Of a stretch of DNA of 64,000 bases, positions 1 through 64,000 are shown one piece after another; within the stretch, counting starts at the first letter, position 1, and the number at the start of each line of letters is the position of its first letter. Below the pieces are notes generated by a model. It made no database searches. It was not told the DNA's origin and saw nothing but the letters and a program-made list of their open reading frames with translations. Location: NCBI RefSeq assembly GCF_947503795.1, contig NZ_CANNEZ010000001.1, positions 1,417,001 through 1,481,000 on the forward strand. The letters are read 5' to 3'. Made by a program: the position numbers and the translations under genes. Source of the stretch: an uncultured Jannaschia sp. (lineage in GTDB: Bacteria > Pseudomonadota > Alphaproteobacteria > Rhodobacterales > Rhodobacteraceae).

Positions 1-985
1 CGGCCCGGTCGCGTCCGAGCGCGTCCGGCAAAAGGTCCGGCACCGCCTCGGGCGGCGCGGTCAGGACGGCGCGGCGCAGCGCGGCCGGCGTGCCCGCGCG
101 GTCCATGTACCAGCCCAGGTGCTTGCGAGCCACGCGCCCCCCCAGCACGGGTCCGTAGAAGTCGCAGATCGCCGCGAAATGGCGCCCGACCATGTCGATC
201 AACGCCTCTCCGGTCGGAATGTCGGGCCGCCCGCCCTGGCCAAGATCGGCCGCGATCTCGGCCAGCCGCCAGGGGGCGCCCTGCGCGCCGCGTCCGACCA
301 TGACCCCCGCCGCACCCGACGCGGCGAGGGCCGCGCGGGCGCTCGCGCTGTCGAGGATGTCGCCATTGGCGATCACGGGGATGGACACGGCCTCGACGAT
401 GGGTCGGATCGCGGCCCAGTCGGCGGCGCCCTTGTAAAACTGGCACCGGGTGCGGCCGTGGATGGTCAGCATCCGGATGCCCGCAGCCTCCGCGCGGATG
501 GCCAGCGACGCGGTGTCGCGGCTTTCGTCGTCCCAGCCCAGCCGGGTCTTCAGCGTCACGGGGATCGGCACCGCGTCGACCACCGCTTCGATCAGGCGCA
601 GCGCGTGGTCGTGATCCCGTAGGAGCGCGGAACCCGAGAGGCCGCCCGTCACCTTCTTGGCGGGGCAGCCCATGTTGATGTCGATGATGCGCGCGCCGCG
701 CCAGTAGAGGAGCTTCGCCGCCTCGGCCATCCATGTGGCATCGCGGCCGGCGATCTGGACCGAGGTGCCGTCGCGATCCATGCCCAGTTCGGCCCGGTCG
801 CGGACGGAGGGCTTGGCTTCGACCATCTCGCGCGAGGCGACCATCTCGGAGACCACGAGCCCGGCGCCGAAAGACGCCACGAGGCTCCGGAACGGCAGGT
901 CGGTGATCCCCGCCATGGGGGCCAGCATCACGGGCGACGTCACTCCGAGAGCTGACAGGCGAGGATCGAGATGGGCATGGGGCAC
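1..985 (-). CDS. dusB: tRNA-dihydrouridine synthase DusB (NifR3), 3' end outside window
   Basis: This enzyme reduces specific uridines of tRNA to dihydrouridine using FMN and NADPH. The reading frame runs leftward from a GTG at 985 and leaves the window at base 1 without a stop, so the C-terminus is missing. The N-terminal part carries the family motif LAPMAGITDLPFR, followed by DINMGCPAKKV with the catalytic-loop cysteine and then TLKTRLGW, TIHGRTR and GVMVGRGAQG, all typical of the FMN TIM barrel. The GTG is chosen because GAGGACTC lies just upstream and no ATG fits better. In Rhodobacter relatives nifR3 lies divergently from ispDF and upstream of ntrBC. The divergent ispDF is seen here; ntrBC would be beyond the edge. 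Confidence 0.93.
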   Translation of the reverse strand, partial: MPHAHLDPRLSALGVTSPVMLAPMAGITDLPFRSLVASFGAGLVVSEMVASREMVEAKPSVRDRAELGMDRDGTSVQIAGRDATWMAEAAKLLYWRGARIIDINMGCPAKKVTGGLSGSALLRDHDHALRLIEAVVDAVPIPVTLKTRLGWDDESRDTASLAIRAEAAGIRMLTIHGRTRCQFYKGAADWAAIRPIVEAVSIPVIANGDILDSASARAALAASGAAGVMVGRGAQGAPWRLAEIAADLGQGGRPDIPTGEALIDMVGRHFAAICDFYGPVLGGRVARKHLGWYMDRAGTPAALRRAVLTAPPEAVPDLLPDALGRDRA

Positions 986-1176
986 GGGGCTGAGTCCTCG
1001 GGCGGGTTGCGGTGGATATAGGCGGCGGACGAACCGGGGGGCACCGGCACCGGCCCGGAGCCGCGTGCCGATACGGCATATGCACAAATTTTAGGCGCTG
1101 AGCCACCCCCATGCCCGTCCGGTTGTCACCCCCTGCCCCGACGGCTAGGACCGAAGCGACCGTGCTCGAGGCTGCC

Positions 1177-2295
1177 ATGACCCGTCCCACCGCCACAGCG
1201 CTGATCGTCGCCGCCGGACGGGGGACGCGCGCGGGGGGCGAGATTCCGAAGCAGTGGCAGATGCTCGACGGCCAGCCCGTCGCGGCGCGCGCCGTCGCCG
1301 CGTTCGACGGGCGGGTCGATGCGGTGATCGTGGTGATCCACCGGGATGATCGCGCGCGGGCGGAAGCGGCCCTGCCCGGCGTGACGCTGGTGGACGGCGG
1401 CGCGACGCGTGCTGCGTCCGTGGCTGCGGGGCTGGCGCGGGTCGAGACCGAGCGCGTGCTGATCCACGATGCCGCCCGCCCCGGCGTGTCCCACGCGGTC
1501 ATCGACGCGGTATTGACAGCGCTCGATACCCATGACGGCGCTGCGCCTGCGCTGGCGGTGACCGATGCGCTCTGGCGCGGGGGCGCGACCGTCGAAGGGC
1601 TGGCCGATCGCGCGGGGCTTCACCGGGCGCAGACGCCGCAGGGGTTCCGGACGGAGGCCATCCGATCGGCCCACGCCGCGTCGGACGGGCTGGCGGCGGA
1701 TGACGTCGAGGTGGCGTTGCAAGCGGGCCTGACCGTCGCCATCGTGCCGGGCGACGAGGCCAATATGAAGATCACGGGACCGGACGATCTGGCCCGTGCG
1801 GCGAAGGGAACGGGCATGGATATCAGGGTCGGCAACGGGTTCGACGTCCACCGCTTCGGGCCGGGCGACCACGTCATGCTCTGCGGCGTGGCCGTGCCGC
1901 ACGGTCGCGGATTGCAGGGGCATTCGGATGCCGATGTGGGCCTTCATACGGTGACCGACGCGATCTATGGCGCGCTGGCCGAGGGCGACATCGGCCGCCA
2001 TTTCCCACCCAGCGATCCGCAATGGAAGGGTGCCGAGAGCCATGTCTTCCTGCGCCACGCGATCGGTCTGGCGGCCGGGCGCGGCTACGCGGTCGGCAAT
2101 GTCGATGCGACGCTGATCTGCGAGGCGCCGAAGATCGGGCCTCAGGCCGACGCGATGCGGGTGCGGATGGCGGAAATCATGGGCGTCGAGGTCGACCGCG
2201 TCTCGGTGAAGGCGACGACGACCGAACGGCTGGGCTTCGCGGGGCGCGGTGAAGGCATCGCCTGCCTCGCCACCGTAACGCTGGTGCGGGCATGA
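1177..2295 (+). CDS. ispDF: Bifunctional IspD/IspF (MEP pathway)
   Basis: The product is 372 residues. Residues 1-213 are the cytidylyltransferase IspD (2-C-methyl-D-erythritol 4-phosphate to CDP-ME), with the nucleotide-binding motif [16 protein letters not shown] near the start. Residues 214-372, beginning at an internal Met (base 1816), are the 2,4-cyclodiphosphate synthase IspF, with GNGFDVHRF and GHSDADV metal ligands and the C-terminal [13 protein letters not shown]. Together they catalyse two non-consecutive steps of isoprenoid precursor synthesis; fusion is common in alphaproteobacteria. The ATG at 1177 is preferred to the in-frame ATG at 1111 because family similarity begins at [14 protein letters not shown]. 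Its stop overlaps the start of pgpA by four bases, so the three genes to 3235 form an operon. Confidence 0.96.
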
Positions 2296-2774
2296 TCGCC
2301 AAGCTTGTCGCCACGGTCCTTTACTCGGGCCTTCTGAAGCCTGCGCCGGGGACATGGGGCACGTTGGCCGCCCTGCCGCTGGCGTGGTTGGCCGCACAGG
2401 GCGGCCCGCTCGTCTTCACCGCGCTGACCGCGTTGATGGTACCGCTGGGCTACTGGGCAACGGTCGAGGTCACGAAAGGTGCCGCGGATCACGATCCGGG
2501 CGAAGTGGTGATCGACGAGCTTCTGGGCGTCTGGATCGCGCTTTTGCCGGTGGTCTGGGGCGCCGCACGCGCGGGCGTCGAGGTCGAGCGGCTCTGGCCG
2601 GGCTGGATCGCGGCCTTCGTGCTCTTCCGCCTGTTCGACATCTGGAAGCCGGGGCCCGTCGGCTGGATGGACCGCCGCTCGGACGCGTGGGGCGTGATGC
2701 TCGACGACGCCGTCGCGGGTGTCATGGCGGCGGTTGGGGTGATCCTGCTGGCCGGTCTGGCGCACGCGCTGTGA
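2292..2774 (+). CDS. pgpA: Phosphatidylglycerophosphatase A
   Basis: This 160-residue inner-membrane enzyme dephosphorylates phosphatidylglycerophosphate to phosphatidylglycerol. Family motifs are visible in order: [15 protein letters not shown] near residue 17, [14 protein letters not shown] near 70 and [13 protein letters not shown] near 118, with hydrophobic spans between and a final membrane segment. The acidic and Lys/Arg residues in these blocks are those conserved in PgpA. Its ATG overlaps the ispDF stop (ATGA) and its stop overlaps the GTG of the next gene, which implies translational coupling. The order ispDF-pgpA-cinA C-terminal domain is usual in Rhodobacteraceae. Confidence 0.95.
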
Positions 2775-3235
2775 CCGGCGCGGAGGTTCTGGCGGCGTGT
2801 CGTGCGGCAGGCCTGACCGTGGCGACAGCCGAAAGTTGCACGGGCGGACTGGTCGCGGCCGCGCTGACCGATCCGGCGGGCGCATCCGACGTGATGCTCT
2901 GGGGTGTCGTGACCTACTCCAACGCGGCGAAGGTCGATCTTCTGGGTGTCTCGGAGGCGACGCTGGACACGAAGGGTGCCGTCTCGGAGGAGGTCGCCCG
3001 CGAGATGGCCGAGGGCGCGCGGGCGCGCGCGGGTGCGGATCTCGCCGTGTCGGTGACCGGGATCGCGGGACCGGGCGCGTCGGAATTCAAGCCCGAGGGT
3101 CGCGTCTGCTTCGGGCTGGCCACGAGCGACGCGACGCGGGTCGAGACGGTGGAGTTCGGCGCGCTCGGGCGCGACCGGGTCCGGCAGGCGGCGCGGGATC
3201 ATGCGCTGGCTCTGCTCGGGGCGGCGGCGTCGTGA
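2771..3235 (+). CDS. pncC: Nicotinamide-nucleotide amidase (CinA C-terminal domain)
   Basis: This stand-alone CinA C-terminal domain of 154 residues hydrolyses nicotinamide mononucleotide to nicotinate mononucleotide in pyridine nucleotide recycling. The signature ATAESCTGGLVAAALTD starts near residue 18, followed by VVTYSNAAK and SVTGIAGPGA. The start is a GTG at 2771, overlapping the pgpA stop by four bases (GTGA). The N-terminal molybdopterin-binding-like domain of full-length CinA is absent, which is the normal form in proteobacteria. It is the last gene of the ispDF operon and converges on the Coq10-like gene 32 bases further on. Confidence 0.93.
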   Translation: MTGAEVLAACRAAGLTVATAESCTGGLVAAALTDPAGASDVMLWGVVTYSNAAKVDLLGVSEATLDTKGAVSEEVAREMAEGARARAGADLAVSVTGIAGPGASEFKPEGRVCFGLATSDATRVETVEFGALGRDRVRQAARDHALALLGAAAS

Positions 3236-3267
3236 CGGCGCGGAGACCCACGCACCCGACCTGAGGG

Positions 3268-3723
3268 TCAGGCCGCCGCGGAACCATAGAGCGCGCGGGC
3301 GCGGTTCTCGAAGGCGCGCACGACCCGCTGCATCGCTTCGTTGAACACGACACCCACAACGCGGCCGATCAGGGCGTTCTTGAACTCGAAATCGACCCAG
3401 AAATGGATGCGGCACCCGCCCTCGATCTCCTCGAAGCGCCACTCGGATTGCAGGTGTTTGAACGGCCCGTCGAGATACTCCGTCTCGATCACGCGGGTCT
3501 CGGGATGCAAGACGACACGACTGCCGAACCGTTCGCGGAAGACCTTGAAGCTGATCACGAGGTCCGCGAGCATCACCTCGCCGTCGGGCGTGTCCTCGCG
3601 CGAGCGGATGCGTGCGGCGGCGGTCCATGGCAGGAAGTCCGGGTAGCGTTCGACATCCGCCACGAGGTCATACATCTGTTGCGCCGTGTACGGCAGGTCG
3701 CGGGTCTCGGAATGGCGGGGCAT
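3268..3723 (-). CDS. Coq10/RatA-family START-domain protein
   Basis: The product is 151 residues and belongs to the polyketide cyclase/START family that includes the ubiquinone-binding protein Coq10 and the RatA proteins. Seen in the sequence are the N-terminal [17 protein letters not shown] block, the central [11 protein letters not shown] strand and the C-terminal helix with [18 protein letters not shown]. Coq10 homologues bind ubiquinone and help its use in respiration; the toxin activity reported for E. coli RatA is not implied here. The start at MPRHSE (3723) is chosen over 3804 because the extra N-terminal 27 residues are Pro/Arg-rich and unlike the family. It is divergent from hpt, 82 bases away. 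Confidence 0.88.
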
Positions 3724-3805
3724 GGGCGTCCTTCGGTCGGGCCTTGGGTCCGGTGCGGTCGGCGTGTTAACGCCCTTGATGCCGATTGGGTTCGCGGAGG
3801 GCAAT

Positions 3806-4342
3806 ATGGGCCAGGACTACAGCATCGACCAGATGATCTCGGCCAAGTCGATCGCCGCGCGGATCGAGGCCCTCGCCCGCGAGATCGAGGGCCGCTTCGG
3901 GGGGACCGACAAGCTGGTGGTGGTCGGCCTTCTGCGCGGGTCCTTCGTGTTCATCGCCGATCTGGTGCGCGAGCTGGACCTGCCGGTGGAGGTCGATTTC
4001 CTCGAGGCGTCGAGCTACGGCGACGCGATGGAATCCTCGCGCGAGGTGCGCATCCTCAAGGATTTGCGGGGCGAGATCGCCGGGCGCGACGTGCTTGTGG
4101 TCGAGGATATCGTCGACACCGGCCATACGCTGAGCGCCGTGGTCAAGCTCCTCTCCTCGCGCGAGCCGGCGCGGCTCGAGACGATCGCGCTGCTCGACAA
4201 GCCCAGCCGCCGGGAGGTCGATATCCGCGCCACATGGACGGGGTTCGAGATTCCGGATGCCTTCGTCGTGGGTTACGGCATCGACTACGCCCAGCGGAAC
4301 CGGAACCTGCCCTATATCGGCGAGGTCCGCCTGCCCGACTAG
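3806..4342 (+). CDS. hpt: Hypoxanthine phosphoribosyltransferase
   Basis: This 178-residue purine salvage enzyme converts hypoxanthine (and usually guanine) plus PRPP to IMP (GMP). The PRPP-binding loop [13 protein letters not shown] is present, as are the early [15 protein letters not shown] strand and the flexible-loop motif EASSYG. The start at MGQDYS is supported by GGAGG eight bases upstream; the longer in-frame extension from 3686 overlaps the divergent neighbour and has no family similarity. The stop TAG shares the tetranucleotide CTAG at 4339-4342 with the stop of the convergent membrane-protein gene. Confidence 0.95.
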
Positions 4343-5973
4343 GAGAGCTGGTGCGACTGAAGCGCCATCCGCGCGATGCGCATCTCTCGCATCTCGGCGG
4401 CCGACATCTCGATCTTGGGATTGCCCATGCCGTCCACCTTGGGCAGGCCGCCCAGCTGGCGGAAGAACGAGATCAGGAGCGCCGAGGTCACCGCAATGCC
4501 GGCCACGGCCTTGAAGACATTAGGCACGGTGAGGTGCAGCGTGGCGTGGTAGATGTCGGGCGTGAAGAGATCGATCGCCAGATGCAGCGCCGGCAGCAGC
4601 AGGAAGGCCGAGACGACCAGCAGCACCGCCTTGGCGAGGCCGCCCGCCACGTTGTTCGGCCGCGACAGGAAACCGGGCAACAGGAAGGGCAGCGCCAGAA
4701 GCGTGCCGAGGCCGGCATAGGCATAGAGCGCGTGCATTGGCTCCTGCCCGTAGGAAAGCTGGGCCGCGCGGGAGGTGCGCTCGGCCTCGATCATCAGCCA
4801 GAGCATGTAGGCCGTCCCGAGAAGGCCCAGCCCGACGAGGCGCAGTACGAGCCAGTCGGCCACGAGGTAGAGCTTCATCGCCGCCCCGATGGCGGGCAGC
4901 TGGGCGCGCTTGGCGACGCGTTTCGGGATGGGGGGGAGTTCCTTGGCGACGGCGGGGATGTCGGATGTGCGCTCGGTCGTGGCGGCAACGGGCCGGGCGG
5001 ACGGTTTTTGGAACAGGAGGCCGATCATGGTGAACCACGCGAGGGTCATGGGGATCGAGATCGCGACGTAGGCCAGGACGCCGGGGCTGGCCATCAACGA
5101 GGTCATAACAAGCTCGCCGATCTCGGCTTGGTTGCGCTCGATTCCAGCCGCCGCATCCTCCATGGCCTGGGCGAAGATCGGGCCATATGCGCCCGCGACA
5201 AAGGGCATGAGTGCCAGACAGAAGAGAAGCGATTCGAGCAGGTTCCAGCCGAAGAAGTGATACCAGCGCGACGGCCGCGCGAGGACGCGCGGCGTCCAGC
5301 GAGGCGACAGGTGCATGACCGCCGCCACGAGGCCGAGTGCGGCAGCGACGATGCCCCAGATCATCGGGTTCGGCTGGGTCGCGGCGCCGTAGGCAACCGA
5401 TCCGAACATCGCGAGGCCGGTCAGGCGCAGGAAGAAAATGTGCGTGGATTCGAGCTTCGTTGACCGGACCGGCGCCTGTCGCAGGGCGGGCGCAAGATCA
5501 TCGACCGGAATGCTCTGGACGCCCGAGCCCCCGAGGGGCCCGCGTCGCACGAGGCGGATCGACGTCACGATGGCGGCGATGACCGAGACGATACCGATAA
5601 CGGCCAGGAACGAGGGATCATAGCGATTGATGACCTCCGTCGGAATTCCCGCTGCGAGGGCGCGAAGGTAGAGGGGATAGGCGCCGATCGCGCTCAGGAC
5701 CAGAAGCGCGATGATCACGAACGGGACGTGATACCACCGTGACGGCTCGCTGATCGCCTTGGGAAGAAGGCGCGGGACCGCCAGCAGCAACGGCAGCGGC
5801 AGCGTCGCGGCCATGGCAAGGAGCGTCGTCAGATGCGCGGCGGGATCGGCCAGCAGCCCGAGGGCTTGCGCGACGGAATAGAAGGTGATCGCCGCCGATA
5901 ACGCATAGCTCACGCCGACGGCGGTCAGGGCACCTTGGTGCCATTCATTGAGGGAGTAGGTCTTCTTCGCCAT
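4339..5973 (-). CDS. Uncharacterised 12-helix membrane protein with three internal repeats
   Basis: I do not recognise this 544-residue protein. It has about twelve hydrophobic spans, arranged as three units of four. Unit boundaries are marked by related loops between the second and third span of each unit: [24 protein letters not shown] and the weaker [11 protein letters not shown]. This suggests a gene that arose by internal triplication. Soluble linkers of about 40 residues, rich in Pro and charged residues, separate the units (near residues 150-185 and 320-360). The start at MAKKTYSL is chosen because the upstream six codons from a TTG lie inside a stable hairpin. No catalytic motif is visible. 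It lies downstream of the alpha-glucoside operon on the same strand and could be co-transcribed, but nothing else ties it to sugars. Confidence 0.8.
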
Positions 5974-5975
5974 GG

Positions 5976-6014
5976 GTCCGGTCCCGTCCAAAACTGTCGG
6001 ACAAGGAACCGGAC
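5976..6014 (-). promoter_or_regulatory. Hairpin abutting the start codon of the membrane protein
   Basis: Bases 5976-5985 and 6005-6014 form a ten-base inverted repeat (one G-U pair in RNA) on the transcribed strand, with a further four-base pairing inside the loop. The 3' arm ends two bases before the ATG at 5973 and would cover the ribosome-binding region. There is no T run after it, so it looks more like a translation-control or RNA-processing structure than an intrinsic terminator for the agl operon. Confidence 0.5.
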
Positions 6015-6037
6015 TCTTGCGGCCAAAACGTGACCGA

Positions 6038-7156
6038 TCAGCGGTAAAGCAGCGACACTCCGTTCCGGAACACGTGTACCTTTGCCGGATCGGCGGCCAG
6101 TTTGATGGTCTGGCCGCGCAGGTTCGGGTGGATGCCCTGAAGCTTGGCGATGACCGGATCGGCCTCGGGGGTGGCGCGCTCGAAATAGAGAAGCGTCACC
6201 TCCCCCAGCCGTTCCTCGACCTCGACGCGGCCCGCGAAGGCGTGGTCCTCGGCGTCGGTCGCAATCGCGTCCTCGGGACGGATGCCGAAGCGCACATGGG
6301 CGCCCATGTCCGACGGCTCGGTCGGCACGTTCGACGTGATCGTGCCGCCGCCCTGCATTGGCTTGATGGTGGTGACGGGGCCGGTGCCCACGATCTCGCC
6401 CTCCAGAAGGTTCATGGCGGGCGAGCCGATGAAGCGGGCGACGAATTCGCTGTTGGGCGTCTCGTAGAGCTCCAGCGGCGAGCCGACCTGCGCGATCGAG
6501 TACTTGTGCCCGTTGTCCTTGAGCGCATCGAGCACCACGATGCGGCTGGCCAGCGTCATCGCCTCGACCTGGTCGTGGGTGACGTAGATCATGGTGGAGT
6601 CGGGCATCTGCTCCTTGAGCTGCGCGATCTCGATCCGTGTGGCGACGCGGAGCGCCGCGTCGAGGTTCGAGAGCGGCTCGTCGAAGAGATAGACCTTCGG
6701 GTCGCGTACGATGGAGCGGCCGATGGCGACACGCTGGCGCTGACCGCCGGACAGGGCCTTGGGCAGCCGGTCGAGATATTCGGTCAGTTGCAGCTTGGTC
6801 GCGGCGGATTCGACGGCCTTGTCGATCTCGGCCTGCGGCATCTTGGCGATCTTGAGGGCGAACTGCATGTTCTCGCGCACGGTCATGTGCGGGTAGAGCG
6901 CGTAGGACTGGAACACCATCGCGATGCCCCGCTCGGAGGGGGGGACATCATTGACCACCTGCCCGTCGATCTCGAGCGTGCCGCCCGAGATCTTCTCCAG
7001 TCCCGCGATCATCCGCAGAAGCGTGGACTTGCCGCAACCGGACGGTCCCACGAAGACGATCAGCTCGCCGGTCGTGATGTCGAGATCGATATCCTTCAGG
7101 ACCTCGACCTCGCCGCCATAGACCTTCGATACATCGGTCAACTTCAGGTTTGCCAT
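6038..7156 (-). CDS. aglK: Alpha-glucoside ABC transporter ATP-binding protein
   Basis: This 372-residue ATPase of the MalK/UgpC type energises uptake of alpha-glucosides through AglF/AglG. It has Walker [11 protein letters not shown]-loop [12 protein letters not shown], signature [13 protein letters not shown] and Walker [13 protein letters not shown], followed by the switch His in YVTHDQ. A C-terminal TOBE/MalK-type regulatory domain runs from about residue 240 ([15 protein letters not shown] onward). The start at MANLKL is supported by GGAGGAGAAG just upstream. It is the last gene of the operon aglE-aglF-aglG-aglA-aglK read leftward. Confidence 0.93.
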
Positions 7157-7242
7157 CGTCTTCTCCTCCCTCGTCGGACCCCCTCCCCCGGCGGTCCTTG
7201 TCGTTGTGGTGCGGCGTCCCGATCGGGGCGCCGCGTTGATCG

Positions 7243-8889
7243 TCAGGCCTCCTCGAGCAGCGTGTACTGCCAGGGGCCAAGATGGATGCCGCCATTGCCG
7301 ACCTGCGGGTCCTTGCCGCCGATCCCGTCGATGAAGCGCCATTCGCCGTCAGGCGTATGGGTCGTGCAGGGCTCGCCCCCGAGGTTGAACGCGCAGAAGA
7401 TGCGCCGTCCCTCGTGGACGCGGCAGAAGGTCAGCATGTCGCCATGGGCCTCGGTGCTGCGCTGGATGCCCTTGCGCAGGATGTCCGAGCGGCCGCGCAG
7501 GCCGATGATCGCGCGGTAATGGTGTAAAAGCGCGTCAGGACGCCCCTCCTGGCTGCCGACTGAATTGCCCAGATGCTCGTGTGCGACGGGCAGCCACGGC
7601 TTCGCGTCGGAGAAGCCGCCATTCTGGTTCGACGGCTCCCAGACCATCGGCGTGCGGCAGCCGTCGCGACCGACGAACTCGGGCCAGAACTCGATGCCGT
7701 AGGGGTCCTGCAGGTCCTCGTAGGCGACGCGCGCCTCGGTCAGGCCCAGCTCCTCGCCCTGGTAGAGACAGACCGAGCCGCGCAGCGCGTGGATCAGCGT
7801 CGCGTAGCAGCGCGCGCCCTGGTCATCGAGGTTCCAGCGGGTCACATGGCGCGTCACGTCATGGTTCGAGAAGGCCCAGCAGGCCCAGCCGTCGGGCGCC
7901 TTCTCCTCGAGGTTGTCGAACACCTCGACGATGCGTGCGGCGGTCAGCGGCTCCCAGGCGAGGAAGTCGAAGGCGTAGCACATGTGCACGCCCTGCCCGT
8001 CCTTGGTGTACTGCCCGATCAGCTCCATTCCGAACTGCGCGTCCCCGACCTCGCCCACGGCGGCGGTGCCGGGATACTCGTCCAGAAGCTCGCGGAACCG
8101 CTTGAGGAAGCCGAGATTTTCGGGGCGGTTCTTGGAATAGAGATGTTCCTGGTGATTGTAGGGGTTCACCGAGGGCGCGATCTTGGCATTCCGCCGCTCG
8201 GGCGGGAGGGCCGGATTGTCGCGCAGATCCTTGTCGGCGAAGTAGAAGTTGATCGTGTCGAGGCGGAAGCCGTCGACGCCCCGGTCAAGCCAGAACCGCG
8301 TCACGTCCAGAAGCGCGTCCTGCACCTCGGGATTGTGGAAGTTGAGGTCCGGCTGGCTCTCGAGGAAGCAGTGGTAGAAATACTGCTGCCGCCGCACGTC
8401 CCATTGCCAGCCGCCGCCGCCGAAGATCGACAGCCAGTTGTTCGGCGGCGTGCCGTCGGGCTTGGGGTCGGCCCAGACATACCAGTCGGATTTCGGGTTG
8501 TCGCGCGAGGCGCGGCTTTCCTGGAACCACGGATGCTCGTCCGAGGAATGGCTGAGCACGAGGTCGATCATCACCCGCACCCCCAGGCGGTGCGCCGTGT
8601 CCACCAGCCGGTCGAAATCGGCCAGCGTGCCGAACATCGGGTCGACGTCGCGATAATCGCTGACGTCGTAGCCGAAATCCTTCATCGGCGAGGTGAAGAA
8701 GGGCGAGATCCAGATCGCGTCCACCCCGAGCGACGCCACGTAGGGCAGTCGCGCCGTGATGCCGTTCAGATCGCCCACGCCGTCACCGGTCGTGTCCTGA
8801 TAGGAGCGCGGGTAGATCTGATAGATCACCCCGCCGCGCCACCAGTCGGTATCGGTGGCGGGCGAGATCTGTTCGGCGGTCGCGATCAT
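7243..8889 (-). CDS. aglA: Alpha-glucosidase, GH13
   Basis: This 548-residue cytoplasmic alpha-amylase-family glucosidase is expected to split sucrose, maltose, trehalose or similar alpha-glucosides to glucose. The catalytic triad is visible: nucleophile D211 in [10 protein letters not shown], acid/base E280 in AAVGEVGD and the transition-state stabiliser D344 in FSNHDVTR. The N-terminal [10 protein letters not shown] and [15 protein letters not shown] blocks are standard for the oligo-1,6-glucosidase group. It lacks a signal peptide, fitting hydrolysis after uptake. It sits between aglG and aglK as in Sinorhizobium and Rhodobacter agl clusters. Confidence 0.95.
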
Positions 8890-8899
8890 GCGAGGACCC

Positions 8900-10045
8900 T
8901 TACTTGACGGAGCCGGCCAAGAGGCCGCGCACCAGGTAGCGTTGCATCGTGAAGAACACGATCAGCGGGACGGCGATCGACACGAAGGCCGCAGCCGCGA
9001 GGATGCCCCAGTCGCCCCCGCGCGATCCCAGGAGATCGTCGGCGATCTTGACCGTCATCACCCAGCTTTCCGAGTTCGACGGCAGGAATACTTTCGCCAC
9101 CAGCAGGTCGTTCCAAGTCCACAGGAACTGGAAGATGGCGAAACTCGCGAGTGCCGGGAAACTGAGCGGCAGGACGATCTTGGTGAACACCTGGAAGTCG
9201 GTCGCACCATCGACCTTCGCGCTCTCGATGATGTCGCGCGGCAGGCCGACCATGTAGTTCCTGAGCAGGTAGATCGCGAGTGGTAGGCCGAACCCCGTAT
9301 GGGCGAACCATATCCCGTAGAAGGACTGCCCGATCCCGATCTGATTGTGGAAGGTCAGCATCGGCACGAGGGCGAGCTGAAGTGGAACGACGAGCAGACC
9401 GACGATGATCGCGATGATTGTCCCTCGGAACGGGAAGTCCATCCACGCCAGCGCGTAGGCCGCGAAGGCCGCGATGAGGATGGGAATGATCGTCGCCGGG
9501 ATGGTGACCGTCAGCGTGTTGATGAAGGCCACGTCCATCCCGTTCGAAAAGAGGATCGTGTCGTAGTTTTCGGTCGAGAAGTTCGGTGGCACCTCGGACG
9601 CGAAATAGAGCGTCGGGTTTCGCCTTGGCGCCTCCTCGCCGGGGTCGAGATAGACGTAGTCGCCATTGGCCTCGACCGTCAGGGTGCGGCCGCGGACCAG
9701 CTCCCCGGTCTCGCCGGGCGCGAAGGCGTTGGGTTCGGCGCGGCGGCCACCGAAGGCCGTGACCTCGCCCGAGCCGTCTTCGCCGAAGACGTTGCCCTCG
9801 AGCATCCAGCCCTCGGGCGTCTGCGTGAACTCGCCCTCGGCTCCGACGGCGAAGTTCTGGGCCACCGGGAAGGGTGACTTCCACCACCCCGATCCGGTGA
9901 TCGCGTCCCGGTCGCGGAAGGACGACACAAGGAGGCCGATCGTCGGGATCAGCCAGAGCACCACGAGGAAGATCACCGATAGATTGGTGACCAGCGAGAG
10001 ACCGGACTTGGCGCCGGCGATTCCGTCGTCGGTTGCGGCGGCCAT
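8900..10045 (-). CDS. aglG: Alpha-glucoside ABC transporter permease AglG
   Basis: This is a MalG-type inner-membrane permease of 381 residues. The EAA loop that contacts the ATPase is visible as IIESAKVDGATDFQVFTKI. Between the first membrane span (about residues 20-45) and the second there is an insert of about 100 residues, rich in Gly, Glu and Asp, predicted to be periplasmic. Such an insert is characteristic of AglG rather than MalG. The stop lies ten bases before aglA and the start is two bases from the aglF stop, so the genes are translated as one operon. Confidence 0.92.
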   Translation of the reverse strand: MAAATDDGIAGAKSGLSLVTNLSVIFLVVLWLIPTIGLLVSSFRDRDAITGSGWWKSPFPVAQNFAVGAEGEFTQTPEGWMLEGNVFGEDGSGEVTAFGGRRAEPNAFAPGETGELVRGRTLTVEANGDYVYLDPGEEAPRRNPTLYFASEVPPNFSTENYDTILFSNGMDVAFINTLTVTIPATIIPILIAAFAAYALAWMDFPFRGTIIAIIVGLLVVPLQLALVPMLTFHNQIGIGQSFYGIWFAHTGFGLPLAIYLLRNYMVGLPRDIIESAKVDGATDFQVFTKIVLPLSFPALASFAIFQFLWTWNDLLVAKVFLPSNSESWVMTVKIADDLLGSRGGDWGILAAAAFVSIAVPLIVFFTMQRYLVRGLLAGSVK

Positions 10046-10046
10046 G

Positions 10047-11024
10047 TCAGCGCACCTCCTTGCGGGCTTGGGCGATGTTCCAGATCATCACCGGCAGGAC
10101 GATAATCATGATGACGAAGGCGACCGCGGTCGCGCGCCCGTCGTCCCGGAACATGTATTCCATCATGTAGCTGGGCAGGATCTGGGTGCCGAAATTGCCC
10201 CCGGTCATCGTGTAGACGATGTCGAAGACCTTCAGCACGAGGATCGTGATGGTCGTCCAGACGACGACGATGGTTCCCATGATCTGCGGGATCTTGATCT
10301 TGAAGAAGATCTGGGTCGGCGACGCGCCGTCGATGATGGCCGCCTCGATCGTCTCCTCGGGGATGCCGCGCAGCGCGGCCGAGAGGATCACCATCGCGAA
10401 GCCGGTCTGGATCCAGACGAGGATGACCATCAGGAAGAAGTTGTTCCAGAACCCGACCTGCAGCGGGTCGAGCGGCGCAAAACCCATCGAGTCGCGGATC
10501 GCGTTGATGATCCCGATCTCGGGATCGACGGCGTAGACGAACTTCCAGATCAGCGACGCGCCCACGAACGAGATCGCCATCGGCATGAAGATCAGGGATT
10601 TCGCGATGTTCCCCCATGACAGCCGGTCGGTCAGCTGTGCAACCAGCAGCCCAAGGAACGTGGCTGCCGCGGGCACCACGAGAACCCAGAGGAAGTTGTT
10701 GAAGAGCGCCGTTCGGAATTCGCCGTCACCGAACATCAGGACGTAGTTGCCCAGGCCGATGAATTCGTCGCCCGAGCGATTGAAGAGCGAGCGCCAGAAG
10801 CTGCCGAAAACGGGATAGACGAGGTAGAGCCCGAGCGCCGCCAGCGCCGGCAGCAGGAAGAGCCAGGGACGGACGGCGTTGGCGCGGTTGATGTTGCGCC
10901 CCGCGTCGTCGCCCCTGGGCGGGAAGATGTAGCGGTCGAGGACGAAGTTGGACGCCCAGAAATATCCGATGCAGCCGCCGACGCCGATAATGATCGTCAG
11001 GATGCCCTGAATGAGCGGTGACAT
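10047..11024 (-). CDS. aglF: Alpha-glucoside ABC transporter permease AglF
   Basis: This 325-residue MalF-type permease is the partner of AglG. An N-terminal membrane span (residues 5-27) precedes a short basic linker with Asn/Arg, then a typical permease domain with the EAA motif ETIEAAIIDGASPTQIFFKI. The C-terminus carries two further spans. It lies 110 bases downstream of the binding-protein gene, with a hairpin in the gap. That arrangement often leaves binding-protein mRNA more abundant than permease mRNA. Confidence 0.92.
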   Translation of the reverse strand: MSPLIQGILTIIIGVGGCIGYFWASNFVLDRYIFPPRGDDAGRNINRANAVRPWLFLLPALAALGLYLVYPVFGSFWRSLFNRSGDEFIGLGNYVLMFGDGEFRTALFNNFLWVLVVPAAATFLGLLVAQLTDRLSWGNIAKSLIFMPMAISFVGASLIWKFVYAVDPEIGIINAIRDSMGFAPLDPLQVGFWNNFFLMVILVWIQTGFAMVILSAALRGIPEETIEAAIIDGASPTQIFFKIKIPQIMGTIVVVWTTITILVLKVFDIVYTMTGGNFGTQILPSYMMEYMFRDDGRATAVAFVIMIIVLPVMIWNIAQARKEVR

Positions 11025-11088
11025 GTGACCGGTTCCCCCCTGCCCTTGGAATGTCGGACCGCGCCTCCCCGCGCGCCCCGTCGTGGTA

Positions 11089-11112
11089 CCCGCCCCCGCT
11101 CAGGGGGACGGG
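11089..11112 (-). promoter_or_regulatory. Hairpin between aglE and aglF
   Basis: In the transcript a nine-base stem (CCCGTCCCC paired with GGGGGCGGG, one G-U) closes a six-base loop, 22 bases after the aglE stop. No T run follows. By analogy with other binding-protein operons it probably protects the aglE 3' end from exonucleases or attenuates downstream expression. That role is inference. Confidence 0.55.
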
Positions 11113-11134
11113 CTGTTGTCATCGAGAGCGGGCC

Positions 11135-12490
11135 TCAGTTGAGGTCGTTCCAGCGGGACTGGATGCCCGCGGCCACGTCTTCGGCGGATGCGCCGGTGAC
11201 GTAATCGACCATGCCGGTCCAGAAGGCGCCCGCGCCGATCTCGCCCGGCATCAGGTCGGATGCGTCGAAGCGGAAGGTCGTCGCGTCACGCAGGATCTGG
11301 CCCTGGGCGCGCAGCGCATCGCTCTCGTAGGCGTCGAGGTTGACGCCACCATGGGCCGTCAGGAAGCCGCCCTGCGCCATCCAGAGCTCATGGGCGATCG
11401 GAAGCTTCATGAACTCGACCAGCGCGTTGGCGCCATCCGACGGGTTGGTGATCGAGAAGAGCGTGCCTGCGCCCAGAACCGGCGAGCCGAGATCCTTCTC
11501 CGCGTAGGCCGGGAAGTAGAAGAAATCCACGTCCTCGCCCTGCTCGGTGCCTTCGGGGAAGAAGGCCGGGATGAACGAGGCCTGACGGTGCATGTAGCAG
11601 GACGGCGGGATCTCGAAGAGACCGGCGGGGCTGTCCCGGAAGTCGGTCGAGGCCACGGCCTGCGCGCCGCCGCTGACATACTCGTCGTTCTTGGCGAAGG
11701 CCCCGAACTCCTCGATGGCGGCGATCACCTCGGGGGCGTCGAACGGCATCTCGTTGGAGACCCAGGCGTCGTAGACCTCGGGCGGCTGGGTGCGGAGCAT
11801 CATCTCCTCGACCCAGTCGGTCGCCGGCCAGCCGGTCGCCGCACCCGAACCGAGGCCAATGCACCAGGGCGTGCCGCCATCCTCGACGATCTGGTCGGTG
11901 AGCGCCTTGAGGTCTTCCATCGTCTCGGGGATGTCGTAGCCGGCCTCGTCGAAGGCGGCGGGCGAGTACCAGACGAGCGACTTCAGGTCGACGCGGTAGA
12001 ACATGCCGAAGAGCTCGTCCTCACCATTCTCGTTGGCATAGGTGCCCAGATCGACCCAGGACTGGCCGGCGGCGAAGTTCTCGGCGACCCAGTCGGCGGT
12101 GCCCTCGGGCAGCGGCGTCAGCAGGCCCTGGCTGGCCATGTCGGCCGCGAGACCCGGCTGCGGGAAGACGGCGAGGTTCGGCGCCGAACCCGCGCGCGCC
12201 GAGATCACGATGTCCTGCTCGAAGCTGTCCGAGCCGGAATAGTTGACCGATGCACCCGTCGCGTCAGCGAAGAACGCCATGATGATGTCGAACTTGGCCT
12301 TCTCGTCGCCGGTCCAGGGGCCCGTCACGGTGACGGTCTCGCCGCTCAGGTCATTGGCTTCGGCAAACGCGTTGTAGCCGTCCCAGTCGAACGGACCCTC
12401 GCCCGGCGCGAAGGCGGCGGTGTGGCCGTCGGCCATGGCGGCCCCGGTGGTCAGCAGCGCGATGGCCGTGCCGGTCAAAAACTTGTTCAT
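11135..12490 (-). CDS. aglE: Alpha-glucoside-binding periplasmic protein
   Basis: This 451-residue family 1 extracellular solute-binding protein delivers alpha-glucosides to AglFG-AglK. A Sec signal peptide is visible (MNKFLTGTAIALLTTGAAMA, cleaved before DG). The mature protein has features of AglE: VTGPWTGDEKAKF near residue 56, ARAGSAPNLAVFPQPG, and the Trp-rich ligand block GLGSGAATGWPATDW. The ATG at 12490 has GGAGGATAA directly upstream. It heads the operon and is divergent from the repressor aglR; operators and a leader hairpin lie in the intergenic region. Confidence 0.94.
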   Translation of the reverse strand: MNKFLTGTAIALLTTGAAMADGHTAAFAPGEGPFDWDGYNAFAEANDLSGETVTVTGPWTGDEKAKFDIIMAFFADATGASVNYSGSDSFEQDIVISARAGSAPNLAVFPQPGLAADMASQGLLTPLPEGTADWVAENFAAGQSWVDLGTYANENGEDELFGMFYRVDLKSLVWYSPAAFDEAGYDIPETMEDLKALTDQIVEDGGTPWCIGLGSGAATGWPATDWVEEMMLRTQPPEVYDAWVSNEMPFDAPEVIAAIEEFGAFAKNDEYVSGGAQAVASTDFRDSPAGLFEIPPSCYMHRQASFIPAFFPEGTEQGEDVDFFYFPAYAEKDLGSPVLGAGTLFSITNPSDGANALVEFMKLPIAHELWMAQGGFLTAHGGVNLDAYESDALRAQGQILRDATTFRFDASDLMPGEIGAGAFWTGMVDYVTGASAEDVAAGIQSRWNDLN

Positions 12491-12501
12491 TTATCCTCCC
12501 T

Positions 12502-12520
12502 ATGCGGGGCGTCCCCGCAT
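12502..12520 (-). promoter_or_regulatory. Perfect hairpin in the aglE leader
   Basis: ATGCGGGG-CGT-CCCCGCAT is a perfect eight-base stem with a three-base loop. It sits directly 5' of the aglE ribosome-binding site (GGAGG at about 12495-12499). In mRNA it would form a very stable structure at the edge of the initiation region, consistent with 5' stabilisation or translational control. There is no downstream T run, so I do not call it a terminator. Confidence 0.55.
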
Positions 12521-12568
12521 GTCGTTAATGCACCCATCTCCCGGTGCGGTCTGCGCGCGGCCTGTTGT

Positions 12569-12582
12569 CCAAACCGCTTTGA
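12569..12582. promoter_or_regulatory. Putative AglR operator 1 (aglE side)
   Basis: CCAAACCGCTTTGA differs from the perfect LacI-family palindrome found near aglR (CCAAACCGGTTTGG) at two positions: one in the centre and the last base. It lies about 80 bases upstream of the aglE start, where it could block or overlap the aglE promoter. The central CG-type dyad with flanking AAAC/GTTT is typical of LacI-family operators. Confidence 0.6.
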
Positions 12583-12681
12583 CATGCAAACCTCGACACC
12601 ACGTTCGGGACAAAGTCAACGCCGCAGCGCCGCAATTCGACGGCAAAAGCGGACCCGGACGGAGGCGTGCGGGGATGCGGG

Positions 12682-12695
12682 CCAAACCGGTTTGG
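12682..12695. promoter_or_regulatory. Putative AglR operator 2 (aglR side)
   Basis: CCAAACCGGTTTGG is a perfect 14-base palindrome centred on CCGG, the usual form of a LacI-family operator. It overlaps the start of the G-rich ribosome-binding region of aglR (start at 12706), which implies autoregulation. Together with the near-copy at 12569 it could allow two-site repression of the divergent promoters. Confidence 0.72.
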
Positions 12696-12705
12696 GGGGA
12701 ATGCC

Positions 12706-13728
12706 GTGAATCTCCGGCAGTTATCCGATCTGCTCGGGCTTTCGCCCACGACGGTCAGCCGTGCGCTCGGCGGCTATCCCGAGGTGAGCGAGGCGACGCG
12801 GCGCCGGGTCCGCGCCGCGGCCGACGCCCATGGCTACCGTCCGAACCGCCGCGCCGCATCGCTCGCGACGGGTCGTGCGATGGCCGTGGGCCACGTCATC
12901 GCCACCTCGCATTCCCATGAAATGGTGAACCCCGTCTTCTCCGATTTCGTCGCCGGCGCGGGCGAGGTCTATGCCGCGCGGGGCTACGACATGGTGATGT
13001 CGGTCGTGGCCGACGGGCAGGAGGTCGCGGCCTATCGCAACATGGCCGAGACCGGCAGCGTCGACGGAATCATCGTCCACGGCCCGCGCCGTGGCGACGT
13101 CCGAATCGACGTGCTGCGTGACCTCGGCCTGCCCTTCGTCGTGCATGGCCGCGCCCCGCTCGATCATTCCGATTACAGCTTCGTAGATATCGAGAACGCG
13201 CGCGCCTTTCGCCGCGCGACCGATCTCCTGCTCGATCTCGGGCACCGGCGGATCGCGCTCATCAACGGGCGGGCCGAGATGGACTTCGCCCGCCGCCGCC
13301 GATCCGGCTGGGCCGAAGCCCTCGCGGCGCGCGGCCTCCCGGTCACGACCGACATGGAGGTCAATGCCGAGATGTCCGAACAGGCCGGACATGCCGCGGC
13401 GGTCGCCCTTCTGGCCCGCGCCGACGCGCCGACCGCGTTCCTCGTCTCCTCGATCATCATGGCCATCGGCGTCCGGCGCGCCATCCACGAGGCGGGCCTC
13501 GAGATGCCGAAAGACGTCTCCGTCGCGATCCATGACGACATGCTTGGCTATCTCGGCAATGGCGGCGAGACGCCCGTCTTCACAGCGACCCGCTCATCGG
13601 TGCGGGCGGCGGGGCGGCGCTGCGCCGAACTCCTGATCGAGCGCATCGCCGATCCGGCGCTGGCCCCGGCACAGGAAGTGTGGGACTGCGAGCTGGTGAC
13701 AGGCGGCTCGACCGCGCCGCCGCCATGA
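12706..13728 (+). CDS. aglR: LacI-family repressor of alpha-glucoside use
   Basis: The product is 340 residues. The N-terminal helix-turn-helix LRQLSDLLGLSPTTVSRAL and hinge region (residues 1-60) match the LacI/GalR family, followed by a periplasmic-binding-protein-like effector domain with VDGIIVHGPRR and a C-terminal VSVAIHDDM block. The start is a GTG at 12706 preceded by GGGGGGA. An ATG at 12667 is in frame but would place the operator inside the coding region. It faces aglE and precedes the beta-glucosidase and glucokinase on its own strand, so it probably controls both directions, released by an alpha-glucoside. Confidence 0.9.
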   Translation: MNLRQLSDLLGLSPTTVSRALGGYPEVSEATRRRVRAAADAHGYRPNRRAASLATGRAMAVGHVIATSHSHEMVNPVFSDFVAGAGEVYAARGYDMVMSVVADGQEVAAYRNMAETGSVDGIIVHGPRRGDVRIDVLRDLGLPFVVHGRAPLDHSDYSFVDIENARAFRRATDLLLDLGHRRIALINGRAEMDFARRRRSGWAEALAARGLPVTTDMEVNAEMSEQAGHAAAVALLARADAPTAFLVSSIIMAIGVRRAIHEAGLEMPKDVSVAIHDDMLGYLGNGGETPVFTATRSSVRAAGRRCAELLIERIADPALAPAQEVWDCELVTGGSTAPPP

Positions 13729-13792
13729 CCGCCCTGCCCCGCAAGACGCGATCCGTGGGCGTCGTGTCGCAAGACATCCGGAGATGCCCGCG

Positions 13793-15133
13793 ATGACCGA
13801 TTCCCGTCCGGACGCCGCCGCGTTCACGACTGCCCGTAGCGATTTTCCCGAGGGCTTCACCTTCTCGACCGCCACCAGCGCCTATCAGATCGAGGGCCAC
13901 GCCTTCGGAGGCGCCGGTCGCACCCATTGGGACGTCTTCGCCGAGATCCCGGGCAAGGTCGACCGGGGCGAGACTGGGGCCGTGGCTTGCGACCACTACC
14001 ACCGCTGGGCCGAGGATCTGGACCTGATCGCCGCCGCCGGTCTCGACGCCTACCGCTTCTCGACCTCCTGGGCGCGGGTCATGCCGGATGGTGTGAACGT
14101 CAACCCGGAAGGCTTTGATTTCTATGACAGGCTGGTCGACGGGATGCTCGCGCGCGGCATCAAGCCGATGGCGACACTCTATCACTGGGAACTGCCCGAA
14201 CCCCTCTCGCAGCGGGGCGGCTGGACCGTCCGCGACACCCCCGAGGCCTTCGCCCGCTTCGCCGAAGTGGTCGCGGACCGCATCGGCGACCGGCTCCATT
14301 CGGTGGCGCCCGTGAACGAGCCATGGTGCGTTGCGTGGCTGTCGCATTTCGAGGGGTACCACGCGCCGGGCCTCGCCTCGCTCGATGCCGCGGCCAAGGC
14401 GATGCATCATGTCGCCCTCGCCCACGGCCTCGCCGTCGAGGTGCTGCGGGACCGGGGCGTCCGCGGCGTCGGCGCGGCCTGCAACCTCGAATACGCCCTG
14501 CCCGCCAGCGAGACCGAGGCCGACCGCACCGCCGCCCGGCTCTATGACGGGATCTACAATCGCTGGTTCCTCGGCGGCATGATGCACGGCGCCTATCCCG
14601 ACGACATCCTCGACGGATTCGCGCCCCACATGCCCGAGCGCTGGCAGGACGACATGGCACTGATCTCGCAGCCGCTCGACTGGTTCGGGATCAACTACTA
14701 CACCTGCCGCCGCCTGACGCGAGGTAGCGGCCCGTGGCCCTCCATCGCCACCGTCGAAGGGCCGCTGCCCAAGACGGACATGGGGTGGGAGATCTGCCCC
14801 GAGGGGCTGGAGCACCTGCTCAAATGGGTGGCCGAGACCTATACCGGGGACCTGCCTCTCTTCATCACCGAGAACGGGCTGGCGAATGCCGACACGCCCG
14901 ACCGCCCCGACCGCGAGCGCGTCGCCTATCTCGAGGCGCATTTCCAGGCCGCGCTTCGCGCCATCGCGGCGGGTGTGCCGCTCGAGGGCTTCACCGTCTG
15001 GTCGCTGCTCGACAATTACGAATGGACGCTCGGCTATGCCAAGCGCTTCGGCCTCGTCCATATCGACTTCGACACCCAGGCGCGCACGCCCAAGGCCAGC
15101 TATCACGCGCTTGCCCGGATGCTGTCGCGTTGA
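13793..15133 (+). CDS. Beta-glucosidase, GH1
   Basis: This 446-residue glycoside hydrolase family 1 enzyme cleaves beta-glucosides or related oligosaccharides with retention. The acid/base E176 is in PVNEPW and the nucleophile Glu is in FITENG near residue 355. The N-terminal FSTATSAYQIEG and RFSTSWARVMP blocks are typical of BglB/BglA enzymes. ATG 13793 is chosen over 13784 because GGAG at 13780 is correctly spaced only from the second ATG. No signal peptide is seen, so it is cytoplasmic. It is 12 bases from glk, and both supply glucose 6-phosphate from sugars entering through the agl system. Confidence 0.94.
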   Translation: MTDSRPDAAAFTTARSDFPEGFTFSTATSAYQIEGHAFGGAGRTHWDVFAEIPGKVDRGETGAVACDHYHRWAEDLDLIAAAGLDAYRFSTSWARVMPDGVNVNPEGFDFYDRLVDGMLARGIKPMATLYHWELPEPLSQRGGWTVRDTPEAFARFAEVVADRIGDRLHSVAPVNEPWCVAWLSHFEGYHAPGLASLDAAAKAMHHVALAHGLAVEVLRDRGVRGVGAACNLEYALPASETEADRTAARLYDGIYNRWFLGGMMHGAYPDDILDGFAPHMPERWQDDMALISQPLDWFGINYYTCRRLTRGSGPWPSIATVEGPLPKTDMGWEICPEGLEHLLKWVAETYTGDLPLFITENGLANADTPDRPDRERVAYLEAHFQAALRAIAAGVPLEGFTVWSLLDNYEWTLGYAKRFGLVHIDFDTQARTPKASYHALARMLSR

Positions 15134-15145
15134 TAGTCGCCCGGC

Positions 15146-16099
15146 ATGTCTGATCCCCTGTTCCTCGTGGCCGATGTCGGCGGAACCAACACGCGCGTCG
15201 CGATGGCGCACGGCCGCACGGTCCTGCCCGAGACGATCCGCAAATATCGCAACACCGAGTTCGCAAATCTCGCCCCCGTCCTTCGCCGCTACCGCGAAGA
15301 TCAGGGCGGTCCGGCCCCGGTCGGGGCGTGCGTCGCGGTCGCGGGACCCGTGGCCGACGGCGTGGCCGAGCTGACCAATCTCGACTGGTCGATCGACACG
15401 ACCCGGCTGATCCAATGCACCGGCGCGCAGGGCGCGGCCATCCTGAACGACCTGCAGGCGCAGGGCCACGCGTTGGGCCACATGGCGCCCGACGCGCAGG
15501 AGGCGGTAATCGACCTGCCCGGCCTCGACGGCGCTGCGCGGCTGGTGATCGGGGTCGGCACCGGGTTCAACGCGGCCCCGGTCCACGTCACTCCGACCGG
15601 ACGGCTGGTGCCCCCCTGCGAGGCCGGCCACGCGAACCTGCCGATCCGCACCGAGGCCGAGCTGCGGCTCTGCACCTTCGTGTCCACCGCGCATGGGTTC
15701 CCTGCGGTCGAGGACGTGCTCTCGGGTCGCGGACTGGAGCAGGTCTATCGCTGGCTCGCCACCGAAGCGGGGTCGGACGAGGAATATCTCGCCGCCGAGA
15801 TCATGGCGCGGATCGATAGCGATCCGCGCGCCGAGGCCGCGGTGCGCCAGTTCATCCGCATCCTCGGGACCGTCGCGGGGAATCTCGCGCTCATTCACCT
15901 GCCGCTGGGCGGCGTCTACCTCGTCGGCGGGGTCAGCCGCGCGATGGGGCCGCACCTGGCGCGGATGGGCTTTGCCGAGGCGTTCCGCGACAAGGGTCGC
16001 TTCGCGGGTTTCATGGGCAACTTCCCCGTGACGCTTGTGACCGACGACTTCGCGGCGCTCACGGGCTGCGCCGCGCATCTGACCGAACGCGCCACCTGA
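15146..16099 (+). CDS. glk: Glucokinase
   Basis: This 317-residue ATP-dependent glucokinase of the bacterial Glk family phosphorylates glucose released by AglA and the beta-glucosidase. Visible motifs are the phosphate-binding LVADVGGTNTRVAMA at the N-terminus, AVAGPVADGVAELTNLDW near residue 70, LNDLQAQGHAL near 100 and GVGTGFNAAPV near 135. It follows the GH1 gene by 12 bases and converges on the exporter gene 16 bases further on. Confidence 0.94.
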   Translation: MSDPLFLVADVGGTNTRVAMAHGRTVLPETIRKYRNTEFANLAPVLRRYREDQGGPAPVGACVAVAGPVADGVAELTNLDWSIDTTRLIQCTGAQGAAILNDLQAQGHALGHMAPDAQEAVIDLPGLDGAARLVIGVGTGFNAAPVHVTPTGRLVPPCEAGHANLPIRTEAELRLCTFVSTAHGFPAVEDVLSGRGLEQVYRWLATEAGSDEEYLAAEIMARIDSDPRAEAAVRQFIRILGTVAGNLALIHLPLGGVYLVGGVSRAMGPHLARMGFAEAFRDKGRFAGFMGNFPVTLVTDDFAALTGCAAHLTERAT

Positions 16100-16115
16100 A
16101 CCCCAACGACGTGGC

Positions 16116-17933
16116 TCAGGCCGCGTCCGCCTCCTCGGCCTGCTGGCGGTGCCACATGCGAGCATAGCGTCCGTCGCGGGCCAGAAGCTCGTCGTGGGTG
16201 CCCTCCTCGGTGATGGTCCCGGCCTCCAGCACCACGATGCGGTCGGCATCCACCACCGTCGACAACCGATGCGCGATCATGATGACCGAGCGGCCTTCGG
16301 ACATGGCGCGCAGCTCGTGCTGGATGTCGCGCTCCGTCTCGGTGTCGAGGGCACTCGTCGCCTCGTCGAGCAGCAGGATCGGCGGGTTCTTGAGAAGCGT
16401 CCGGGCGATGCCAACCCGCTGCTTCTCGCCGCCCGAAAGCTTCAGGCCCCGCTCGCCCACGGTCGTCTCGTAGCCATCCGGAAGTGCTGCGATGAACGTG
16501 TCGATGGAGGCGGCGCGCGCGGCCTCCTCGATTTCGGAATGGCTCGCCTCGGGGCGCCCATAGGCCACGTTGTAGCGCAGGTCGTCGTTGAAGAGGACGG
16601 TGTCCTGCGGCACCACCCCGATCTGCGCGTGCAGGCTGTCCTGCGTGACGGACCGGACATCCTGGCCGTCGATGACGACCGCGCCATCGGTCACGTCGTA
16701 GAACCGGAAGAGCAGCCGTCCGATGGTCGACTTCCCCGATCCCGAGGGGCCGACCACGGCGACGGTCTCGCCCGCGCCGACGGTCAGCGTCACGCCCTGC
16801 AGGATGGGCCGCTCGGCATCGTAGCCGAACCAGACGTCGCGGAATTCGATGCGCCCGCCTTCGATCTTCAGAGGCGCGGCATCCGGCGCGTCGCGCACCT
16901 CGGGCGGCTGCTCCAGCAGGCCGAACATCTCGCCCATGTCGACCAGCGCCTGCCGGATCTCGCGGTAGACCGTCCCGAGGAAGTTCAGCGGCATGGTGAT
17001 CTGGATCATGTAGGCGTTCACCATCACGAAATCGCCCACGGTCAGGTCGCCGCGCTGGACCCCCATCGCCGCCAGCACCATGACGCCGACGAGGCCCGCG
17101 GTGATCAGGAGCGACTGGCCGAAATTCAGGAAAGCCAGCGAATAGGAAGTCTTGAGCGCGGCCTTTTCGTAAAGCTGCATCGCGCCGTCGTAGCGATCCG
17201 CCTCGCGCGTCTCGGCGCCGAAATACTTGACCGTCTCGAAGTTCAGAAGGCTGTCGATCGCCTTCTGGTTCGCGTCCGTGTCCTGGTCGTTCATCTCCTT
17301 GCGGATCTTCACGCGCCACTCGGTCACGGCGAAGGTGAACCAGATATAGAGGCCGATCGTCACGACCACGATGGCGAGGTACCAGACGTCGAAGACGAAG
17401 AAGAGGATGGCCGAGATCAGGAGGAGTTCGAGGACCAGCGGCCCGATGGAGAAGAGCAGGAACCGCAGCAGGAAATCGACGCCCTTCACGCCCCGCTCGA
17501 TGATCCGGCTGAGGCCGCCGGTCTTGCGGGTGATGTGATACCGCATCGAGAGACGATGCATGTGGGTGAAGGTCTCGGACGCGAGCTGCCGCAACGCGCG
17601 CTGACCCACCCGCGCGAAGATGGCGTCGCGCAACTGCTGGAAGCCCACGTTCATCAGCCGCGCGAGGCCGTAGATCACCGTGAGGCCGACCGCCCCCGCC
17701 CCAAGCGCCCAGGCGGGCGTGATCGTCTCGGGGGCCAGCGCGTCGACGGCGGCCTTGTAGAAAAACGGCGTCGTAACCGCGACGATCTTGGCTACGACCA
17801 GCATCGCCAGCGCGATCACCACGCGCCGTTTGACCCAGCCCTGCCCGTCCGGCCAGAGATAGGGGGCGACCCGGCGAACGATGCCCATGGAATCCGCGGG
17901 GGCCTCGGTCGTCGTCAGGGTCGTGCGGCGCAT
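16116..17933 (-). CDS. Atm1-type ABC exporter
   Basis: This is a fused membrane-ATPase half-transporter of 605 residues, similar to the mitochondrial Atm1/ABCB7 and bacterial heavy-metal-tolerance exporters. These move glutathione-related or sulfur-containing compounds out of the cytosol. An N-terminal membrane domain with about six spans (residues 35-330) precedes an ATPase domain with Walker A VVGPSGSGKSTIG, signature LSGGEKQRVGIAR, Walker B ILLLDEATSALD and the switch His in MIAHRLST. YEAR-like Atm1 features such as YFGAETREADRYD are present in the coupling region. It is a single gene, convergent with glk. Confidence 0.9.
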   Translation of the reverse strand: MRRTTLTTTEAPADSMGIVRRVAPYLWPDGQGWVKRRVVIALAMLVVAKIVAVTTPFFYKAAVDALAPETITPAWALGAGAVGLTVIYGLARLMNVGFQQLRDAIFARVGQRALRQLASETFTHMHRLSMRYHITRKTGGLSRIIERGVKGVDFLLRFLLFSIGPLVLELLLISAILFFVFDVWYLAIVVVTIGLYIWFTFAVTEWRVKIRKEMNDQDTDANQKAIDSLLNFETVKYFGAETREADRYDGAMQLYEKAALKTSYSLAFLNFGQSLLITAGLVGVMVLAAMGVQRGDLTVGDFVMVNAYMIQITMPLNFLGTVYREIRQALVDMGEMFGLLEQPPEVRDAPDAAPLKIEGGRIEFRDVWFGYDAERPILQGVTLTVGAGETVAVVGPSGSGKSTIGRLLFRFYDVTDGAVVIDGQDVRSVTQDSLHAQIGVVPQDTVLFNDDLRYNVAYGRPEASHSEIEEAARAASIDTFIAALPDGYETTVGERGLKLSGGEKQRVGIARTLLKNPPILLLDEATSALDTETERDIQHELRAMSEGRSVIMIAHRLSTVVDADRIVVLEAGTITEEGTHDELLARDGRYARMWHRQQAEEADAA

Positions 17934-17997
17934 GGGGGGATCCGGTCAAATCGCATTCGGATGAACCTAGGGGTGCGCCCCCCGGAAGGCCACCCGC

Positions 17998-19884
17998 CTA
18001 CTGCGTGTCCGGCAAGATGAAGATCTGGCCGGGATAGATCAGGTCGGGGTCGCGGATCAGGTCGCGGTTCGCCTCGAAGATCTGCACGTACTGGATGCCG
18101 TCCCCGAAATACCCTTCCGAGATGGCCCAGAGGGTGAAGCCCGGCTGCACGGTCACCGCGGTCGTGCCCTCGCCGCGGTTCGCGGCAGCGGCGGCGATGT
18201 CGGGGGCGATCCGCTCGAACGGGGTCTCGATGCGGCTCGCGACCGCGCCCGCCGCGTCCAGAGCGTCGATTCGGAGCGTGTAGATGCCCTCGTCGACATC
18301 CGGAAGCGGCGAGGCCCAGCTTCCGGGATCGCCAATCGGCACGGTGCGGACGGGCCGGTTGTCGAGATAGATGCGAAGCTCGCCCGAAGGCGCGCCCGTG
18401 CCGGCCAACTGCACGTCGCCCAACGCGTCGTAGCGGATGACGTCGATCCCGAGCGATGTGGTCGCATCCGGCGCCTCGGCCGCAGGCAGCACGGCGACGC
18501 CATCCGGGCTGACCCGGAAAAGTCGCGGTGCGGCCGGGTCGGCGGTGTCACCGGTCGCGATCTCGGTGGTGGCGGTGTCGGACGGGATGACGGCTCCCGC
18601 ATCGGGTGCTTCGGCGAACTCGGGGGCCCGCGCGGCGGTCTCGACGTTTACGGCCTCGCCCTCCGGCGTGGCGGGTTCGGCTGCGGCGATCGGCGGCACC
18701 TGCGCGTCTGACGCGTCCACCGAGGCGACTTCGGCGCTGTCCCGTGCGGCCACGTCGCTCGCAGCAGCCTCCGCCTGATCGCTCGCCACCTCGACGGCCT
18801 CGAGCCGCGCGGTGTCGCGCGCGACGGGCGCGCCGTCGCGCATCATGCGGCCATCGGCGGCAACCACCGTGCCAGCCGGGAACGCCGGGACGCCATCGAT
18901 CTCGATAGCGCCGTCCGGGCCGATGCGGGTGGTCAGCGGCAGGACGATCTCGCCTGCGACCTCGATTCCGTCAGCCGTAATCCGTGTGCCCGCCGGGAAG
19001 GTCGGCACGCCCGCGACCGTGACCGCGCCGTCCGCGCCGAACACGGTGCCCGCCGGAAAACGCGGAACGCCGTCGATGCGGATCGCGCCGTCGGCATCGA
19101 CCGCCGTGCCCTCCGGGAAGAGCGGGACGCCGTCCACGGTGATCCGCCCCGCGCCGTCGATCTCGGTGCCCGGCGGGAAGCGCGTCGCGCCGACCGACAC
19201 GGCGCCGTCGTCGGACCGGATGGCGGTGCGCGGCCAGGAGGGCACGCGGGTCACGTCGGGCGTCGTGGCCACCGCAGGCGCGGACGGCACCGTGGGGGCC
19301 ACGATGATCGAGGTCTGACCGCCGACGCGCTGGCCCGTGACACCCTCGGTCTCGAGCGACAGGACGCGCGGGACGTCCGACGGGGGCAGTTCGAGGAAGG
19401 TGACGAAATTCCCTTCGGCATCCGTGCGTGCAGTCGCGACACCGGCCCCGTCGATGTTCAGCACGACATCGCTGTCCGCCTCGCCCCGCCCGGCCACGAG
19501 CGCGGAGCCGTCGGGCTCGATCCGCACCACATCGACGCTGGCCACGCCTTCCGTGGAAGACGCAGCGGGGCCCACGGCATCCGCCACGGTCTCGAGCGCA
19601 GCGCCGGTCGTGGCGTCGGCGGCGGATTTAGCGGCGACCGTCACGTCGGGCTCGGAGGTTGTCGCAACTTCTGCGGCCGGGTCTTCGACGGGTGCCGCCG
19701 TCTCCGAGGCGGCGCGCGCGGTCTCCGTCGCGGCATCCACCCCATTCCCGGCCGTCGGCGCGGGTGTTTCGACCGACGGCACGCGGCCTTGCCAGAGGAC
19801 AAACCCGCCTATCAGACCGCCCACGATGGCGACCACGGCGATCCCGCCCTTGACCGAATTGCTCACCGCCATCGCCTCATCCAT
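17998..19884 (-). CDS. LysM-domain cell-envelope protein with a 20-residue repeat array
   Basis: This 628-residue protein has one N-terminal membrane span (about residues 11-33) and a long Ala/Thr/Glu-rich segment. A first Ig-like domain follows (VVRIEPDGSALVAGRG, about 118-180). Next come seven imperfect repeats of about 20 residues at 214-354, with the pattern GVPxFPxGTxxxxDGxIxID. Then there is another low-complexity stretch, a second Ig-like domain (about 495-560) and a C-terminal LysM domain (residues about 575-628) ending PGQIFILPDTQ. LysM binds peptidoglycan, so the protein probably tethers the inner membrane to the wall. The LysM plus Ig-like layout is common in Rhodobacteraceae; the repeat array is not something I recognise. 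The start may instead be the Met four codons later. Confidence 0.83.
   Translation of the reverse strand: MDEAMAVSNSVKGGIAVVAIVGGLIGGFVLWQGRVPSVETPAPTAGNGVDAATETARAASETAAPVEDPAAEVATTSEPDVTVAAKSAADATTGAALETVADAVGPAASSTEGVASVDVVRIEPDGSALVAGRGEADSDVVLNIDGAGVATARTDAEGNFVTFLELPPSDVPRVLSLETEGVTGQRVGGQTSIIVAPTVPSAPAVATTPDVTRVPSWPRTAIRSDDGAVSVGATRFPPGTEIDGAGRITVDGVPLFPEGTAVDADGAIRIDGVPRFPAGTVFGADGAVTVAGVPTFPAGTRITADGIEVAGEIVLPLTTRIGPDGAIEIDGVPAFPAGTVVAADGRMMRDGAPVARDTARLEAVEVASDQAEAAASDVAARDSAEVASVDASDAQVPPIAAAEPATPEGEAVNVETAARAPEFAEAPDAGAVIPSDTATTEIATGDTADPAAPRLFRVSPDGVAVLPAAEAPDATTSLGIDVIRYDALGDVQLAGTGAPSGELRIYLDNRPVRTVPIGDPGSWASPLPDVDEGIYTLRIDALDAAGAVASRIETPFERIAPDIAAAAANRGEGTTAVTVQPGFTLWAISEGYFGDGIQYVQIFEANRDLIRDPDLIYPGQIFILPDTQ
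18823..19245 (-). repeat. Seven-copy 57-60 bp coding repeat
   Basis: Seven consecutive protein units of 19-20 residues share the pattern (G/V)-(V/A)-P-x-FP-x-GT-(x4)-DG-x-(I/V)-x-(I/V). Copies three, four and seven are nearly superimposable (FPAGT), while copy six (LPLTT) and the first (WPRTA) are degenerate. The DNA copies have drifted in third positions, so this is an old array rather than a recent slippage product. Confidence 0.75.
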
Positions 19885-19951
19885 ACCCCCGGCTTTGCGG
19901 GACGGTATCAACGCGGATAGGCAGGGGCAAATCACGCGGGAGTGTCATGTC

Positions 19952-20488
19952 ATGGCGAAATCCATCTGTGTCTATTGCGGCGCACGGGACGGCGATGCGC
20001 CCGCCTTCGCCACCGCGGCCGAAGCCCTGGGCGCGGGCATCGCCGCACGGGGCTGGCGGCTGGTCTATGGGGCGGGCGATGTGGGGCTGATGGGCCGCGT
20101 CGCGCGCGCCGTGCAGGACGCAGGCGGCGAGACCTTCGGTGTCATCCCGACGCACCTGATGGAACTCGAGGTCGGCAAGCGCGACCTGACCCGCTTCGTC
20201 GTCACCGAGACGATGCACGAGCGCAAGAAGGTGATGTTCATGAATGCCGACGCCGTGGTCGTCCTGCCGGGCGGTGCGGGCACGATGGACGAGTTTTTCG
20301 AGGCCCTGACCTGGGCGCAGCTGGGACTGCACGCGAAACCGCTGATCCTCGTCAATGTCGACGGCTATTGGGACGGGCTTCTGGCGATGCTGGAGGGGAT
20401 CGTCGCACGGGGCTTCGCGGATGCGAGCTTGCTCGACCTGTTGCGCGCGGCCCCGGATGCCGGGACCGCGCTGGAATATCTCGAATGA
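19952..20488 (+). CDS. LOG-family nucleotide 5'-monophosphate phosphoribohydrolase
   Basis: This 178-residue protein belongs to the Lonely Guy (TIGR00730) family, which cleaves AMP-type or cytokinin riboside monophosphates to base and ribose 5-phosphate. The signature PGGAGTMDEFFEALTW is present at about residues 106-121, with the preceding ERKKVMFMNADA helix. It is often mislabelled lysine decarboxylase. ATG 19952 is used; the ATG three codons upstream in another frame is not. It is divergent from the LysM gene by 67 bases and convergent with the host-attachment gene. Confidence 0.9.
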   Translation: MAKSICVYCGARDGDAPAFATAAEALGAGIAARGWRLVYGAGDVGLMGRVARAVQDAGGETFGVIPTHLMELEVGKRDLTRFVVTETMHERKKVMFMNADAVVVLPGGAGTMDEFFEALTWAQLGLHAKPLILVNVDGYWDGLLAMLEGIVARGFADASLLDLLRAAPDAGTALEYLE

Positions 20489-20492
20489 CGGA

Positions 20493-20960
20493 TCAGGCCG
20501 CGTCCGACATGCCCGCAAGCTCATCCGAGACAATCTTCTCGATCTCGTTGAGCGGGTGGTTGGTCAGCGTCTTGTCGATCTCGGCCACGATCTTCGACGT
20601 CACGGCCTGGTGCATCTCGTCGCGCATCACGCCGAGGACCATGGGCGATGCCACGAGCACCAGCCGCTCGAACTTGCCCGCATGGGCCATCTTGTAGAGC
20701 TTGTCGGCGAGGTCGGCCGCGAAGCGTTCCTTCTGAAGCTCGTGGAAATCCGTCTCGTCGTAGGCCGACACGCCCGAGCCATGGCTTTCCTGCACGCGGC
20801 CGCGCCGGTTGGCCGTCTGCTCGCGGTCAGGCGGATTGTCCTCCTCTTCCTTCCGGACGATCTCGAGGTTGGGGTTCTCGTCATCGGTGCGGTTGATCAT
20901 GAACAGCGCCTTCTCGCTGTCGGTCACCACCACCAGCGTGCCGTTGGTCAGCTTGGTCAT
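20493..20960 (-). CDS. Host attachment family protein
   Basis: This 155-residue protein belongs to the host-attachment (AtsE-like, PF10116) family. It begins with a beta strand LTNGTLVVVTDSEKALFM, passes through a charged linker with GRVQESHGSG and ends with a conserved domain containing FAADLADKLYKMAHAGKFERLVLVASPMVLG. The name comes from an Agrobacterium gene linked to plant attachment; the biochemical function is unknown, and the fold resembles release-factor eRF1 domain 2-like proteins. It forms a two-gene operon with the small upstream gene (four-base overlap). Confidence 0.85.
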   Translation of the reverse strand: MTKLTNGTLVVVTDSEKALFMINRTDDENPNLEIVRKEEEDNPPDREQTANRRGRVQESHGSGVSAYDETDFHELQKERFAADLADKLYKMAHAGKFERLVLVASPMVLGVMRDEMHQAVTSKIVAEIDKTLTNHPLNEIEKIVSDELAGMSDAA

Positions 20961-21193
20961 CGCTTCGGTCCCCCGGCGTCGTTGACGTCGCGGATGTCCT
21001 CGTCGTGCTTCTTGGTCACGCGGGTCGTGCCGCGCGCGCCCTGGGTCGTCGCGCGCAGGAGCGCGTCTTCCGTGCCGACGTCGCGGGCGATGTCGCCACC
21101 CGACCGGCCCTGGTGGCTCGGGGTCGGGGGCATGTCTTCGATGAACTGGTCCGTCTCGCGGGTGCCGTCGCTGGAGCGGTGTCGCTCGGCCAT
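20957..21193 (-). CDS. Small hydrophilic protein, unknown
   Basis: This 78-residue protein is rich in Arg, Asp, Thr and Gly, with no membrane span and no Cys. It starts at MAERHRSS with a strong GGAGGACATC site and overlaps the host-attachment gene by four bases (ATGA). Its composition suggests a disordered accessory protein. I do not recognise a family. The operon partnership is the only functional clue. Confidence 0.7.
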   Translation of the reverse strand: MAERHRSSDGTRETDQFIEDMPPTPSHQGRSGGDIARDVGTEDALLRATTQGARGTTRVTKKHDEDIRDVNDAGGPKR

Positions 21194-21258
21194 GATGTCC
21201 TCCGTTGGCAGGTTCGCTCCCTCAACGCGAAGCGCAGGCGCGGGTTCCTGAAACGCAA

Positions 21259-21283
21259 CGGGGCGCCCCGATGGGACGCCCCG
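21259..21283 (-). terminator. Hairpin downstream of sodB
   Basis: An 11-base stem (one G-U) with a three-base loop lies 24 bases after the sodB stop: CGGGGCGTCCC-ATC-GGGGCGCCCCG on the transcribed strand. The following tail GTTGCGTTTC is only moderately T-rich, so it is a plausible but not textbook intrinsic terminator. Confidence 0.65.
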
Positions 21284-21306
21284 CAGAGGTTCGGATCGGA
21301 CGCGGC

Positions 21307-21906
21307 TCACATGCGCGAGGCGACGTTCTCCCAATCGACGAGATTCTCCATGAAGTTCTGGAGATAGGCGGGCCGCTTGTTGCGGAAATCGATGTAGTAG
21401 GAATGCTCCCACACGTCGCAGCCCAAAAGCGCCGTCTGCCCGAAGCAGAGCGGGTTCACGCCGTTCTCGGTCTTGGTGACCTTGAGCGAGCCGTCCTTGT
21501 CCTTGACAAGCCAGCACCAGCCCGAACCGAACTGGCCCGCGCCGGCGGCCTTGAACTCGTCGGTGAACTTGGCGATCGAGCCGAAGCTCTCATTCAGGGC
21601 ATCCGACAGCTCGGAGGGCATGTCGCGGCCTTTGGGGCCCATCATTTCCCAGAACTGGTTGTGGTTCCAGAGCTGGCTGATGTTGTTGAAGATCCCCGAC
21701 TGGGCGACGGCGTTCGCGTCGTAGGTGCCGGTGATGATCTCTTCGAGGGACTTGCCCTCCCATTCGGTGCCTTCGATCAGCTTGTTGCCGTTATCGACAT
21801 AGGCCTTGTGGTGGAGGTCGTGGTGATACTCCAGCGTCTCCTTTGACATGCCGCCATCGGCCAGCGCGTCATGGGCATAGGGCAGATCGGGAAGCTCGAA
21901 GGCCAT
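21307..21906 (-). CDS. sodB: Superoxide dismutase (Fe/Mn type)
   Basis: This 199-residue cytoplasmic superoxide dismutase converts superoxide to peroxide and oxygen. Metal ligands are visible in YHHDLHHKAYVDN (His near residue 28), NHNQFW (second His) and the C-terminal DVWEHSYYIDF (Asp and His). The spacing and the QFWEMM and GSGWCWLV blocks favour an iron enzyme of the SodB group, although metal choice cannot be fixed from sequence alone. ATG 21906 has GAGGAGAGA upstream; a longer frame from 21942 lacks similarity. Confidence 0.94.
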   Translation of the reverse strand: MAFELPDLPYAHDALADGGMSKETLEYHHDLHHKAYVDNGNKLIEGTEWEGKSLEEIITGTYDANAVAQSGIFNNISQLWNHNQFWEMMGPKGRDMPSELSDALNESFGSIAKFTDEFKAAGAGQFGSGWCWLVKDKDGSLKVTKTENGVNPLCFGQTALLGCDVWEHSYYIDFRNKRPAYLQNFMENLVDWENVASRM

Positions 21907-21963
21907 GGGGTCTCTCCTCGGGGTTGATGCGTCACAGGACATGTCGGCCGGTATGGCGCCGGG

Positions 21964-22461
21964 TCAAGCCCCGATCGGCACCGCGTTCCGCAGAAGTCCC
22001 TCCGCATAGCCGGCCACGGAGCGGAAGCACACGACCCGCCAGCATTCGCCCTCGCGCCAGAGGGCGGCGGGGATCTGGGCCATGCGGGTGCGGCGCACCT
22101 CCGTCGGCGCCATGCGGTCGAAATCGACGGGCATCAGGCGGGCCAGCACGGCCTCGGCCCCCTGCCCCGTCATCGCGAAGACCGCGCGCGCATCGCTGAC
22201 GACGGCGACGGTCGCGAAGGCGTCGCCGAGTGCGTCGGTCAGACGCGCCGCTATCTCAGGCGCCGCGTCGTATCCGCACGTCACCAGAAGCTCGTCCGGC
22301 GACATCCAGAGACAGCCGTGGTCACCCGCCTCCGTCCGCAACCGCTGATCCGGGCGGTCGCAGCCGGTCACATCCGCCACGGCGGCCCCGAGCGTATCGA
22401 GATCGCCGCGCAGGGTGATCATGCCCACGGGCGGCAGCGCTTCGACGGTAACGTCAGACAT
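21964..22461 (-). CDS. soxG: Sarcosine oxidase gamma subunit
   Basis: This 165-residue small subunit belongs to heterotetrameric sarcosine oxidase, which oxidatively demethylates sarcosine to glycine with transfer of the methylene to tetrahydrofolate. The sequence has the GcvT-like ferredoxin-type fold blocks GCLWMSPDELLVTC and RVVCFRSVAGYAEGLLRNA seen in SoxG. It starts at MSDVTV, overlapping the soxA stop by eight bases, and is the last gene of the operon soxB-(small)-soxD-soxA-soxG. Confidence 0.9.
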   Translation of the reverse strand: MSDVTVEALPPVGMITLRGDLDTLGAAVADVTGCDRPDQRLRTEAGDHGCLWMSPDELLVTCGYDAAPEIAARLTDALGDAFATVAVVSDARAVFAMTGQGAEAVLARLMPVDFDRMAPTEVRRTRMAQIPAALWREGECWRVVCFRSVAGYAEGLLRNAVPIGA

Positions 22462-25414
22462 TCTGCTTCTCCCCCTCGCGGTCGAAGAAGACCGGGTCGA
22501 CGATGCGGGCGGCGACCGGCTCCTGCCCGATGCGCGTGAAGTGCAGGACCTCGCCCATCCGGTCTGGCCCATACGCGACGAGGCCCATTGCGATGCCGTG
22601 GCCCAGCGTCGGCGAATGGTAGGTCGAAGTTACGCGGCCTTCGGTGTTGCGCTGGCCATTGGCGTTCTCGCCCTCGGCGATGGCATAGGCGCCGTCCTCC
22701 AGCACGCTGCCGTCTTCGGTCCGAAGGCCCACAAGCTTCCAGCGGTCGGGCTTCTGGAACTCCGACCGCGCCTGACCGCGCTTGCCCAAATAGTCGTCCT
22801 TCTTCTTGGAGATGGCCCAGTCGAGGCCGAGGTCCTGGGGGATCACCGTCCCGTCGGTCTCGTCCCCGATCATGATGAACCCCTTTTCGGCCCGCATGAC
22901 ATGGAGCGCCTCGGTCCCGTAGGGCGTCGCACCGAACTCCGCGCCCGCCTTGTGCAACGCCTCCCAGAGCGCCAGTCCTTGCGTCGCGGGCACCGCGATC
23001 TCGTAGCTGAGCTCGCCCGAGAAGCTGATCCGGTAGGCGCGCACGTCGAACCCGCCCAGCGTGCCGTCGGCCCAGCCCATGAAGGGCAGCGCCTCGGCCG
23101 AGACATCCATGCCGCCTAGCGTTTCCAGCACCGCGCGCGCCTTCGGCCCGACCACGGCGATCTGTGCGAACTGCTCGGTCAGGTTGACCGTGTGGACCGC
23201 CCAGTCCCACCATTCGCATTGCAGCCAGTCCTCCATCCAGCCGTGGATGCGGTCGGCCCCGCCGGTGGTCGTGTGGCAGAGGAAGGTCTGGTCATCGATC
23301 CGCGCCACCACGCCGTCGTCGATCAGGAAGCCGTTCTCGTCGCACATCAGCCCGTAGCGGCAGCGGCCCGGCTTCAGGCTGCTCATCATGTTGGTGTAGA
23401 GCATGTCGAGGAAGCGGCCCGCATCCGGCCCGCGCACCAGGATCTTGCCCAGCGTGGACGCGTCCAGCAGCCCGAGCCCCTCGCGCGTGGCGCGCACCTC
23501 GCGGTGGACGGCCTCGGCATGACTCTCGCGGCCCTTCGGGTAGCAATACGGCCGCCGCCACTGGCCCACCGGCTCCCAGTAGGCGCCGTGCGCCTCGTGC
23601 CACTCATGGAGCGGCGTGCGGCGCAGCGGCTGGAACAGATCACCCCGCGCCTCGCCCGCCAGCGCGCCCAGCGTCACGGGCGTATAGGGCGGGCGGAAGG
23701 TCGTGGTGCCGACCTGAGGGATCGCCTCGTCCAGCCGGTCGGCGAGGACCGCCAGACCGTTGATGTTGCTCAGCTTCCCCTGATCCGTTGCCATCCCGAG
23801 CGTCGTGTAGCGCTTGGCGTGCTCGACGCTCTCGAACCCCTCCTGCGCGGCGAGGCGGACATCCGAGACTTTCACGTCGTTCTGGTAGTCGAGCCACATC
23901 TTTTCGCGAAGCTTCGGGCCGGCGCCCTGTGGCATCATCCAGATCGCCTCGATCGGGGCCTCCGTCTGCGGCAGCGCCTCGGGCGGGTCGAGGTCGAACG
24001 CGTCTGCCGCGTCGGACAGCACCTCCGCCGTGGTCAGCGCGCCCGAGGCGGCCCCCACGCAGGACACGAAGCCCCGCCCATCCTGATCGGTGGGCGGGCG
24101 GTCGGGATCGGGCCGGAACATCGCCCGCGCGTCGTCCCACCAGAGCTTGCCGCCGCAATGCGAGAAGAGATGCACGACCGGCGACCAGCCACCGGACATC
24201 GCGACCGCGTCGCACGCGATCTCCTGGAGCACGGCGCCTTCGCCAGCCTGAAGGCAGACCGCGACGCCGGTGACCCGGTCGTTGCCCATGACCTTCGCAA
24301 TCCCGCGTCCGACATGAACATTGACGCCCAAGCCCTTGATCTCGCGGATGATCGGGCTGTCGGGTGCCGCGCGCGCGTCGATGATTGCGGGCACCTGAAG
24401 CCCCGCGGCCAGCAGAACCTTCGCCGTGCGGTAGGCGTCATCGTTATTGGTGACGATGACCGTCCGATCCCCGAGGCTGACGCCGTGGTTCACCACGTAA
24501 TCGCGCAGCGCCCCGGCGAGGATCACGCCCGGCACGTCGTTGCCCGCGAAGCTCAGCGGGCGTTCGATCGCGCCGGTGGCGGCGACGACCTGCCCGGTGC
24601 GGACACGCCAGACCCGCTCGCGCGGACCGGGGCCGTCCAGGTGCTCGTTCAGGAGGACGTAGCCGTGATCGTAGACCCCGGACGCCTCCGTCCGCAGCTG
24701 CAACGTCACGTTCTCCATGCCGTCCAGCCGGGCGACCGTCTCCGCGATCCAATCGGCGGCGTCCATGCCGTCGATCTCATCCCCGTCGACCGGAGCCCGA
24801 CCGCCCCAGTGGCGGCCGCGCTCGACCAGCATGACACGATGGCCCGCAGCCGCGGCCCCGAGCGCCGCCGTCAGGCCCGCGATCCCCCCACCGGCGATCA
24901 GCACGTCGCAAAAGGCATAGCGATGCTCGTAGCGGTCGGCGTCGCCTTCGGTCGGCGCGGCCCCGAGGCCCGCGGCCTTCCGGATCACCGGCTCGAAGAT
25001 GTGCTTCCAGAAGGGCCGCGGATGGATGAACGTCTTGTAGTAGAAGCCCGCAGGCAGGAACTTTGACGCCCAGTCGTTGACCCGGCCGATATCGAAGGCA
25101 AGCGATGGAAAGGCGTTCTGGCTTCGCGCGACCAGACCCTCGACCAGCGGCTGTTCGGTGGCCCGCTGGTTCGGCTCGAACCGGGCCCCCTCTCCGACAC
25201 CCATCAGGGCATTCGGCTCCTCGGGGCCCGAGGCCACGACCGAGCGGGGGCGGTGGTACTTGAAGCTGCGGCCCTGGACGAGCTGCCCGTTCGCCAGCAA
25301 CGCCGAGGCCAGCGTGTCGCCCGCATAGCCACGCAGACTTCGCCCGTCGAAGGTGAAGGTGACGGGCCGGTTGCGGTCGATCAGGCGCCCGCCGGACTTC
25401 AGACGCGCGCTCAT
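22454..25414 (-). CDS. soxA: Sarcosine oxidase alpha subunit
   Basis: This 986-residue subunit carries an N-terminal ferredoxin-like domain (residues 1-100), a nucleotide-binding domain with VLIAGGGIAGLTAALG near residue 170 that holds NAD, and a C-terminal aminomethyltransferase (GcvT-like) domain from about 600 that binds tetrahydrofolate. The middle block VVAATGAIERPLSFAGNDVPGV is typical. The length matches heterotetrameric SoxA (about 1000 residues). The ATG at 25414 overlaps soxD by four bases. Its product glycine and methylene-THF could feed central C1 metabolism. Confidence 0.96.
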   Translation of the reverse strand: MSARLKSGGRLIDRNRPVTFTFDGRSLRGYAGDTLASALLANGQLVQGRSFKYHRPRSVVASGPEEPNALMGVGEGARFEPNQRATEQPLVEGLVARSQNAFPSLAFDIGRVNDWASKFLPAGFYYKTFIHPRPFWKHIFEPVIRKAAGLGAAPTEGDADRYEHRYAFCDVLIAGGGIAGLTAALGAAAAGHRVMLVERGRHWGGRAPVDGDEIDGMDAADWIAETVARLDGMENVTLQLRTEASGVYDHGYVLLNEHLDGPGPRERVWRVRTGQVVAATGAIERPLSFAGNDVPGVILAGALRDYVVNHGVSLGDRTVIVTNNDDAYRTAKVLLAAGLQVPAIIDARAAPDSPIIREIKGLGVNVHVGRGIAKVMGNDRVTGVAVCLQAGEGAVLQEIACDAVAMSGGWSPVVHLFSHCGGKLWWDDARAMFRPDPDRPPTDQDGRGFVSCVGAASGALTTAEVLSDAADAFDLDPPEALPQTEAPIEAIWMMPQGAGPKLREKMWLDYQNDVKVSDVRLAAQEGFESVEHAKRYTTLGMATDQGKLSNINGLAVLADRLDEAIPQVGTTTFRPPYTPVTLGALAGEARGDLFQPLRRTPLHEWHEAHGAYWEPVGQWRRPYCYPKGRESHAEAVHREVRATREGLGLLDASTLGKILVRGPDAGRFLDMLYTNMMSSLKPGRCRYGLMCDENGFLIDDGVVARIDDQTFLCHTTTGGADRIHGWMEDWLQCEWWDWAVHTVNLTEQFAQIAVVGPKARAVLETLGGMDVSAEALPFMGWADGTLGGFDVRAYRISFSGELSYEIAVPATQGLALWEALHKAGAEFGATPYGTEALHVMRAEKGFIMIGDETDGTVIPQDLGLDWAISKKKDDYLGKRGQARSEFQKPDRWKLVGLRTEDGSVLEDGAYAIAEGENANGQRNTEGRVTSTYHSPTLGHGIAMGLVAYGPDRMGEVLHFTRIGQEPVAARIVDPVFFDREGEKQNV

Positions 25415-25716
25415 GTCCGGGCCTTTTCGATGGCGGCCAGGATCTCGGGCGGCGGGGCCTTGGTCTGGGCGGAATAGGTCCCGAACACCTCGAGCGTCGC
25501 GGTGTCGCGCGCGGCGAGGAACCACTTGCCGCAGCCATAGGCGTGGCGCCAGCGCTCGAAGTGAACGCCCTTCGTGTTCTCGCGCATGAAGAGATATTCC
25601 TCGAACGCGTCGTCCGAGGCCTCGGGCCCGCGGCGCACGAGATGTGCGTCGCCACCGGGCGCAAGTTCGGTTTCCTCGACCGAAAGGCCGCAATTCGGAC
25701 AGGTCAGGAGGAGCAT
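25411..25716 (-). CDS. soxD: Sarcosine oxidase delta subunit
   Basis: This 101-residue zinc-binding subunit of heterotetrameric sarcosine oxidase begins MLLLTCPNCG with the CPxC pair, followed by EYLFMRENTKGVHFERWRHAYGCGKWF with further ligands (His and Cys). It starts behind GGGAGGG and overlaps the soxA start by four bases. In this window a small extra gene separates it from soxB. Confidence 0.95.
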   Translation of the reverse strand: MLLLTCPNCGLSVEETELAPGGDAHLVRRGPEASDDAFEEYLFMRENTKGVHFERWRHAYGCGKWFLAARDTATLEVFGTYSAQTKAPPPEILAAIEKART

Positions 25717-25743
25717 ACGAGGCCCTCCCGTCCCGCGGTCAGG

Positions 25744-25908
25744 TCATCGAGACCCGATCTTCGCGGTGTCGATCCGAACGTCCGGCGCACCCAATCCCAC
25801 GTCGAGCGATCCGCCCGCGGCGAGGAAAGCCGTGAACGCTGCTGCGACGAGGGTACCGCCGAGGATGAAGTTGATGCCGCGCGTGCGGCGTTTGGCACTA
25901 AAGGCCAT
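25744..25908 (-). CDS. 54-residue single-span membrane protein inside the sox operon
   Basis: This small reading frame starts MAFSAKRRTRG and has one hydrophobic span (about residues 12-32, NFILGGTLVAAAFTAFLAAG) after a basic N-terminus, which predicts an N-in orientation. It ends with a short soluble tail. It occupies the otherwise empty 298-base gap between soxB and soxD and runs in operon direction, 27 bases before soxD. No clear ribosome-binding site lies in the last 15 bases before the ATG; a G-rich stretch (GGAGGGG) sits about 28 bases upstream. Coding is supported by the intact basic-hydrophobic-soluble layout. I do not recognise the family. Confidence 0.6.
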   Translation of the reverse strand: MAFSAKRRTRGINFILGGTLVAAAFTAFLAAGGSLDVGLGAPDVRIDTAKIGSR

Positions 25909-25961
25909 GGCAGTTGACCAATTAAGTTACGCTTCCCCTCCGTAACCGATAGCACATCGTG

Positions 25962-25992
25962 ACGGTTCCCGTCTTGCGCGAAGACAGACCGT
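25962..25992 (-). promoter_or_regulatory. Two-tier stem-loop after soxB
   Basis: ACGGT/ACCGT outer arms (25962-25966, 25988-25992) enclose GTCTT/AAGAC inner arms around a five-base GC loop, 22 bases after the soxB stop. There is no T run, so it may be an RNA-processing or stabilising element separating soxB from the downstream sox genes. Confidence 0.4.
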
Positions 25993-26014
25993 TGCAGGAA
26001 AGTGATCGTTTCCA

Positions 26015-27259
26015 TTAATGCGCCACTCCCGCGGCCACGCTCTCGTCGATGAACCGACCTTCGCGAAACCGTTCCATTCCAAAGGCTTCCGTCAGGGGCG
26101 AATGCCCCGTGGCGATCAGCTCGGCCATGCCCCACCCAGATCCGGGGATCGCCTTGAACCCGCCCGTGCCCCAGCCGCAATTCATGAACATGCCCTCGAC
26201 CGGGGTTTTCGACAGGATCGGCGAGCGGTCGCCCGTAACGTCGACGATCCCGCCCCACTGGCGCAGCATCTTGAGCCGCGACAGCATCGGGAAGGTCTCG
26301 ACCAGCGCGCGCACCGTCTCCTCGATATGGTGGAAGCTGCCCCGCTGGGTGTAGTTGTTGAACCCGTCGGTGCCGCCGCCGATCACCATCTCGCCCTTGT
26401 CGGACTGGCTGAGATAGCCGTGGACGGTGTTGGCCATGACGACCACGTCCATGCAGGGCTTGATCGGCTCGGAGACCAGCGCCTGGAGCGCCACCGACTC
26501 GAGCGGGAGGCGGAAGCCCGCCATCCCCGCCAGCACGCCCGAATGCCCCGCGACCACGCCGCCGAGCTTGCCGCAGGCGATCTGACCCTGGGTCGTGTCC
26601 ACGCCGGTCACGCGTCCGCCCTCGGTTCGAACGCCGGTGACCTCGCATTTCTGGATGATGTCCATGCCCATGTCGGTGCAGGCGCGCGCATAGCCCCAGG
26701 CGACCGCATCGTGTCGCGCCGTGCCGCCCCGCGACTGCCAGAGCGCGCCCAGAACAGGATAGCGCGGGCCGTCGATATTCATGATCGGGCAGAGGTCCTT
26801 GACCTCGGCCGGCTCGATCCACCGCGTGCTGACGCCCTGCAGCGAATTGGCATGGGCCGTGCGCTTATAGCCGCGCACTTCGTGATGGGTCTGGGCCAGC
26901 ATCATCACGCCGCGCGGGCTGAACATGACGTTGTAATTGAGGTCCTGGCTCAGCGTCTCGTAGAGGCTTCGGGCCTTCTCGTAGATCGCGGCCGACGGGT
27001 CCTGCAGGTAGTTCGAGCGGATGATCGTGGTGTTCCGGCCGGTATTGCCGCCACCGAGCCAGCCTTTCTCGAGGATCGCGACATTGGTGATGCCGTGGTT
27101 CTTGCCGAGGTAATACGCCGTCGCCAGCCCGTGCCCGCCCGCGCCGACGATCACCACGTCGTATCGTGCGCGCGGCGGTCGCTTGGCCCAGGTTCGGCCC
27201 CAGCCCTCGTGGTCGCGCAGGGCTTCGCGGGCGATCGCGAAAGCGGAATGGCGTCTCAT
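26015..27259 (-). CDS. soxB: Sarcosine oxidase beta subunit
   Basis: This 414-residue flavoprotein subunit contains the FAD site VVIVGAGGHGLATAYYLG near residue 35 and the GGTARHDAVAWGY block with the His that covalently holds FMN in characterised SoxB. The length matches the family (about 415). The start at MRRHSAFAI has GGAGGGGGG upstream. It heads the sox operon; the following gap holds a stem-loop and a small membrane-protein gene before soxD. The upstream region shared with ccmI (27260-27469) contains an inverted repeat. Confidence 0.96.
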   Translation of the reverse strand: MRRHSAFAIAREALRDHEGWGRTWAKRPPRARYDVVIVGAGGHGLATAYYLGKNHGITNVAILEKGWLGGGNTGRNTTIIRSNYLQDPSAAIYEKARSLYETLSQDLNYNVMFSPRGVMMLAQTHHEVRGYKRTAHANSLQGVSTRWIEPAEVKDLCPIMNIDGPRYPVLGALWQSRGGTARHDAVAWGYARACTDMGMDIIQKCEVTGVRTEGGRVTGVDTTQGQIACGKLGGVVAGHSGVLAGMAGFRLPLESVALQALVSEPIKPCMDVVVMANTVHGYLSQSDKGEMVIGGGTDGFNNYTQRGSFHHIEETVRALVETFPMLSRLKMLRQWGGIVDVTGDRSPILSKTPVEGMFMNCGWGTGGFKAIPGSGWGMAELIATGHSPLTEAFGMERFREGRFIDESVAAGVAH

Positions 27260-27381
27260 GGTCGTCCCCCCTCCGGGCCCCGTCGCAGGCCGTGTCGTTT
27301 CGCCCTGCATGCCCCGACCCCCGGCCGATCCACGGCCTTCGGGCGGCGTGTGGGCATCCGTTTGCGACAGGCGCGCGGACC

Positions 27382-27434
27382 GGCCCCGATTAGACCCGGC
27401 CATCACATCCCCGCAAGGGGGCGCGATCGGGGCC
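27382..27434. other. Nine-base inverted repeat with internal hairpin, ccmI/soxB intergenic
   Basis: GGCCCCGAT (27382-27390) and ATCGGGGCC (27426-27434) are a perfect inverted repeat 35 bases apart. The interior contains a smaller hairpin (CCCCGCAAGGGG). On the plus strand the repeat is followed by TTTTG. It could be the end of a short RNA, an attenuator ahead of ccmI, or a leader structure for soxB on the other strand. I see no known riboswitch consensus. Confidence 0.4.
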
Positions 27435-27469
27435 TTTTGTCTCGGGTTGGGGGCGGCTAGGTGAGGGCC

Positions 27470-28678
27470 ATGATCCTCTTCGCACTCGCCGCAACCATCC
27501 TGACCATCGCCTGCGTGGGCATCATCCTCGCGGCGCTGCGCGTGCGCGCCGCGGCCGACGCGGATGCGCCCGACGTGGCGGTCTATCGCGACCAGCTGGC
27601 CGAGCTCGACCGCGACGCCGCACGCGGCACGCTGCCGCTCGAGGAGGTCGAGGCCGCCCGGACCGAGGTCGCGCGCCGCCTCTTGGCCGCCGACCGCACC
27701 GCTGCCGCCGGTCACGTCCGTCGGTGTGGCAACACCACGCTGGGCGCCATGCTGGTGGCCGTGCCCGTCATCGCAATCGCGGGGCTGACCTACTGGCTGA
27801 TCGGTGCGCCGGGCTATCCCGACCTGCCGCTGGCCGACCGCGTCGCGGCCGTGGAAGCCGGGCGCGCCGCCCGCCCCGATCAGGCCTTGGCCGAGGCCGA
27901 GGTGCCCAACCGGATCGATGATAGCCGCCCCGAGATCACCCGGATGGCCGAACAGCTTCGCGAGGTGCTCGCCGACCGGCCCGATGACCTGCGTGGCTGG
28001 ACGCTGGCGGTGCAGACCTACGGCGGCTTGGGCGACCTCGAGGCCGCGTGGCGCGCGCAGGAGCGGGTCATCGCCATCCTCGGCGACCGGGCCGAGGCCA
28101 CGGACCACACCGCCCTCGCCGACCTCATGATCCAGGCGGCGGGCGGCTACGTCTCGCCCGAGGCCGAGTCCGCGCTGGCCGAGGCGTTGCGGCTCGATCC
28201 CGAGAACGGGGCCGCGCGCTACTATGTCGGGTCGATGTACGCCCAAGGCGGGCGTCCCGACCGCGCCTGGCCGATCTGGCGCCGCCTCGTGGCCGATAGC
28301 GAGCCGGGCGATCCCTGGCTCGACCCGATCTACCTGCGCATCGAGGAGATCTCGGCACTGGCCGGTGACCCCACCCCGCTCGACCAGTTGCCGCGCCCCC
28401 GTGGCCCGAGCGCGGGCGACATCGAGGCGGCGGGCGAGATGACCCTCGACGAGCGGATGGAGATGATCCGCGGCATGGTCGAGGGCCTCGCGATCCGTCT
28501 GTCCGAAGACGGCGGCCCGCCCGAGGATTGGGCGCGATTGATCTCGGCCTACGGCGTGCTGGGCCGGACCGATGCCGCCGCCGCGGTCTATGGCGAGGCG
28601 AGGCTGGTCTTCGCCGCCGACGATCCTGCCCTCGACACGCTGGCCCGCGCCGCCGAACGGGCGGGCCTGACCCCGTGA
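27470..28678 (+). CDS. ccmI: Cytochrome c maturation protein CcmI
   Basis: This 402-residue membrane protein presents apocytochrome c for haem attachment. The N-terminal part has two membrane spans (about residues 2-22 and 90-112) around a basic-acidic loop with the YRDQLAELDRDAARGTL motif. The periplasmic C-terminal part has TPR-like helices (GWTLAVQTYGGLGDLEAA and AARYYVGSMYAQGG). ATG 27470 is used because GGTGAGG precedes it; GTG 27461 is a weaker alternative. It overlaps ruvX by four bases. Confidence 0.9.
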   Translation: MILFALAATILTIACVGIILAALRVRAAADADAPDVAVYRDQLAELDRDAARGTLPLEEVEAARTEVARRLLAADRTAAAGHVRRCGNTTLGAMLVAVPVIAIAGLTYWLIGAPGYPDLPLADRVAAVEAGRAARPDQALAEAEVPNRIDDSRPEITRMAEQLREVLADRPDDLRGWTLAVQTYGGLGDLEAAWRAQERVIAILGDRAEATDHTALADLMIQAAGGYVSPEAESALAEALRLDPENGAARYYVGSMYAQGGRPDRAWPIWRRLVADSEPGDPWLDPIYLRIEEISALAGDPTPLDQLPRPRGPSAGDIEAAGEMTLDERMEMIRGMVEGLAIRLSEDGGPPEDWARLISAYGVLGRTDAAAAVYGEARLVFAADDPALDTLARAAERAGLTP

Positions 28679-29151
28679 TCCACGACAGCATCGACGCGTT
28701 CGCCGCCGCCCTGCCGCCCCTGGGTGCGCTGGTCGGGCTCGACCTCGGCACCAAAACCATCGGCGTCGCGGCCTCGGACACGATGCGGTCGGTCGCGAGT
28801 CCCATCACCACGATCCGCCGCGCCAAGTTCACCGCCGACGCCATCGCGCTCGAAGCGCTGCTGACCGAACGGGCCATCGTCGGCCTCGTCCTCGGCCTGC
28901 CGCTCAACATGGATGGCAGCGAAGGCCCCCGCATCCAGTCGACCCGCGCCTTCGCCCGCAATCTCGACCGTCGCATCGACCTGCCCATCGCCTTCTGGGA
29001 CGAACGACTGTCGACCGTGGCCGCCGAGCGCGCGTTGCTCGAGGCGGATACGACACGCAAACGTCGCGCCGAGGTCATCGATCACGTCGCGGCGGGCTAT
29101 ATCCTGCAAGGGGCGCTCGACCGCCTGCGCCATCTCGGACCGACGCCATGA
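28675..29151 (+). CDS. ruvX: RuvX/YqgF-type Holliday junction resolvase
   Basis: This 158-residue RNase H-fold nuclease belongs to the YqgF family, associated with pre-16S rRNA 5' maturation and Holliday junction cleavage. The acidic residues are visible in LVGLDLGTKTIGVA, in FWDERLST and in VIDHVAAGYILQ. LGLPLNMDGSEGPR is the family core block. The start is a GTG at 28675 within the ccmI stop (GTGA). It overlaps the DUF1289 gene by four bases, giving a three-gene operon. Confidence 0.93.
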   Translation: MIHDSIDAFAAALPPLGALVGLDLGTKTIGVAASDTMRSVASPITTIRRAKFTADAIALEALLTERAIVGLVLGLPLNMDGSEGPRIQSTRAFARNLDRRIDLPIAFWDERLSTVAAERALLEADTTRKRRAEVIDHVAAGYILQGALDRLRHLGPTP

Positions 29152-29405
29152 CCGACGACCCGACCTCCGACCGCATCTGGGCGCGCGCCGAGATCGAGAG
29201 CCCGTGCATCCGCGTCTGCGTCGTCCACCCCGAGACGCGGCTCTGCGTCGGCTGCGCGCGCTCCATCGACGAAATAGGCGCATGGTCGCGCCTGACGCCG
29301 GACGCCCGCGCCGCTATCATGGCCGAGTTGCCCTCCCGCGAGGCCGCGCCGACCCGTCGCCGGGGTGGACGCGCCGCGCGCCGCGGGACGGGCACGCAGG
29401 ACTGA
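29148..29405 (+). CDS. DUF1289 small cysteine-rich protein
   Basis: This 85-residue protein carries the DUF1289 pattern with Cys20-x3-Cys24 and Cys33-x2-Cys36, suggesting a metal or iron-sulfur site, followed by the conserved SIDEIGAWSRLTPDAR helix. The C-terminal tail is Arg-rich. The function is unknown. The start overlaps the ruvX stop by four bases (ATGA). Confidence 0.88.
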   Translation: MTDDPTSDRIWARAEIESPCIRVCVVHPETRLCVGCARSIDEIGAWSRLTPDARAAIMAELPSREAAPTRRRGGRAARRGTGTQD

Positions 29406-29462
29406 GCCACCGGGACACCGCGGCGCGTCAGGGCGCGACATCCGCGCCCTACTCGGTCGCCG

Positions 29463-30281
29463 TCAGAACAGCGCCTTGCGCAGCATGTTCAGCGCCACGA
29501 GGAACAGGAACACCGCAAAGGCCCGCTTGAGCGGGGCCGGGTCCATTGCATGCGCCAGCTTCGCGCCCAGCGGCGCGGTCAGCACGGTCATGGCGACGAT
29601 CACCACGAAGGCCGGCAGGTTCACCAGCCCCACCGTGTAGGGCGGCAGGAGGCCATCCGCCGGCAGGATCAGGAACAGGATCACCGCCGGCACCGCGATC
29701 AGCATGCCGAACCCCGCCGCCGTCGCGACGGCGCGGTGGATCGGGACGCCGTGGAGCGTCATCAGAGGGACGCCGAAGCTGCCTCCGCCGATCCCCATCA
29801 GGACCGACGCGAAGCCGACGGCGGGCGAATAGGCATAGCGCCGGCCGCCGCGCGGCATTTCGGGCGCGATCCGCCAATGCGGCTTGGAGAGCGCCATGTA
29901 GGTCGCCACGATCAGCGCCAGCACCGCGAAGATCGCGGTCAGTGTTTCCGAGCGCAGACGGGTCGCGACGACGACGCCCACGGCTGCGCCGATGGCGATC
30001 CCCGGCCCCCAGCCGCGCAGCACGTCCCAGTCGACGGCGCCCTTGGCGGCATGCGCCTTCACCGAGCGCCACGAGGTCACCACGATCGTCGCCAGCGAGG
30101 TGGCGACGCAAACCTGCATGATGTTGGCGCCGTCATATCCGAGCACCTGGAAAACGTAGTAGAAGGCCGGGACGAGCACGATGCCGCCGCCCACGCCCAG
30201 AAGCCCCGCCAGAACGCCCGCGAAGGCGCCGACGGCCAGAAGAAAGCCGATCAACGGCGCGAGGGTCGCGAGGTCGGGCAT
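29463..30281 (-). CDS. TauE/SafE-family membrane permease
   Basis: This 272-residue protein has about eight hydrophobic spans and the family motif GVLAGLLGVGGGIVLVPAF near residue 25, repeated in weaker form as VLMGIGGGSFGVPLM in the second half. The family exports or imports sulfonates, sulfite or other organic anions; the substrate here cannot be inferred. It follows dusA by ten bases on the same strand and probably shares its transcript. Confidence 0.87.
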   Translation of the reverse strand: MPDLATLAPLIGFLLAVGAFAGVLAGLLGVGGGIVLVPAFYYVFQVLGYDGANIMQVCVATSLATIVVTSWRSVKAHAAKGAVDWDVLRGWGPGIAIGAAVGVVVATRLRSETLTAIFAVLALIVATYMALSKPHWRIAPEMPRGGRRYAYSPAVGFASVLMGIGGGSFGVPLMTLHGVPIHRAVATAAGFGMLIAVPAVILFLILPADGLLPPYTVGLVNLPAFVVIVAMTVLTAPLGAKLAHAMDPAPLKRAFAVFLFLVALNMLRKALF

Positions 30282-30291
30282 CGGTGCTCCT

Positions 30292-31281
30292 TCAGGCGGC
30301 CTGCGCCGTGACGTGGGCCAGCGCTTCGGTCAGGATCTCGGCACCCGCGCCGGGCCGGGCCGCCCCTTCCGAAAGCGTGCGCCGCCATGCCCGCGCGCCC
30401 GGCAGGCCCGCGAAGAGGCCGAGCATGTGCCGCGTGACGTGGCCGGGCTTGCCGCCGCCGTCGATATGCCGCTCGAGATGGGGCAGCATCCGCAGCGCCG
30501 CCGTGGCCCGGTCGGGACAGGGGTCGGCTGTGCCGAAGATGCGGCTGTCGGCCTCGAGCAGGATCGCGGCGGGGTCGTGATAGGCCGCGCGACCCACCAT
30601 GACGCCATCCATCGGCTCGAGCTGCGCGCCCACGTCGTCCAGCGACGCGATCCCGCCATTGATCGACAGGTGCATGTCGTCGAAGCGCTCCGCCATGGCG
30701 TGGACCAGCGCGTAGTCGAGCGGCGGCACTTCGCGGTTCTCCTTGGGGCTGAGCCCCTGCAGCCACGCCTTGCGGGCATGGATCGTGGCGCGCGAGACAC
30801 CCGCATCGCGGATGCGCGACAGGAAGTCGGGCAGGACCGTCGCTGGGTCCTGATCGTCCACGCCGATGCGGCACTTCACCGTGACCGGCACGTCGCCCGC
30901 CGCCGCGATCATCGCGGCGACGCAGTCGGCCACGAGGCCGGGCCGTTCCATCAGGATCGCCCCGAAGCAGCCCGATTGCACCCGGTCGGACGGACAGCCC
31001 ACGTTGAGGTTCACCTCGGCATAGCCGCGCGCGACGGCCATCGCGGTCGCCTCGGCCAGCTCCGCCGGGTCGCTGCCGCCCAGCTGCAGCGCGACCGGAT
31101 GCTCGGCCGCATCGAACTCCAGCAGTTCCACCGCCCCGCCCCGCACCAGCGCGGCCGACGTCACCATCTCGGTGTAGAGCAGCACCTGCCGCGAAAGCAC
31201 GCGGTGAAACGCCCGGCAATGCCGGTCGGTCCAGTCCATCATCGGCGCGACGGACAATCTGGCGTGGTCGGTGACGGGCAT
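30292..31281 (-). CDS. dusA: tRNA-dihydrouridine synthase DusA
   Basis: This 329-residue flavoenzyme makes dihydrouridine at tRNA positions 20/20a. Motifs are LSVAPMMDWTDRHCRAFHR at the N-terminus, EVNLNVGCPSDRVQSGCFGA with the catalytic Cys, VKCRIGVDDQD and the DusA-specific ARKAWLQGLSPKENRE. It is a second Dus gene in this window, distinct from DusB at the left edge. It lies upstream of the TauE-family gene in one operon. Confidence 0.95.
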   Translation of the reverse strand: MPVTDHARLSVAPMMDWTDRHCRAFHRVLSRQVLLYTEMVTSAALVRGGAVELLEFDAAEHPVALQLGGSDPAELAEATAMAVARGYAEVNLNVGCPSDRVQSGCFGAILMERPGLVADCVAAMIAAAGDVPVTVKCRIGVDDQDPATVLPDFLSRIRDAGVSRATIHARKAWLQGLSPKENREVPPLDYALVHAMAERFDDMHLSINGGIASLDDVGAQLEPMDGVMVGRAAYHDPAAILLEADSRIFGTADPCPDRATAALRMLPHLERHIDGGGKPGHVTRHMLGLFAGLPGARAWRRTLSEGAARPGAGAEILTEALAHVTAQAA

Positions 31282-31410
31282 GGATCCTTCGGCGAGCTTG
31301 TTCGGGCGGTCGGTCTGGGCGCCCCGATACCACCGGAACGGGCGGGCCGCGATGGCTCATCGCACACGGAGCGGCGTCCGACAACGCGCCCCGCGTCGGG
31401 CGCGCGGCCG

Positions 31411-31887
31411 CTAGGCGTCGTCCCCGACGCGTCCGATCGGGTGCATGGCGTCCCGGTGGAAGTCCTTGGAGCCCGCCGCCCGCAACGTCAGGCGCGCGAT
31501 CTTCCAGCCCGCATCCGTGCGTCGGAATTCATGATGATACTGCCCCCAGAGTTCGCTGTTGGGTCGCATGTCGCGATACCGGTGCCACGCATAGAGATAC
31601 GCGACGCTCGTGGCCGCGTTCGGCCCGTCAAAGTCGATCACGATGTTCGAGACGTGGTGGCTGGTGGCGGCGAAGAACGTGGCCAGTCCCCGTCGAACCA
31701 CCGCGTCGATCTCGGCGGTGCCGGTCATCGTCGGCACGTCGGGGCCGTAATCGACCACGGCGTCCCCGGTGAAGAGCGTCAGCACCGCATCCGCCTCGGC
31801 CCGGTCGAAATGGTAGCAATAGGCGTGGATGACATCCGTGATCGCCGCCTTGTCGATCAGGGTCCTCAGGTCGTCGCTCGCATCCAT
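31411..31887 (-). CDS. SnoaL/NTF2-like protein A
   Basis: This 158-residue NTF2-like fold protein of the SnoaL_4 type starts with the helix LIDKAAITDVIHAYCYHFDR and contains LTLFTGDAVVDYGPD and AATSHHVSNIVIDF. Members act as isomerases, dehydratases or ring-hydroxylating small subunits. It is a paralogue of the adjacent upstream gene, nine bases away. It is the last gene of the long leftward operon that begins with the binding protein at 37839. Confidence 0.85.
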   Translation of the reverse strand: MDASDDLRTLIDKAAITDVIHAYCYHFDRAEADAVLTLFTGDAVVDYGPDVPTMTGTAEIDAVVRRGLATFFAATSHHVSNIVIDFDGPNAATSVAYLYAWHRYRDMRPNSELWGQYHHEFRRTDAGWKIARLTLRAAGSKDFHRDAMHPIGRVGDDA

Positions 31888-31896
31888 CTCGTCCTC

Positions 31897-32388
31897 CTAT
31901 CCATCCAGCCCGTCGGGAGCGCGCCAGCCCTCTGGCGGCGGGGCGCGCTCCACCGGGGGGATCGGCACGTGAAATGCACCCCCTGCCCCGTTCATCTCCA
32001 TCGCGCGATGGGACAGCCGCCAGCCCTCATCCGTGCGGCGCAAACGGTCGTGGTAAAGGCCGTGCAGAACGGCCGGACGCCCGTTCGACGCCTCGTGCCA
32101 CGCCAGGACATAGCTCTCAGCCCGCGCATAATCCGGTCCGTCGAACCAGACGCGCACCTGGCCCAGGTGATGCGCCGTCCGCCGCCAGCGCCACATCCGG
32201 GCCATCGAACGTTCGAGATCGTCGCGCCCCCGTGCCGTCAGCCGTGGGTCCGGGCCGAACGCCACCTCGCAATCCGAAGTGAAGAGCGCGGCCAGCGCGG
32301 CAAGGTCCATCCGGTCCAGCGCGCGACAATAGTCTGCCAGCACGTCGGCGATCGCGGCCCGGTCGGCCAGCGCCCGCAAATCGCTCAT
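31897..32388 (-). CDS. SnoaL/NTF2-like protein B
   Basis: This 163-residue paralogue of protein A shares the start [20 protein letters not shown], then [15 protein letters not shown] and [15 protein letters not shown]. The conserved His pair after the first strand is kept (HH in both). It overlaps the racemase-family gene by four bases. The tandem pair could form a heterodimer or act on two successive intermediates; the substrate is unknown. Confidence 0.85.
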
Positions 32389-33422
32389 GTCCCGCCCCGC
32401 ACGGGCCAGGTGTCGCCCAGCCGGTAGCCGCGCGGGAACGGGTCGTCCGGATCGAGCAGAAGCTGGCGCGTGTCGGTGATCCATGCGCGCCCCTGGATGG
32501 TCGGGCGAATGGCCGGGATGCCGTCGAGGTCGCACTCGGCCGCGATGCCGCAGTCGAACCGCGTCCCGAGGATCGACACGCCCTCGAACCGGTCCCCCAC
32601 GCGGAGCATCCCCTGGGCGTGGAGGAGTGCCATCCGAGCCGAACACCCTGTCCCGGTCGGCGACCGGTCCAGTTTGCCGGGGTCTATGACGACCGTGTTC
32701 CGTCCGGTGACCGTGCCGCGCTCGCGCCGAACGGGATCGGTGAACTGGCAGAACGAGATATGGGACCAGTCCGGCAGGGTCGGATGGCGGAACCCCAGCT
32801 GTTCGGTCGCCGCGCGCGCGATCGCGATGCCGTGCGCCACGAGTTCGGCGGCGGCTTCGGGCACCAGCTTCAAGCCCAGATCCCCCGCCTCGACCAGCAC
32901 GAAGCTGTCGCCGCCCCAAGCCGTATCGACCCGCAGGGACCCGAGGCCGGGCATGTCGAGCTTCGCGTCCCGCCGGCCCACGAAGCTCGGGACATTGGTG
33001 ATGCGGATTGCCTCGGCGCGGCCGTCCCGGCAGGTGGCCACGACCTCGACCAGACCGCCGGGCGCCTCGATCGCGAAGGTCGTTTCGGGCTCGGTCATCT
33101 GCACGAGGCCCGTCTCCAGAAGGACGGTCGCCACGCAGATCGCGTTCGAGCCGGACATCGGCGGCGTATGCGACGGCTCCATGATGATGAACCCGGCCAC
33201 AGCGTCGGGGTGCTTCGGCGGCACCAGCAGGTTCACATGCCGGAAGACGCCGCCCCGCGGCTCGTTCAGGACAAAATCCCGCAGCGCGCCGTCCGCGGCG
33301 ATCCAGCGCGACTGGTCCCAGAGCGTGTCGCCCTTCGGAGGCGCCACGCCGCCGACAATGACGTCGCCCACCTCTCCCTCGGCATGGCAGCCGACGATCT
33401 GGATCGACCGGCTACTGCGCAT
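32385..33422 (-). CDS. Proline racemase-family enzyme with Ser/Thr in place of both catalytic Cys
   Basis: This 345-residue member of the proline racemase/hydroxyproline epimerase superfamily has the family order (residues 5-20 [14 protein letters not shown], 86-96 [11 protein letters not shown], 221-260). The two positions that hold catalytic cysteines in racemases are Ser90 (MSGSN) and Thr256 (SPTGTG). Known 3-hydroxyproline dehydratases have Cys/Thr, and some 4-hydroxyproline epimerases have Ser/Cys; I see neither pair. A non-racemase role such as dehydration of a hydroxylated cyclic amino acid is possible. It is embedded between the SDR and SnoaL genes downstream of an amino-acid-type ABC transporter. 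Confidence 0.85.
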
Positions 33423-33452
33423 GGGCGGCGCGCGGGTTCGGGACGTCGGGCA

Positions 33453-34208
33453 TCATCGCGTCTCCAAGAGGCCGCCATCGACGGGGATCACCTGCCCCGT
33501 GATCCAGCCCGCGCGGTCCGAGGCGAGAAAGGCGATCGTCTCGGCGATCTCCCGCGTCGTGCCCCATCGCGACAGGGGATAGCGCGCGATCACGCCATCG
33601 AGCAGTTCGTCAAAATGCGCGTCGTCGCGGGCGCGGGCGCGGAACTGATCTTCGGAGAGCGGCGTGCGGACGGCGCCGGGGGCGACCTCGTTGACCCGCA
33701 CGCGACGGTCCGCGAAATCCGCCGCCAACTGCCGCGTCAGCGCGACGACGGCGCCCTTCGAGGCGGAATAGGCCGCGACGCCCTTCATCCCCGACAGGCC
33801 CACCGTCGACGCCGTGAAGACCAGCGCGCCCTCGGTCTCGATCAGATGGGGCAGCGTCGCGCGCGCGGTCAGGAACGCGCCCGTCGCGTTGACCGCCATC
33901 ACGCGATGCCAGTCTTCGATGGAGACCGACAGCACGTCGCCTTCGACCATGATCCCCGCATTGGCCGCGGCCACGTCGATCCGGCCGGTCCAGCCCATCG
34001 CGGCGTCCACCATCGCCGCACAGGACGCCTCGTCCGCGACGTCGACGCGGGCCGCGCGCGCCTCGACCCCCTGCCGGTGCAGCGCCTCCATCGTGGCCTC
34101 GCACCCCTCGATATCCGCGCAAAGCACCGCGCAGCCCTCGGCACCGAAGCGCTCTGCCGTCGCGCGCCCGATCCCGGAGGCGGCACCGGTGACGATCGCG
34201 GTTCTCAC
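33453..34208 (-). CDS. SDR-family oxidoreductase
   Basis: This 251-residue classical short-chain dehydrogenase has the cofactor motif TGAASGIG (residues 8-15), NAG at about 88, catalytic Ser in STVGLSG and YSASK. Its acidic residue after the second strand (CADIEG) predicts NAD rather than NADP. The C-terminal GQVIPVDGG is typical of the family. It overlaps the GST gene by four bases. The substrate is unknown; the context is catabolism of an amino-acid-like compound. Confidence 0.88.
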   Translation of the reverse strand: MRTAIVTGAASGIGRATAERFGAEGCAVLCADIEGCEATMEALHRQGVEARAARVDVADEASCAAMVDAAMGWTGRIDVAAANAGIMVEGDVLSVSIEDWHRVMAVNATGAFLTARATLPHLIETEGALVFTASTVGLSGMKGVAAYSASKGAVVALTRQLAADFADRRVRVNEVAPGAVRTPLSEDQFRARARDDAHFDELLDGVIARYPLSRWGTTREIAETIAFLASDRAGWITGQVIPVDGGLLETR

Positions 34209-34897
34209 GCCGGGTCGGGCGCGAAGATCTGCGGATAGAGATTGCGCATCGCGGCCTCGTCCATCTCGGTCGCGAAGGCATGCGAGGCCGACAGCGCATG
34301 GGCGCGGGCGGCGGCCGGTCGCGCATCGATCTCGTCCATCAGGCGGCGGATATTGGCGAAACGCTCGAACGCATCCGGCTCCTCCAGGACGAAGGGAATG
34401 CGCGGGGCCCAGCCCCAGACGGCCATGTCCACGATGGTATAGGTGTCGCCCAGCATGAAGCGCCGCCCCTCCAGCCGATCATCGATGATCTGCCAGTGCC
34501 GGTTCGCCTCGTAATGGTAGCGCTTGATCGCATAGGGCAGACGATCGGGCGCCATGTTCCGAAAATGGAAGGCCTGCCCCGAGTAGGGCCCGACGCCGGT
34601 GGCGATGAACATCAGCCAGGATAGCATCTCGCCCCGCAGCGCGGGCGTATCCGCGGGCAGGAATTGCCCCGTCTTCTCCGCAAGGTAGAGCAGGATCGCG
34701 TTGCTGTCGAAAACGGTGACGTCGCCGTCCCGGATTGCGGGCACCTTGGCGTTCGGATTGATCGCGAGATAGCCGTCGGTGTGCTGGTCTCCGCGCTTGG
34801 TGTCGATGGGCACGGCCCGGTATTCGACCCCGCTTTCCTCGAGAAACAGGCTGACCTTCAGGGGGTTCGGCGCGGCGTTGAAGAAGAACTCGATCAT
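34205..34897 (-). CDS. Glutathione S-transferase family protein
   Basis: This 230-residue GST of the YfcG/Ure2p-like type has an N-terminal thioredoxin fold beginning MIEFFFNAAPNPLKVSLFLEE, with the conserved Asn near residue 11, the INPNAKVPAIRD cis-Pro block and FDSNAILLYLAEKTG. The C-terminal helical domain has MLGDTYTIVDMAVWGW. YfcG-type enzymes act as disulfide reductases. The start overlaps the ATPase stop by one base. Here it may handle a thiol or haloorganic intermediate; this is inference. Confidence 0.88.
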   Translation of the reverse strand: MIEFFFNAAPNPLKVSLFLEESGVEYRAVPIDTKRGDQHTDGYLAINPNAKVPAIRDGDVTVFDSNAILLYLAEKTGQFLPADTPALRGEMLSWLMFIATGVGPYSGQAFHFRNMAPDRLPYAIKRYHYEANRHWQIIDDRLEGRRFMLGDTYTIVDMAVWGWAPRIPFVLEEPDAFERFANIRRLMDEIDARPAAARAHALSASHAFATEMDEAAMRNLYPQIFAPDPA

Positions 34898-35634
34898 CAG
34901 TGCCTCAGGATCTTGGAGAAGAAATCGCGGGCGCGCTCGGTCTTGGGCGTGTCGAACAGCTCGGCCGGGGTGCCCGCCTCGATTATCTGGCCCGCATCCA
35001 TGAAGACGACCTTGTCGGCCACCTCTCGGACGAACGCCATCTCGTGGCTGACGATGATCATGGTCATCCCCTCGTCGGCGAGCTTGCGGATCGCGTCGAG
35101 CACCTCGTTGACCAGTTCGGGATCGAGCGCCGAGGTCACCTCGTCGAGAAGCAGGATCTGAGGTTTGAGCGCGAGGCCCCGCGCCAGCGCGACCCGCTGC
35201 TGTTGGCCGCCCGAAAGCTGGTCCGAATAGGCATCCGCCTTGTCCGACAGACCCACCAGCCCCAGAAGCCGCCGCGCCTCGGCCTCCACCTCGCGCTTGT
35301 CCCATTTCTTGATCTTGAGCGGGGCGAGCGTGAGGTTCTGCATCACGGTCATGTTCTGGAACAGGTTGTAGGCCTGGAAGACGATGGCCATGCGGTCGCG
35401 CGCGGCCCGGACCTCGCGGGCCGACGAATAGTTCATCCGCTCGCCCGTGATCTCGACCTCGCCCCCGGTGATCGGGGTCAGCCCCATCAGCGCGCGCAGG
35501 ACCGTCGACTTGCCCGACCCCGAGGGGCCGACAAGTGCCGCGATCTCGCCCTTCTCGATCGAGAAGCTGATCCCTTTCAGGACCTCAAGGGCGCCGTATT
35601 TTGCGCGAACGTCGCTGACCGCGAGGTGTGGCAA
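34897..35634 (-). CDS. Polar amino acid ABC transporter ATPase
   Basis: This 245-residue ATPase of the GlnQ/HisP type has Walker A VGPSGSGKST, Q-loop VFQAYNLFQNMTV, signature LSGGQQQRVALAR, Walker B ILLLDEVTSALDPEL and the switch His in VSHEM. The start is a TTG at 35634 behind GGAGAAACG, with no in-frame ATG nearby. It overlaps the second permease gene by 50 bases. Together with the two permeases and binding protein it forms a complete importer for an amino acid or similar zwitterion. Confidence 0.93.
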   Translation of the reverse strand: MPHLAVSDVRAKYGALEVLKGISFSIEKGEIAALVGPSGSGKSTVLRALMGLTPITGGEVEITGERMNYSSAREVRAARDRMAIVFQAYNLFQNMTVMQNLTLAPLKIKKWDKREVEAEARRLLGLVGLSDKADAYSDQLSGGQQQRVALARGLALKPQILLLDEVTSALDPELVNEVLDAIRKLADEGMTMIIVSHEMAFVREVADKVVFMDAGQIIEAGTPAELFDTPKTERARDFFSKILRH

Positions 35635-36298
35635 GGCGTTTCTCCAGGTATTGGCCCAGAAGGCTCAGGGGAAAGGATAGAAGGAAATAGCACAGCGCGA
35701 TGGTGCCGAAGACGAGGATACCGGAATAGCCCTGGTTGTTCAGCTCCTTGCCCCGGAAGGTCAGCTCGAATACGCCGACCTGGCTGACCAGCGCCGTGTC
35801 CTTGATGAAGGCGACGGCGAAGGCGATGGCGGGCGGCACGATCACCGGCCAGGCCTGCGGCAGCACGATCCGAAGGTTGGTCTGGAGCCGCGAGAGGTTC
35901 ATCGCCTCGGCCGCCTCGACCTGCGTCCTCGGGACGCTTTCGAGACCGCCGCGGATGATGTCGGCGGTGTAGGCGATGGCATAGAGGCAGATCGCGATCA
36001 CCGCGATCGTGAAGAGCGAGGCGTCGGGCGTCACCGCCTGGATGAAGAACAGCACAAGGTAGATGACGACGATGAACGGGATGCGGCGGAACACCTCGAC
36101 ATAGGCGATGCAGATCACGCGCAGCGGCAACGCCCAGAGGCCCGGCGTCTGGCGCAGGAATACCAGCACGAAGGCGAAGCCGAACCCGATCAGGCAACCG
36201 GCGACTGTCATGCCGAGGGTCAGCATCGCCGACTCCAGCAGGAGCGCCATGTTGGGCCCCGAGAAGAAGCGCGGGATCTGTTCGATGATCCGGTCCAT
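35585..36298 (-). CDS. Polar amino acid ABC transporter permease 2
   Basis: This 237-residue HisM/GlnP-type permease has about five spans and the ATPase-contact loop RTQVEAAEAMNLSRLQTNLRIVLPQA. A further family block is VEVFRRIPFIVVIY. The C-terminal 20 residues are basic and lie over the start of the ATPase gene. It starts at 36298, sharing one base with the stop region of the first permease gene. Confidence 0.92.
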   Translation of the reverse strand: MDRIIEQIPRFFSGPNMALLLESAMLTLGMTVAGCLIGFGFAFVLVFLRQTPGLWALPLRVICIAYVEVFRRIPFIVVIYLVLFFIQAVTPDASLFTIAVIAICLYAIAYTADIIRGGLESVPRTQVEAAEAMNLSRLQTNLRIVLPQAWPVIVPPAIAFAVAFIKDTALVSQVGVFELTFRGKELNNQGYSGILVFGTIALCYFLLSFPLSLLGQYLEKRLATPRGQRRSRKIRRP

Positions 36299-36975
36299 CA
36301 GAAGATCCGCGCCTTGACGCGGAACGCCCACCGCCCCAGCAGCGCCAGCCCGATCGAGGCGATGAAGGTCAGCACGACATACATGCCGGCGACGACCGTG
36401 AAGTATTCCAGCCAGCGGTAGTTGACGGTCGAGAGGTTGATCGCCTGCCCCGTCAACTCGTCGACGCCGATCAGCGCCCCGACCGAGGTCCCCATCACCA
36501 GGACGACGATGAAGAAGTTGGCCAGCGCCGGGTAGATCGACTTGGCGATATGCGGGACGATAATGTAGCGGACCTGCTGGATCAGCGACATGCCGAGCGT
36601 CTGGCCCGCCTCGATCTCGGGGAGGCGGACCGACAGGAAGCCCGCGCGCAGGATCAGCGTCAGGTAGGCGCCCGCGTTCATGGTCAGACCGATCAGCAGG
36701 CAGGCCTCGTTCGACCAGCGAACGCCGACCTCGGGCAGGCCGAAGTAGAGGAAATAGATCTGGATCAGGGCGGGCGTGTTGGTGATGAAGACCACGTAGC
36801 CATCGACCAGCATCCGCAGCGGCCACGGCCCGTAGGTCTTGATCGCGGCCCCCAGAAGTCCGATCACCGCGCCGCCCGCGAAGGCGAAGACGCCCAGCTG
36901 GAAGGTGAGCCACGCCCCTTCCAGAAGCTGGGGCATGTTCTCCCAGACGACGCCGAACTGAAACCGGTAATTCAT
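36298..36975 (-). CDS. Polar amino acid ABC transporter permease 1
   Basis: This 225-residue permease of the HisQ type has spans at about 15-40, 55-80, 85-110 and two more near the C-terminus. The contact loop is LPEIEAGQTLGMSLIQQVRYIIVPH, and the early TNTPALIQIYFLYFGLP block is typical of amino acid permeases. It follows the binding protein by 54 bases. Confidence 0.92.
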   Translation of the reverse strand: MNYRFQFGVVWENMPQLLEGAWLTFQLGVFAFAGGAVIGLLGAAIKTYGPWPLRMLVDGYVVFITNTPALIQIYFLYFGLPEVGVRWSNEACLLIGLTMNAGAYLTLILRAGFLSVRLPEIEAGQTLGMSLIQQVRYIIVPHIAKSIYPALANFFIVVLVMGTSVGALIGVDELTGQAINLSTVNYRWLEYFTVVAGMYVVLTFIASIGLALLGRWAFRVKARIF

Positions 36976-37029
36976 GGGGTCAGGGCCGCGCGCCCCGGCC
37001 GCGATGGGCCGGGGCGCGCGCGTCTCAAA

Positions 37030-37839
37030 TCAGAAGAACGGGACGGGTTCGACCGCGCGGAGCATCGGCGCGCCGTAGTACTTCTCCCAGGTCTCGTTGA
37101 TCATGCCGCCCGAATGCATGTTGTAGAGCGCGATGTTCAGGACCTCGGTGAGGTTGTCGTTGCCCTGCGCCACGCCGATCGCACAGTAGGCCACGAAGAT
37201 CGGGTTCTCGACCACGCGCCAGTTCACGTCCGGGTAGTTCTCGGTGAAGGCCATGAAGAAGTCGATGTTCTCGACGATGGCGTCGGCCCGTCCCTGCCCC
37301 ACGAGGCGCACGGTATCGGCCAGCGTGTCGACCAGCTCAAGCTCGACATTCGGCATGTTCTCACCGATCCAGTCGACGGTCCAGTTGCCGCGCATGTTGG
37401 CGAGCGTGACGCCCTCGGTGTTGAAATCCTCCCAGCTGTCACCCTCGATCTGGTCGGTGGCGAGGACGGCCAGCACCTCGGTATGGAGCGGAACGGTGTA
37501 GTCGATCAGCTTGGCGCGCTCGGTGTTGCGCGTCAGCGCGCCCAGCGAGATGTCGATGCGGTCGGACACGAGGAACGGGACGCGCTGCGGCGTCTCGGTC
37601 GGCACCCATTCGACCTCGACGCCGATCGCGTCGGCCAGCGCCTGGCCCACGTCGATGTCGAAGCCTTCCCATTCGCCCGCATCGTTGCGCGTGCTCATGT
37701 TCGGGAAGTTCGGATTGATGCCGATGCGGATCACACCGTCGGACAGGATGTCATCGAGGCTCTTGGCGTGAACCCCGGTCACCGCCGTCGCAGCCAGCGC
37801 TAGGCCGGTCAGCGCGGAAAGGAACGTTCTCTTCATCAT
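37030..37839 (-). CDS. Polar amino acid ABC transporter binding protein
   Basis: This 269-residue family 3 extracellular solute-binding protein starts with MMKRTFLSALTGLALAATAVTGVHA, a Sec signal peptide. The mature protein has IRIGINPNFPNMS, EGFDIDVGQALADAIGVEVEWV, the ligand Arg in TRNTERAKLIDYTVP and a C-terminal GGMINETWEKYYG. It heads a nine-gene operon that also encodes GST, SDR, racemase-like and two SnoaL-like enzymes. The shared operator element lies 69-84 bases upstream. Confidence 0.93.
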   Translation of the reverse strand: MMKRTFLSALTGLALAATAVTGVHAKSLDDILSDGVIRIGINPNFPNMSTRNDAGEWEGFDIDVGQALADAIGVEVEWVPTETPQRVPFLVSDRIDISLGALTRNTERAKLIDYTVPLHTEVLAVLATDQIEGDSWEDFNTEGVTLANMRGNWTVDWIGENMPNVELELVDTLADTVRLVGQGRADAIVENIDFFMAFTENYPDVNWRVVENPIFVAYCAIGVAQGNDNLTEVLNIALYNMHSGGMINETWEKYYGAPMLRAVEPVPFF

Positions 37840-37907
37840 GCTTCAAGATCTCCCATGTCGATCGGCCCATCCCCCGAGCCGTGGGGAACCGGGTGTTCTC
37901 CCCGATT

Positions 37908-37923
37908 TGTGCGCAAAACGAAC
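37908..37923. promoter_or_regulatory. Island operator element a
   Basis: TGTGCG-CAAAA-CGAAC, followed three bases later by another TGTGCG half-site. It lies in the promoter region of the amino-acid transporter operon (start 37839). It matches the consensus TGTGCG-N5-(C/T)GAAC found at four other island promoters. A variant dyad close to TGTTCG-N5-CGAACA would suit an IclR-type dimer. Confidence 0.65.
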
Positions 37924-37963
37924 GTTTGTGCGAGTGAAAGCGTCGGCCAGATGCGGGCGTCTG

Positions 37964-39436
37964 TCAATGATCTCGTGCGGGGGCGTGGATCGCTTCGACC
38001 TCGATCTCCACGTCATAGGGTCCGATCAGATCGATCCCGCCCAGAAGCGTGTTGGCGGGCCGGACATGCCCCAGATAACGCGCATGGACCGCCGAGACGG
38101 CCTCCCAATCGTCTGCGTGGCGCAGGTAGACGCGGGTCCGTACGATGTCGTCGACCGTGCCGCCCAGCGCCTCGATGGCCGCGATGATCTTGTCGAACAC
38201 GTACGTCGCCTGCCCCGCCGCATCGCCCTTGCAGACGGCGTCGCCACCCGGTGCGGTCGCGGTCGTTCCGCTGACGAGGATGCGGTTGCCGTCGCGCACG
38301 GCCCGCGCGAAGCCCGCCGCCTCCTCCCAGATCGAGCCGCTATCGGCCAGCCGGCGACCGGGACGCACTTCGCGCGCGGCGAAGACCGGCGGCAGCGCGT
38401 CGAGATGGTGGCTGAGATCGCCGGAGGCCGTCAGGAAGGGCGGCTTGCGGTATTCGTCGCCGCAATCGCCGGGAATATCGTCGAGCCCGGCCAGCGCACC
38501 CGCCAGAAGCACCCGGTCGGCATCGTCGAAGCGCAACGCCTCGGCATTGAGATTGTCGGCACGGTGCTCGTTCTCGCCGAGGCGCGCGCCGATGATGGTG
38601 GCCCCGACCGCCGCGTGCGACAGCACCCAGGCCGTCGCCACGTTCGAGATCGACACGCCGTGTTTCTCGGCGACCGTGCCCGCCGCGTCGAGCAGGCGCT
38701 GGTACGGGCCCCAGCCCCCGGCCGCATCGATGAAGCGGCGGTATTTCATGCGGCTCCAATCGGCGATGTCCTCGGGCTCGGGCGCGCCGCGCCAGCGATT
38801 CGACAGGAACCCGCCCCCCAGCGTCCCGAAGGCCAGAAGCGTCACGTCGTTCGCGCGGGCGACCCGCGACAGCTCGCCCGCCGCGCGCCGGTCGAGCATG
38901 GAGAAGCAGACCTGATTGGACGCCACCTCGATCCCATGCGTGAGCAGGAGGTGCAGGTGCGCGGCGTCGAAATTCGTCAGCCCAATCTCGCGGATCAGCC
39001 CCTCCTCGCGTAGGCGCATCAGGCCCTCCATCGCGTCGAGATATTCCGGCATCTCGTAGCGCCACCAATGGAACTGCATGACGTCGACCGCCTCCAGCCC
39101 CAGCCGGTCCAGCGCCGTCTCGACGCCCCGCCGCACGACCCCGAGATCCATCGGCCCCGGTGCGGGACACCACTTGGTCAGGATCGTCGGCGGCGTCTCG
39201 CCCGCGTCGCGCATCGCCCGCGCGGCCATCCCCGCCACGATCTCGGCGCTACCGTAATGGTCGGCCATGTCGAACGTGTCGAACCCGGCGCGGGCGTAGT
39301 CCACAAGCGCCTCGGCGGCCCGGTCGAGATCCAGCGTCTTCCCGTCCCGCTCCTGGTCTGCCATCTGCCAGAGCCCGGTGATCAGCCGCCGAATGGGGAC
39401 GTCGCGGCCCAGTGTCGTCCGTTCCGGCTCGCGCAT
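37964..39436 (-). CDS. Aldo/keto reductase-RidA-like fusion
   Basis: This 490-residue two-domain protein has residues 1 to about 345 forming an aldo/keto reductase with the full tetrad: D56 and Y61 (DMADHYGSAE), K88 (ILTKWC) and H123 (QFHWW). Residues about 350-490 are a RidA/YjgF-type domain with VDDIVRTRVYLRHADDW and the end IEVEAI. The Arg needed for imine hydrolysis in classical RidA is Asn462 here (PANTLL). The start at MREPERT has AAAGGAGGTCGCG directly upstream. Such a fusion could reduce a carbonyl and shepherd the related enamine or imine. It is divergent from the AcoX-like gene across an operator element. Confidence 0.88.
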   Translation of the reverse strand: MREPERTTLGRDVPIRRLITGLWQMADQERDGKTLDLDRAAEALVDYARAGFDTFDMADHYGSAEIVAGMAARAMRDAGETPPTILTKWCPAPGPMDLGVVRRGVETALDRLGLEAVDVMQFHWWRYEMPEYLDAMEGLMRLREEGLIREIGLTNFDAAHLHLLLTHGIEVASNQVCFSMLDRRAAGELSRVARANDVTLLAFGTLGGGFLSNRWRGAPEPEDIADWSRMKYRRFIDAAGGWGPYQRLLDAAGTVAEKHGVSISNVATAWVLSHAAVGATIIGARLGENEHRADNLNAEALRFDDADRVLLAGALAGLDDIPGDCGDEYRKPPFLTASGDLSHHLDALPPVFAAREVRPGRRLADSGSIWEEAAGFARAVRDGNRILVSGTTATAPGGDAVCKGDAAGQATYVFDKIIAAIEALGGTVDDIVRTRVYLRHADDWEAVSAVHARYLGHVRPANTLLGGIDLIGPYDVEIEVEAIHAPARDH

Positions 39437-39456
39437 CGCGACCTCCTTTGCAGTTG

Positions 39457-39477
39457 CGAACATCTGTGCGCAATATG
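39457..39477. promoter_or_regulatory. Island operator element b
   Basis: This 21-base element is identical at 18 positions to 54199-54219 and contains CGAACATC followed by TGTGCGCA. The half-sites TGCGAACA and TGTGCGCA form an inverted repeat with a two-base spacer. It sits between the divergent starts at 39436 and 39514. Confidence 0.65.
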
Positions 39478-39513
39478 GCCTTGGTCTCAACCGCGAAGTT
39501 CTGGAGAGGCGCC

Positions 39514-40626
39514 TTGCGTATCGGTCTGGTGGTCAATCCCGTGGCGGGGCTGGGCGGGGCCGTGGGCCTCAAGGGCACGGACGGGCCGGGCATCGTTGCC
39601 GAGGCCCGCGCGCGCGGCGCCGAGGACCGGGCAGGCCCGCGGACGCGCACGGCGCTGGCGCGGCTGGCCGATCGCGCGCCCGGAACGCGGCTGGTCGCGG
39701 GGCCCGGTCCGCTCGGGGCCGACTGGGCCGAAGGGCTCGACCTCGAAATCGAAGCGGTCATGATCCCCGACGCGACCGGCACCGCGCGCGACACCAAGGC
39801 CGTGATCCGCGCCATCGGGCCCTGCGACCAGATGGTCTTTGCGGGCGGCGACGGCACCGCGCGCGATGTCGCGGCGACGTTGGCGGAGGGCACGCCGATG
39901 CTGGGGATCCCGTCGGGCGTGAAGATGCATTCGGGCGTCTTCGCGGTCTCGCCCGGCGCTGCGGGGGCGCTTCTGGCGGACCTCGTGACCGATCCGGCGC
40001 GCGTGACCTGGCGCGGCGAGGTAGAGATCATGGATATCGACGAGGTCGCGCTCCGCGCGGGCGTCCTCGCCCCCCGGCTCTACGGGCTGGCCACGACGCC
40101 CGGTGCGCGCAGCCTGATGCAGGCCGCGAAGGGCGGCCCGCCCGGGGACGGCGAAGGCGCCGTGCGCGCCGCCGCCGCCGCGATCGCCGCGACGATGGCG
40201 CCCGGCATCCTTTATGTCGTGGGGCCCGGCACCAGCGCCGGGGCCGTGACGCGCGCCGCGGGGTTCGAGCCGACCGTGCTGGGCGTCGACGCCCTCCTCG
40301 ACGGCAAGCGCGTCGCGCGCGACGCCACCGGGGCCGAGCTTTCCGCCCTCGCCCGCGACCGCCCCGTGCGGATCGTCCTGGGCGTGACGGGACAGCAGGG
40401 CTTCCTTCTCGGGCGCGGCAACCAGCAGATCGGGACGGACCTGATCCACAAGGCCGGGCGCGAGGGGATGATCGTGATCGCATCGCCCGAAAAGCTCGCG
40501 ACGCTCGCCGCGCCGCGCCTTCTGGTGGATACCGGCGACGCGGCGCTCGACGACGCGCTTTCGGGATTTCACCGTGTGAGGACCGGTGCGGGACGTGCGA
40601 CGATGATGCGGATCGGGACGGCCTGA
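39514..40626 (+). CDS. ATP-NAD kinase/AcoX-family protein
   Basis: This 370-residue protein of the NAD kinase-like superfamily has the diacylglycerol-kinase-type phosphate loop GGDGTARDV near residue 108 and the N-terminal RIGLVVNPVAGLGG. AcoX, encoded in acetoin-breakdown operons, is of this group and has no established reaction. The start is a TTG at 39514 behind GGAGAGGC; the ATG at 39475 lies within the operator element and has no ribosome-binding site. It lies 75 bases before the P-protein-like pair on the same strand, so a functional link with those genes is likely. Its role is unknown. Confidence 0.82.
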   Translation: MRIGLVVNPVAGLGGAVGLKGTDGPGIVAEARARGAEDRAGPRTRTALARLADRAPGTRLVAGPGPLGADWAEGLDLEIEAVMIPDATGTARDTKAVIRAIGPCDQMVFAGGDGTARDVAATLAEGTPMLGIPSGVKMHSGVFAVSPGAAGALLADLVTDPARVTWRGEVEIMDIDEVALRAGVLAPRLYGLATTPGARSLMQAAKGGPPGDGEGAVRAAAAAIAATMAPGILYVVGPGTSAGAVTRAAGFEPTVLGVDALLDGKRVARDATGAELSALARDRPVRIVLGVTGQQGFLLGRGNQQIGTDLIHKAGREGMIVIASPEKLATLAAPRLLVDTGDAALDDALSGFHRVRTGAGRATMMRIGTA

Positions 40627-40633
40627 ATTCCGT

Positions 40634-40649
40634 TGTGCGATATGCGAAC
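40634..40649. promoter_or_regulatory. Island operator element c
   Basis: TGTGCG-ATATG-CGAAC, 53 bases upstream of the ATG at 40702. It is one of the best matches to the shared element and lies directly in the short gap between the AcoX-like gene and the P-protein-like pair. Confidence 0.65.
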
Positions 40650-40701
40650 TCTTGTTTAAGTTGATGCGACTGCCCCCGCGCCCTGATCCGAGGAGTGACC
40701 C

Positions 40702-42108
40702 ATGAGCCAAGACACCCAGTCCCATCCGTGGATGGCGAACTCCGCTCCGGGCGCATTGCAGGCGATGCTGGACGAGATCGGAGCCCGCGACGCGCGCGAG
40801 GTATTCGCGCAGATCCCCGAGGATCATTTTCGCACGACCCCGCTCGACCTGCCGCCCGCGCTGACGTCCGAGCTGGCGCTCAAGCGCGACCTCGTGGGCA
40901 AGCTGAAGAAGAATGCCGATTGCGAGGCCAATCTCAGCTTTCTGGGTGCCGGCGTCTGGCAGCACCATGTCCCCGCCGTCGTCGACGAAATCGTCGGCCG
41001 GACCGAGTTCGCGACCAATGTCTGGGGCAGCTACCAGTCCGATCACGGCCGCAACCAGGCGTGGTTCGAATTCTCGTCGCAGCTCGGTGCGCTTTTGAAC
41101 CTCGATGTGGTGCAGCTCCCGGTCTATTCCTGGGGCTGTGCGACGGGGCACGCGATCCGGATGGCCGCGCGCATCAATGGACGCACGAAGGTCCTGATGC
41201 CGCGCCTGAGCGACCCCGAGCGCCTGTCGGTGATCGGCACCTATTGCAAGCCGACCCAGATGGATGGCCATATCGAGATCGTGCTGGTCGATGCCGATCC
41301 GACCAGCGGACGGCTGGACCTCGGCGACCTCAAGTCCAAGCTCGGGCCCGACGTGGCCGCCGTCTATTTCGAGAACCCCGCCTATTTGGGCACGATCGAG
41401 ACCGAGGCGGCCGAGATCGCGCGACTGACCCGTGCTGCGGGCGCCGAGACCATCGTCGGCGTCGATCCCATCAGCCTCGGAGTGATGACCGCGCCGGGGG
41501 ATTACGGCGCCGACCTCGTGACCGGGCCGGTGCAGCCACTGGGCGTTCACATGCAATGCGGCGGCGGCGCGGGCGGCTTCATCGCCTCGCGCGATGAGGA
41601 GACATACGTCCTCGAATACAACGGCTTCCTCGTCTCCATCGCCGAGACGGTCGAGCCGGGGCAGCATGCCTTCGGCCTCGCCTGCCCGCACCAGAACTCC
41701 TACGGCTCGCGCGAGCACGGCAAGGACTGGACCGGCAACTCGACCTATCTCTGGGCCATCGCGGGCGCGGTCTACATGAGCCTGCTGGGGCCGCAGGGCT
41801 TCCGCGAGGTGGGCACCCTGATCGTGTCGAACGCGCGGTATGCGGCCAAGATGCTGGACCGCGTGCCGGGTGTCCGGGTCGTCTGGCCCGACACGACCTT
41901 CAAGGAATTCGTCGTCAATTTCGACGACACCGGCAAGACGGTGGCCGAGATCAACGACGCGCTGCGCGCACGGGGCATCTTCGGCGGCAAGGATGTCTCG
42001 GGCGAGGACGGCGCGCTGGGGCAGTCGGCGCTCTACTGCGTGACCGAGGTGCACACGGCGGGCGACATTCACCACTTGGCCGATACCCTCACGGAGGTGC
42101 TCGCATGA
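40702..42108 (+). CDS. Diverged glycine-decarboxylase P-protein subunit 1-like enzyme
   Basis: This 468-residue homologue of GcvPA, the N-terminal half of the PLP-dependent P-protein, has FLGAGVWQHHVPAVVDEIVGR in the place of the canonical GAGCYDHYIPAVV block. The canonical TPYQPEISQG loop is changed to NVWGSYQSDHGRNQ. The rest of the fold (YFENPAYLGTIE, GVHMQCGGGAGGF) is kept. Family members decarboxylate glycine and pass the aminomethyl group to lipoyl-H-protein. No gcvH, gcvT or lpd is present nearby. With its partner (four-base overlap) it may act on another amino acid. Confidence 0.85.
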   Translation: MSQDTQSHPWMANSAPGALQAMLDEIGARDAREVFAQIPEDHFRTTPLDLPPALTSELALKRDLVGKLKKNADCEANLSFLGAGVWQHHVPAVVDEIVGRTEFATNVWGSYQSDHGRNQAWFEFSSQLGALLNLDVVQLPVYSWGCATGHAIRMAARINGRTKVLMPRLSDPERLSVIGTYCKPTQMDGHIEIVLVDADPTSGRLDLGDLKSKLGPDVAAVYFENPAYLGTIETEAAEIARLTRAAGAETIVGVDPISLGVMTAPGDYGADLVTGPVQPLGVHMQCGGGAGGFIASRDEETYVLEYNGFLVSIAETVEPGQHAFGLACPHQNSYGSREHGKDWTGNSTYLWAIAGAVYMSLLGPQGFREVGTLIVSNARYAAKMLDRVPGVRVVWPDTTFKEFVVNFDDTGKTVAEINDALRARGIFGGKDVSGEDGALGQSALYCVTEVHTAGDIHHLADTLTEVLA

Positions 42109-43664
42109 CCCGCATTCCCGACTTTCACGCCGCCAAATGGGACGAGCCCGTCATCTACGAGATCGGCCGCCCCGGTGCGCGCGGACAGATCTTCGACGCG
42201 CCCGACGCGCGGGTGACCGAGGCCGTCGGAACCGACCTGATCCCCGCGGCGATGGCCCGCAGCGACGCACCCGCCCTGCCCGAGATCACCGAGTTCGAGG
42301 CGCAGCGCCATTTCCTCCATCTCAGCCAGATGACGCTGGGCATGATGGGGATCAGCCTCTTCGGCACCTGCACGATGAAGTACAACTCCAAGGCGGCCGA
42401 ATACGCCACGCTCCGGCCCGAGCTGGCCGAGGTGCATCCCTTCCAGCATCCCGACACGCTGCAAGGCGTGCTCGAGATCATCCACGATTTCGACGGTATC
42501 CTGCAGAGCCTGTCGGGCATGGACCAGTTCATCTTCCAGGCCGGCGGCGGGGCCGATGCGGCCTACACGATGGCGACGGTCGCGCGCGCCTACTGGGCTG
42601 ACAAGGGGATGCTGGGACAGCGGACCGAGATGGTGACCAGCGTCCAGGCCCATCCCTGCAACCCGGCGACGGCGGCGGCAGCGGGGTTCGACGTCGTGAA
42701 CCTGCCGCTCGAGGAGAACGGCTATCCTTCGCTCGACGCGCTGAAGGCCGCGATCAGCGAGAAGACCGCGCTCATCATGATCAACAACCCCGACGACATG
42801 GGCATCTACAATCCCGAGATAAAGGAATGGACGCGGGTCGCGCGCGAGGCGGGCGCGCTCTGCTTCTACGACCACGCGAATTTCAACGGGGTGATGGGCA
42901 AGCTCTCGGCGCGCGAGCTGGGCTTCGACGCCTGCATGTTCATGCTCCACAAGACCTTCGGCGCGCCCAAGGCCGGCGGCGGCCCCGCTGTGGGCGCCTT
43001 CGGATGCACCGACGACCTCGCGCCCTACGTCCCCGGCCCCGTCGTCGTGAAGGAGGGCGACCGCTACCGCCTCGACGAGGACCGCCCGAAATCCACGGGC
43101 AAGGTCCGCGAATACTGGGGGAACGTCCCGCAGGTGGTGAAGGCCTATGCCTGGAGCCGCGCGATGGGGGCCGAAGGCATCGACCTCGCCTCGGACATCT
43201 CGGTCGTCGCGAACAATTACATGGACAAGAAGCTGGGTGAGATCCCGGGACTGGCGATCTCCAATCCGGACATCGACGCGTGGCGGATGGAGATGACGCG
43301 CTGGTCGCTAGGGCCGCTGACCGAGGAGACGGGTGTCACGACGGTCGATTTCGCCAACCGGATGGCCGATTACGGGATCGACCCCTACTGGATGAGCCAC
43401 GAGCCGTGGATCGTGGCCGAGCCCTTCACACCGGAGGCGGGCGAGCTCTGGTCCAAGGAGGATATCGACACCTGGATCGCGGTCATCGCGAAGATCGCCG
43501 AGGAGGCGCGGAGCGAGCCCGAACTGGTCAAGACCGCGCCCCACAAGCAGCCGGTCGCGCAGGTCCGCGGCGACGTGTTCGAGGATCCGGCAAAATGGGC
43601 GATGACGTGGCGCGCCTACAAGCGCAAGATCGCGGGCGACGATGCCGCGCGCGGCGTCGCCTGA
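42105..43664 (+). CDS. Diverged glycine-decarboxylase P-protein subunit 2-like enzyme
   Basis: This 519-residue homologue of GcvPB carries the PLP site. Lys283 (FMLHKTFGAPK) is the Schiff-base lysine, Asp256 and His183 (QAHPCNPAT, canonical AHGTNPAS) hold the ring, and FGTCTMKYNSK corresponds to GSCTMKYNPK. The glycine-rich loop after the lysine is changed from TPHGGGGPG to APKAGGGPA. The subunit has a complete PLP pocket but altered substrate-facing loops, so glycine need not be the substrate. It overlaps subunit 1 by four bases and converges on the FAD oxidoreductase gene 20 bases downstream. Confidence 0.86.
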   Translation: MTRIPDFHAAKWDEPVIYEIGRPGARGQIFDAPDARVTEAVGTDLIPAAMARSDAPALPEITEFEAQRHFLHLSQMTLGMMGISLFGTCTMKYNSKAAEYATLRPELAEVHPFQHPDTLQGVLEIIHDFDGILQSLSGMDQFIFQAGGGADAAYTMATVARAYWADKGMLGQRTEMVTSVQAHPCNPATAAAAGFDVVNLPLEENGYPSLDALKAAISEKTALIMINNPDDMGIYNPEIKEWTRVAREAGALCFYDHANFNGVMGKLSARELGFDACMFMLHKTFGAPKAGGGPAVGAFGCTDDLAPYVPGPVVVKEGDRYRLDEDRPKSTGKVREYWGNVPQVVKAYAWSRAMGAEGIDLASDISVVANNYMDKKLGEIPGLAISNPDIDAWRMEMTRWSLGPLTEETGVTTVDFANRMADYGIDPYWMSHEPWIVAEPFTPEAGELWSKEDIDTWIAVIAKIAEEARSEPELVKTAPHKQPVAQVRGDVFEDPAKWAMTWRAYKRKIAGDDAARGVA

Positions 43665-43684
43665 CGGCCGTGGCGCATGCGCGC

Positions 43685-44824
43685 TCAGTCGTAAAGGACC
43701 GAGATCCCGTCGAGGGGGACAGTCGGTGCGCGCCCCAGCACGAGATCGGCCACCACGCGCCCCGTCATCGGGGCCGCGCTGAACCCGACCCAAGGAAAGA
43801 TCGCGAGGAAGAAGCCGGGCACGCCCGGCGCTTCGCCGATGATGGGGCGCCAGTCCGGCGTGCCGTTGACCCAAGCCGTCCAGCTCCGCAGCGCGCGGGC
43901 CTGCCCGAGGACGGGCACCACGTCGGCCGCGATGCCCATGTTCGCCGCGAAATTCGCCGGATCGGTGGCGAGGCCGCCATCGCCGTGCACTCGCGCCGCC
44001 CAGCCGCCCCCGATCACGCAGCCGCCGTTCGGGGCCTGCTTCAGCGACAGCTTTCCGGCCGCGGAATAGACGAGATGCGGGATCAGGGGTGCCACCGGCT
44101 CGGTCACCGTGACCTGCAAGGGGAAGCCGCCCAGATCGATCGGGACCCCGACCATGGCCGCGCAGTCCGCCGCCCGCGCCCCGGCGGCATCGACGACGCG
44201 CGCCGCACGGACCGCGCCGCCCGGCGTGGCCAGCGCGAAGCCCTGTGCGTCCCGTGCGATCCCCGTGACCGTGGTGCGGGTGCGAATGTCGACACCCGCC
44301 GCCACGGCCGCGCGGGCCAGCGCCGGGGTCGCGCGCAGCGGATCGGCCTTGCCCTCGCCCGCGCAGAAGCCGCCGCCGATGGCCGCATCCGACAGGTATG
44401 GTGCGACCGCGCGCAGCTCGTCGCGGCCCAGCACTTCGGTCACGATGCCGACGGACGCCTCGATCCGCGCCTTGGCCGCGATGGCGCGCATCTGCGCGTC
44501 CGTGCGCGCGACCACGACCCCGCCCTTGACGCGGACGTTCAGGTCTTCGCCCACGGCCTCCGACATCTCCTGCCAGAGGTCGATCGACGCCGCGAGGAAT
44601 CGCAGCGTCGGCGCATAGGCCCGCGCCCAGGCCTCGCCGTACTTCACGAATTCCGGGTACTGGATTTGAAGGTGCAGAGACCCGGCATTGGCCCCCGATG
44701 CCTCGGCCCCCAGATCGCCCGCCTCGAGCAGGACGACCGACGCGCCGTCCCGCGCCAGATGCCAGGCCGCCGTCAGCCCGACGAGGCCGCCGCCCACCAC
44801 CGCCACATCATACGCGGCCGTCAC
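43685..44824 (-). CDS. FAD-dependent amine/amino-acid oxidoreductase (DadA/glycine-oxidase type)
   Basis: This 379-residue DAO-family flavoprotein has the dinucleotide motif VAVVGGGLVGLTAAWHLA at the N-terminus, ANAGSLHLQIQYPEF after it, and the C-terminal FPWVGFSAAPMTGRV block that closes the FAD site. It is similar to the beta-subunit-like gene at 52075 (both have NAGSLHxQ). Expected chemistry is oxidation of a secondary or D-amino acid to an imine. It is divergent from the DapA-like gene, only 29 bases apart, and lacks a visible copy of the shared operator. Confidence 0.87.
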   Translation of the reverse strand: MTAAYDVAVVGGGLVGLTAAWHLARDGASVVLLEAGDLGAEASGANAGSLHLQIQYPEFVKYGEAWARAYAPTLRFLAASIDLWQEMSEAVGEDLNVRVKGGVVVARTDAQMRAIAAKARIEASVGIVTEVLGRDELRAVAPYLSDAAIGGGFCAGEGKADPLRATPALARAAVAAGVDIRTRTTVTGIARDAQGFALATPGGAVRAARVVDAAGARAADCAAMVGVPIDLGGFPLQVTVTEPVAPLIPHLVYSAAGKLSLKQAPNGGCVIGGGWAARVHGDGGLATDPANFAANMGIAADVVPVLGQARALRSWTAWVNGTPDWRPIIGEAPGVPGFFLAIFPWVGFSAAPMTGRVVADLVLGRAPTVPLDGISVLYD

Positions 44825-44853
44825 GCCGCCATCACTCCCAGAAGGACCGTGCC

Positions 44854-45810
44854 ATGAGACCCCAATATTCCGGCAGCCATACCGTCACCGTCACGCCCTT
44901 CACACCCGGCGGGGCCGAGATCGACTACGAGGCGTGGGAAGGATTCCTCGAGTGGCAGGTCGAATGCGGCGTGCCGGGGGTCATCATCCTCGGGACGACG
45001 GGTGAGTTCCTGACGATCAGCGACGCCGAGCGCACCGCCTTCGTGCGCCACACGGTGAACTACGTGAACGGGCGCATGGTGGTCTGGGTCGGCACCATGG
45101 ACGCCTACACCCCCAACGCCGTACGCTATTCCAGGGAGGCGGAGGATCTCGGAGCCGACGGCCTGATGATCATCCCGCCCTATTACATCACGCCGACCGA
45201 CGACGAAATCTTCGGGTACTACCGCGCCATCTGTGAGGCGCAGGACCTCCAGATCATGCTCTACAACAACCCGTTCACCTCGAACGTGGACATGTCGGCC
45301 AAGCTGGTCGGACGCCTGGCCAAGAACTTCGAGCAGATCCGTTACATCAAGGAAGCCAGCCAACGCATTGAACGCATTTACGATATCATCGTCGAGAGCG
45401 AGGGCCACATGCACCCCTGGGCCGGTCAGCGCGTGCTCGAAAGCTACAAGATGGGGGCCGAGGGCTACGTGAACCCTTATGGCAACTACATCCCACGCGC
45501 GTCCGTGAAGTTCGTCGAATGGGCCGAACAAGGCCGCTGGGACGATGTGCAGCGCGTGCAGGACGTCATCTCGCAATTCGACACGATCATCGTCGAGGGG
45601 CACCCGCTCTATGGGCACCAATGCTACTCCAAGGCGCTGGCGGCGGCGGCAGGGCATTCCGTGGGCGACGTGCGCGCACCGCTGACCACCTACGAGAGCC
45701 TCGGGGACGAGGGACGCGCGCGGGTCGCGAAGATGGTGCCGCTGATGGCCGAGCTCGACCGCATCGTGGACGAGATCGAGGCCCGTCCGGCGGCGGCCGC
45801 GGCCGAGTAG
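44854..45810 (+). CDS. DapA-family lyase 1
   Basis: This 318-residue TIM-barrel Schiff-base lyase of the dihydrodipicolinate synthase/N-acetylneuraminate lyase family has Lys166 (IRYIKEAS) and Tyr137 (LYNNPFT), plus the GTTGEF carboxylate loop at 47-52. The family covers synthases, aldolases and deaminating dehydratases, including the deaminase of hydroxyproline breakdown. The start at MRPQYSG has AGAAGGAC upstream. Its position beside a FAD imine-forming oxidase supports a deaminase or retro-aldol role over lysine synthesis. Confidence 0.87.
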   Translation: MRPQYSGSHTVTVTPFTPGGAEIDYEAWEGFLEWQVECGVPGVIILGTTGEFLTISDAERTAFVRHTVNYVNGRMVVWVGTMDAYTPNAVRYSREAEDLGADGLMIIPPYYITPTDDEIFGYYRAICEAQDLQIMLYNNPFTSNVDMSAKLVGRLAKNFEQIRYIKEASQRIERIYDIIVESEGHMHPWAGQRVLESYKMGAEGYVNPYGNYIPRASVKFVEWAEQGRWDDVQRVQDVISQFDTIIVEGHPLYGHQCYSKALAAAAGHSVGDVRAPLTTYESLGDEGRARVAKMVPLMAELDRIVDEIEARPAAAAAE

Positions 45811-45812
45811 GC

Positions 45813-46586
45813 TCATCGGATATAGGCCGCGCCGTTGAGGTCGATCGTCGCGCCCGTCAGGTGGCGCGCGCGACCACCGGCAAGGAACACGGCCAGCTCG
45901 GCGATATCCGAGGGCGGCACCCATTCCCCCATCGGCAGGCCCGCCGTCACCGCGGCCGCCCCGCCGGTCTTATCGGCGCTCGCGACCGACATCTGCGTGT
46001 CGACCACGCCGGGCGCGATGACATAGGCGAGGATGCCGCGACCCGCATAGTTGCGCGCGACGGTCTTGGTGGCGGCCGCGATCGCCGCCTTCGACGCGGC
46101 ATAGGCGATGGCGCCGGGGTTCGACGTGCCCCGCGTCGTGACCCAGCTTCCGATGGCGATCACGGCCCCCGTCCGCTCCGCCGCCAGCCAGTCGCGCACC
46201 GCCAGCCGCATCAGCATCGCGGGCGCCTCGACATTGATCGCCATCGAACGCGACCACGCCGTGTCCCAAGCCGCCGCGTCGTCCTCGATCCCGCCCGCCT
46301 GCGCCATGATACCGGCGTTGTTGACCAGCACGTCAACCGGCCCGCCGGCGGCCTCGCACGCCTCCTGCCAGAGCCGTGCCACGGCGTCGCGGTCCGACAG
46401 GTCCGCCTGCACGAGCACCGCCTGCCCCTCCGCCGCATCCGCGACGGCCGCCTCGGCCCCGGCGCGGTCGCCACCATAATGCGCCACGACCCGCGCGCCC
46501 GCGGCGACCATCGCCGTCGCGATGGCCGCGCCGATCCCCTTCGACGCGCCGGTCACGAGGACCGATCTGCCGGCCAGATGGCTCAT
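45813..46586 (-). CDS. SDR-family oxidoreductase
   Basis: This 257-residue short-chain dehydrogenase has TGASKGIG at residues 12-19, NNAG near 93, Ser in AIGSWVTTRG and YAASK (about 168-172). HYGGDRAG after the second strand suggests NADP preference. The C-terminal LTGATIDLNGA is typical of FabG-like members. It overlaps the OYE gene by four bases (two-gene operon) and its stop faces the DapA-like gene two bases away. Confidence 0.88.
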   Translation of the reverse strand: MSHLAGRSVLVTGASKGIGAAIATAMVAAGARVVAHYGGDRAGAEAAVADAAEGQAVLVQADLSDRDAVARLWQEACEAAGGPVDVLVNNAGIMAQAGGIEDDAAAWDTAWSRSMAINVEAPAMLMRLAVRDWLAAERTGAVIAIGSWVTTRGTSNPGAIAYAASKAAIAAATKTVARNYAGRGILAYVIAPGVVDTQMSVASADKTGGAAAVTAGLPMGEWVPPSDIAELAVFLAGGRARHLTGATIDLNGAAYIR

Positions 46587-47689
46587 CGCGCGTCCCGCTT
46601 CACGAAGGGTGTCGATGCGAGCTTGGGGTTGCAGCGCGCATAAGGCGCCGGCATCGCAATTTCGGCGCCCAGCGTCTCGGCCGCCTTCCAGGTCCAGTTC
46701 GGGTCCCAGAGCATGCCCCGCGCCAGCGCTACCATATCCGCCTGCCCGGTCCGCACGATCGTCTCGGCCTGAACCGGGTCGGTGATCTGGCCCACTGCCA
46801 TGGTGGGGATGTCCGCCTCGGCCCGGATCTGGGCCGAGAAGTCGAGCTGGTAGCCGGGGCCGGTCTCGATCTTCTGCGACTGGTCGATGCCGCCCGAGGT
46901 CACGTCGATCATGTCGCAGCCGCGCGCCTTCAGCTCCCGGCAGAAGGCCACGGACCCGTCGATGTCCCAGCCGCCCTCGATCCAGTCCGAGGCCGAAAGG
47001 CGCACCATCACGGGCTTGTCGTCGGGAAAGGCGTCGCGCACCGCGTCGAACACCTCGAGCGGAAAGCGCATCCGGTTCTCCAGCGCGCCGCCATAGGCGT
47101 CGTCCCGGCGGTTGGTCACGGGCGAGAGGAACTGGTGCAGCAGGTATCCGTGGGCGGCGTGAAGCTGCACGGTATCGAAGCCCGCGCGATCCGCCCGCCG
47201 CGCGGCGTCGGCGAAGGCGTTCCGCACGCGGTCCAGATCGTCCGGGCCCATCGCTTCGGGCTCCGGCCAGCCGGGCAGGTACGCGACCGCCGAGGCCGAT
47301 TGCGGCTGCCATGCGCCCTCGCCCTCCAGAAGGCCGCCGCCCTCCCACGGGGGCACCGTATTCCCCTTCCGGCCCGAATGCCCGAGCTGCATGCCCACCC
47401 GGCTGTCGCCCACCGACTTGATGAAGCCGACGATCCGGGCCCAGGCCGCCTCGGTCGTGTCGTCATACATGCCCGTGCAACCCGGCGTGATGCGCCCGTC
47501 GGGCTCGACCCCCGTGGCCTCGGTGAAGATGAGACCCGGTCCCGCCGTGGCGAAGCGACCGAGATTGACGAGATGCCAGTCCTCGGGGACGCCATCCGTC
47601 GCGGAATACTGGCACATCGGGGCGACCGCGATCCGGTTGGGAACGGTCAGGGCGCGCAGCTGGATCGGCGCGAAGAGGTGTGGGGGCAA
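46583..47689 (-). CDS. Old Yellow Enzyme (NADH:flavin oxidoreductase, YqjM type)
   Basis: This 368-residue FMN TIM-barrel ene-reductase has Cys26 in APMCQYSA, the hallmark of thermophilic-like/YqjM OYEs, and the HAAHGYLLHQFLSP motif (His177 and His180 bind substrate). IDVTSGG and ALARGMLWDPNWTWKAA end the barrel. The start is a TTG at 47689 with GGAGG seven bases upstream; no ATG fits. The enzyme reduces activated C=C bonds or works in reverse on amines. It is divergent from the isomerase gene across operator element d. Confidence 0.9.
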   Translation of the reverse strand: MPPHLFAPIQLRALTVPNRIAVAPMCQYSATDGVPEDWHLVNLGRFATAGPGLIFTEATGVEPDGRITPGCTGMYDDTTEAAWARIVGFIKSVGDSRVGMQLGHSGRKGNTVPPWEGGGLLEGEGAWQPQSASAVAYLPGWPEPEAMGPDDLDRVRNAFADAARRADRAGFDTVQLHAAHGYLLHQFLSPVTNRRDDAYGGALENRMRFPLEVFDAVRDAFPDDKPVMVRLSASDWIEGGWDIDGSVAFCRELKARGCDMIDVTSGGIDQSQKIETGPGYQLDFSAQIRAEADIPTMAVGQITDPVQAETIVRTGQADMVALARGMLWDPNWTWKAAETLGAEIAMPAPYARCNPKLASTPFVKRDAR

Positions 47690-47751
47690 GGATGACCTCC
47701 GATGGATACGATTGACGTTGCCCGGCGGCACCCGTGCGGTATAGTAACTTT

Positions 47752-47767
47752 TGTGCGTAAAATGAAC
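47752..47767. promoter_or_regulatory. Island operator element d
   Basis: TGTGCG-TAAAA-TGAAC. It lies 42 bases before the isomerase start (47809) and 63 bases before the divergent OYE start (47689). It shares the upstream run CTTT with element e. Confidence 0.65.
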
Positions 47768-47808
47768 ACGCATGCTAGATTTGGACAAGCGGAAAAGGAA
47801 GACCCTCC

Positions 47809-48654
47809 ATGACCAAGCTCGACGTCGCGGCCAGCACCTTTCCCTTCTTGTATTCCCATGACGGCCTCGATGCACTGAAGCATCTGCACGGCCTCGGCTA
47901 CGACATCTTCGAGCTGATGATCTTTCCGCCGCATTGCTGGCCGGGCGAGTTGAGCGCCGAGCAGCGCCGCGCCTACAAGACCTGGCTCGACGGTGAGGGC
48001 GTGCGGCTGTCGTCCTTCTGCTACCCGCTGCTCGACAACAATCCGAACTCCACCGACAAGCTGATGCGGGACTACACGCTCGACCGCTACAAGGAGGCCG
48101 TGGATTTCGCGGCCGAGCTGTCCTGCCCCTATGTCATCTCGATCCCCGGCCCGGTCGGCACGCTGATCAACCCGCCGAAGGAGTGGATGCTGAACTGGTA
48201 TGTCGAGGCCATGCAGGAGCTGTTGGGCCATATGAAGGGCACGGGTGTCGAACTTCTGCTGGAGAACGTGCCGTTTACCTACCTGCCCTCGGCGCAGGAC
48301 ATGGTCGACACCGCCAAGCTGATCGGCCCCGAGGTCGGCATCAACTACGACGTCTGCAACGGGGCCTTCATCAACGAGGACCCCGCCGCCGCCATCCGCA
48401 TGATGGGCGACATGGTCAAGAACGTGCACATTTCCGACAGCGGCCCGACCGAGTTCAAGCACGACCGGCTGGGCACCGGCATCGTCGAGCCCGGCCCCGC
48501 GGCCGAGGCGCTCCGCGATATCGGCTATACCGGTGTGACCGTGATGGAGATCATCACCGACGCGAACCAGCCCGGCGCCGATCCCGACGGCGACATCAAG
48601 GCGTCCCACGCGATCCTGGCCGAGGCCGGGTGGGAGCCGCTGGCCGCGCGCTAG
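47809..48654 (+). CDS. Sugar-phosphate isomerase/epimerase-family TIM barrel
   Basis: This 281-residue AP-endonuclease-family-2-type barrel belongs to the group of IolE/hydroxypyruvate isomerase/tagatose epimerase enzymes. Visible metal-site residues include Glu in LLLENVPFTY, Asp in INYDVCNGA, His in NVHISDSG and Glu in VMEIITDAN. The substrate cannot be assigned; a keto-enol isomerisation or dehydration of a sugar-like acid is expected. Its stop shares CTAG at 48651-48654 with the convergent SDR gene. Confidence 0.87.
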   Translation: MTKLDVAASTFPFLYSHDGLDALKHLHGLGYDIFELMIFPPHCWPGELSAEQRRAYKTWLDGEGVRLSSFCYPLLDNNPNSTDKLMRDYTLDRYKEAVDFAAELSCPYVISIPGPVGTLINPPKEWMLNWYVEAMQELLGHMKGTGVELLLENVPFTYLPSAQDMVDTAKLIGPEVGINYDVCNGAFINEDPAAAIRMMGDMVKNVHISDSGPTEFKHDRLGTGIVEPGPAAEALRDIGYTGVTVMEIITDANQPGADPDGDIKASHAILAEAGWEPLAAR

Positions 48655-49391
48655 ACCAGCCCCGCCTCGACCGGCAGGACGCAGCCTGTCATCCCGACCG
48701 AGGCGTCCGATGCGAGGAAATGCGCCACCCGCGCGACGTCCCCTTCGGTCGCCATCCGCCCGAGCGCGGTCTCGGCATCGAGCGCGGCCAGCGCCTCGTC
48801 CAAGGTCGGGCCGCCCGTCTCGTGGCGCGCGGCGATCCGGGCGATCAGCGCGTCGGTGGCGATCGGTCCGGGTGCGACGGCATTCACCCGGATGCCCGAT
48901 GGCCCGAGGTCGAGCGCGGCGGACCGGACGATGCCGATGACCGCGTGCTTCGACGCCGTATAAAGCGTCTGCGCGGGGTGCGCGCGGTAGCCGTTGATCG
49001 AGGCCATGGCGACAACGGACGCATGCTCCGAGCGGGCCAGCGCGTCGGCGCATCCCCCGATCGCAGCCGCGACGCCCCAGGTGTTCACGGCCATGACATG
49101 CCGCCATTCCGCGCCATCGATCTCGCGCAGGCCGCGCCAGGGCGGAACGACGCCCGCATTCGCCACGAGGATGTCGAGCCCGCCCAGCCCGTCGGCGATC
49201 CGGGCCATCCCGATGCGCGCATCCTCGCCCGAGAGGTCGAGCGCATGGCCCGGATACCGCCCGTCCGCCCGCTCCAGCGCCTCGGCCAGATCGACGATCG
49301 TGACCTTGGCCCCTGCCGCAGCCAGCCGGTCCGCGATGGCCCGCCCGAGGCCCGCCGCCCCGCCGGTCACGATGGCCCGGCGTCCGTCCAT
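48651..49391 (-). CDS. SDR-family oxidoreductase
   Basis: This 246-residue short-chain dehydrogenase has TGGAAGLG near residue 9, ANAGVVPPWRG near 83, Ser in AMASINGYRAHP and YTASK. IVDLAE after strand two predicts NAD. It begins at MDGRRAIV. It is divergent from the gulonate-dehydrogenase-like gene with element e between them, and it shares its stop tetranucleotide with the isomerase gene. Confidence 0.88.
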   Translation of the reverse strand: MDGRRAIVTGGAAGLGRAIADRLAAAGAKVTIVDLAEALERADGRYPGHALDLSGEDARIGMARIADGLGGLDILVANAGVVPPWRGLREIDGAEWRHVMAVNTWGVAAAIGGCADALARSEHASVVAMASINGYRAHPAQTLYTASKHAVIGIVRSAALDLGPSGIRVNAVAPGPIATDALIARIAARHETGGPTLDEALAALDAETALGRMATEGDVARVAHFLASDASVGMTGCVLPVEAGLV

Positions 49392-49451
49392 GTCTTGTGC
49401 TACGTCCAAACTGGGGCGATCCTTCTTGCGCTCGGAATTCTTTCGTACTTT

Positions 49452-49467
49452 TGTGCGACATGCGAAC
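49452..49467. promoter_or_regulatory. Island operator element e
   Basis: TGTGCG-ACATG-CGAAC. It lies 20 bases before the GTG at 49487 and 61 bases before the divergent SDR start at 49391. Five central bases apart, it is the same as element c. Confidence 0.65.
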
Positions 49468-49486
49468 CATTGCAAGGAAAACAGCC

Positions 49487-50431
49487 GTGGCCCCGACGAT
49501 CACCACGCTTATCCTCGGGGCCGGCGGCATCGGCACGTCGTTTGCCGCGGTGTTCCGGGACGCGGGCGCGACGGTCCACCTGGTGGACCCCGATGCAGGC
49601 GCGCGGGATGTGGCCCTGGGCCGGATCGCCGCCCACGCCGAGGCGATCTCGCTGTCGGGGCAGTCGAGAGGCGGCGCAGGTGCCGTGCATCTTCAGTCCG
49701 ACATGGCGGAGGGGTTGGCCGCCGCCGATCTGGTCCTCGAATGCGGGCCCGAAGACCTTGCGTTCAAGCAAGTGGTCTTTCGCAAGATGCTGGACGGGGC
49801 GCGCGCGGATGCCGTGCTCGCGACCGCCTCCTCGGCGATCCCGATGTCGCGGATCGTGCCCGACACGGCCGATCAGCGCCGGTGCCTCGTGGCGCATCCG
49901 GTCAATCCGCCCGCCGTACTCCGGGTGGTCGAACTCTGCCCCGCGCCCGGCACCGATCCCGCCACGATGACCCGCGCGACCGACCTGCTGACGGCTGTCC
50001 GGTTCGTGCCGGTCGCGATGCAACGCGAGGTCGAGGGCTTCCTCCTCAACCGCCTGCAAAGCGCCGTGCTCCGCGAGGCCTATCGGCTGGTGGACGAAGG
50101 CGTGGCGGATGTGGACGCGCTCGACACCGTGATGCGGCTGGGGCTGGGGCCCCGCTGGGCGCTGTCGGGACCGTTCGAGACCGCCGAGCTGAACACGCCC
50201 GGCGGGATCGCCGCCCATGCCGCGCGGATGGGTCCGGCCTATGCGCGGATCGGGGCCGCGCGGGGCGAGACGGTGGACTGGCACCCTGACCTCGTGGCGC
50301 GCGTCGCGGCCGAGCGCACCGCCCTCCGCGCTGGACAGTCGCGGGGCGCGCGTCGCGCCTGGCGCACCCGCGCCGTCGCACGGTTGGTCGCGGCCCGCGA
50401 CGCGCTGATGGACGATCCCGATGGAGGGTGA
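49487..50431 (+). CDS. 3-hydroxyacyl-CoA/L-gulonate 3-dehydrogenase-family enzyme
   Basis: This 314-residue NAD-binding protein of the 3-hydroxyacyl-CoA dehydrogenase superfamily has the Rossmann motif LILGAGGIGTSFA near residue 8, ATASSAIPMS and HPVNPP with the catalytic His, and the C-terminal EGFLLNRLQSAVLREA. GLGPRWALSGPFETAELN is the pattern of lambda-crystallin/gulonate 3-dehydrogenase and carnitine dehydrogenase rather than fatty-acid enzymes. The start GTG has AAGGAAAAC upstream; the ATG at 49460 falls inside the operator. It overlaps the next gene by 11 bases. Confidence 0.86.
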   Translation: MAPTITTLILGAGGIGTSFAAVFRDAGATVHLVDPDAGARDVALGRIAAHAEAISLSGQSRGGAGAVHLQSDMAEGLAAADLVLECGPEDLAFKQVVFRKMLDGARADAVLATASSAIPMSRIVPDTADQRRCLVAHPVNPPAVLRVVELCPAPGTDPATMTRATDLLTAVRFVPVAMQREVEGFLLNRLQSAVLREAYRLVDEGVADVDALDTVMRLGLGPRWALSGPFETAELNTPGGIAAHAARMGPAYARIGAARGETVDWHPDLVARVAAERTALRAGQSRGARRAWRTRAVARLVAARDALMDDPDGG

Positions 50432-52088
50432 GTTCGTCTTCGAGGGCCGATCCGTGCCCTTCCGCCCCGGCCAGACGCTGGCCGCCGCGCTCACGGCGGC
50501 GGGCGCGCGGGCATTCCGCGAGACGGCGAGCGGCGGCACACGGGGCGTCTTCTGCGGAATGGGCGTCTGCCAGGATTGCCTGCTGAGCGTCGACGGCGCG
50601 CCGAACCATCGGGCCTGCATGACGCCGGCGACGGCGGGGGCCGTGGTCGCGCGCCAACCCGCCCATCCCGCGCTGGACCCGAAGGCGGAGGTTGCGACCC
50701 CGCCCGATGCGCTCATCCTCGCGCCCGACGTGGCGATCCTCGGTGGCGGGGCGGCGGGCCTCTCGGCCGCGATCGCCGCCGCCGAAGCCGGGGCGGACGT
50801 GGTCCTTCTGGACGAGCGGAAGGTCGGCGGCGGGCAGTATTACAAGCAACCCGCCGAGCAGCCGATGCTTGATGCCCAGCAGGCCGAGGGCGCGGCCCTT
50901 CTGCGTGCGGCGTCGCAATCGGGTGCGCGTATCCTCACCGGTGTCGAGACCTGGGGCGCCTTCGATGGCCCCGTTCTGATGGCGCAGGCGGACGGGCGCG
51001 CCGTGATCCTCCGCCCGAAGGCCGTGATCATGGCGACCGGCGCCTATGAACGGCCGATCATGGTGCCGGGCTGGACGCATCCGGGCGTGATGACGACGGG
51101 CGCCGCACAGACGCTCTGGCGCAGCTACCGCGCCCTGCCCGGCGCCCGCGTGCTGGTCTGCGGCTCGGGGCCGCTCAACGTGCAGGTGGCGGTCGAACTG
51201 GCCGAGGGGGGCGCCGATATCGCGGCCGTGGCCGAGACGGCGCCCGCGCCCTGGGCGCGCCCCGGCGCGGCGCTGGCCATGATGCGTGCGGACCCGGCAC
51301 TGGCGCGCAAGGGGCTGGGCCTGATGGCCCGGCTGCGGAAGGCTGGCGCAGCGGTGCGATACGGCACGCGGCTGACGCGGGTCGACGCGGTGGATGGCGG
51401 GCTGCGCGCCACGCTGGCCGAGAAAGGCGGCGGGACGCATCAGGTCGAGGTCGACGCCATCTGCATGAATGACGGCTTCCTGCCGCAAAACGAAGTCCTG
51501 CGCCTTCTCGGGGCCGAGATGCGCTTCGATGCGGCGTACGGACATCTGCGCTGCGCGCGCGGGCCGGACATGGCCACCAGCGTGGCGGGCATCTTCGCTG
51601 CCGGGGATTGCGCCGGTCTGGGCGGTGCCCCCGCCGCGCGGGTCGAGGGCCGGATCGCGGGACGGGCGGCCGCGCGCTTCGCGGGACATGGCGGGGCAGA
51701 CACCACGGGCGCGTCCGAGACCGCCGAACTGGCGAAGCACCGCCGCTTTCAGGACGCGCTCTGGCGGCTCTACGATCCGGGGCCGCAGGCGCTGGACGAC
51801 ATGCCCGGCGAGACGATCATCTGCCGCTGCGAGGAGATCACGCTCGACCGGGCACGCGCCTCGATCGGGACGGATGCGGGCCACGCCGGCACCCTGAAGC
51901 GCGCGACGCGGATCGGGATGGGCCGCTGCCAGGGGCGGTATTGCGGCCCCGTGGCCGCCCGCCTGGTGGCCGAGGCGAACGGCACCCCGCTGGACGACCG
52001 CAGCTTCTATGCACCGCGCGTGCCGGTGAAGCCGGTGGCCATCTCGGCCATCCTCGCGGCCCAAGAGGCGCTGGATGGAGACGCCTGA
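50421..52088 (+). CDS. Fused 2Fe-2S/FAD imino-acid oxidase alpha subunit (HcnAB/OoxA-like)
   Basis: This 555-residue protein joins three parts. Residues 1-85 are a 2Fe-2S ferredoxin domain (Cys45, 50, 53, 66; HcnA-like). Residues about 100-430 are a pyridine-nucleotide-disulfide-type FAD/NAD domain (VAILGGGAAGLSAAIAAAEAG). The C-terminal BFD-like domain has Cys468, 470, 503 and 508. The arrangement matches the alpha and gamma parts of hydrogen-cyanide synthase, octopine/nopaline oxidase and D-hydroxyproline dehydrogenase complexes. It overlaps the catalytic beta-like gene by 14 bases. Its role is electron transfer from an amino- or imino-acid oxidation. Confidence 0.88.
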   Translation: MEGEFVFEGRSVPFRPGQTLAAALTAAGARAFRETASGGTRGVFCGMGVCQDCLLSVDGAPNHRACMTPATAGAVVARQPAHPALDPKAEVATPPDALILAPDVAILGGGAAGLSAAIAAAEAGADVVLLDERKVGGGQYYKQPAEQPMLDAQQAEGAALLRAASQSGARILTGVETWGAFDGPVLMAQADGRAVILRPKAVIMATGAYERPIMVPGWTHPGVMTTGAAQTLWRSYRALPGARVLVCGSGPLNVQVAVELAEGGADIAAVAETAPAPWARPGAALAMMRADPALARKGLGLMARLRKAGAAVRYGTRLTRVDAVDGGLRATLAEKGGGTHQVEVDAICMNDGFLPQNEVLRLLGAEMRFDAAYGHLRCARGPDMATSVAGIFAAGDCAGLGGAPAARVEGRIAGRAAARFAGHGGADTTGASETAELAKHRRFQDALWRLYDPGPQALDDMPGETIICRCEEITLDRARASIGTDAGHAGTLKRATRIGMGRCQGRYCGPVAARLVAEANGTPLDDRSFYAPRVPVKPVAISAILAAQEALDGDA

Positions 52089-53199
52089 CGTCATCGTCAT
52101 CGGCGGCGGTATCGTGGGCCAGGTCGCGGCGATCGAGATCGCGGCCACGGGGGCGTCCGTCACGCTGATCGACGCCGGGACGAACGCGGGCTCGACCGCC
52201 AATGCCGGGAGCCTGCACGTCCAGATGCAGAGCCGGATCATGCGGCTCAACCCCGAACAGGTGCCCGCGATCGAGGCGTCGTTGCCGCTCTACCGCGCGG
52301 CGGTCGCCGAATGGGAGCGGTTGGACCGCGCGCACGGGCCCTTCGGGTTGGTGCGCAAGGGCGGGCTGATGGTGGCCGAGAGCGCGGAGCAACTGGCGTT
52401 TCTCGAAGGCAAGGCGGAGCGCGAGGCGCGGCAGGGTCTCGACGTCGACATCCTCGATCGGGACGCGCTCGACCGGATTGCGCCGTGGCTGGGGCCGCAT
52501 GTGGTGGGTGCCGAGCTGTGTCGCGACGAGGGCAAGCTCGACCCGCTGGCCGCCAACCTCGCGCTCCGGGCCGAGGCGCGTCGGCTGGGGGTTCGCATCG
52601 TGGCCGACGATATCGCGGCGCTCGAGCCGGGGCCGCGGGTCACCGTCCGGGGGGGCCGCGAGACCTATGCCGCCGACCGCGTGGTCGTCGCCGCGAGCTG
52701 GGGCAGCGGGCCGCTTCTGGCGTCGCTGGGGCTTGCGATGCCGACCGTGGCCGAGCCTTTGCACATGAACATCACCGAGCCCTGCGCCGTCGCGGTCGCC
52801 CATCTCGTGCAGCATGCCGAGCGGATGATCACCCTCAAGCAAATGGCGTCGGGCCAGATCGTCATCGGGGGCGGCTGGCCCGCGCGGGGCCGCGGGCGTG
52901 CCGATCCCCCGCAGGTCGATCCCGCGTCGATGCTGGCCAACGTGGCATTGGCCGGCCGGCTGGTCCCTGCCATCGGGCACATGCGGATCCTGCGGACCTG
53001 GGCGGGCATGAACACGACGATCGACGGGATCTCGACGGCAGGCCCGGTGCCCGGTCACCCGCGCGTCGTCGTCGCGGTACCGGGGGATGCGGGCTATACG
53101 CTGGGGCCGTTGGTGGCGCGCATGGCGGCAAGCTTCGTCACCGGGGCCGCGCCGCCGGTCGATCCCGGGCCCTACACGCCGGCGCGCTTCGCGGCCTAG
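52075..53199 (+). CDS. FAD-dependent imino-acid oxidase beta subunit (HcnC/OoxB-like)
   Basis: This 374-residue DAO-family flavoprotein has the motif VIVIGGGIVGQVAAIEIA at the N-terminus, STANAGSLHVQMQ, and the end block VAVPGDAGYTLGPLVARMA. Such subunits carry the substrate site and oxidise a D- or N-substituted amino acid, passing electrons to the alpha subunit. The gene follows its partner with a 14-base overlap. Its stop shares CTAG at 53196-53199 with the convergent IclR gene. Confidence 0.88.
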   Translation: METPDVIVIGGGIVGQVAAIEIAATGASVTLIDAGTNAGSTANAGSLHVQMQSRIMRLNPEQVPAIEASLPLYRAAVAEWERLDRAHGPFGLVRKGGLMVAESAEQLAFLEGKAEREARQGLDVDILDRDALDRIAPWLGPHVVGAELCRDEGKLDPLAANLALRAEARRLGVRIVADDIAALEPGPRVTVRGGRETYAADRVVVAASWGSGPLLASLGLAMPTVAEPLHMNITEPCAVAVAHLVQHAERMITLKQMASGQIVIGGGWPARGRGRADPPQVDPASMLANVALAGRLVPAIGHMRILRTWAGMNTTIDGISTAGPVPGHPRVVVAVPGDAGYTLGPLVARMAASFVTGAAPPVDPGPYTPARFAA

Positions 53200-54074
53200 T
53201 GGCCGGTCTTGAGCGCGTCGCTGATGTTCTGCGTCGTCGCGAAGAGCTTCGGCAGGATCGTCTCGATCATCTGCTCGACCGGCATCCGCATGCTGGGGAC
53301 GCCGACATTGATCGCACCGACGAGTTCGCCCGAGCTCATCCGGACGGGCACCGAGATCGAGATGAGGCCGAGCTCCAGTTCCTGGTCGACGAGCGACCAA
53401 CCCTTCTGGCGCACTTCTTTGAGGACGCGGCGGAACCTGGATTTCTGGGTGATCGTATGCTCGGTCATCTTCTTGAGCTCGATCTCCTCGATCATCGCGT
53501 CCCAGTGCTCCGGCGCCGTGTTGGCCAGCAGCACGCGGCCGTTCGCCGTGCAATGCGCCGGGAAGCGCGCACCGACCGAGATGCCGACGGAGATGATGCG
53601 GTGATACTGGGTGCCGCCGACATAGACGACGTCGAACTTGTCGAGGATCGCGGCCGAGACGCTTTCCTGGATGTCGTCGGAGAGGTGGGCGATGAAGGGG
53701 CGCGCGATATCCCAGACGCCCTTCGACGACAGGATCGAATAGCCCAGCTCCAGCACCTGCGGCGTCAGGTCGAAGAGCTTGCCGTCGGTGACGGCATAGC
53801 CCTCGTGGACCAGCGTCAGAAGGATGCGGCGCGCGCCTGCGCGGGTGTTGCCGGTCTCGGTTGCGACCTGGCTCAGCGTCATCTTGCGGCCGGTCCGGTT
53901 GAACGCGCGCAGCACCTCGAGCCCACGGGCCAGCGAGTTGACGTAGTCGCGCGGATTGACCGACGGGTCGTCCTCGGTCGCGTCGCTGCGCCCGCCGGAC
54001 ATCAGCCCCGCGGAGGGGAACGTCTTCTCGCCAACGTCCTGCGCGACATCGTCCTTCCCGAATTCCTGTCCCAT
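53196..54074 (-). CDS. IclR-family transcription regulator
   Basis: This 292-residue regulator has an N-terminal winged helix (RDYVNSLARGLEVLRAF, then TLSQVATETGNTRAGARRILLTL) and an IclR effector domain with SAAILDKFDVVYVGG and GRVLLANTAPEHW. It resembles the PcaU/PobR group. ATG 54074 is chosen because GGGAAGAATTTT precedes it; 54110 has no ribosome-binding site. It is the only regulator in the island and faces the sugar-type ABC operon across operator element f, so it is the natural candidate for binding all six elements. Confidence 0.88.
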   Translation of the reverse strand: MGQEFGKDDVAQDVGEKTFPSAGLMSGGRSDATEDDPSVNPRDYVNSLARGLEVLRAFNRTGRKMTLSQVATETGNTRAGARRILLTLVHEGYAVTDGKLFDLTPQVLELGYSILSSKGVWDIARPFIAHLSDDIQESVSAAILDKFDVVYVGGTQYHRIISVGISVGARFPAHCTANGRVLLANTAPEHWDAMIEEIELKKMTEHTITQKSRFRRVLKEVRQKGWSLVDQELELGLISISVPVRMSSGELVGAINVGVPSMRMPVEQMIETILPKLFATTQNISDALKTGH

Positions 54075-54198
54075 AAAATTCTTCCCGTCCCGAAGATTTA
54101 GCGGTCTCATAGCGATGCGTGGGCGTCCCTACCAGATCGGAGCCGGGTTCGCCGCCCGAAAATCCTCCTTGCCAGACGCCGCTCTGCAGGTGTTATAT

Positions 54199-54222
54199 CG
54201 AACATCGGTGCGCTATGTGAAC
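54199..54222. promoter_or_regulatory. Island operator element f
   Basis: CGAACATC-GGTGCG-CTATG-TGAAC combines the extended form seen in element b with the N5-(C/T)GAAC form seen in a, c, d and e. A further TGTT half-site lies just upstream (54191). It is 22 bases from the binding-protein start at 54244 and lies in the divergent region of the IclR gene. Confidence 0.68.
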
Positions 54223-54243
54223 TTTGATCCAGGGAGCAAACGA

Positions 54244-55563
54244 ATGAAGAACATGATGATCGGTCGCCGTACGGCGCTGAAGGGACTGGCGGCAACGACC
54301 GCGATGACGGCCTTGCCGCGTGCGGCGATGGCGCAGGACACCACGCTGCGGTGGTGGTCGCCGCAATCGGCACCCGCGCAGGTCGCGGCCTACGAATCCC
54401 AGATCGCGGCCTTCGAGGCGGCCAATCCGGGTGTGAAGGTGCTGTTCGAGACGACTTCGGACGAAGGCTACGCGCCGCAGCTCGCCGCCGCCTTCTCGTC
54501 GGGCGAGGTGCCGGACATCGTCACGCACCTGCCGTCCTTCGCGGTGCAGTCCTACTACTCCAACGGCCTCGTCGCGCCCTTCAACGACGTGATCGAGATG
54601 ATCGGACCCGACGACTATTACGACGGTGCCAACGAGGTCTTCAAAGCCGCCGACGGCAACTATGTCGGCACGGGCATCGGCAATTCGGCGGCCAACATGC
54701 TGTGGCTGCGCACCGACCTGATGGAAGAGGCGGGTGTCGACGGCGCGCCCGAGACCTGGGACGAGCTGCGCGCAGCCTGCCAGGCGATGCAGAAGAACGG
54801 CATCTACGGCGCCCCCCTGCCCTACGGCGCGAATTCGATGACGACGCTGATCTTCTCGGGCGTCATCCACCAGGCGGGCGGCCAGATCTTCGACACCGAC
54901 CTCAACGTCGCCATCGACAGCCAGGCCACGCGCGACGCGCTGGAATGGTACGCCTCCATGCGCGAACTCTGCCCGCCGGGTGCGACGAACTATTCCTGGG
55001 GCGAGGCGATCACCGCCTTCGTGTCGGGCGCCACGGCGACGGGCATCTATACCGGCCGCGTCCTCGGCAACGTCAACGCGCAGAACCCGCCGATCGCGGA
55101 TCACATCACCTGCGTGCGCTACCCGACCAAGTCGGCCGATATCGCGCCCTGGACGTTCAACGACTTCCCGTCGGTCTTCATCCCGGCGCAGTCGGCCAAT
55201 ATCGACCTCGCCAAGCAGTTCGCGGCGTCGCTGTTCAATCCCGACGGCTATATCCAGCAGCTTCACGCCGCGCCGGGCCACGTCCTGCCGGTCCTGAAGT
55301 CCATCAACGAGAACCCGCAATATCAGGCCAACGAGATCATTCAGAAGTACCCCGAAGAGGTCGATCTGATGTCGCAGGCCGCCGCGGGCGGGTTCAACCT
55401 GGGTTACGAATCGCCCGCACATCCGTCGAACGACAAGGCCGGCGAAGTGGTCGGCTCGGGCGTCATCGCGCAGATGGTCCAGCGGGTCGTGCTCAACGAC
55501 GAGAACGCCGATCAGGTCATCGGCGAGACGGCGCAAGCCATCGAAGCCATCATGAACGGCTGA
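54244..55563 (+). CDS. Sugar-type ABC transporter binding protein (Tat signal)
   Basis: This 439-residue family 1 extracellular solute-binding protein has an N-terminus with a twin-arginine motif (GRRTALKG) ahead of the hydrophobic segment, ending AAMA|QD, which suggests export by Tat. The mature part has RWWSPQSAPAQVAAYESQI, PDIVTHLPSFAVQ and FSGVIHQAGGQIFD. The start at 54244 follows GGGAGCAAACGA. It heads a rightward operon with two permeases, ATPase, lyase, two SDRs, aminotransferase and amidohydrolase, so it delivers the compound those enzymes break down. Confidence 0.9.
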   Translation: MKNMMIGRRTALKGLAATTAMTALPRAAMAQDTTLRWWSPQSAPAQVAAYESQIAAFEAANPGVKVLFETTSDEGYAPQLAAAFSSGEVPDIVTHLPSFAVQSYYSNGLVAPFNDVIEMIGPDDYYDGANEVFKAADGNYVGTGIGNSAANMLWLRTDLMEEAGVDGAPETWDELRAACQAMQKNGIYGAPLPYGANSMTTLIFSGVIHQAGGQIFDTDLNVAIDSQATRDALEWYASMRELCPPGATNYSWGEAITAFVSGATATGIYTGRVLGNVNAQNPPIADHITCVRYPTKSADIAPWTFNDFPSVFIPAQSANIDLAKQFAASLFNPDGYIQQLHAAPGHVLPVLKSINENPQYQANEIIQKYPEEVDLMSQAAAGGFNLGYESPAHPSNDKAGEVVGSGVIAQMVQRVVLNDENADQVIGETAQAIEAIMNG

Positions 55564-55622
55564 TACGCTCACGTCGGGGCCGCCCAATCGCGGGCGGCCC
55601 CGCAAGCCCGCGCTGGAATTCC

Positions 55623-56522
55623 ATGGCACGCACCCAACAGACCCTGCTCGAGCGGCGCTACGCGCTTCTCGGTCTCGCGCTCATCGCGCCGACGGTGCTC
55701 GTGTTCTGCGCGGTCATCGTCTACCCGCTGATCTCGGCAGTCTATCTGTCGCTCTTCTCGATCTTTACGCCGACGCTCGAAGGGGCGTGGGTCGGGCTGG
55801 ACAACTACCGCGCGCTTCTGGCGGGCGGTGAGTTCTGGTCCGCACTGCGGGTCAACCTGATCTGGACGGTCGGCACGCTGACGCTCCAGATCGTAGCGGG
55901 CGTGGGCATGGCCCTGATCCTGCATCAGAACATCTGGTTCCGCAGCCTCGCGCGGTCGCTGATCCTCTTTCCCTATTTCATCTCGACGGTCGTCGCCGTG
56001 CTCGTGTGGAAATGGCTCTTCAACGACCTCTACGGCATTCTCAACCACCTGATGATGACCGCGGGGCTGATCGACTTTCCGATCGACTACCTCGGCACGA
56101 TGCCCAATGCGCTGGTCTCGGTGATCCTGGTCGGCGCGTGGAAATACTTCCCCTTCGTCGTGATCGCCGTGCTCGCCCGGCTCCAGAGCATTCCCGACGC
56201 GCTCTATGAAGCGGCGCGGATTGACGGCGCGGGGCCGATCGCGCGGTTCTTCGACGTCACGCTGCCGCAGCTGCGCGAGGTGCTGGTCGTCATCGTGATG
56301 CTGCGTGCGATCTGGGACTTCAAGGAATTCGACCTGATCTTCCTGCTGACCGGCGGCGGTCCCGTCACCTCGACCGAGACGCTGCCGCTCCTCGTCTACA
56401 AGGAGGCGTTTGCGCTCAACCAGATGGGTATGGCCTCGGCCTACGCGGTCGTCATGATGATGATCATGCTGGTCTTCATGATCGTCTACATCCGGCGCAC
56501 CCGGTCGGAGGACGCGGCATGA
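55623..56522 (+). CDS. Sugar-type ABC transporter permease (MalF type)
   Basis: This 299-residue permease has about six spans and the ATPase-contact loop DALYEAARIDGAGPIARFFDVTLPQL. The first span begins after a short basic N-terminus (MARTQQTLLERRYALLG). It starts at 55623 after the binding-protein gene and overlaps the next permease by four bases. Confidence 0.92.
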   Translation: MARTQQTLLERRYALLGLALIAPTVLVFCAVIVYPLISAVYLSLFSIFTPTLEGAWVGLDNYRALLAGGEFWSALRVNLIWTVGTLTLQIVAGVGMALILHQNIWFRSLARSLILFPYFISTVVAVLVWKWLFNDLYGILNHLMMTAGLIDFPIDYLGTMPNALVSVILVGAWKYFPFVVIAVLARLQSIPDALYEAARIDGAGPIARFFDVTLPQLREVLVVIVMLRAIWDFKEFDLIFLLTGGGPVTSTETLPLLVYKEAFALNQMGMASAYAVVMMMIMLVFMIVYIRRTRSEDAA

Positions 56523-57340
56523 TCCGCCGGGTCGCCTTCAACCTCTTCGCATGGTCGATCGTGCTGGCCGTGGCCTTCCCGCTCTTCTGGATGCTGGTCA
56601 CGTCGGTGAAGCCCCAGTTCGAGCTCTTCCGTCGTCCGCCGACGATCCTGCCCGAGACATGGACCTTCGAGCATTACGTCAACCTACTGACCGAGACGCG
56701 CTTCCTGAACTACTTCTGGAATTCGGTGATCCTGTCGACGATGACGACCTTTGTCGTCGTGGCCATCGCGACCGTCGGCGCCTACAGCCTCGTGCGGTTC
56801 CGCTACCGGGGACGCGAGACGCTCGCGTTCCTCGTGCTCTTCACCTACCTGTTGCCGTCGGTCGTGCTGATCCTGCCGCTCTACCTGATGCTCGTGAAGC
56901 TGGGGCTGTCGAACACGATCACGTCCCTCGTGATCGCCTATACGACCTTCGCCCTGCCCTACGCGCTCTGGCTCTTGCGGTCCTTCATGGCGGGCATCCC
57001 CGAGGACCTGGAATCCGCCGCCCTCGTCGACGGCGCGACCCGTATGGGCGCTTTCCGGGACGTGATCCTGCCGCAGCTCCTGCCGGGGATCATCTCGACC
57101 GCGCTCTTCACCTTCATCCTGTCGTGGAACGAGTATCTCTACGCGCTGGTGCTGGTGAACTCCGACGAGGCGCGGCCGCTCACGACCGGCGTGATGAACA
57201 TGCTCATCTCGTCCTTCAACATCGAATGGTCGCTGCTCATGGCGGCATCCGTGATGATGAGCGTGCCGCTCATCATCGTCTTCGCCTTCCTCCAGAGTTA
57301 CCTGACCCGCGGCTTCGGCGCGGGCGGGGTCAAGGGATAA
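56519..57340 (+). CDS. Sugar-type ABC transporter permease (MalG type)
   Basis: This 273-residue permease has the contact loop EDLESAALVDGATRMGAFRDVILPQ and spans at about 8-28, 75-95, 105-130, 140-160 and two at the C-terminus. WNEYLYALVLVNSDEARPLTTG is the typical block before the penultimate span. It forms the heterodimer with the preceding gene product and lies three bases before the ATPase. Confidence 0.92.
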   Translation: MIRRVAFNLFAWSIVLAVAFPLFWMLVTSVKPQFELFRRPPTILPETWTFEHYVNLLTETRFLNYFWNSVILSTMTTFVVVAIATVGAYSLVRFRYRGRETLAFLVLFTYLLPSVVLILPLYLMLVKLGLSNTITSLVIAYTTFALPYALWLLRSFMAGIPEDLESAALVDGATRMGAFRDVILPQLLPGIISTALFTFILSWNEYLYALVLVNSDEARPLTTGVMNMLISSFNIEWSLLMAASVMMSVPLIIVFAFLQSYLTRGFGAGGVKG

Positions 57341-57343
57341 GCC

Positions 57344-58477
57344 ATGGCCGACGTCACCTTCACGAAGGTCCAGAAGAAATTCGGAACCTTCACCGCCGTC
57401 CCCGGCCTCGACCTCGACATCCGGCAGGGCGAGTTCGTCTCGCTGCTGGGGCCGTCGGGCTGCGGCAAGACGACGACGTTGAGGATGCTGGCGGGGCTCG
57501 AGTTTCCGACCTCGGGCGAGATCCGGATCGGGGACCGCGTCGTCAATGACGTGGCACCCGGCCAGCGCGACATCGCGATGGTCTTCCAGTCCTACGCGCT
57601 TTATCCCCACATGACCGTGGCCGAGAACATCGCCTACCCCCTGAAGAAGCGCGGCGTGGCCAAGGCCGAGCGCCGCGAGATGGTCGCGCGCACCGCCGAG
57701 ATGCTGCAGATTACGCCGCTGCTGGGGCGCAAGCCCAAGGAGCTGTCGGGTGGCCAGCAGCAGCGCGTGGCGCTCGGCCGGGCACTGGTGCGCGACCCGA
57801 AGGTGTTCCTTCTCGACGAACCCCTGTCGAACCTCGACGCGAAGCTGCGCGGCTACATGCGTGGCGAGCTGATCGAGCTGCACCAGCGGCTCGGGCGGAC
57901 CATGGTCTACGTCACCCACGACCAACTGGAAGCGATGACAATGTCCGACCGGATCGCGGTGATGGAGGGCGGCAAGCTCCAGCAATTCGCGCCGCCGCAG
58001 GATGTCTACCGCGAGCCGGCGAACCGCTTCGTCGCGGGCTTCATCGGGACGCCGGGCATGACGCTGATCGACGGCGAGCTGTCCCGCAGCGGCGCCGACT
58101 GGCGCTTCGATGCGCCTGGTATCTCGGTGCCCGCACTCGGGCTGGGCGACCTGGCCGAACCCGGTCCCGCCGCGATGGGCCTGCGCCCCGAGGCGCTGAC
58201 CATCGGGACGGGCGACATCGCCGCCGAGATCCAGCTGGTCGAGCAGACCGGCCACGAGAACATCGTGATCGTCCGCGTGGGCGAGATCCGACTGACAGGA
58301 CGCACCCAGCCGCATAAGGTCTGGTCCCCCGGCGACCGAGTCGGCATGGCCATCGATCCCGGCATGACCCATTTCTTCGCCGCCGGTCCGACCGGCGCCC
58401 GCCTTAATGCCCCCCTTCCGCCGCGCGTCGACCCGGCGGCGGCCTTCGCCCCCATGCTGAAAGAGATGACATCGTGA
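57344..58477 (+). CDS. Sugar-type ABC transporter ATPase (MalK/UgpC type)
   Basis: This 377-residue ATPase has Walker A LGPSGCGKTTTLRML, Q-loop [12 protein letters not shown], signature LSGGQQQRVALGR, Walker [16 protein letters not shown] and the switch His in YVTHDQ. A C-terminal TOBE-type domain starts near residue 235 (GFIGTPGMTLIDGEL). It overlaps the lyase gene by four bases. It is distinct in sequence from AglK in this window. Confidence 0.93.
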   Translation: MADVTFTKVQKKFGTFTAVPGLDLDIRQGEFVSLLGPSGCGKTTTLRMLAGLEFPTSGEIRIGDRVVNDVAPGQRDIAMVFQSYALYPHMTVAENIAYPLKKRGVAKAERREMVARTAEMLQITPLLGRKPKELSGGQQQRVALGRALVRDPKVFLLDEPLSNLDAKLRGYMRGELIELHQRLGRTMVYVTHDQLEAMTMSDRIAVMEGGKLQQFAPPQDVYREPANRFVAGFIGTPGMTLIDGELSRSGADWRFDAPGISVPALGLGDLAEPGPAAMGLRPEALTIGTGDIAAEIQLVEQTGHENIVIVRVGEIRLTGRTQPHKVWSPGDRVGMAIDPGMTHFFAAGPTGARLNAPLPPRVDPAAAFAPMLKEMTS

Positions 58478-59394
58478 ACCGCGACTCCATCGACTGGGCC
58501 GGCCCGATGCCGGCCGTCACGACGCCCTTCAAGGCCGATCTGAGCATCGATGAGGCCGGTTTCATCGCCAATATCGAACGGCTTTACGACGCGGGCGCCA
58601 CCGGCATGGTCGTCGCGGGCTGTACCGGCGAGTTCTGGGCGCTGAGCTTCGAGGAGCGCGCGCATCTGGCCAAGCTGGCTGTCGCCGCCAGCGCCGGGCG
58701 GGGGCCCGTCATTCTCGGGACGGGCGCGGTGCGCGAAGACGAGGTGATCGACCAGATCCACGCCGCCAAGGCCGTCGGCGCGGACGGCGTCCTCGTGCTG
58801 CCGCCCTATTTCGCGATGGTCACCGATGACGAGATCGTCGCCCATTTCGCCGCCGTCGACGCGCAATCCGTGCTGCCGATCGTGCTCTACAACATCCCGG
58901 CCTGCGCCGTGAACGCGATCACGCCCGAGGTGGCGGACCGCGCCGCCGACCTCGACAACGTGGTGGCGATCAAGGAGTCGAGCGGCGACTGGAACAATTT
59001 CCACGCCACGCTGACCCGTGTGCGCGACCGCATCCGTGTGTTCTGCGGCCCGTCCTCGGTCTTCGGTGTGCCCGCGACGCTGGCCGGGGCGGACGGGCTG
59101 ATCGACTGCTTCCCGAACGTCTGGGCGCCGGGATGCCTCGATCTCTGGCACGCCACCAAAGCCGGGCGGCTGGACGAGGCCTGGGCATTGCAACGCCATG
59201 GCGAGCGGATGACGGATGTCTTCACCTCCGAAGGGCTGACGCTCTACCCGGCGACGAAGGCGATCATGAACCATATGGGCGTCCCCGGCGGCGGCCATAT
59301 GCGACCACCCTACCGCGATCTTTCGGGTGCGCTGCTCGATCGGCTGATCGACGATGTCACGACGCTGTCGTTGCCGCGCGCCAAGAGCGCCTGA
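58474..59394 (+). CDS. DapA-family lyase 2
   Basis: This 306-residue Schiff-base lyase of the DapA/NanA family has Lys167 (VVAIKESSG), Tyr139 (LYNIP) and the loop AGCTGEF at 48-54. It differs from lyase 1 and is only distantly alike. The start is a GTG at 58474 in the ATPase stop (GTGA). Its place right behind a sugar-type importer suggests cleavage or dehydration of a sugar acid or N-acyl sugar after uptake. This is inference. Confidence 0.87.
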   Translation: MNRDSIDWAGPMPAVTTPFKADLSIDEAGFIANIERLYDAGATGMVVAGCTGEFWALSFEERAHLAKLAVAASAGRGPVILGTGAVREDEVIDQIHAAKAVGADGVLVLPPYFAMVTDDEIVAHFAAVDAQSVLPIVLYNIPACAVNAITPEVADRAADLDNVVAIKESSGDWNNFHATLTRVRDRIRVFCGPSSVFGVPATLAGADGLIDCFPNVWAPGCLDLWHATKAGRLDEAWALQRHGERMTDVFTSEGLTLYPATKAIMNHMGVPGGGHMRPPYRDLSGALLDRLIDDVTTLSLPRAKSA

Positions 59395-59419
59395 ACCACC
59401 GCACGAGGAGAGGACCGAG

Positions 59420-60202
59420 ATGGATCTGGGATTGAAGGGCAAGCGCGCCGTCGTGACCGCCGCGAGCCGGGGGCTGGGCCTGGCCACGGCCCGCTCGCTC
59501 GCCGCCGAGGGCGTCGACGTCGTGATGAACGCGCGCGGCGAGGAGGCGCTGACCGAGGCCGCCGCCGAGATCCGCGATACCTTCGGGACCGACGCGATCC
59601 CGGTCGCCGCTGATTTCAACACCGACGAGGGCCGCGCGGCCCTGTTGGACGCGGCAGGCGAGGTCGACATCCTCGTGAACAACCCCGGTGTTCGCCAGGT
59701 CCCCACCCCGTGGGAGGAAATCACGCCCGACGACTGGCGCTACTGGCTGGAAGTCCACTTCCTGTCGTCGATGCAGATGATCCAGGCCGTGGCGCCCGGC
59801 ATGAAGGCTCGCAAGTTCGGGCGGATCGTCAACATGTCGGTCAGCTTCATCAAGTTCCCGCAGGTCGGCTTCGCCCACAGCCACGCGGCGCGGCTGGCGC
59901 TGTCGGGTGCGACGGCGGCGATGACGCGCGACCTGATCGGGCACAACGTCACGATCAACACCGTCTGCCCCGGTCTCTTCGACACCGACGCGCTGCACAC
60001 CAACCTGCATGGCCATGCCAAACGGGGCAACACGACCTACGAGGCGATCGTGCAGGACCGCAAGGACACCTGCCCCGCCGGCCGCTTCGCCGATCCGTCC
60101 GAATGCGGCGACCTGATCGCCTATCTCTGCTCGGCGCAGGCGGGCTTCATGTCGGGCCAGAACATCGTCAACGACGGCGGCGTCTACCAGGGCCTTTTCT
60201 GA
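59420..60202 (+). CDS. SDR-family protein without the YxxxK dyad
   Basis: This 260-residue SDR-fold protein has TAASRGLG at residues 13-20 and NNPG near 87, but the region that should hold the catalytic Tyr-x3-Lys reads HSHAAR (153-158). The following CPGLFDTD and GQNIVNDGG are normal. It is close to SDRs that have lost the usual dyad and either use another residue or bind cofactor without classical catalysis. It starts behind GGAGAGGACCG and shares one base with the next SDR gene. Confidence 0.85.
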   Translation: MDLGLKGKRAVVTAASRGLGLATARSLAAEGVDVVMNARGEEALTEAAAEIRDTFGTDAIPVAADFNTDEGRAALLDAAGEVDILVNNPGVRQVPTPWEEITPDDWRYWLEVHFLSSMQMIQAVAPGMKARKFGRIVNMSVSFIKFPQVGFAHSHAARLALSGATAAMTRDLIGHNVTINTVCPGLFDTDALHTNLHGHAKRGNTTYEAIVQDRKDTCPAGRFADPSECGDLIAYLCSAQAGFMSGQNIVNDGGVYQGLF

Positions 60203-60903
60203 TGGCGAAGGTCGCGCTCGTGTCGGGGGGCGGGCGCGGACTCGGGGCGGCGATTACGCGCGCCCTGCTCGACGCGGGCTGGTCGCTGTCGCTAGGCCTG
60301 CGGGACGAAGGACAGGCCGCGCAGTTCGGCGCGGACCCCCACCGCCTCCACGTCGCGCGCTTCGATGCCACGGATACCACGAGCGTTGCCCCCTGGGTCG
60401 ATGACGCCCATGCGCGGTTCGGCCGGATCGACGCGTTGGTCAACAATGTCGGCATCATGCGGATGGTCGATTTCGAGACCGGCTCCGAAGACGATCTCGA
60501 CGCCATGTGGGACGTCAACGCCAAGGCCCCCTTCCGCCTGATCCGCGCCGCCCTGCCCCATTTGCGGGCCTCGGGCGAAGGCCGCGTGATCAACATCGCC
60601 TCGACCGACGCCAAGCGCTACCGCGGCGGCACCTCGGTCGGATACGCGATGACCAAGCACGCGCTGCTCGCGATGACGCAGGCCGTGCGTCATGCCGGCT
60701 GGGACGACGGCGTACGCGCGACCGCGATCTGCCCCGGTGCCATCGACACCGAGATGGTTGCCGACCTGCCCGGCACCACGCCGAAGCCCGACCGCTTGCA
60801 GCCCGAGACGGTGGCGTCGATGGTGGCGTTCATCCTGTCGCTGCCCAATCAGGCGAGCGTGCCGGAGTTCATTTCCAACACCCGACTGGAGACCGTCATA
60901 TGA
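60202..60903 (+). CDS. SDR-family oxidoreductase
   Basis: This 233-residue short-chain dehydrogenase has SGGGRGLG at residues 8-15, NNVG near 89, Ser in NIASTDAK and YAMTK with the intact dyad. Its short length and lack of the usual C-terminal GQ-DGG motif (here [12 protein letters not shown]) mark it as a separate subgroup. The ATG overlaps the stop of the previous SDR by one base and its own stop overlaps the aminotransferase start by four. It probably acts as the active partner of the dyad-less SDR. Confidence 0.87.
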
Positions 60904-62279
60904 CCGACGATCCGCGCATCAACGACGAGCTGGCCGCTTGGGATCGCGACAACCTGCTGCACCCGGCGACCCACACCGCGATGCATGCGCGCGGCGAGAG
61001 CCCGACGCGGATCGTCACGCGCGGCGAAGGGTCCTGGATCGAGGATCGCGACGGCAACCGGATGCTGGACGCCTTCGCAGGTCTCTACTGCGTCAATGTC
61101 GGCTATGGGCGTACGAAGATCGCCGACGCCATCGCCAAGCAGGCCCACGAGATGGCCTATTACCACGCCTATGCCGGCACCGCGTCCGAGCCCGCGATCC
61201 GGCTGGCGAAGATGGTGATGGACCGCGCGCCCGACCACATGGCCCGGGTCTATTTCGGCCTGTCTGGGTCGGATGCGAACGAGACGAACATCAAGCTCGC
61301 CTGGCATTACCAGATCCTGCGCGGCAAGCCCGAGAAGACCAAGATCATCAGCCGCTGGCGGGGCTATCACGGCTCGGGTCTGGTCTCGGGCTCGCTGACG
61401 GGGCTGAAGGGCTATCACGAGCGGTTCAACCTGCCGCTCCAAGGATTCCTGCACACCGAGACGCCGCATTACCTGCGCCGTCCCGATGCGGACATGAACG
61501 CGGCGGATCACGTCGACTGGCTGATCGGCGAGCTGGAGGCGCTGATCGCGCGCGAGGGGCCCGACACCATCGCGGCCTTCGTCGGTGAGCCGATCATGGG
61601 CACGGGCGGGATCATTCCGCCGCCCGAGGGCTACTGGGCGCGCGTGCAGGAGGTGCTGGCGCGCCACGACATTCTGCTGATCGCCGACGAGGTGGTCACG
61701 GGCTTCGGTCGCATGGGAACGATGTTCGGCTCGGACCACTACGGCCTGAAGCCCGATTTCATGACGATCGCCAAGGGCCTGACCTCCGCCTATGCGCCGC
61801 TTTCGGGATCGATCATCGGGGATCGCGTCTTCAAGGTGCTGATGGATGGCAGCGACGAATTCGGGCCGCTCTATCATGGCTGGACCTATTCGGCGCACCC
61901 GGTCTCGGCGGCGGCGGGCATCGCCACGCTGGAGCTGGTGGACGAGATGGACCTCGTGGCCAACGCGGGACGGATGGGCCCTTACCTCCTGGAGCGGCTG
62001 ACCGAGGCCGCGGCGGACCATCCGAACGTGGCCGAAGTGCGCGGCGACGGCCTGCTGGTCGCGGTCGAGTTGATGGAGGACGTGGGCGCGCGGACTTGGT
62101 TCCCGACCGCCAGCGTGGCCCCGAAGGTCTCGGCGGCGATGCTGTCGCGCGGTGTGATCGGGCGGGCGATGCCGCAATCGGACATTCTTGGCTTCTCACC
62201 ACCCCTCTCGGTCACGCGCGAGGAGATCGACATCATCGCGGACACGCTGCGGGCGGCCTTGTGGGAGGTGCTGCCCTGA
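60900..62279 (+). CDS. Class III aminotransferase (omega-amino-acid:pyruvate type)
   Basis: This 459-residue PLP aminotransferase has Lys292 ([13 protein letters not shown]) as the Schiff-base lysine and Asp263 ([14 protein letters not shown]) for the PLP nitrogen. [17 protein letters not shown] is the cofactor phosphate block. The N-terminal [14 protein letters not shown] is typical of the omega-amino-acid/putrescine/taurine-pyruvate group, so it transfers a terminal amine to pyruvate. It overlaps both neighbours and belongs to the operon that begins at 54244. Confidence 0.92.
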
Positions 62280-63172
62280 ACCCCGACGCGCCCTGGACCA
62301 CGCCCGAAGCCGAGTGGCGCCGCGATGTCGAGCGCGTCCGCGCGGGTCGGCGGTTGGCCCCGGATCGCTGGCCCGACGGCGCGCGCTGCGCCTTTGCGCT
62401 GTCCTTCGATTGCGATCACGAGACGTTCGAGCTGGGCGCCGGGCGCGCGGCCATCGGGCGACTGGCCTGGGGCGAGTTCGGGCGACGGGCGGGCCTGCCT
62501 CGTGTGCTGGCCACTCTTACCCGCCACGACGTGCGCGCGACGATGTTCCTGCCCGCCGTCGCCGGCCTGATCGACCCGGGCGCCGTCGCCGCGCTGACCG
62601 GTCCCGGCCACGAGGTCGGCGTCCACGGCTGGATCCACGAGAACAATTCGAAGCTCGATCGCGACACCGAACGCGAGCTGATGATCCGCGCCCGCGATGC
62701 CCTGCGCGAGATGACGGGGACGGAGCCGGTCGGCCACCGCGCCGCGAATTGGGACCTGAGCGCGAACACGGTGGAGTTGGTGGCGGAGCTGGGATTTGCC
62801 TATGACAGCTCGCTCATGGCCGACGACACCTGCTACGAGCTGCTGTCCGACGGCACGCCCACCGGCGTGGTTGAGATCCCCGTCGACTGGGTGCGCGACG
62901 ATGCAGTTTACCTTCTGTTCAACCGCGACCCGCCGACCCGGCCCTGGACGCCGCCCGAGGCCGTCTTCGACATCTTCCGCCGCGAATTCGACGCGGCCTT
63001 CGACGAGGGCGGGCTCTGCCAGCTTGTCATGCATCCCTTCGTGATCGGCTACCGCTCGAGGATCTGGATCCTCGACGAGTTGATTGCCCACGCGAAATCG
63101 CGCGGCGCGGTCTGGTTCCCGACCCATGCGGAGCTGGCCGCCTGGGTCACGTCGGACGCCGCCTACGCCTGA
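62261..63172 (+). CDS. Polysaccharide-deacetylase-fold amidohydrolase (PuuE/PgdA-like)
   Basis: This protein of about 303 residues has the NodB-fold metal site: Asp50 and Asp52 in LSFDCDHE and His122-x3-His126 in HGWIHE. It lacks a signal peptide, so a cytoplasmic small-molecule role like cofactor-independent allantoinase (PuuE) or an N-deacylase is likely. The start is uncertain. GTG 62261 has no ribosome-binding site; a CTG at 62276 forms CTGA with the aminotransferase stop and has GGGAGGTG at the right spacing. It ends the operon and overlaps the convergent GAF gene by ten bases. Confidence 0.85.
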
Positions 63173-63645
63173 AGCGCCGCGATCCGGTCGAGGGCACGCG
63201 CGGCGAAGGAGATCAGGGCCTCGGCCTCGGCCACGACCTCCGGCGGGTAGCTGCCCTCGGCATCGAGGATGTTCACCGTCGCTCCGACCGTCCCGCCCCG
63301 GACGACCGGCAGGTTGACCACCGCGCCGCAGCCCAGCGACCCGATCAGCGCGTGGTCGGGAAAGACTTGCGCGATCTCCGCCAATGTCTGCGCCACGAAG
63401 ACTTCGCCATCGGTCACGACGCGGGCGAACCAGTCATTCATCTCAATCGGCTTGGTCCCCGAGGTCGGATAGGCCTCCGGATGGCTGGTGAAGGCGCGTC
63501 GCGCCTCCATCGCATCGAGGTCCACCGTCATGATCGTGAAGAGCCGGGCCGGCACGCGGGCGCGGGTCAAGGCCATCAGCGCGGCATAGGCGTCGTCGGG
63601 CGTGGTCGCCTTGGACAAGGCGGTGTCGAAGGCGTCAGGCTGCAT
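63163..63645 (-). CDS. GAF-domain protein
   Basis: This 160-residue protein is a single GAF domain, with [21 protein letters not shown] in the first strands, [15 protein letters not shown] and [29 protein letters not shown] in the core. No output domain is attached. GAF domains bind small ligands or act as sensors. The gene lies in front of a peptide-type ABC ATPase gene on the same strand with an 11-base overlap, and its start follows GGAGGGG. The role is unknown. Confidence 0.84.
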
Positions 63646-64000
63646 CGAACCCCTCCGCTCCGCCGGACGCGGAATAGAGCTCACGGGCATAGGGATCGGT
63701 GAAGGCGCCGTCGTGCAGGGCCGATGACAGCGCCACCTCGACCACGCGGCCATGGCGCATCACGGCCAGCCGGTCGCACATGAACCCCACCACGTGCAGG
63801 TTATGCGTCACCATCAGGTAGGTCAGGTTACGTTCGCGCCGCAACCGCTTCAGAAGGTTCAGGATTTCCGCCTGGACTGAGACGTCCAGCGCCGAGGTCG
63901 GCTCGTCCAGCAGCAGCACCTTCGGCTCCAGCATCAGGGCGCGGGCGATGGCCACGCGCTGGCGCTGCCCGCCCGAAAGCTGGTGCGGGAAGCGGAACCG
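63635..64000 (-). CDS. Peptide/nickel-type ABC transporter ATPase, 3' part
   Basis: This is the C-terminal 121 codons of an oligopeptide/dipeptide-type ATPase; the frame is open to the right edge. It has the signature [17 protein letters not shown], Walker [16 protein letters not shown] and the switch His in MVTHNLHV. The C-terminal [12 protein letters not shown] is the usual DppD/OppF-type end. Only the 3' end is visible, so length and start cannot be judged. It lies directly upstream of the GAF gene in one operon. Confidence 0.9.

Follow-up and report, generated by a model that had tools for sequence, protein, structure and literature searches.

The 64-kb window, by which we mean the whole stretch of DNA analysed, carries a catabolic gene island, whose genes between 31411 and 63172 are organised as follows.

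31411–37839, minus strand: predicted operon (same-strand adjacency only) for an amino-acid-type ABC transporter, GST, SDR, trans-3-hydroxy-L-proline dehydratase and two SnoaL proteins
37964–39436, minus strand: aldo-keto reductase (AKR)/RidA fusion (Pfam)
39514–40626, plus strand: NAD-kinase-like protein (Pfam)
40702–43664, plus strand: GcvPA/GcvPB-like pair (Pfam, NCBIfam)
43685–45810, both strands: divergent FAD oxidoreductase (DAO1) and DapA-like genes; operator absent in this clade
45813–47690, minus strand: FMN oxidoreductase and SDR (start codon read from sequence)
47809–48654, plus strand: xylose-isomerase-like TIM barrel (Pfam)
48651–49391, minus strand: SDR (Pfam)
49487–53199, plus strand: 3-hydroxyacyl-CoA-dehydrogenase-like (HCDH) gene and two-subunit FAD amine-dehydrogenase-like genes
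53196–54074, minus strand: IclR-family regulator of the PcaR/PcaU/PobR subfamily, with an alternative start at 54110 (TIGR02431, Pfam)
54244–63172, plus strand: predicted operon (same-strand adjacency only) for an ABC transporter, DapA-like protein, two SDRs, class III aminotransferase and polysaccharide-deacetylase-like protein

When 20 island proteins were compared with NCBIfam, cut-offs were passed by the specific models for trans-3-hydroxy-L-proline dehydratase, GcvPA, GcvPB and PcaR/PcaU/PobR and by that of one unnamed aminotransferase subfamily; the permease frame at 35631–36311 was recognised by comparison with relatives only, not by Pfam. Speculatively, the substrate could be a ring compound or a methylated amine. 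A shorter form of the island is found on a Paracoccus plasmid.

The IclR protein contains the domains PF09339 (HTH_IclR, 51.7 bits) and PF01614 (IclR_C, 132.6 bits), both above cut-off. It scores 300.6 bits against TIGR02431 (PcaR/PcaU/PobR; cut-off 284.75) and falls below the cut-off of the BhcR model NF045644 (127.9 versus 350 bits). An earlier note on this DNA had called it the only regulator of the island and, in agreement, it has the sole DNA-binding domain among the 40 island frames scanned by Pfam. As these frames include no β-ketoadipate genes by Pfam name, the protein is regarded here as a relative of the subfamily by sequence and operator and not as a demonstrated β-ketoadipate regulator.

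Operators in the promoter regions

The earlier note had described one element, TGTGCG-N5-YGAAC, at five positions and a sixth site with its half-sites in the opposite order. A pattern scan of the window found the element exactly at 37908, 40634, 47752 and 49452 and with one mismatch at 54207, and reading the sequence of the sixth site, CGAACATCTGTGCGCAATATG at 39457, reproduced its match to 54199–54219 (18 of 21 bases identical). Placed side by side, the relatives' sequences show a three-box operator, for which the simpler description as a 16-bp element was abandoned; judged from this comparison, all six sites are the same operator, YGNAC-N4-GTKCG-N5-YGAAC. The element first described corresponds to boxes 2–3 and the "reversed" site at 39457 to boxes 1–2, which accounts for its odd order. 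The sites of the earlier note are thus real, and it is the form of the element that has been refined.

37909–37932, minus strand: three-box operator CGCAC-AAAC-GTTCG-TTTTG-CGCAC at the SBP3 promoter, ahead of the 37839–31411 operon; matrix score 29.1 (26.1 with its own promoter class left out)
39457–39480, plus strand: operator CGAAC-ATCT-GTGCG, boxes 1–2 intact and box 3 degenerate, between the AKR/RidA gene (minus) and the NAD-kinase-like gene (plus); 21.5 (18.1 left out)
40635–40658, minus strand: operator ahead of gcvPA-gcvPB, boxes 2–3 intact (GTGCG-ATATG-CGAAC on the plus strand) and outer box degenerate; 26.0 (20.4 left out)
47734–47767, plus strand: four-box operator GTGCG-GTATA-GTAAC-TTTT-GTGCG-TAAAA-TGAAC between the FMN-oxidoreductase gene (minus) and the TIM-barrel gene (plus); 29.5 at 47744–47767 (21.3 left out)
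49444–49467, plus strand: three-box operator CGTAC-TTTT-GTGCG-ACATG-CGAAC between the SDR gene (minus) and the HCDH gene (plus); 28.5 (23.6 left out)
54199–54222, plus strand: three-box operator CGAAC-ATCG-GTGCG-CTATG-TGAAC between iclR (minus) and the substrate-binding-protein gene SBP1 (plus); 29.1 (27.7 left out)

One box is degenerate at two of the six sites (box 3 at 39457 and the outer box at GcvPA); in relatives, box 3 of the 39457-type operator is present in the locus L055 and the GcvPA outer box reads GTGCA in several sequences. An extra half-site stands at fixed spacing beside the palindrome, as box 1 in most relatives at SBP1, SBP3 and HCDH and as GTAAC or similar at TIM. The window operators conform to the published motif GTNCG-N5-6-CGNAC, some sites having T for C of CGNAC. 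The six sites are intergenic, as expected from their earlier description as lying in promoter-type gaps, provided that the start codons used here (37839, 39436, 39514, 40702, 47690, 47809, 49391, 49487, 54074 and 54244) are correct; the longest open frames, if taken instead, would overlap several of them.

The strength of the site evidence lies in exactness and context, not in the count in the window. If that count were all, the sites could be chance or repeat-derived sequences with no regulatory function: five one-mismatch matches in 64 kb are not significant, since 15 of 100 shuffles also reach five, and the reversed-order pattern alone, at up to three mismatches, is no commoner than chance (89 versus 78 expected). 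A further point against the sites is that over the whole genome the pattern with one mismatch allowed gives 79 matches, versus 42 for a read-backwards control. Of the eight exact matches in the 3.46-Mb genome, four fall within an 11.6-kb stretch of the island. A tighter pattern derived from the window's own sites, GTKCGNNAWRYGAAC, has seven exact genome matches, five of them in the island stretch. These scans show that the element is not equally frequent elsewhere, and in coding DNA it is rare (six matches in 620,236 bp). With a 24-column matrix trained on relatives only, scores of at least 14 were obtained at nine window positions, all of them belonging to the six operator places, three in an alternative register. 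The six places score 21.5–29.5, as compared to 10.9 for the best unrelated window place and a maximum of 13.8 over 12 Markov shuffles.

Conservation in relatives and extent of the proposed regulon

The element is kept at the orthologous promoters of relatives. With each promoter class omitted in turn from the training of the matrix, a match remained in 105 of the 112 distinct promoters from relatives and seven gave none; identical upstream sequences were taken once, near-identical pairs such as L025/L027 remain in this number, and the loci L001–L030 and L045–L068 overlap in some genomes. The operator boxes are 88–93% identical to those of relatives, as against 25–56% for the flanks (four promoter classes measured, GcvPA left out), and operators are kept at orthologous promoters through rearrangement. 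Against conservation of this kind, and with the element rare in coding DNA, an origin by chance or from repeats has a negligible probability.

The FAD/DapA pair had been named as a possible exception, and in this clade it is one. The DAO1/DapA1 gap of the window has no operator (matrix −1.3 and −10.5), and a hidden operator is ruled out for the clade by its absence at DapA1 in 29 of 29 sequences and at DAO1 in all 26 outside the sister clade. The exception does not extend to the sister clade, where DAO1 lies behind an operator in three of three cases. Matrix matches were also found upstream of GST in one of six relatives (L045, 27.2), of SDR2 in 3 of 27 (sister clade) and of ABCp1 in 2 of 29 (L025 and L027, which are nearly identical and each score 14.2); the upstream regions of the remaining genes gave no match to the full matrix in relatives.

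Outside the window, nine places were inspected, taken from 28 given by the GTKCGNNAWRYGAAC scan and 74 given by the one-mismatch scan. Two of them look like real operators and adjoin the island: they lie beyond the window, at distances of 3 and 13 kb, ahead of oligopeptide-type ABC genes (L075 and L072, each contained in L078 as well). The earlier outline of an island-wide regulon is supported for the six window promoters, and its limits were too narrow, as the regulon appears to continue beyond the window. Of the other places, L077 gave matrix scores of 14.7 and 9.2, C1:1671831 scores 14.7 and is just inside a predicted reading frame, and L070, L073, L074 and L076 gave no match of at least 8. 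The site C1:979451, between P-II and YjeF genes, lacks box 1 and with a score of 21.2 is as good as the site at 39457.

Promoter overlap and probable control by IclR

Promoter or promoter-like sequences adjoin or overlap three of the operators.

37939–37967, minus strand: promoter TTGACA-N17-GACGCT just upstream of the 37909–37932 operator (SBP3), conserved in relatives
47718–47745, plus strand: promoter TTGCCC-N16-TATAGT, its last two bases inside box 1 of the 47744 operator (TIM); sigma-70-type match
54169–54198, plus strand: promoter-like TTGCCA-N18-TTATAT ending at the operator (SBP1), read from sequence

At SBP3, all six sequences, window included, have the −10 of the best promoter pair starting 11 or 12 bases upstream of box 1. 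The TIM promoter is the sole sigma-70-type match in 37700–54400 (1.2 expected from shuffles), and in 15 of 28 sequences the best pair stands at an identical offset. At SBP1, a manual count puts TTATAT immediately before box 1 in 16 sequences out of 30; the automatic pair search did not converge on this block (commonest offset −8, in 8 of 30), and across relatives it gave no consistent pair at HCDH and GcvPA. The location of operators downstream of a conserved −35/−10 pair at two promoters and of the TTATAT block at a third suggests repression, which, given the results at HCDH and GcvPA and the unsettled search at SBP1, is not supported everywhere.

The regulator that binds these operators is most likely the island IclR. 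Among 24 loci with both genes matched, the element is present in the divergent promoter of iclR in all 24. Motif counts are higher in 12 relatives that bear this IclR than in 282 that do not (p = 2e-8, with a pattern built from the window's sites), and, of 295 family genomes, the 13 that have the IclR gene are also those that have GcvPA, which is partly expected of two genes inside one cluster. A regulator encoded outside the island might bind the element instead, the genome having three other IclR_C matches, two of which are complete IclR proteins. These two are, however, 25–27% identical to the island IclR, their 3.5-kb loci contain no site with a matrix score of at least 8, and it is the island gene that the element tracks across the 295 genomes, all of which makes an outside regulator very improbable. 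The earlier proposal of an IclR regulon is thus supported by the conservation of the sites, the sole island regulator and its membership of a subfamily with this motif, and the binding itself is what we infer from them.

Combining these findings, we consider it probable that the local PcaR/PcaU/PobR-subfamily IclR binds the three-box operators, represses the island and is released by a pathway intermediate. It would most likely bind YGNAC-N4-GTKCG-N5-YGAAC at the six window promoter regions and at the two just beyond. Where the promoter is best defined, the operator overlaps or closely follows the −10 and covers the predicted transcription start, and so IclR would most likely repress by blocking RNA polymerase. 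The intermediate, probably a small carboxylate, would release IclR and thereby switch on transport and catabolism together.

PcaU and PobR, of the same subfamily, are activators and, together with HmgR, regulators of aromatic catabolism. The island IclR could likewise be an inducer-dependent activator, or its mode could differ among promoters; HCDH and GcvPA have no clear promoter pair, and PcaR is reported to act either way depending on site position (PMC12455658). At SBP3, TIM and probably SBP1, however, the operator overlaps the −10 or comes shortly after it, a position in which a bound protein is expected to block polymerase, and we regard activation or mixed modes as unlikely, if still deserving of some weight beside repression.

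Comparison with known IclR systems

Control by IclR proteins through three boxes is known, and what we describe looks like a further, well-marked instance of it in a catabolic island. In the open-access (PMC) titles and abstract openings searched, this regulon is not described; it may be among the 4,809 sites tabulated in PMC8222616. It brings together, in one pathway that is probably co-regulated, about 30 window genes, mostly enzymes and transporters with no assigned role, and the oligopeptide-type ABC genes outside; finding the inducer of the regulon is a direct route to the substrate. More tentatively, and with more doubt than confidence, we suggest that an undescribed catabolic pathway, which comprises about 40 genes, includes several ABC importers and moves horizontally, has recruited a regulator of the PcaR/PcaU type, and that operators of three and four boxes allow different promoters to use different pairs of boxes (1–2 at one, 2–3 at others). 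If true, the operators with their mixed pairings would be a natural and ready set on which to test the published, unproven idea that IclR proteins dimerise in two alternative ways.

PcaR of Pseudomonas putida, whose operator is given in PMC12455658 as GTTCGATAATCGCAC, is likewise of the IclR family and shares with the island operator the 15-bp palindrome GTKCG-N5-CGMAC. The island IclR matches the solved PcaR structure 8eju with 176 bits and, in an alignment, keeps four of the five effector-contact residues, reported in the same paper to hydrogen-bond succinate in PcaR. PcaR differs in that it controls β-ketoadipate genes, of which the island has none by Pfam name, and in that its operator, as presented there, is a plain palindrome and not three-box. 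TIGR02431 is also named after PcaU and PobR. According to PMC8222616, their sites and those of HmgR combine a palindrome with an external half-site, as the island operators do, and the motif GTNCG-N5-6-CGNAC and three-box sites are reported for a set that includes PcaR, PcaU and PobR. The island differs from these systems in its many operons and probable repressor position. In the same study (Suvorova and Gelfand 2021, PMC8222616), three-box sites are predicted for 32 orthologous groups of IclR proteins; these sites resemble the island operators in having three boxes, alternating direction and both consensus pairings.

Operator layout and occurrence

A pattern search of the window recovered the element on which the earlier note rested, TGTGCG-N5-YGAAC, at five positions: 37908, 40634, 47752 and 49452 match exactly, and 54207 has one mismatch. 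In the sixth site claimed, at 39457, the half-sites come in the opposite order, and 18 of 21 bases agree with 54199-54219. By themselves, the five one-mismatch matches in 64 kb are unremarkable, as many being found in 15 of 100 shuffles; across the genome, allowing one mismatch gives 79 matches compared to 42 for a read-backwards control. A pattern scan of the genome bore out clustering of the exact element in the island: four of the eight exact matches in the 3.46-Mb genome lie inside 11.6 kb of the window. The window also holds five of the seven exact genome matches to a tighter pattern, GTKCGNNAWRYGAAC, which was derived from the window sites and is thus not independent of them.

Aligned upstream regions of relatives give the layout YGNAC-N4-GTKCG-N5-YGAAC, in which three boxes alternate in direction, with a four-base and a five-base spacer between them. 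The element first described comprises boxes 2 and 3. The 39457 site retains boxes 1 and 2, its third box having decayed in the window; one relative (locus L055) keeps all three boxes at this type of promoter. The 47752 site carries a fourth box (GTGCG-GTATA-GTAAC-TTTT-GTGCG-TAAAA-TGAAC), and at the gcvPA site the outer box lies on the opposite side, reading GTGCA in several relatives and being decayed in the window.

Conservation in relatives

Relatives came from two sources that share some genomes: 30 loci found by scanning (IclR identity 63 to 76%), which include Rhodobacteraceae, a Roseibium MAG and Microvirga, and parts of 12 family genomes. The window was scanned with a 24-column matrix whose training set was 67 distinct sites, all from relatives. 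The six window places score 29.5, 29.1, 29.1, 28.5, 26.0 and 21.5, and three further matches of at least 14 are alternative registers of these places. The top unrelated window place scores 10.9, and the maximum in 12 Markov shuffles is 13.8. With their own promoter class omitted from training, the six places in the window retain scores of 18.1 to 27.7, and 105 of 112 distinct promoters of relatives reach 14; the element is thus kept at orthologous promoters, the comparison that the earlier note had called for.

Promoter classes, their window positions, and relatives' distinct promoters scoring at least 14 with the class-omitted matrix
SBP1, 54199-54222, between iclR and an SBP gene: 29 of 29
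SBP3, 37909-37932: 5 of 5
NADK, 39457 site, NAD-kinase-like gene: 7 of 10
GcvPA, 40634/40635: 8 of 11
TIM, 47734-47767: 27 of 27
HCDH, 49444-49467: 29 of 30

The three GcvPA promoters below 14 seem to belong to sister-clade loci L063, L065 and L067, where gcvPA lies close behind the NAD-kinase-like gene. Applied to 620,236 bp of coding DNA from relatives, the full matrix finds six matches. In other upstream regions of relatives it finds 1/6 for GST, 3/27 for SDR2, 3/29 for DAO1 (the FAD oxidoreductase), 2/29 for ABCp1 (both 14.2) and 0/29 for DapA1, and no match in the remaining ones. A first survey with a simple core pattern, counting loci where both flanking genes matched, detected it in 24/24 SBP1/IclR, 21/25 HCDH/SDR and 21/23 TIM/FMN gaps, and in none of 23 DapA1/DAO1 gaps. 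Across four promoter classes, GcvPA not among them, identity between window and relatives is 88 to 93% for the boxes, falling to 61 to 71% for the spacers and 25 to 56% for adjacent sequence.

Extent and gene content of the island

The regulon had been claimed to cover about 31.4-63.2 kb, with the FAD/DapA pair as a possible exception. As far as operon prediction goes, this extent stands, with predicted operons from 31411 to 63172 behind operators, and the exception holds, 43685-45810 being without an operator. At sister-clade loci of three genomes (L064, L066, L068), DAO1 is relocated beside TIM and the two have a common operator, SDR2 and HCDH are under one operator, and a second site lies in the IclR gap. 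Past the window, G000:C1:1480501-1500000 (L078) contains two additional predicted three-box sites, which precede oligopeptide-type ABC transporter genes.

Predicted operators past the window
L078:3727-3750, TGAAC-TTTC-GTTCT-TATAG-CGAAC, between an ABC permease and an SBP_bac_5 gene, score 23.9
L078:13788-13811, AGAAC-AACT-GTGCG-CGGTG-CGAAC, before a second SBP_bac_5 gene, score 20.7

One relative (G002) has orthologues of both SBP_bac_5 genes, preceded by sites scoring 24.0 and 18.6. The last gene of the second transporter's predicted operon is M24 creatinase/prolidase-like, and a BKACE (beta-keto acid cleavage enzyme) gene at L078:13964-14791 adjoins the extended regulon. Among nine off-window genome matches inspected is an isolated operator-like site between P-II and YjeF genes (positions 1244-1267 of G000:C1:978200-980700; score 21.2), in which box 1 is absent. 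Plasmid pAMI4 of Paracoccus aminophilus bears a shorter form of the island that also has operators, which suggests that the island moves horizontally; the 40.9 kb examined has no annotated gene for DAO1, DapA1, FMN oxidoreductase or SDR2.

Within the catabolic island, a GcvPA/GcvPB-like pair adjoins the NAD-kinase-like gene (39514-43664). Because Pfam detected no GcvH or GcvT domain among 40 reading frames from 29463 to 63753 (some of them alternatives of one gene; all of at least 100 residues, with one permease frame left aside), the pair may serve something other than glycine cleavage. A trans-3-hydroxy-L-proline dehydratase at 32385-33422 (NF047722, 581 bits, cut-off 550) is a clue to the substrate or a branch. 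A stand-alone GAF-domain protein (63163-63753; weak Pfam match) is encoded beside a deacetylase-like gene, and L067 has a partial match (56%) to it beside the same gene.

The IclR protein and its probable mode of control

Pfam assigns HTH_IclR and IclR_C domains to the protein encoded at 53196-54074, which exceeds the cut-off of TIGR02431, the model of the PcaR/PcaU/PobR subfamily (300.6 bits, cut-off 284.75). It had been named the island's sole regulator, and indeed no second DNA-binding domain was found by Pfam in the 40 frames. PMC8222616 gives GTNCG-N5-6-CGNAC as the motif of a group including PcaR, PcaU and PobR, describes an additional external half-site for PcaU, PobR and HmgR, and predicts three-box sites for 32 IclR groups; the PcaR operator GTTCGATAATCGCAC, as quoted in PMC12455658, conforms to GTKCG-N5-CGMAC. 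IclR (E ≤1e-60) and GcvPA (E ≤1e-80) occur in the identical 13 of 295 family genomes. The tight pattern reaches at least four copies in 10 of these 13, compared to 16 of the 282 genomes lacking the island IclR (mean 1.34 per genome), and its enrichment in the 12 IclR-bearing relatives is significant (Mann-Whitney p = 2e-8). The genome encodes two further complete IclR proteins; they share 25 to 27% identity with the island IclR, and no site with a matrix score of at least 8 lies in their loci.

The best promoter pair at SBP3 is TTGAC[A/G/T]-N17 with a weak −10, whose start lies 11 or 12 bases ahead of box 1 in all six sequences. At TIM, 15 of 28 sequences have a TTG-type hexamer followed, after N16, by a TATAGT-like hexamer that ends within box 1. 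At SBP1, a manual count finds TTATAT immediately ahead of box 1 in 16 of 30 sequences, mostly preceded by a TTGC block; the automatic search for promoter pairs did not converge on it. The TIM promoter is the only match in a sigma-70-type scan of 37700-54400, where 1.2 are expected by chance, so what counts is its placement and conservation rather than the fact that it occurs. Boxes lying over the predicted start site suggest repression, which the predicted regulator would probably exert when bound there. At HCDH and GcvPA the pair search gave no consistent pair, and there, as at the 39457 promoters, activation or mixed control is possible. Four of the five PcaR residues said in PMC12455658 to hydrogen-bond succinate (Y151, T177, S240, N257, S259) align with identical residues in the island IclR (Y151, T176, S239, N256), the S259 counterpart not being kept, which hints that the effector may be a small carboxylate.

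A predicted IclR regulon with PcaU-type operators over the catabolic island is thus computationally well supported. A literature search found no published account of it, the supplementary site tables of PMC8222616 lying outside its reach. IclR regulons with PcaU-type three-box operators are known, and the catabolic-island example would be a further one.
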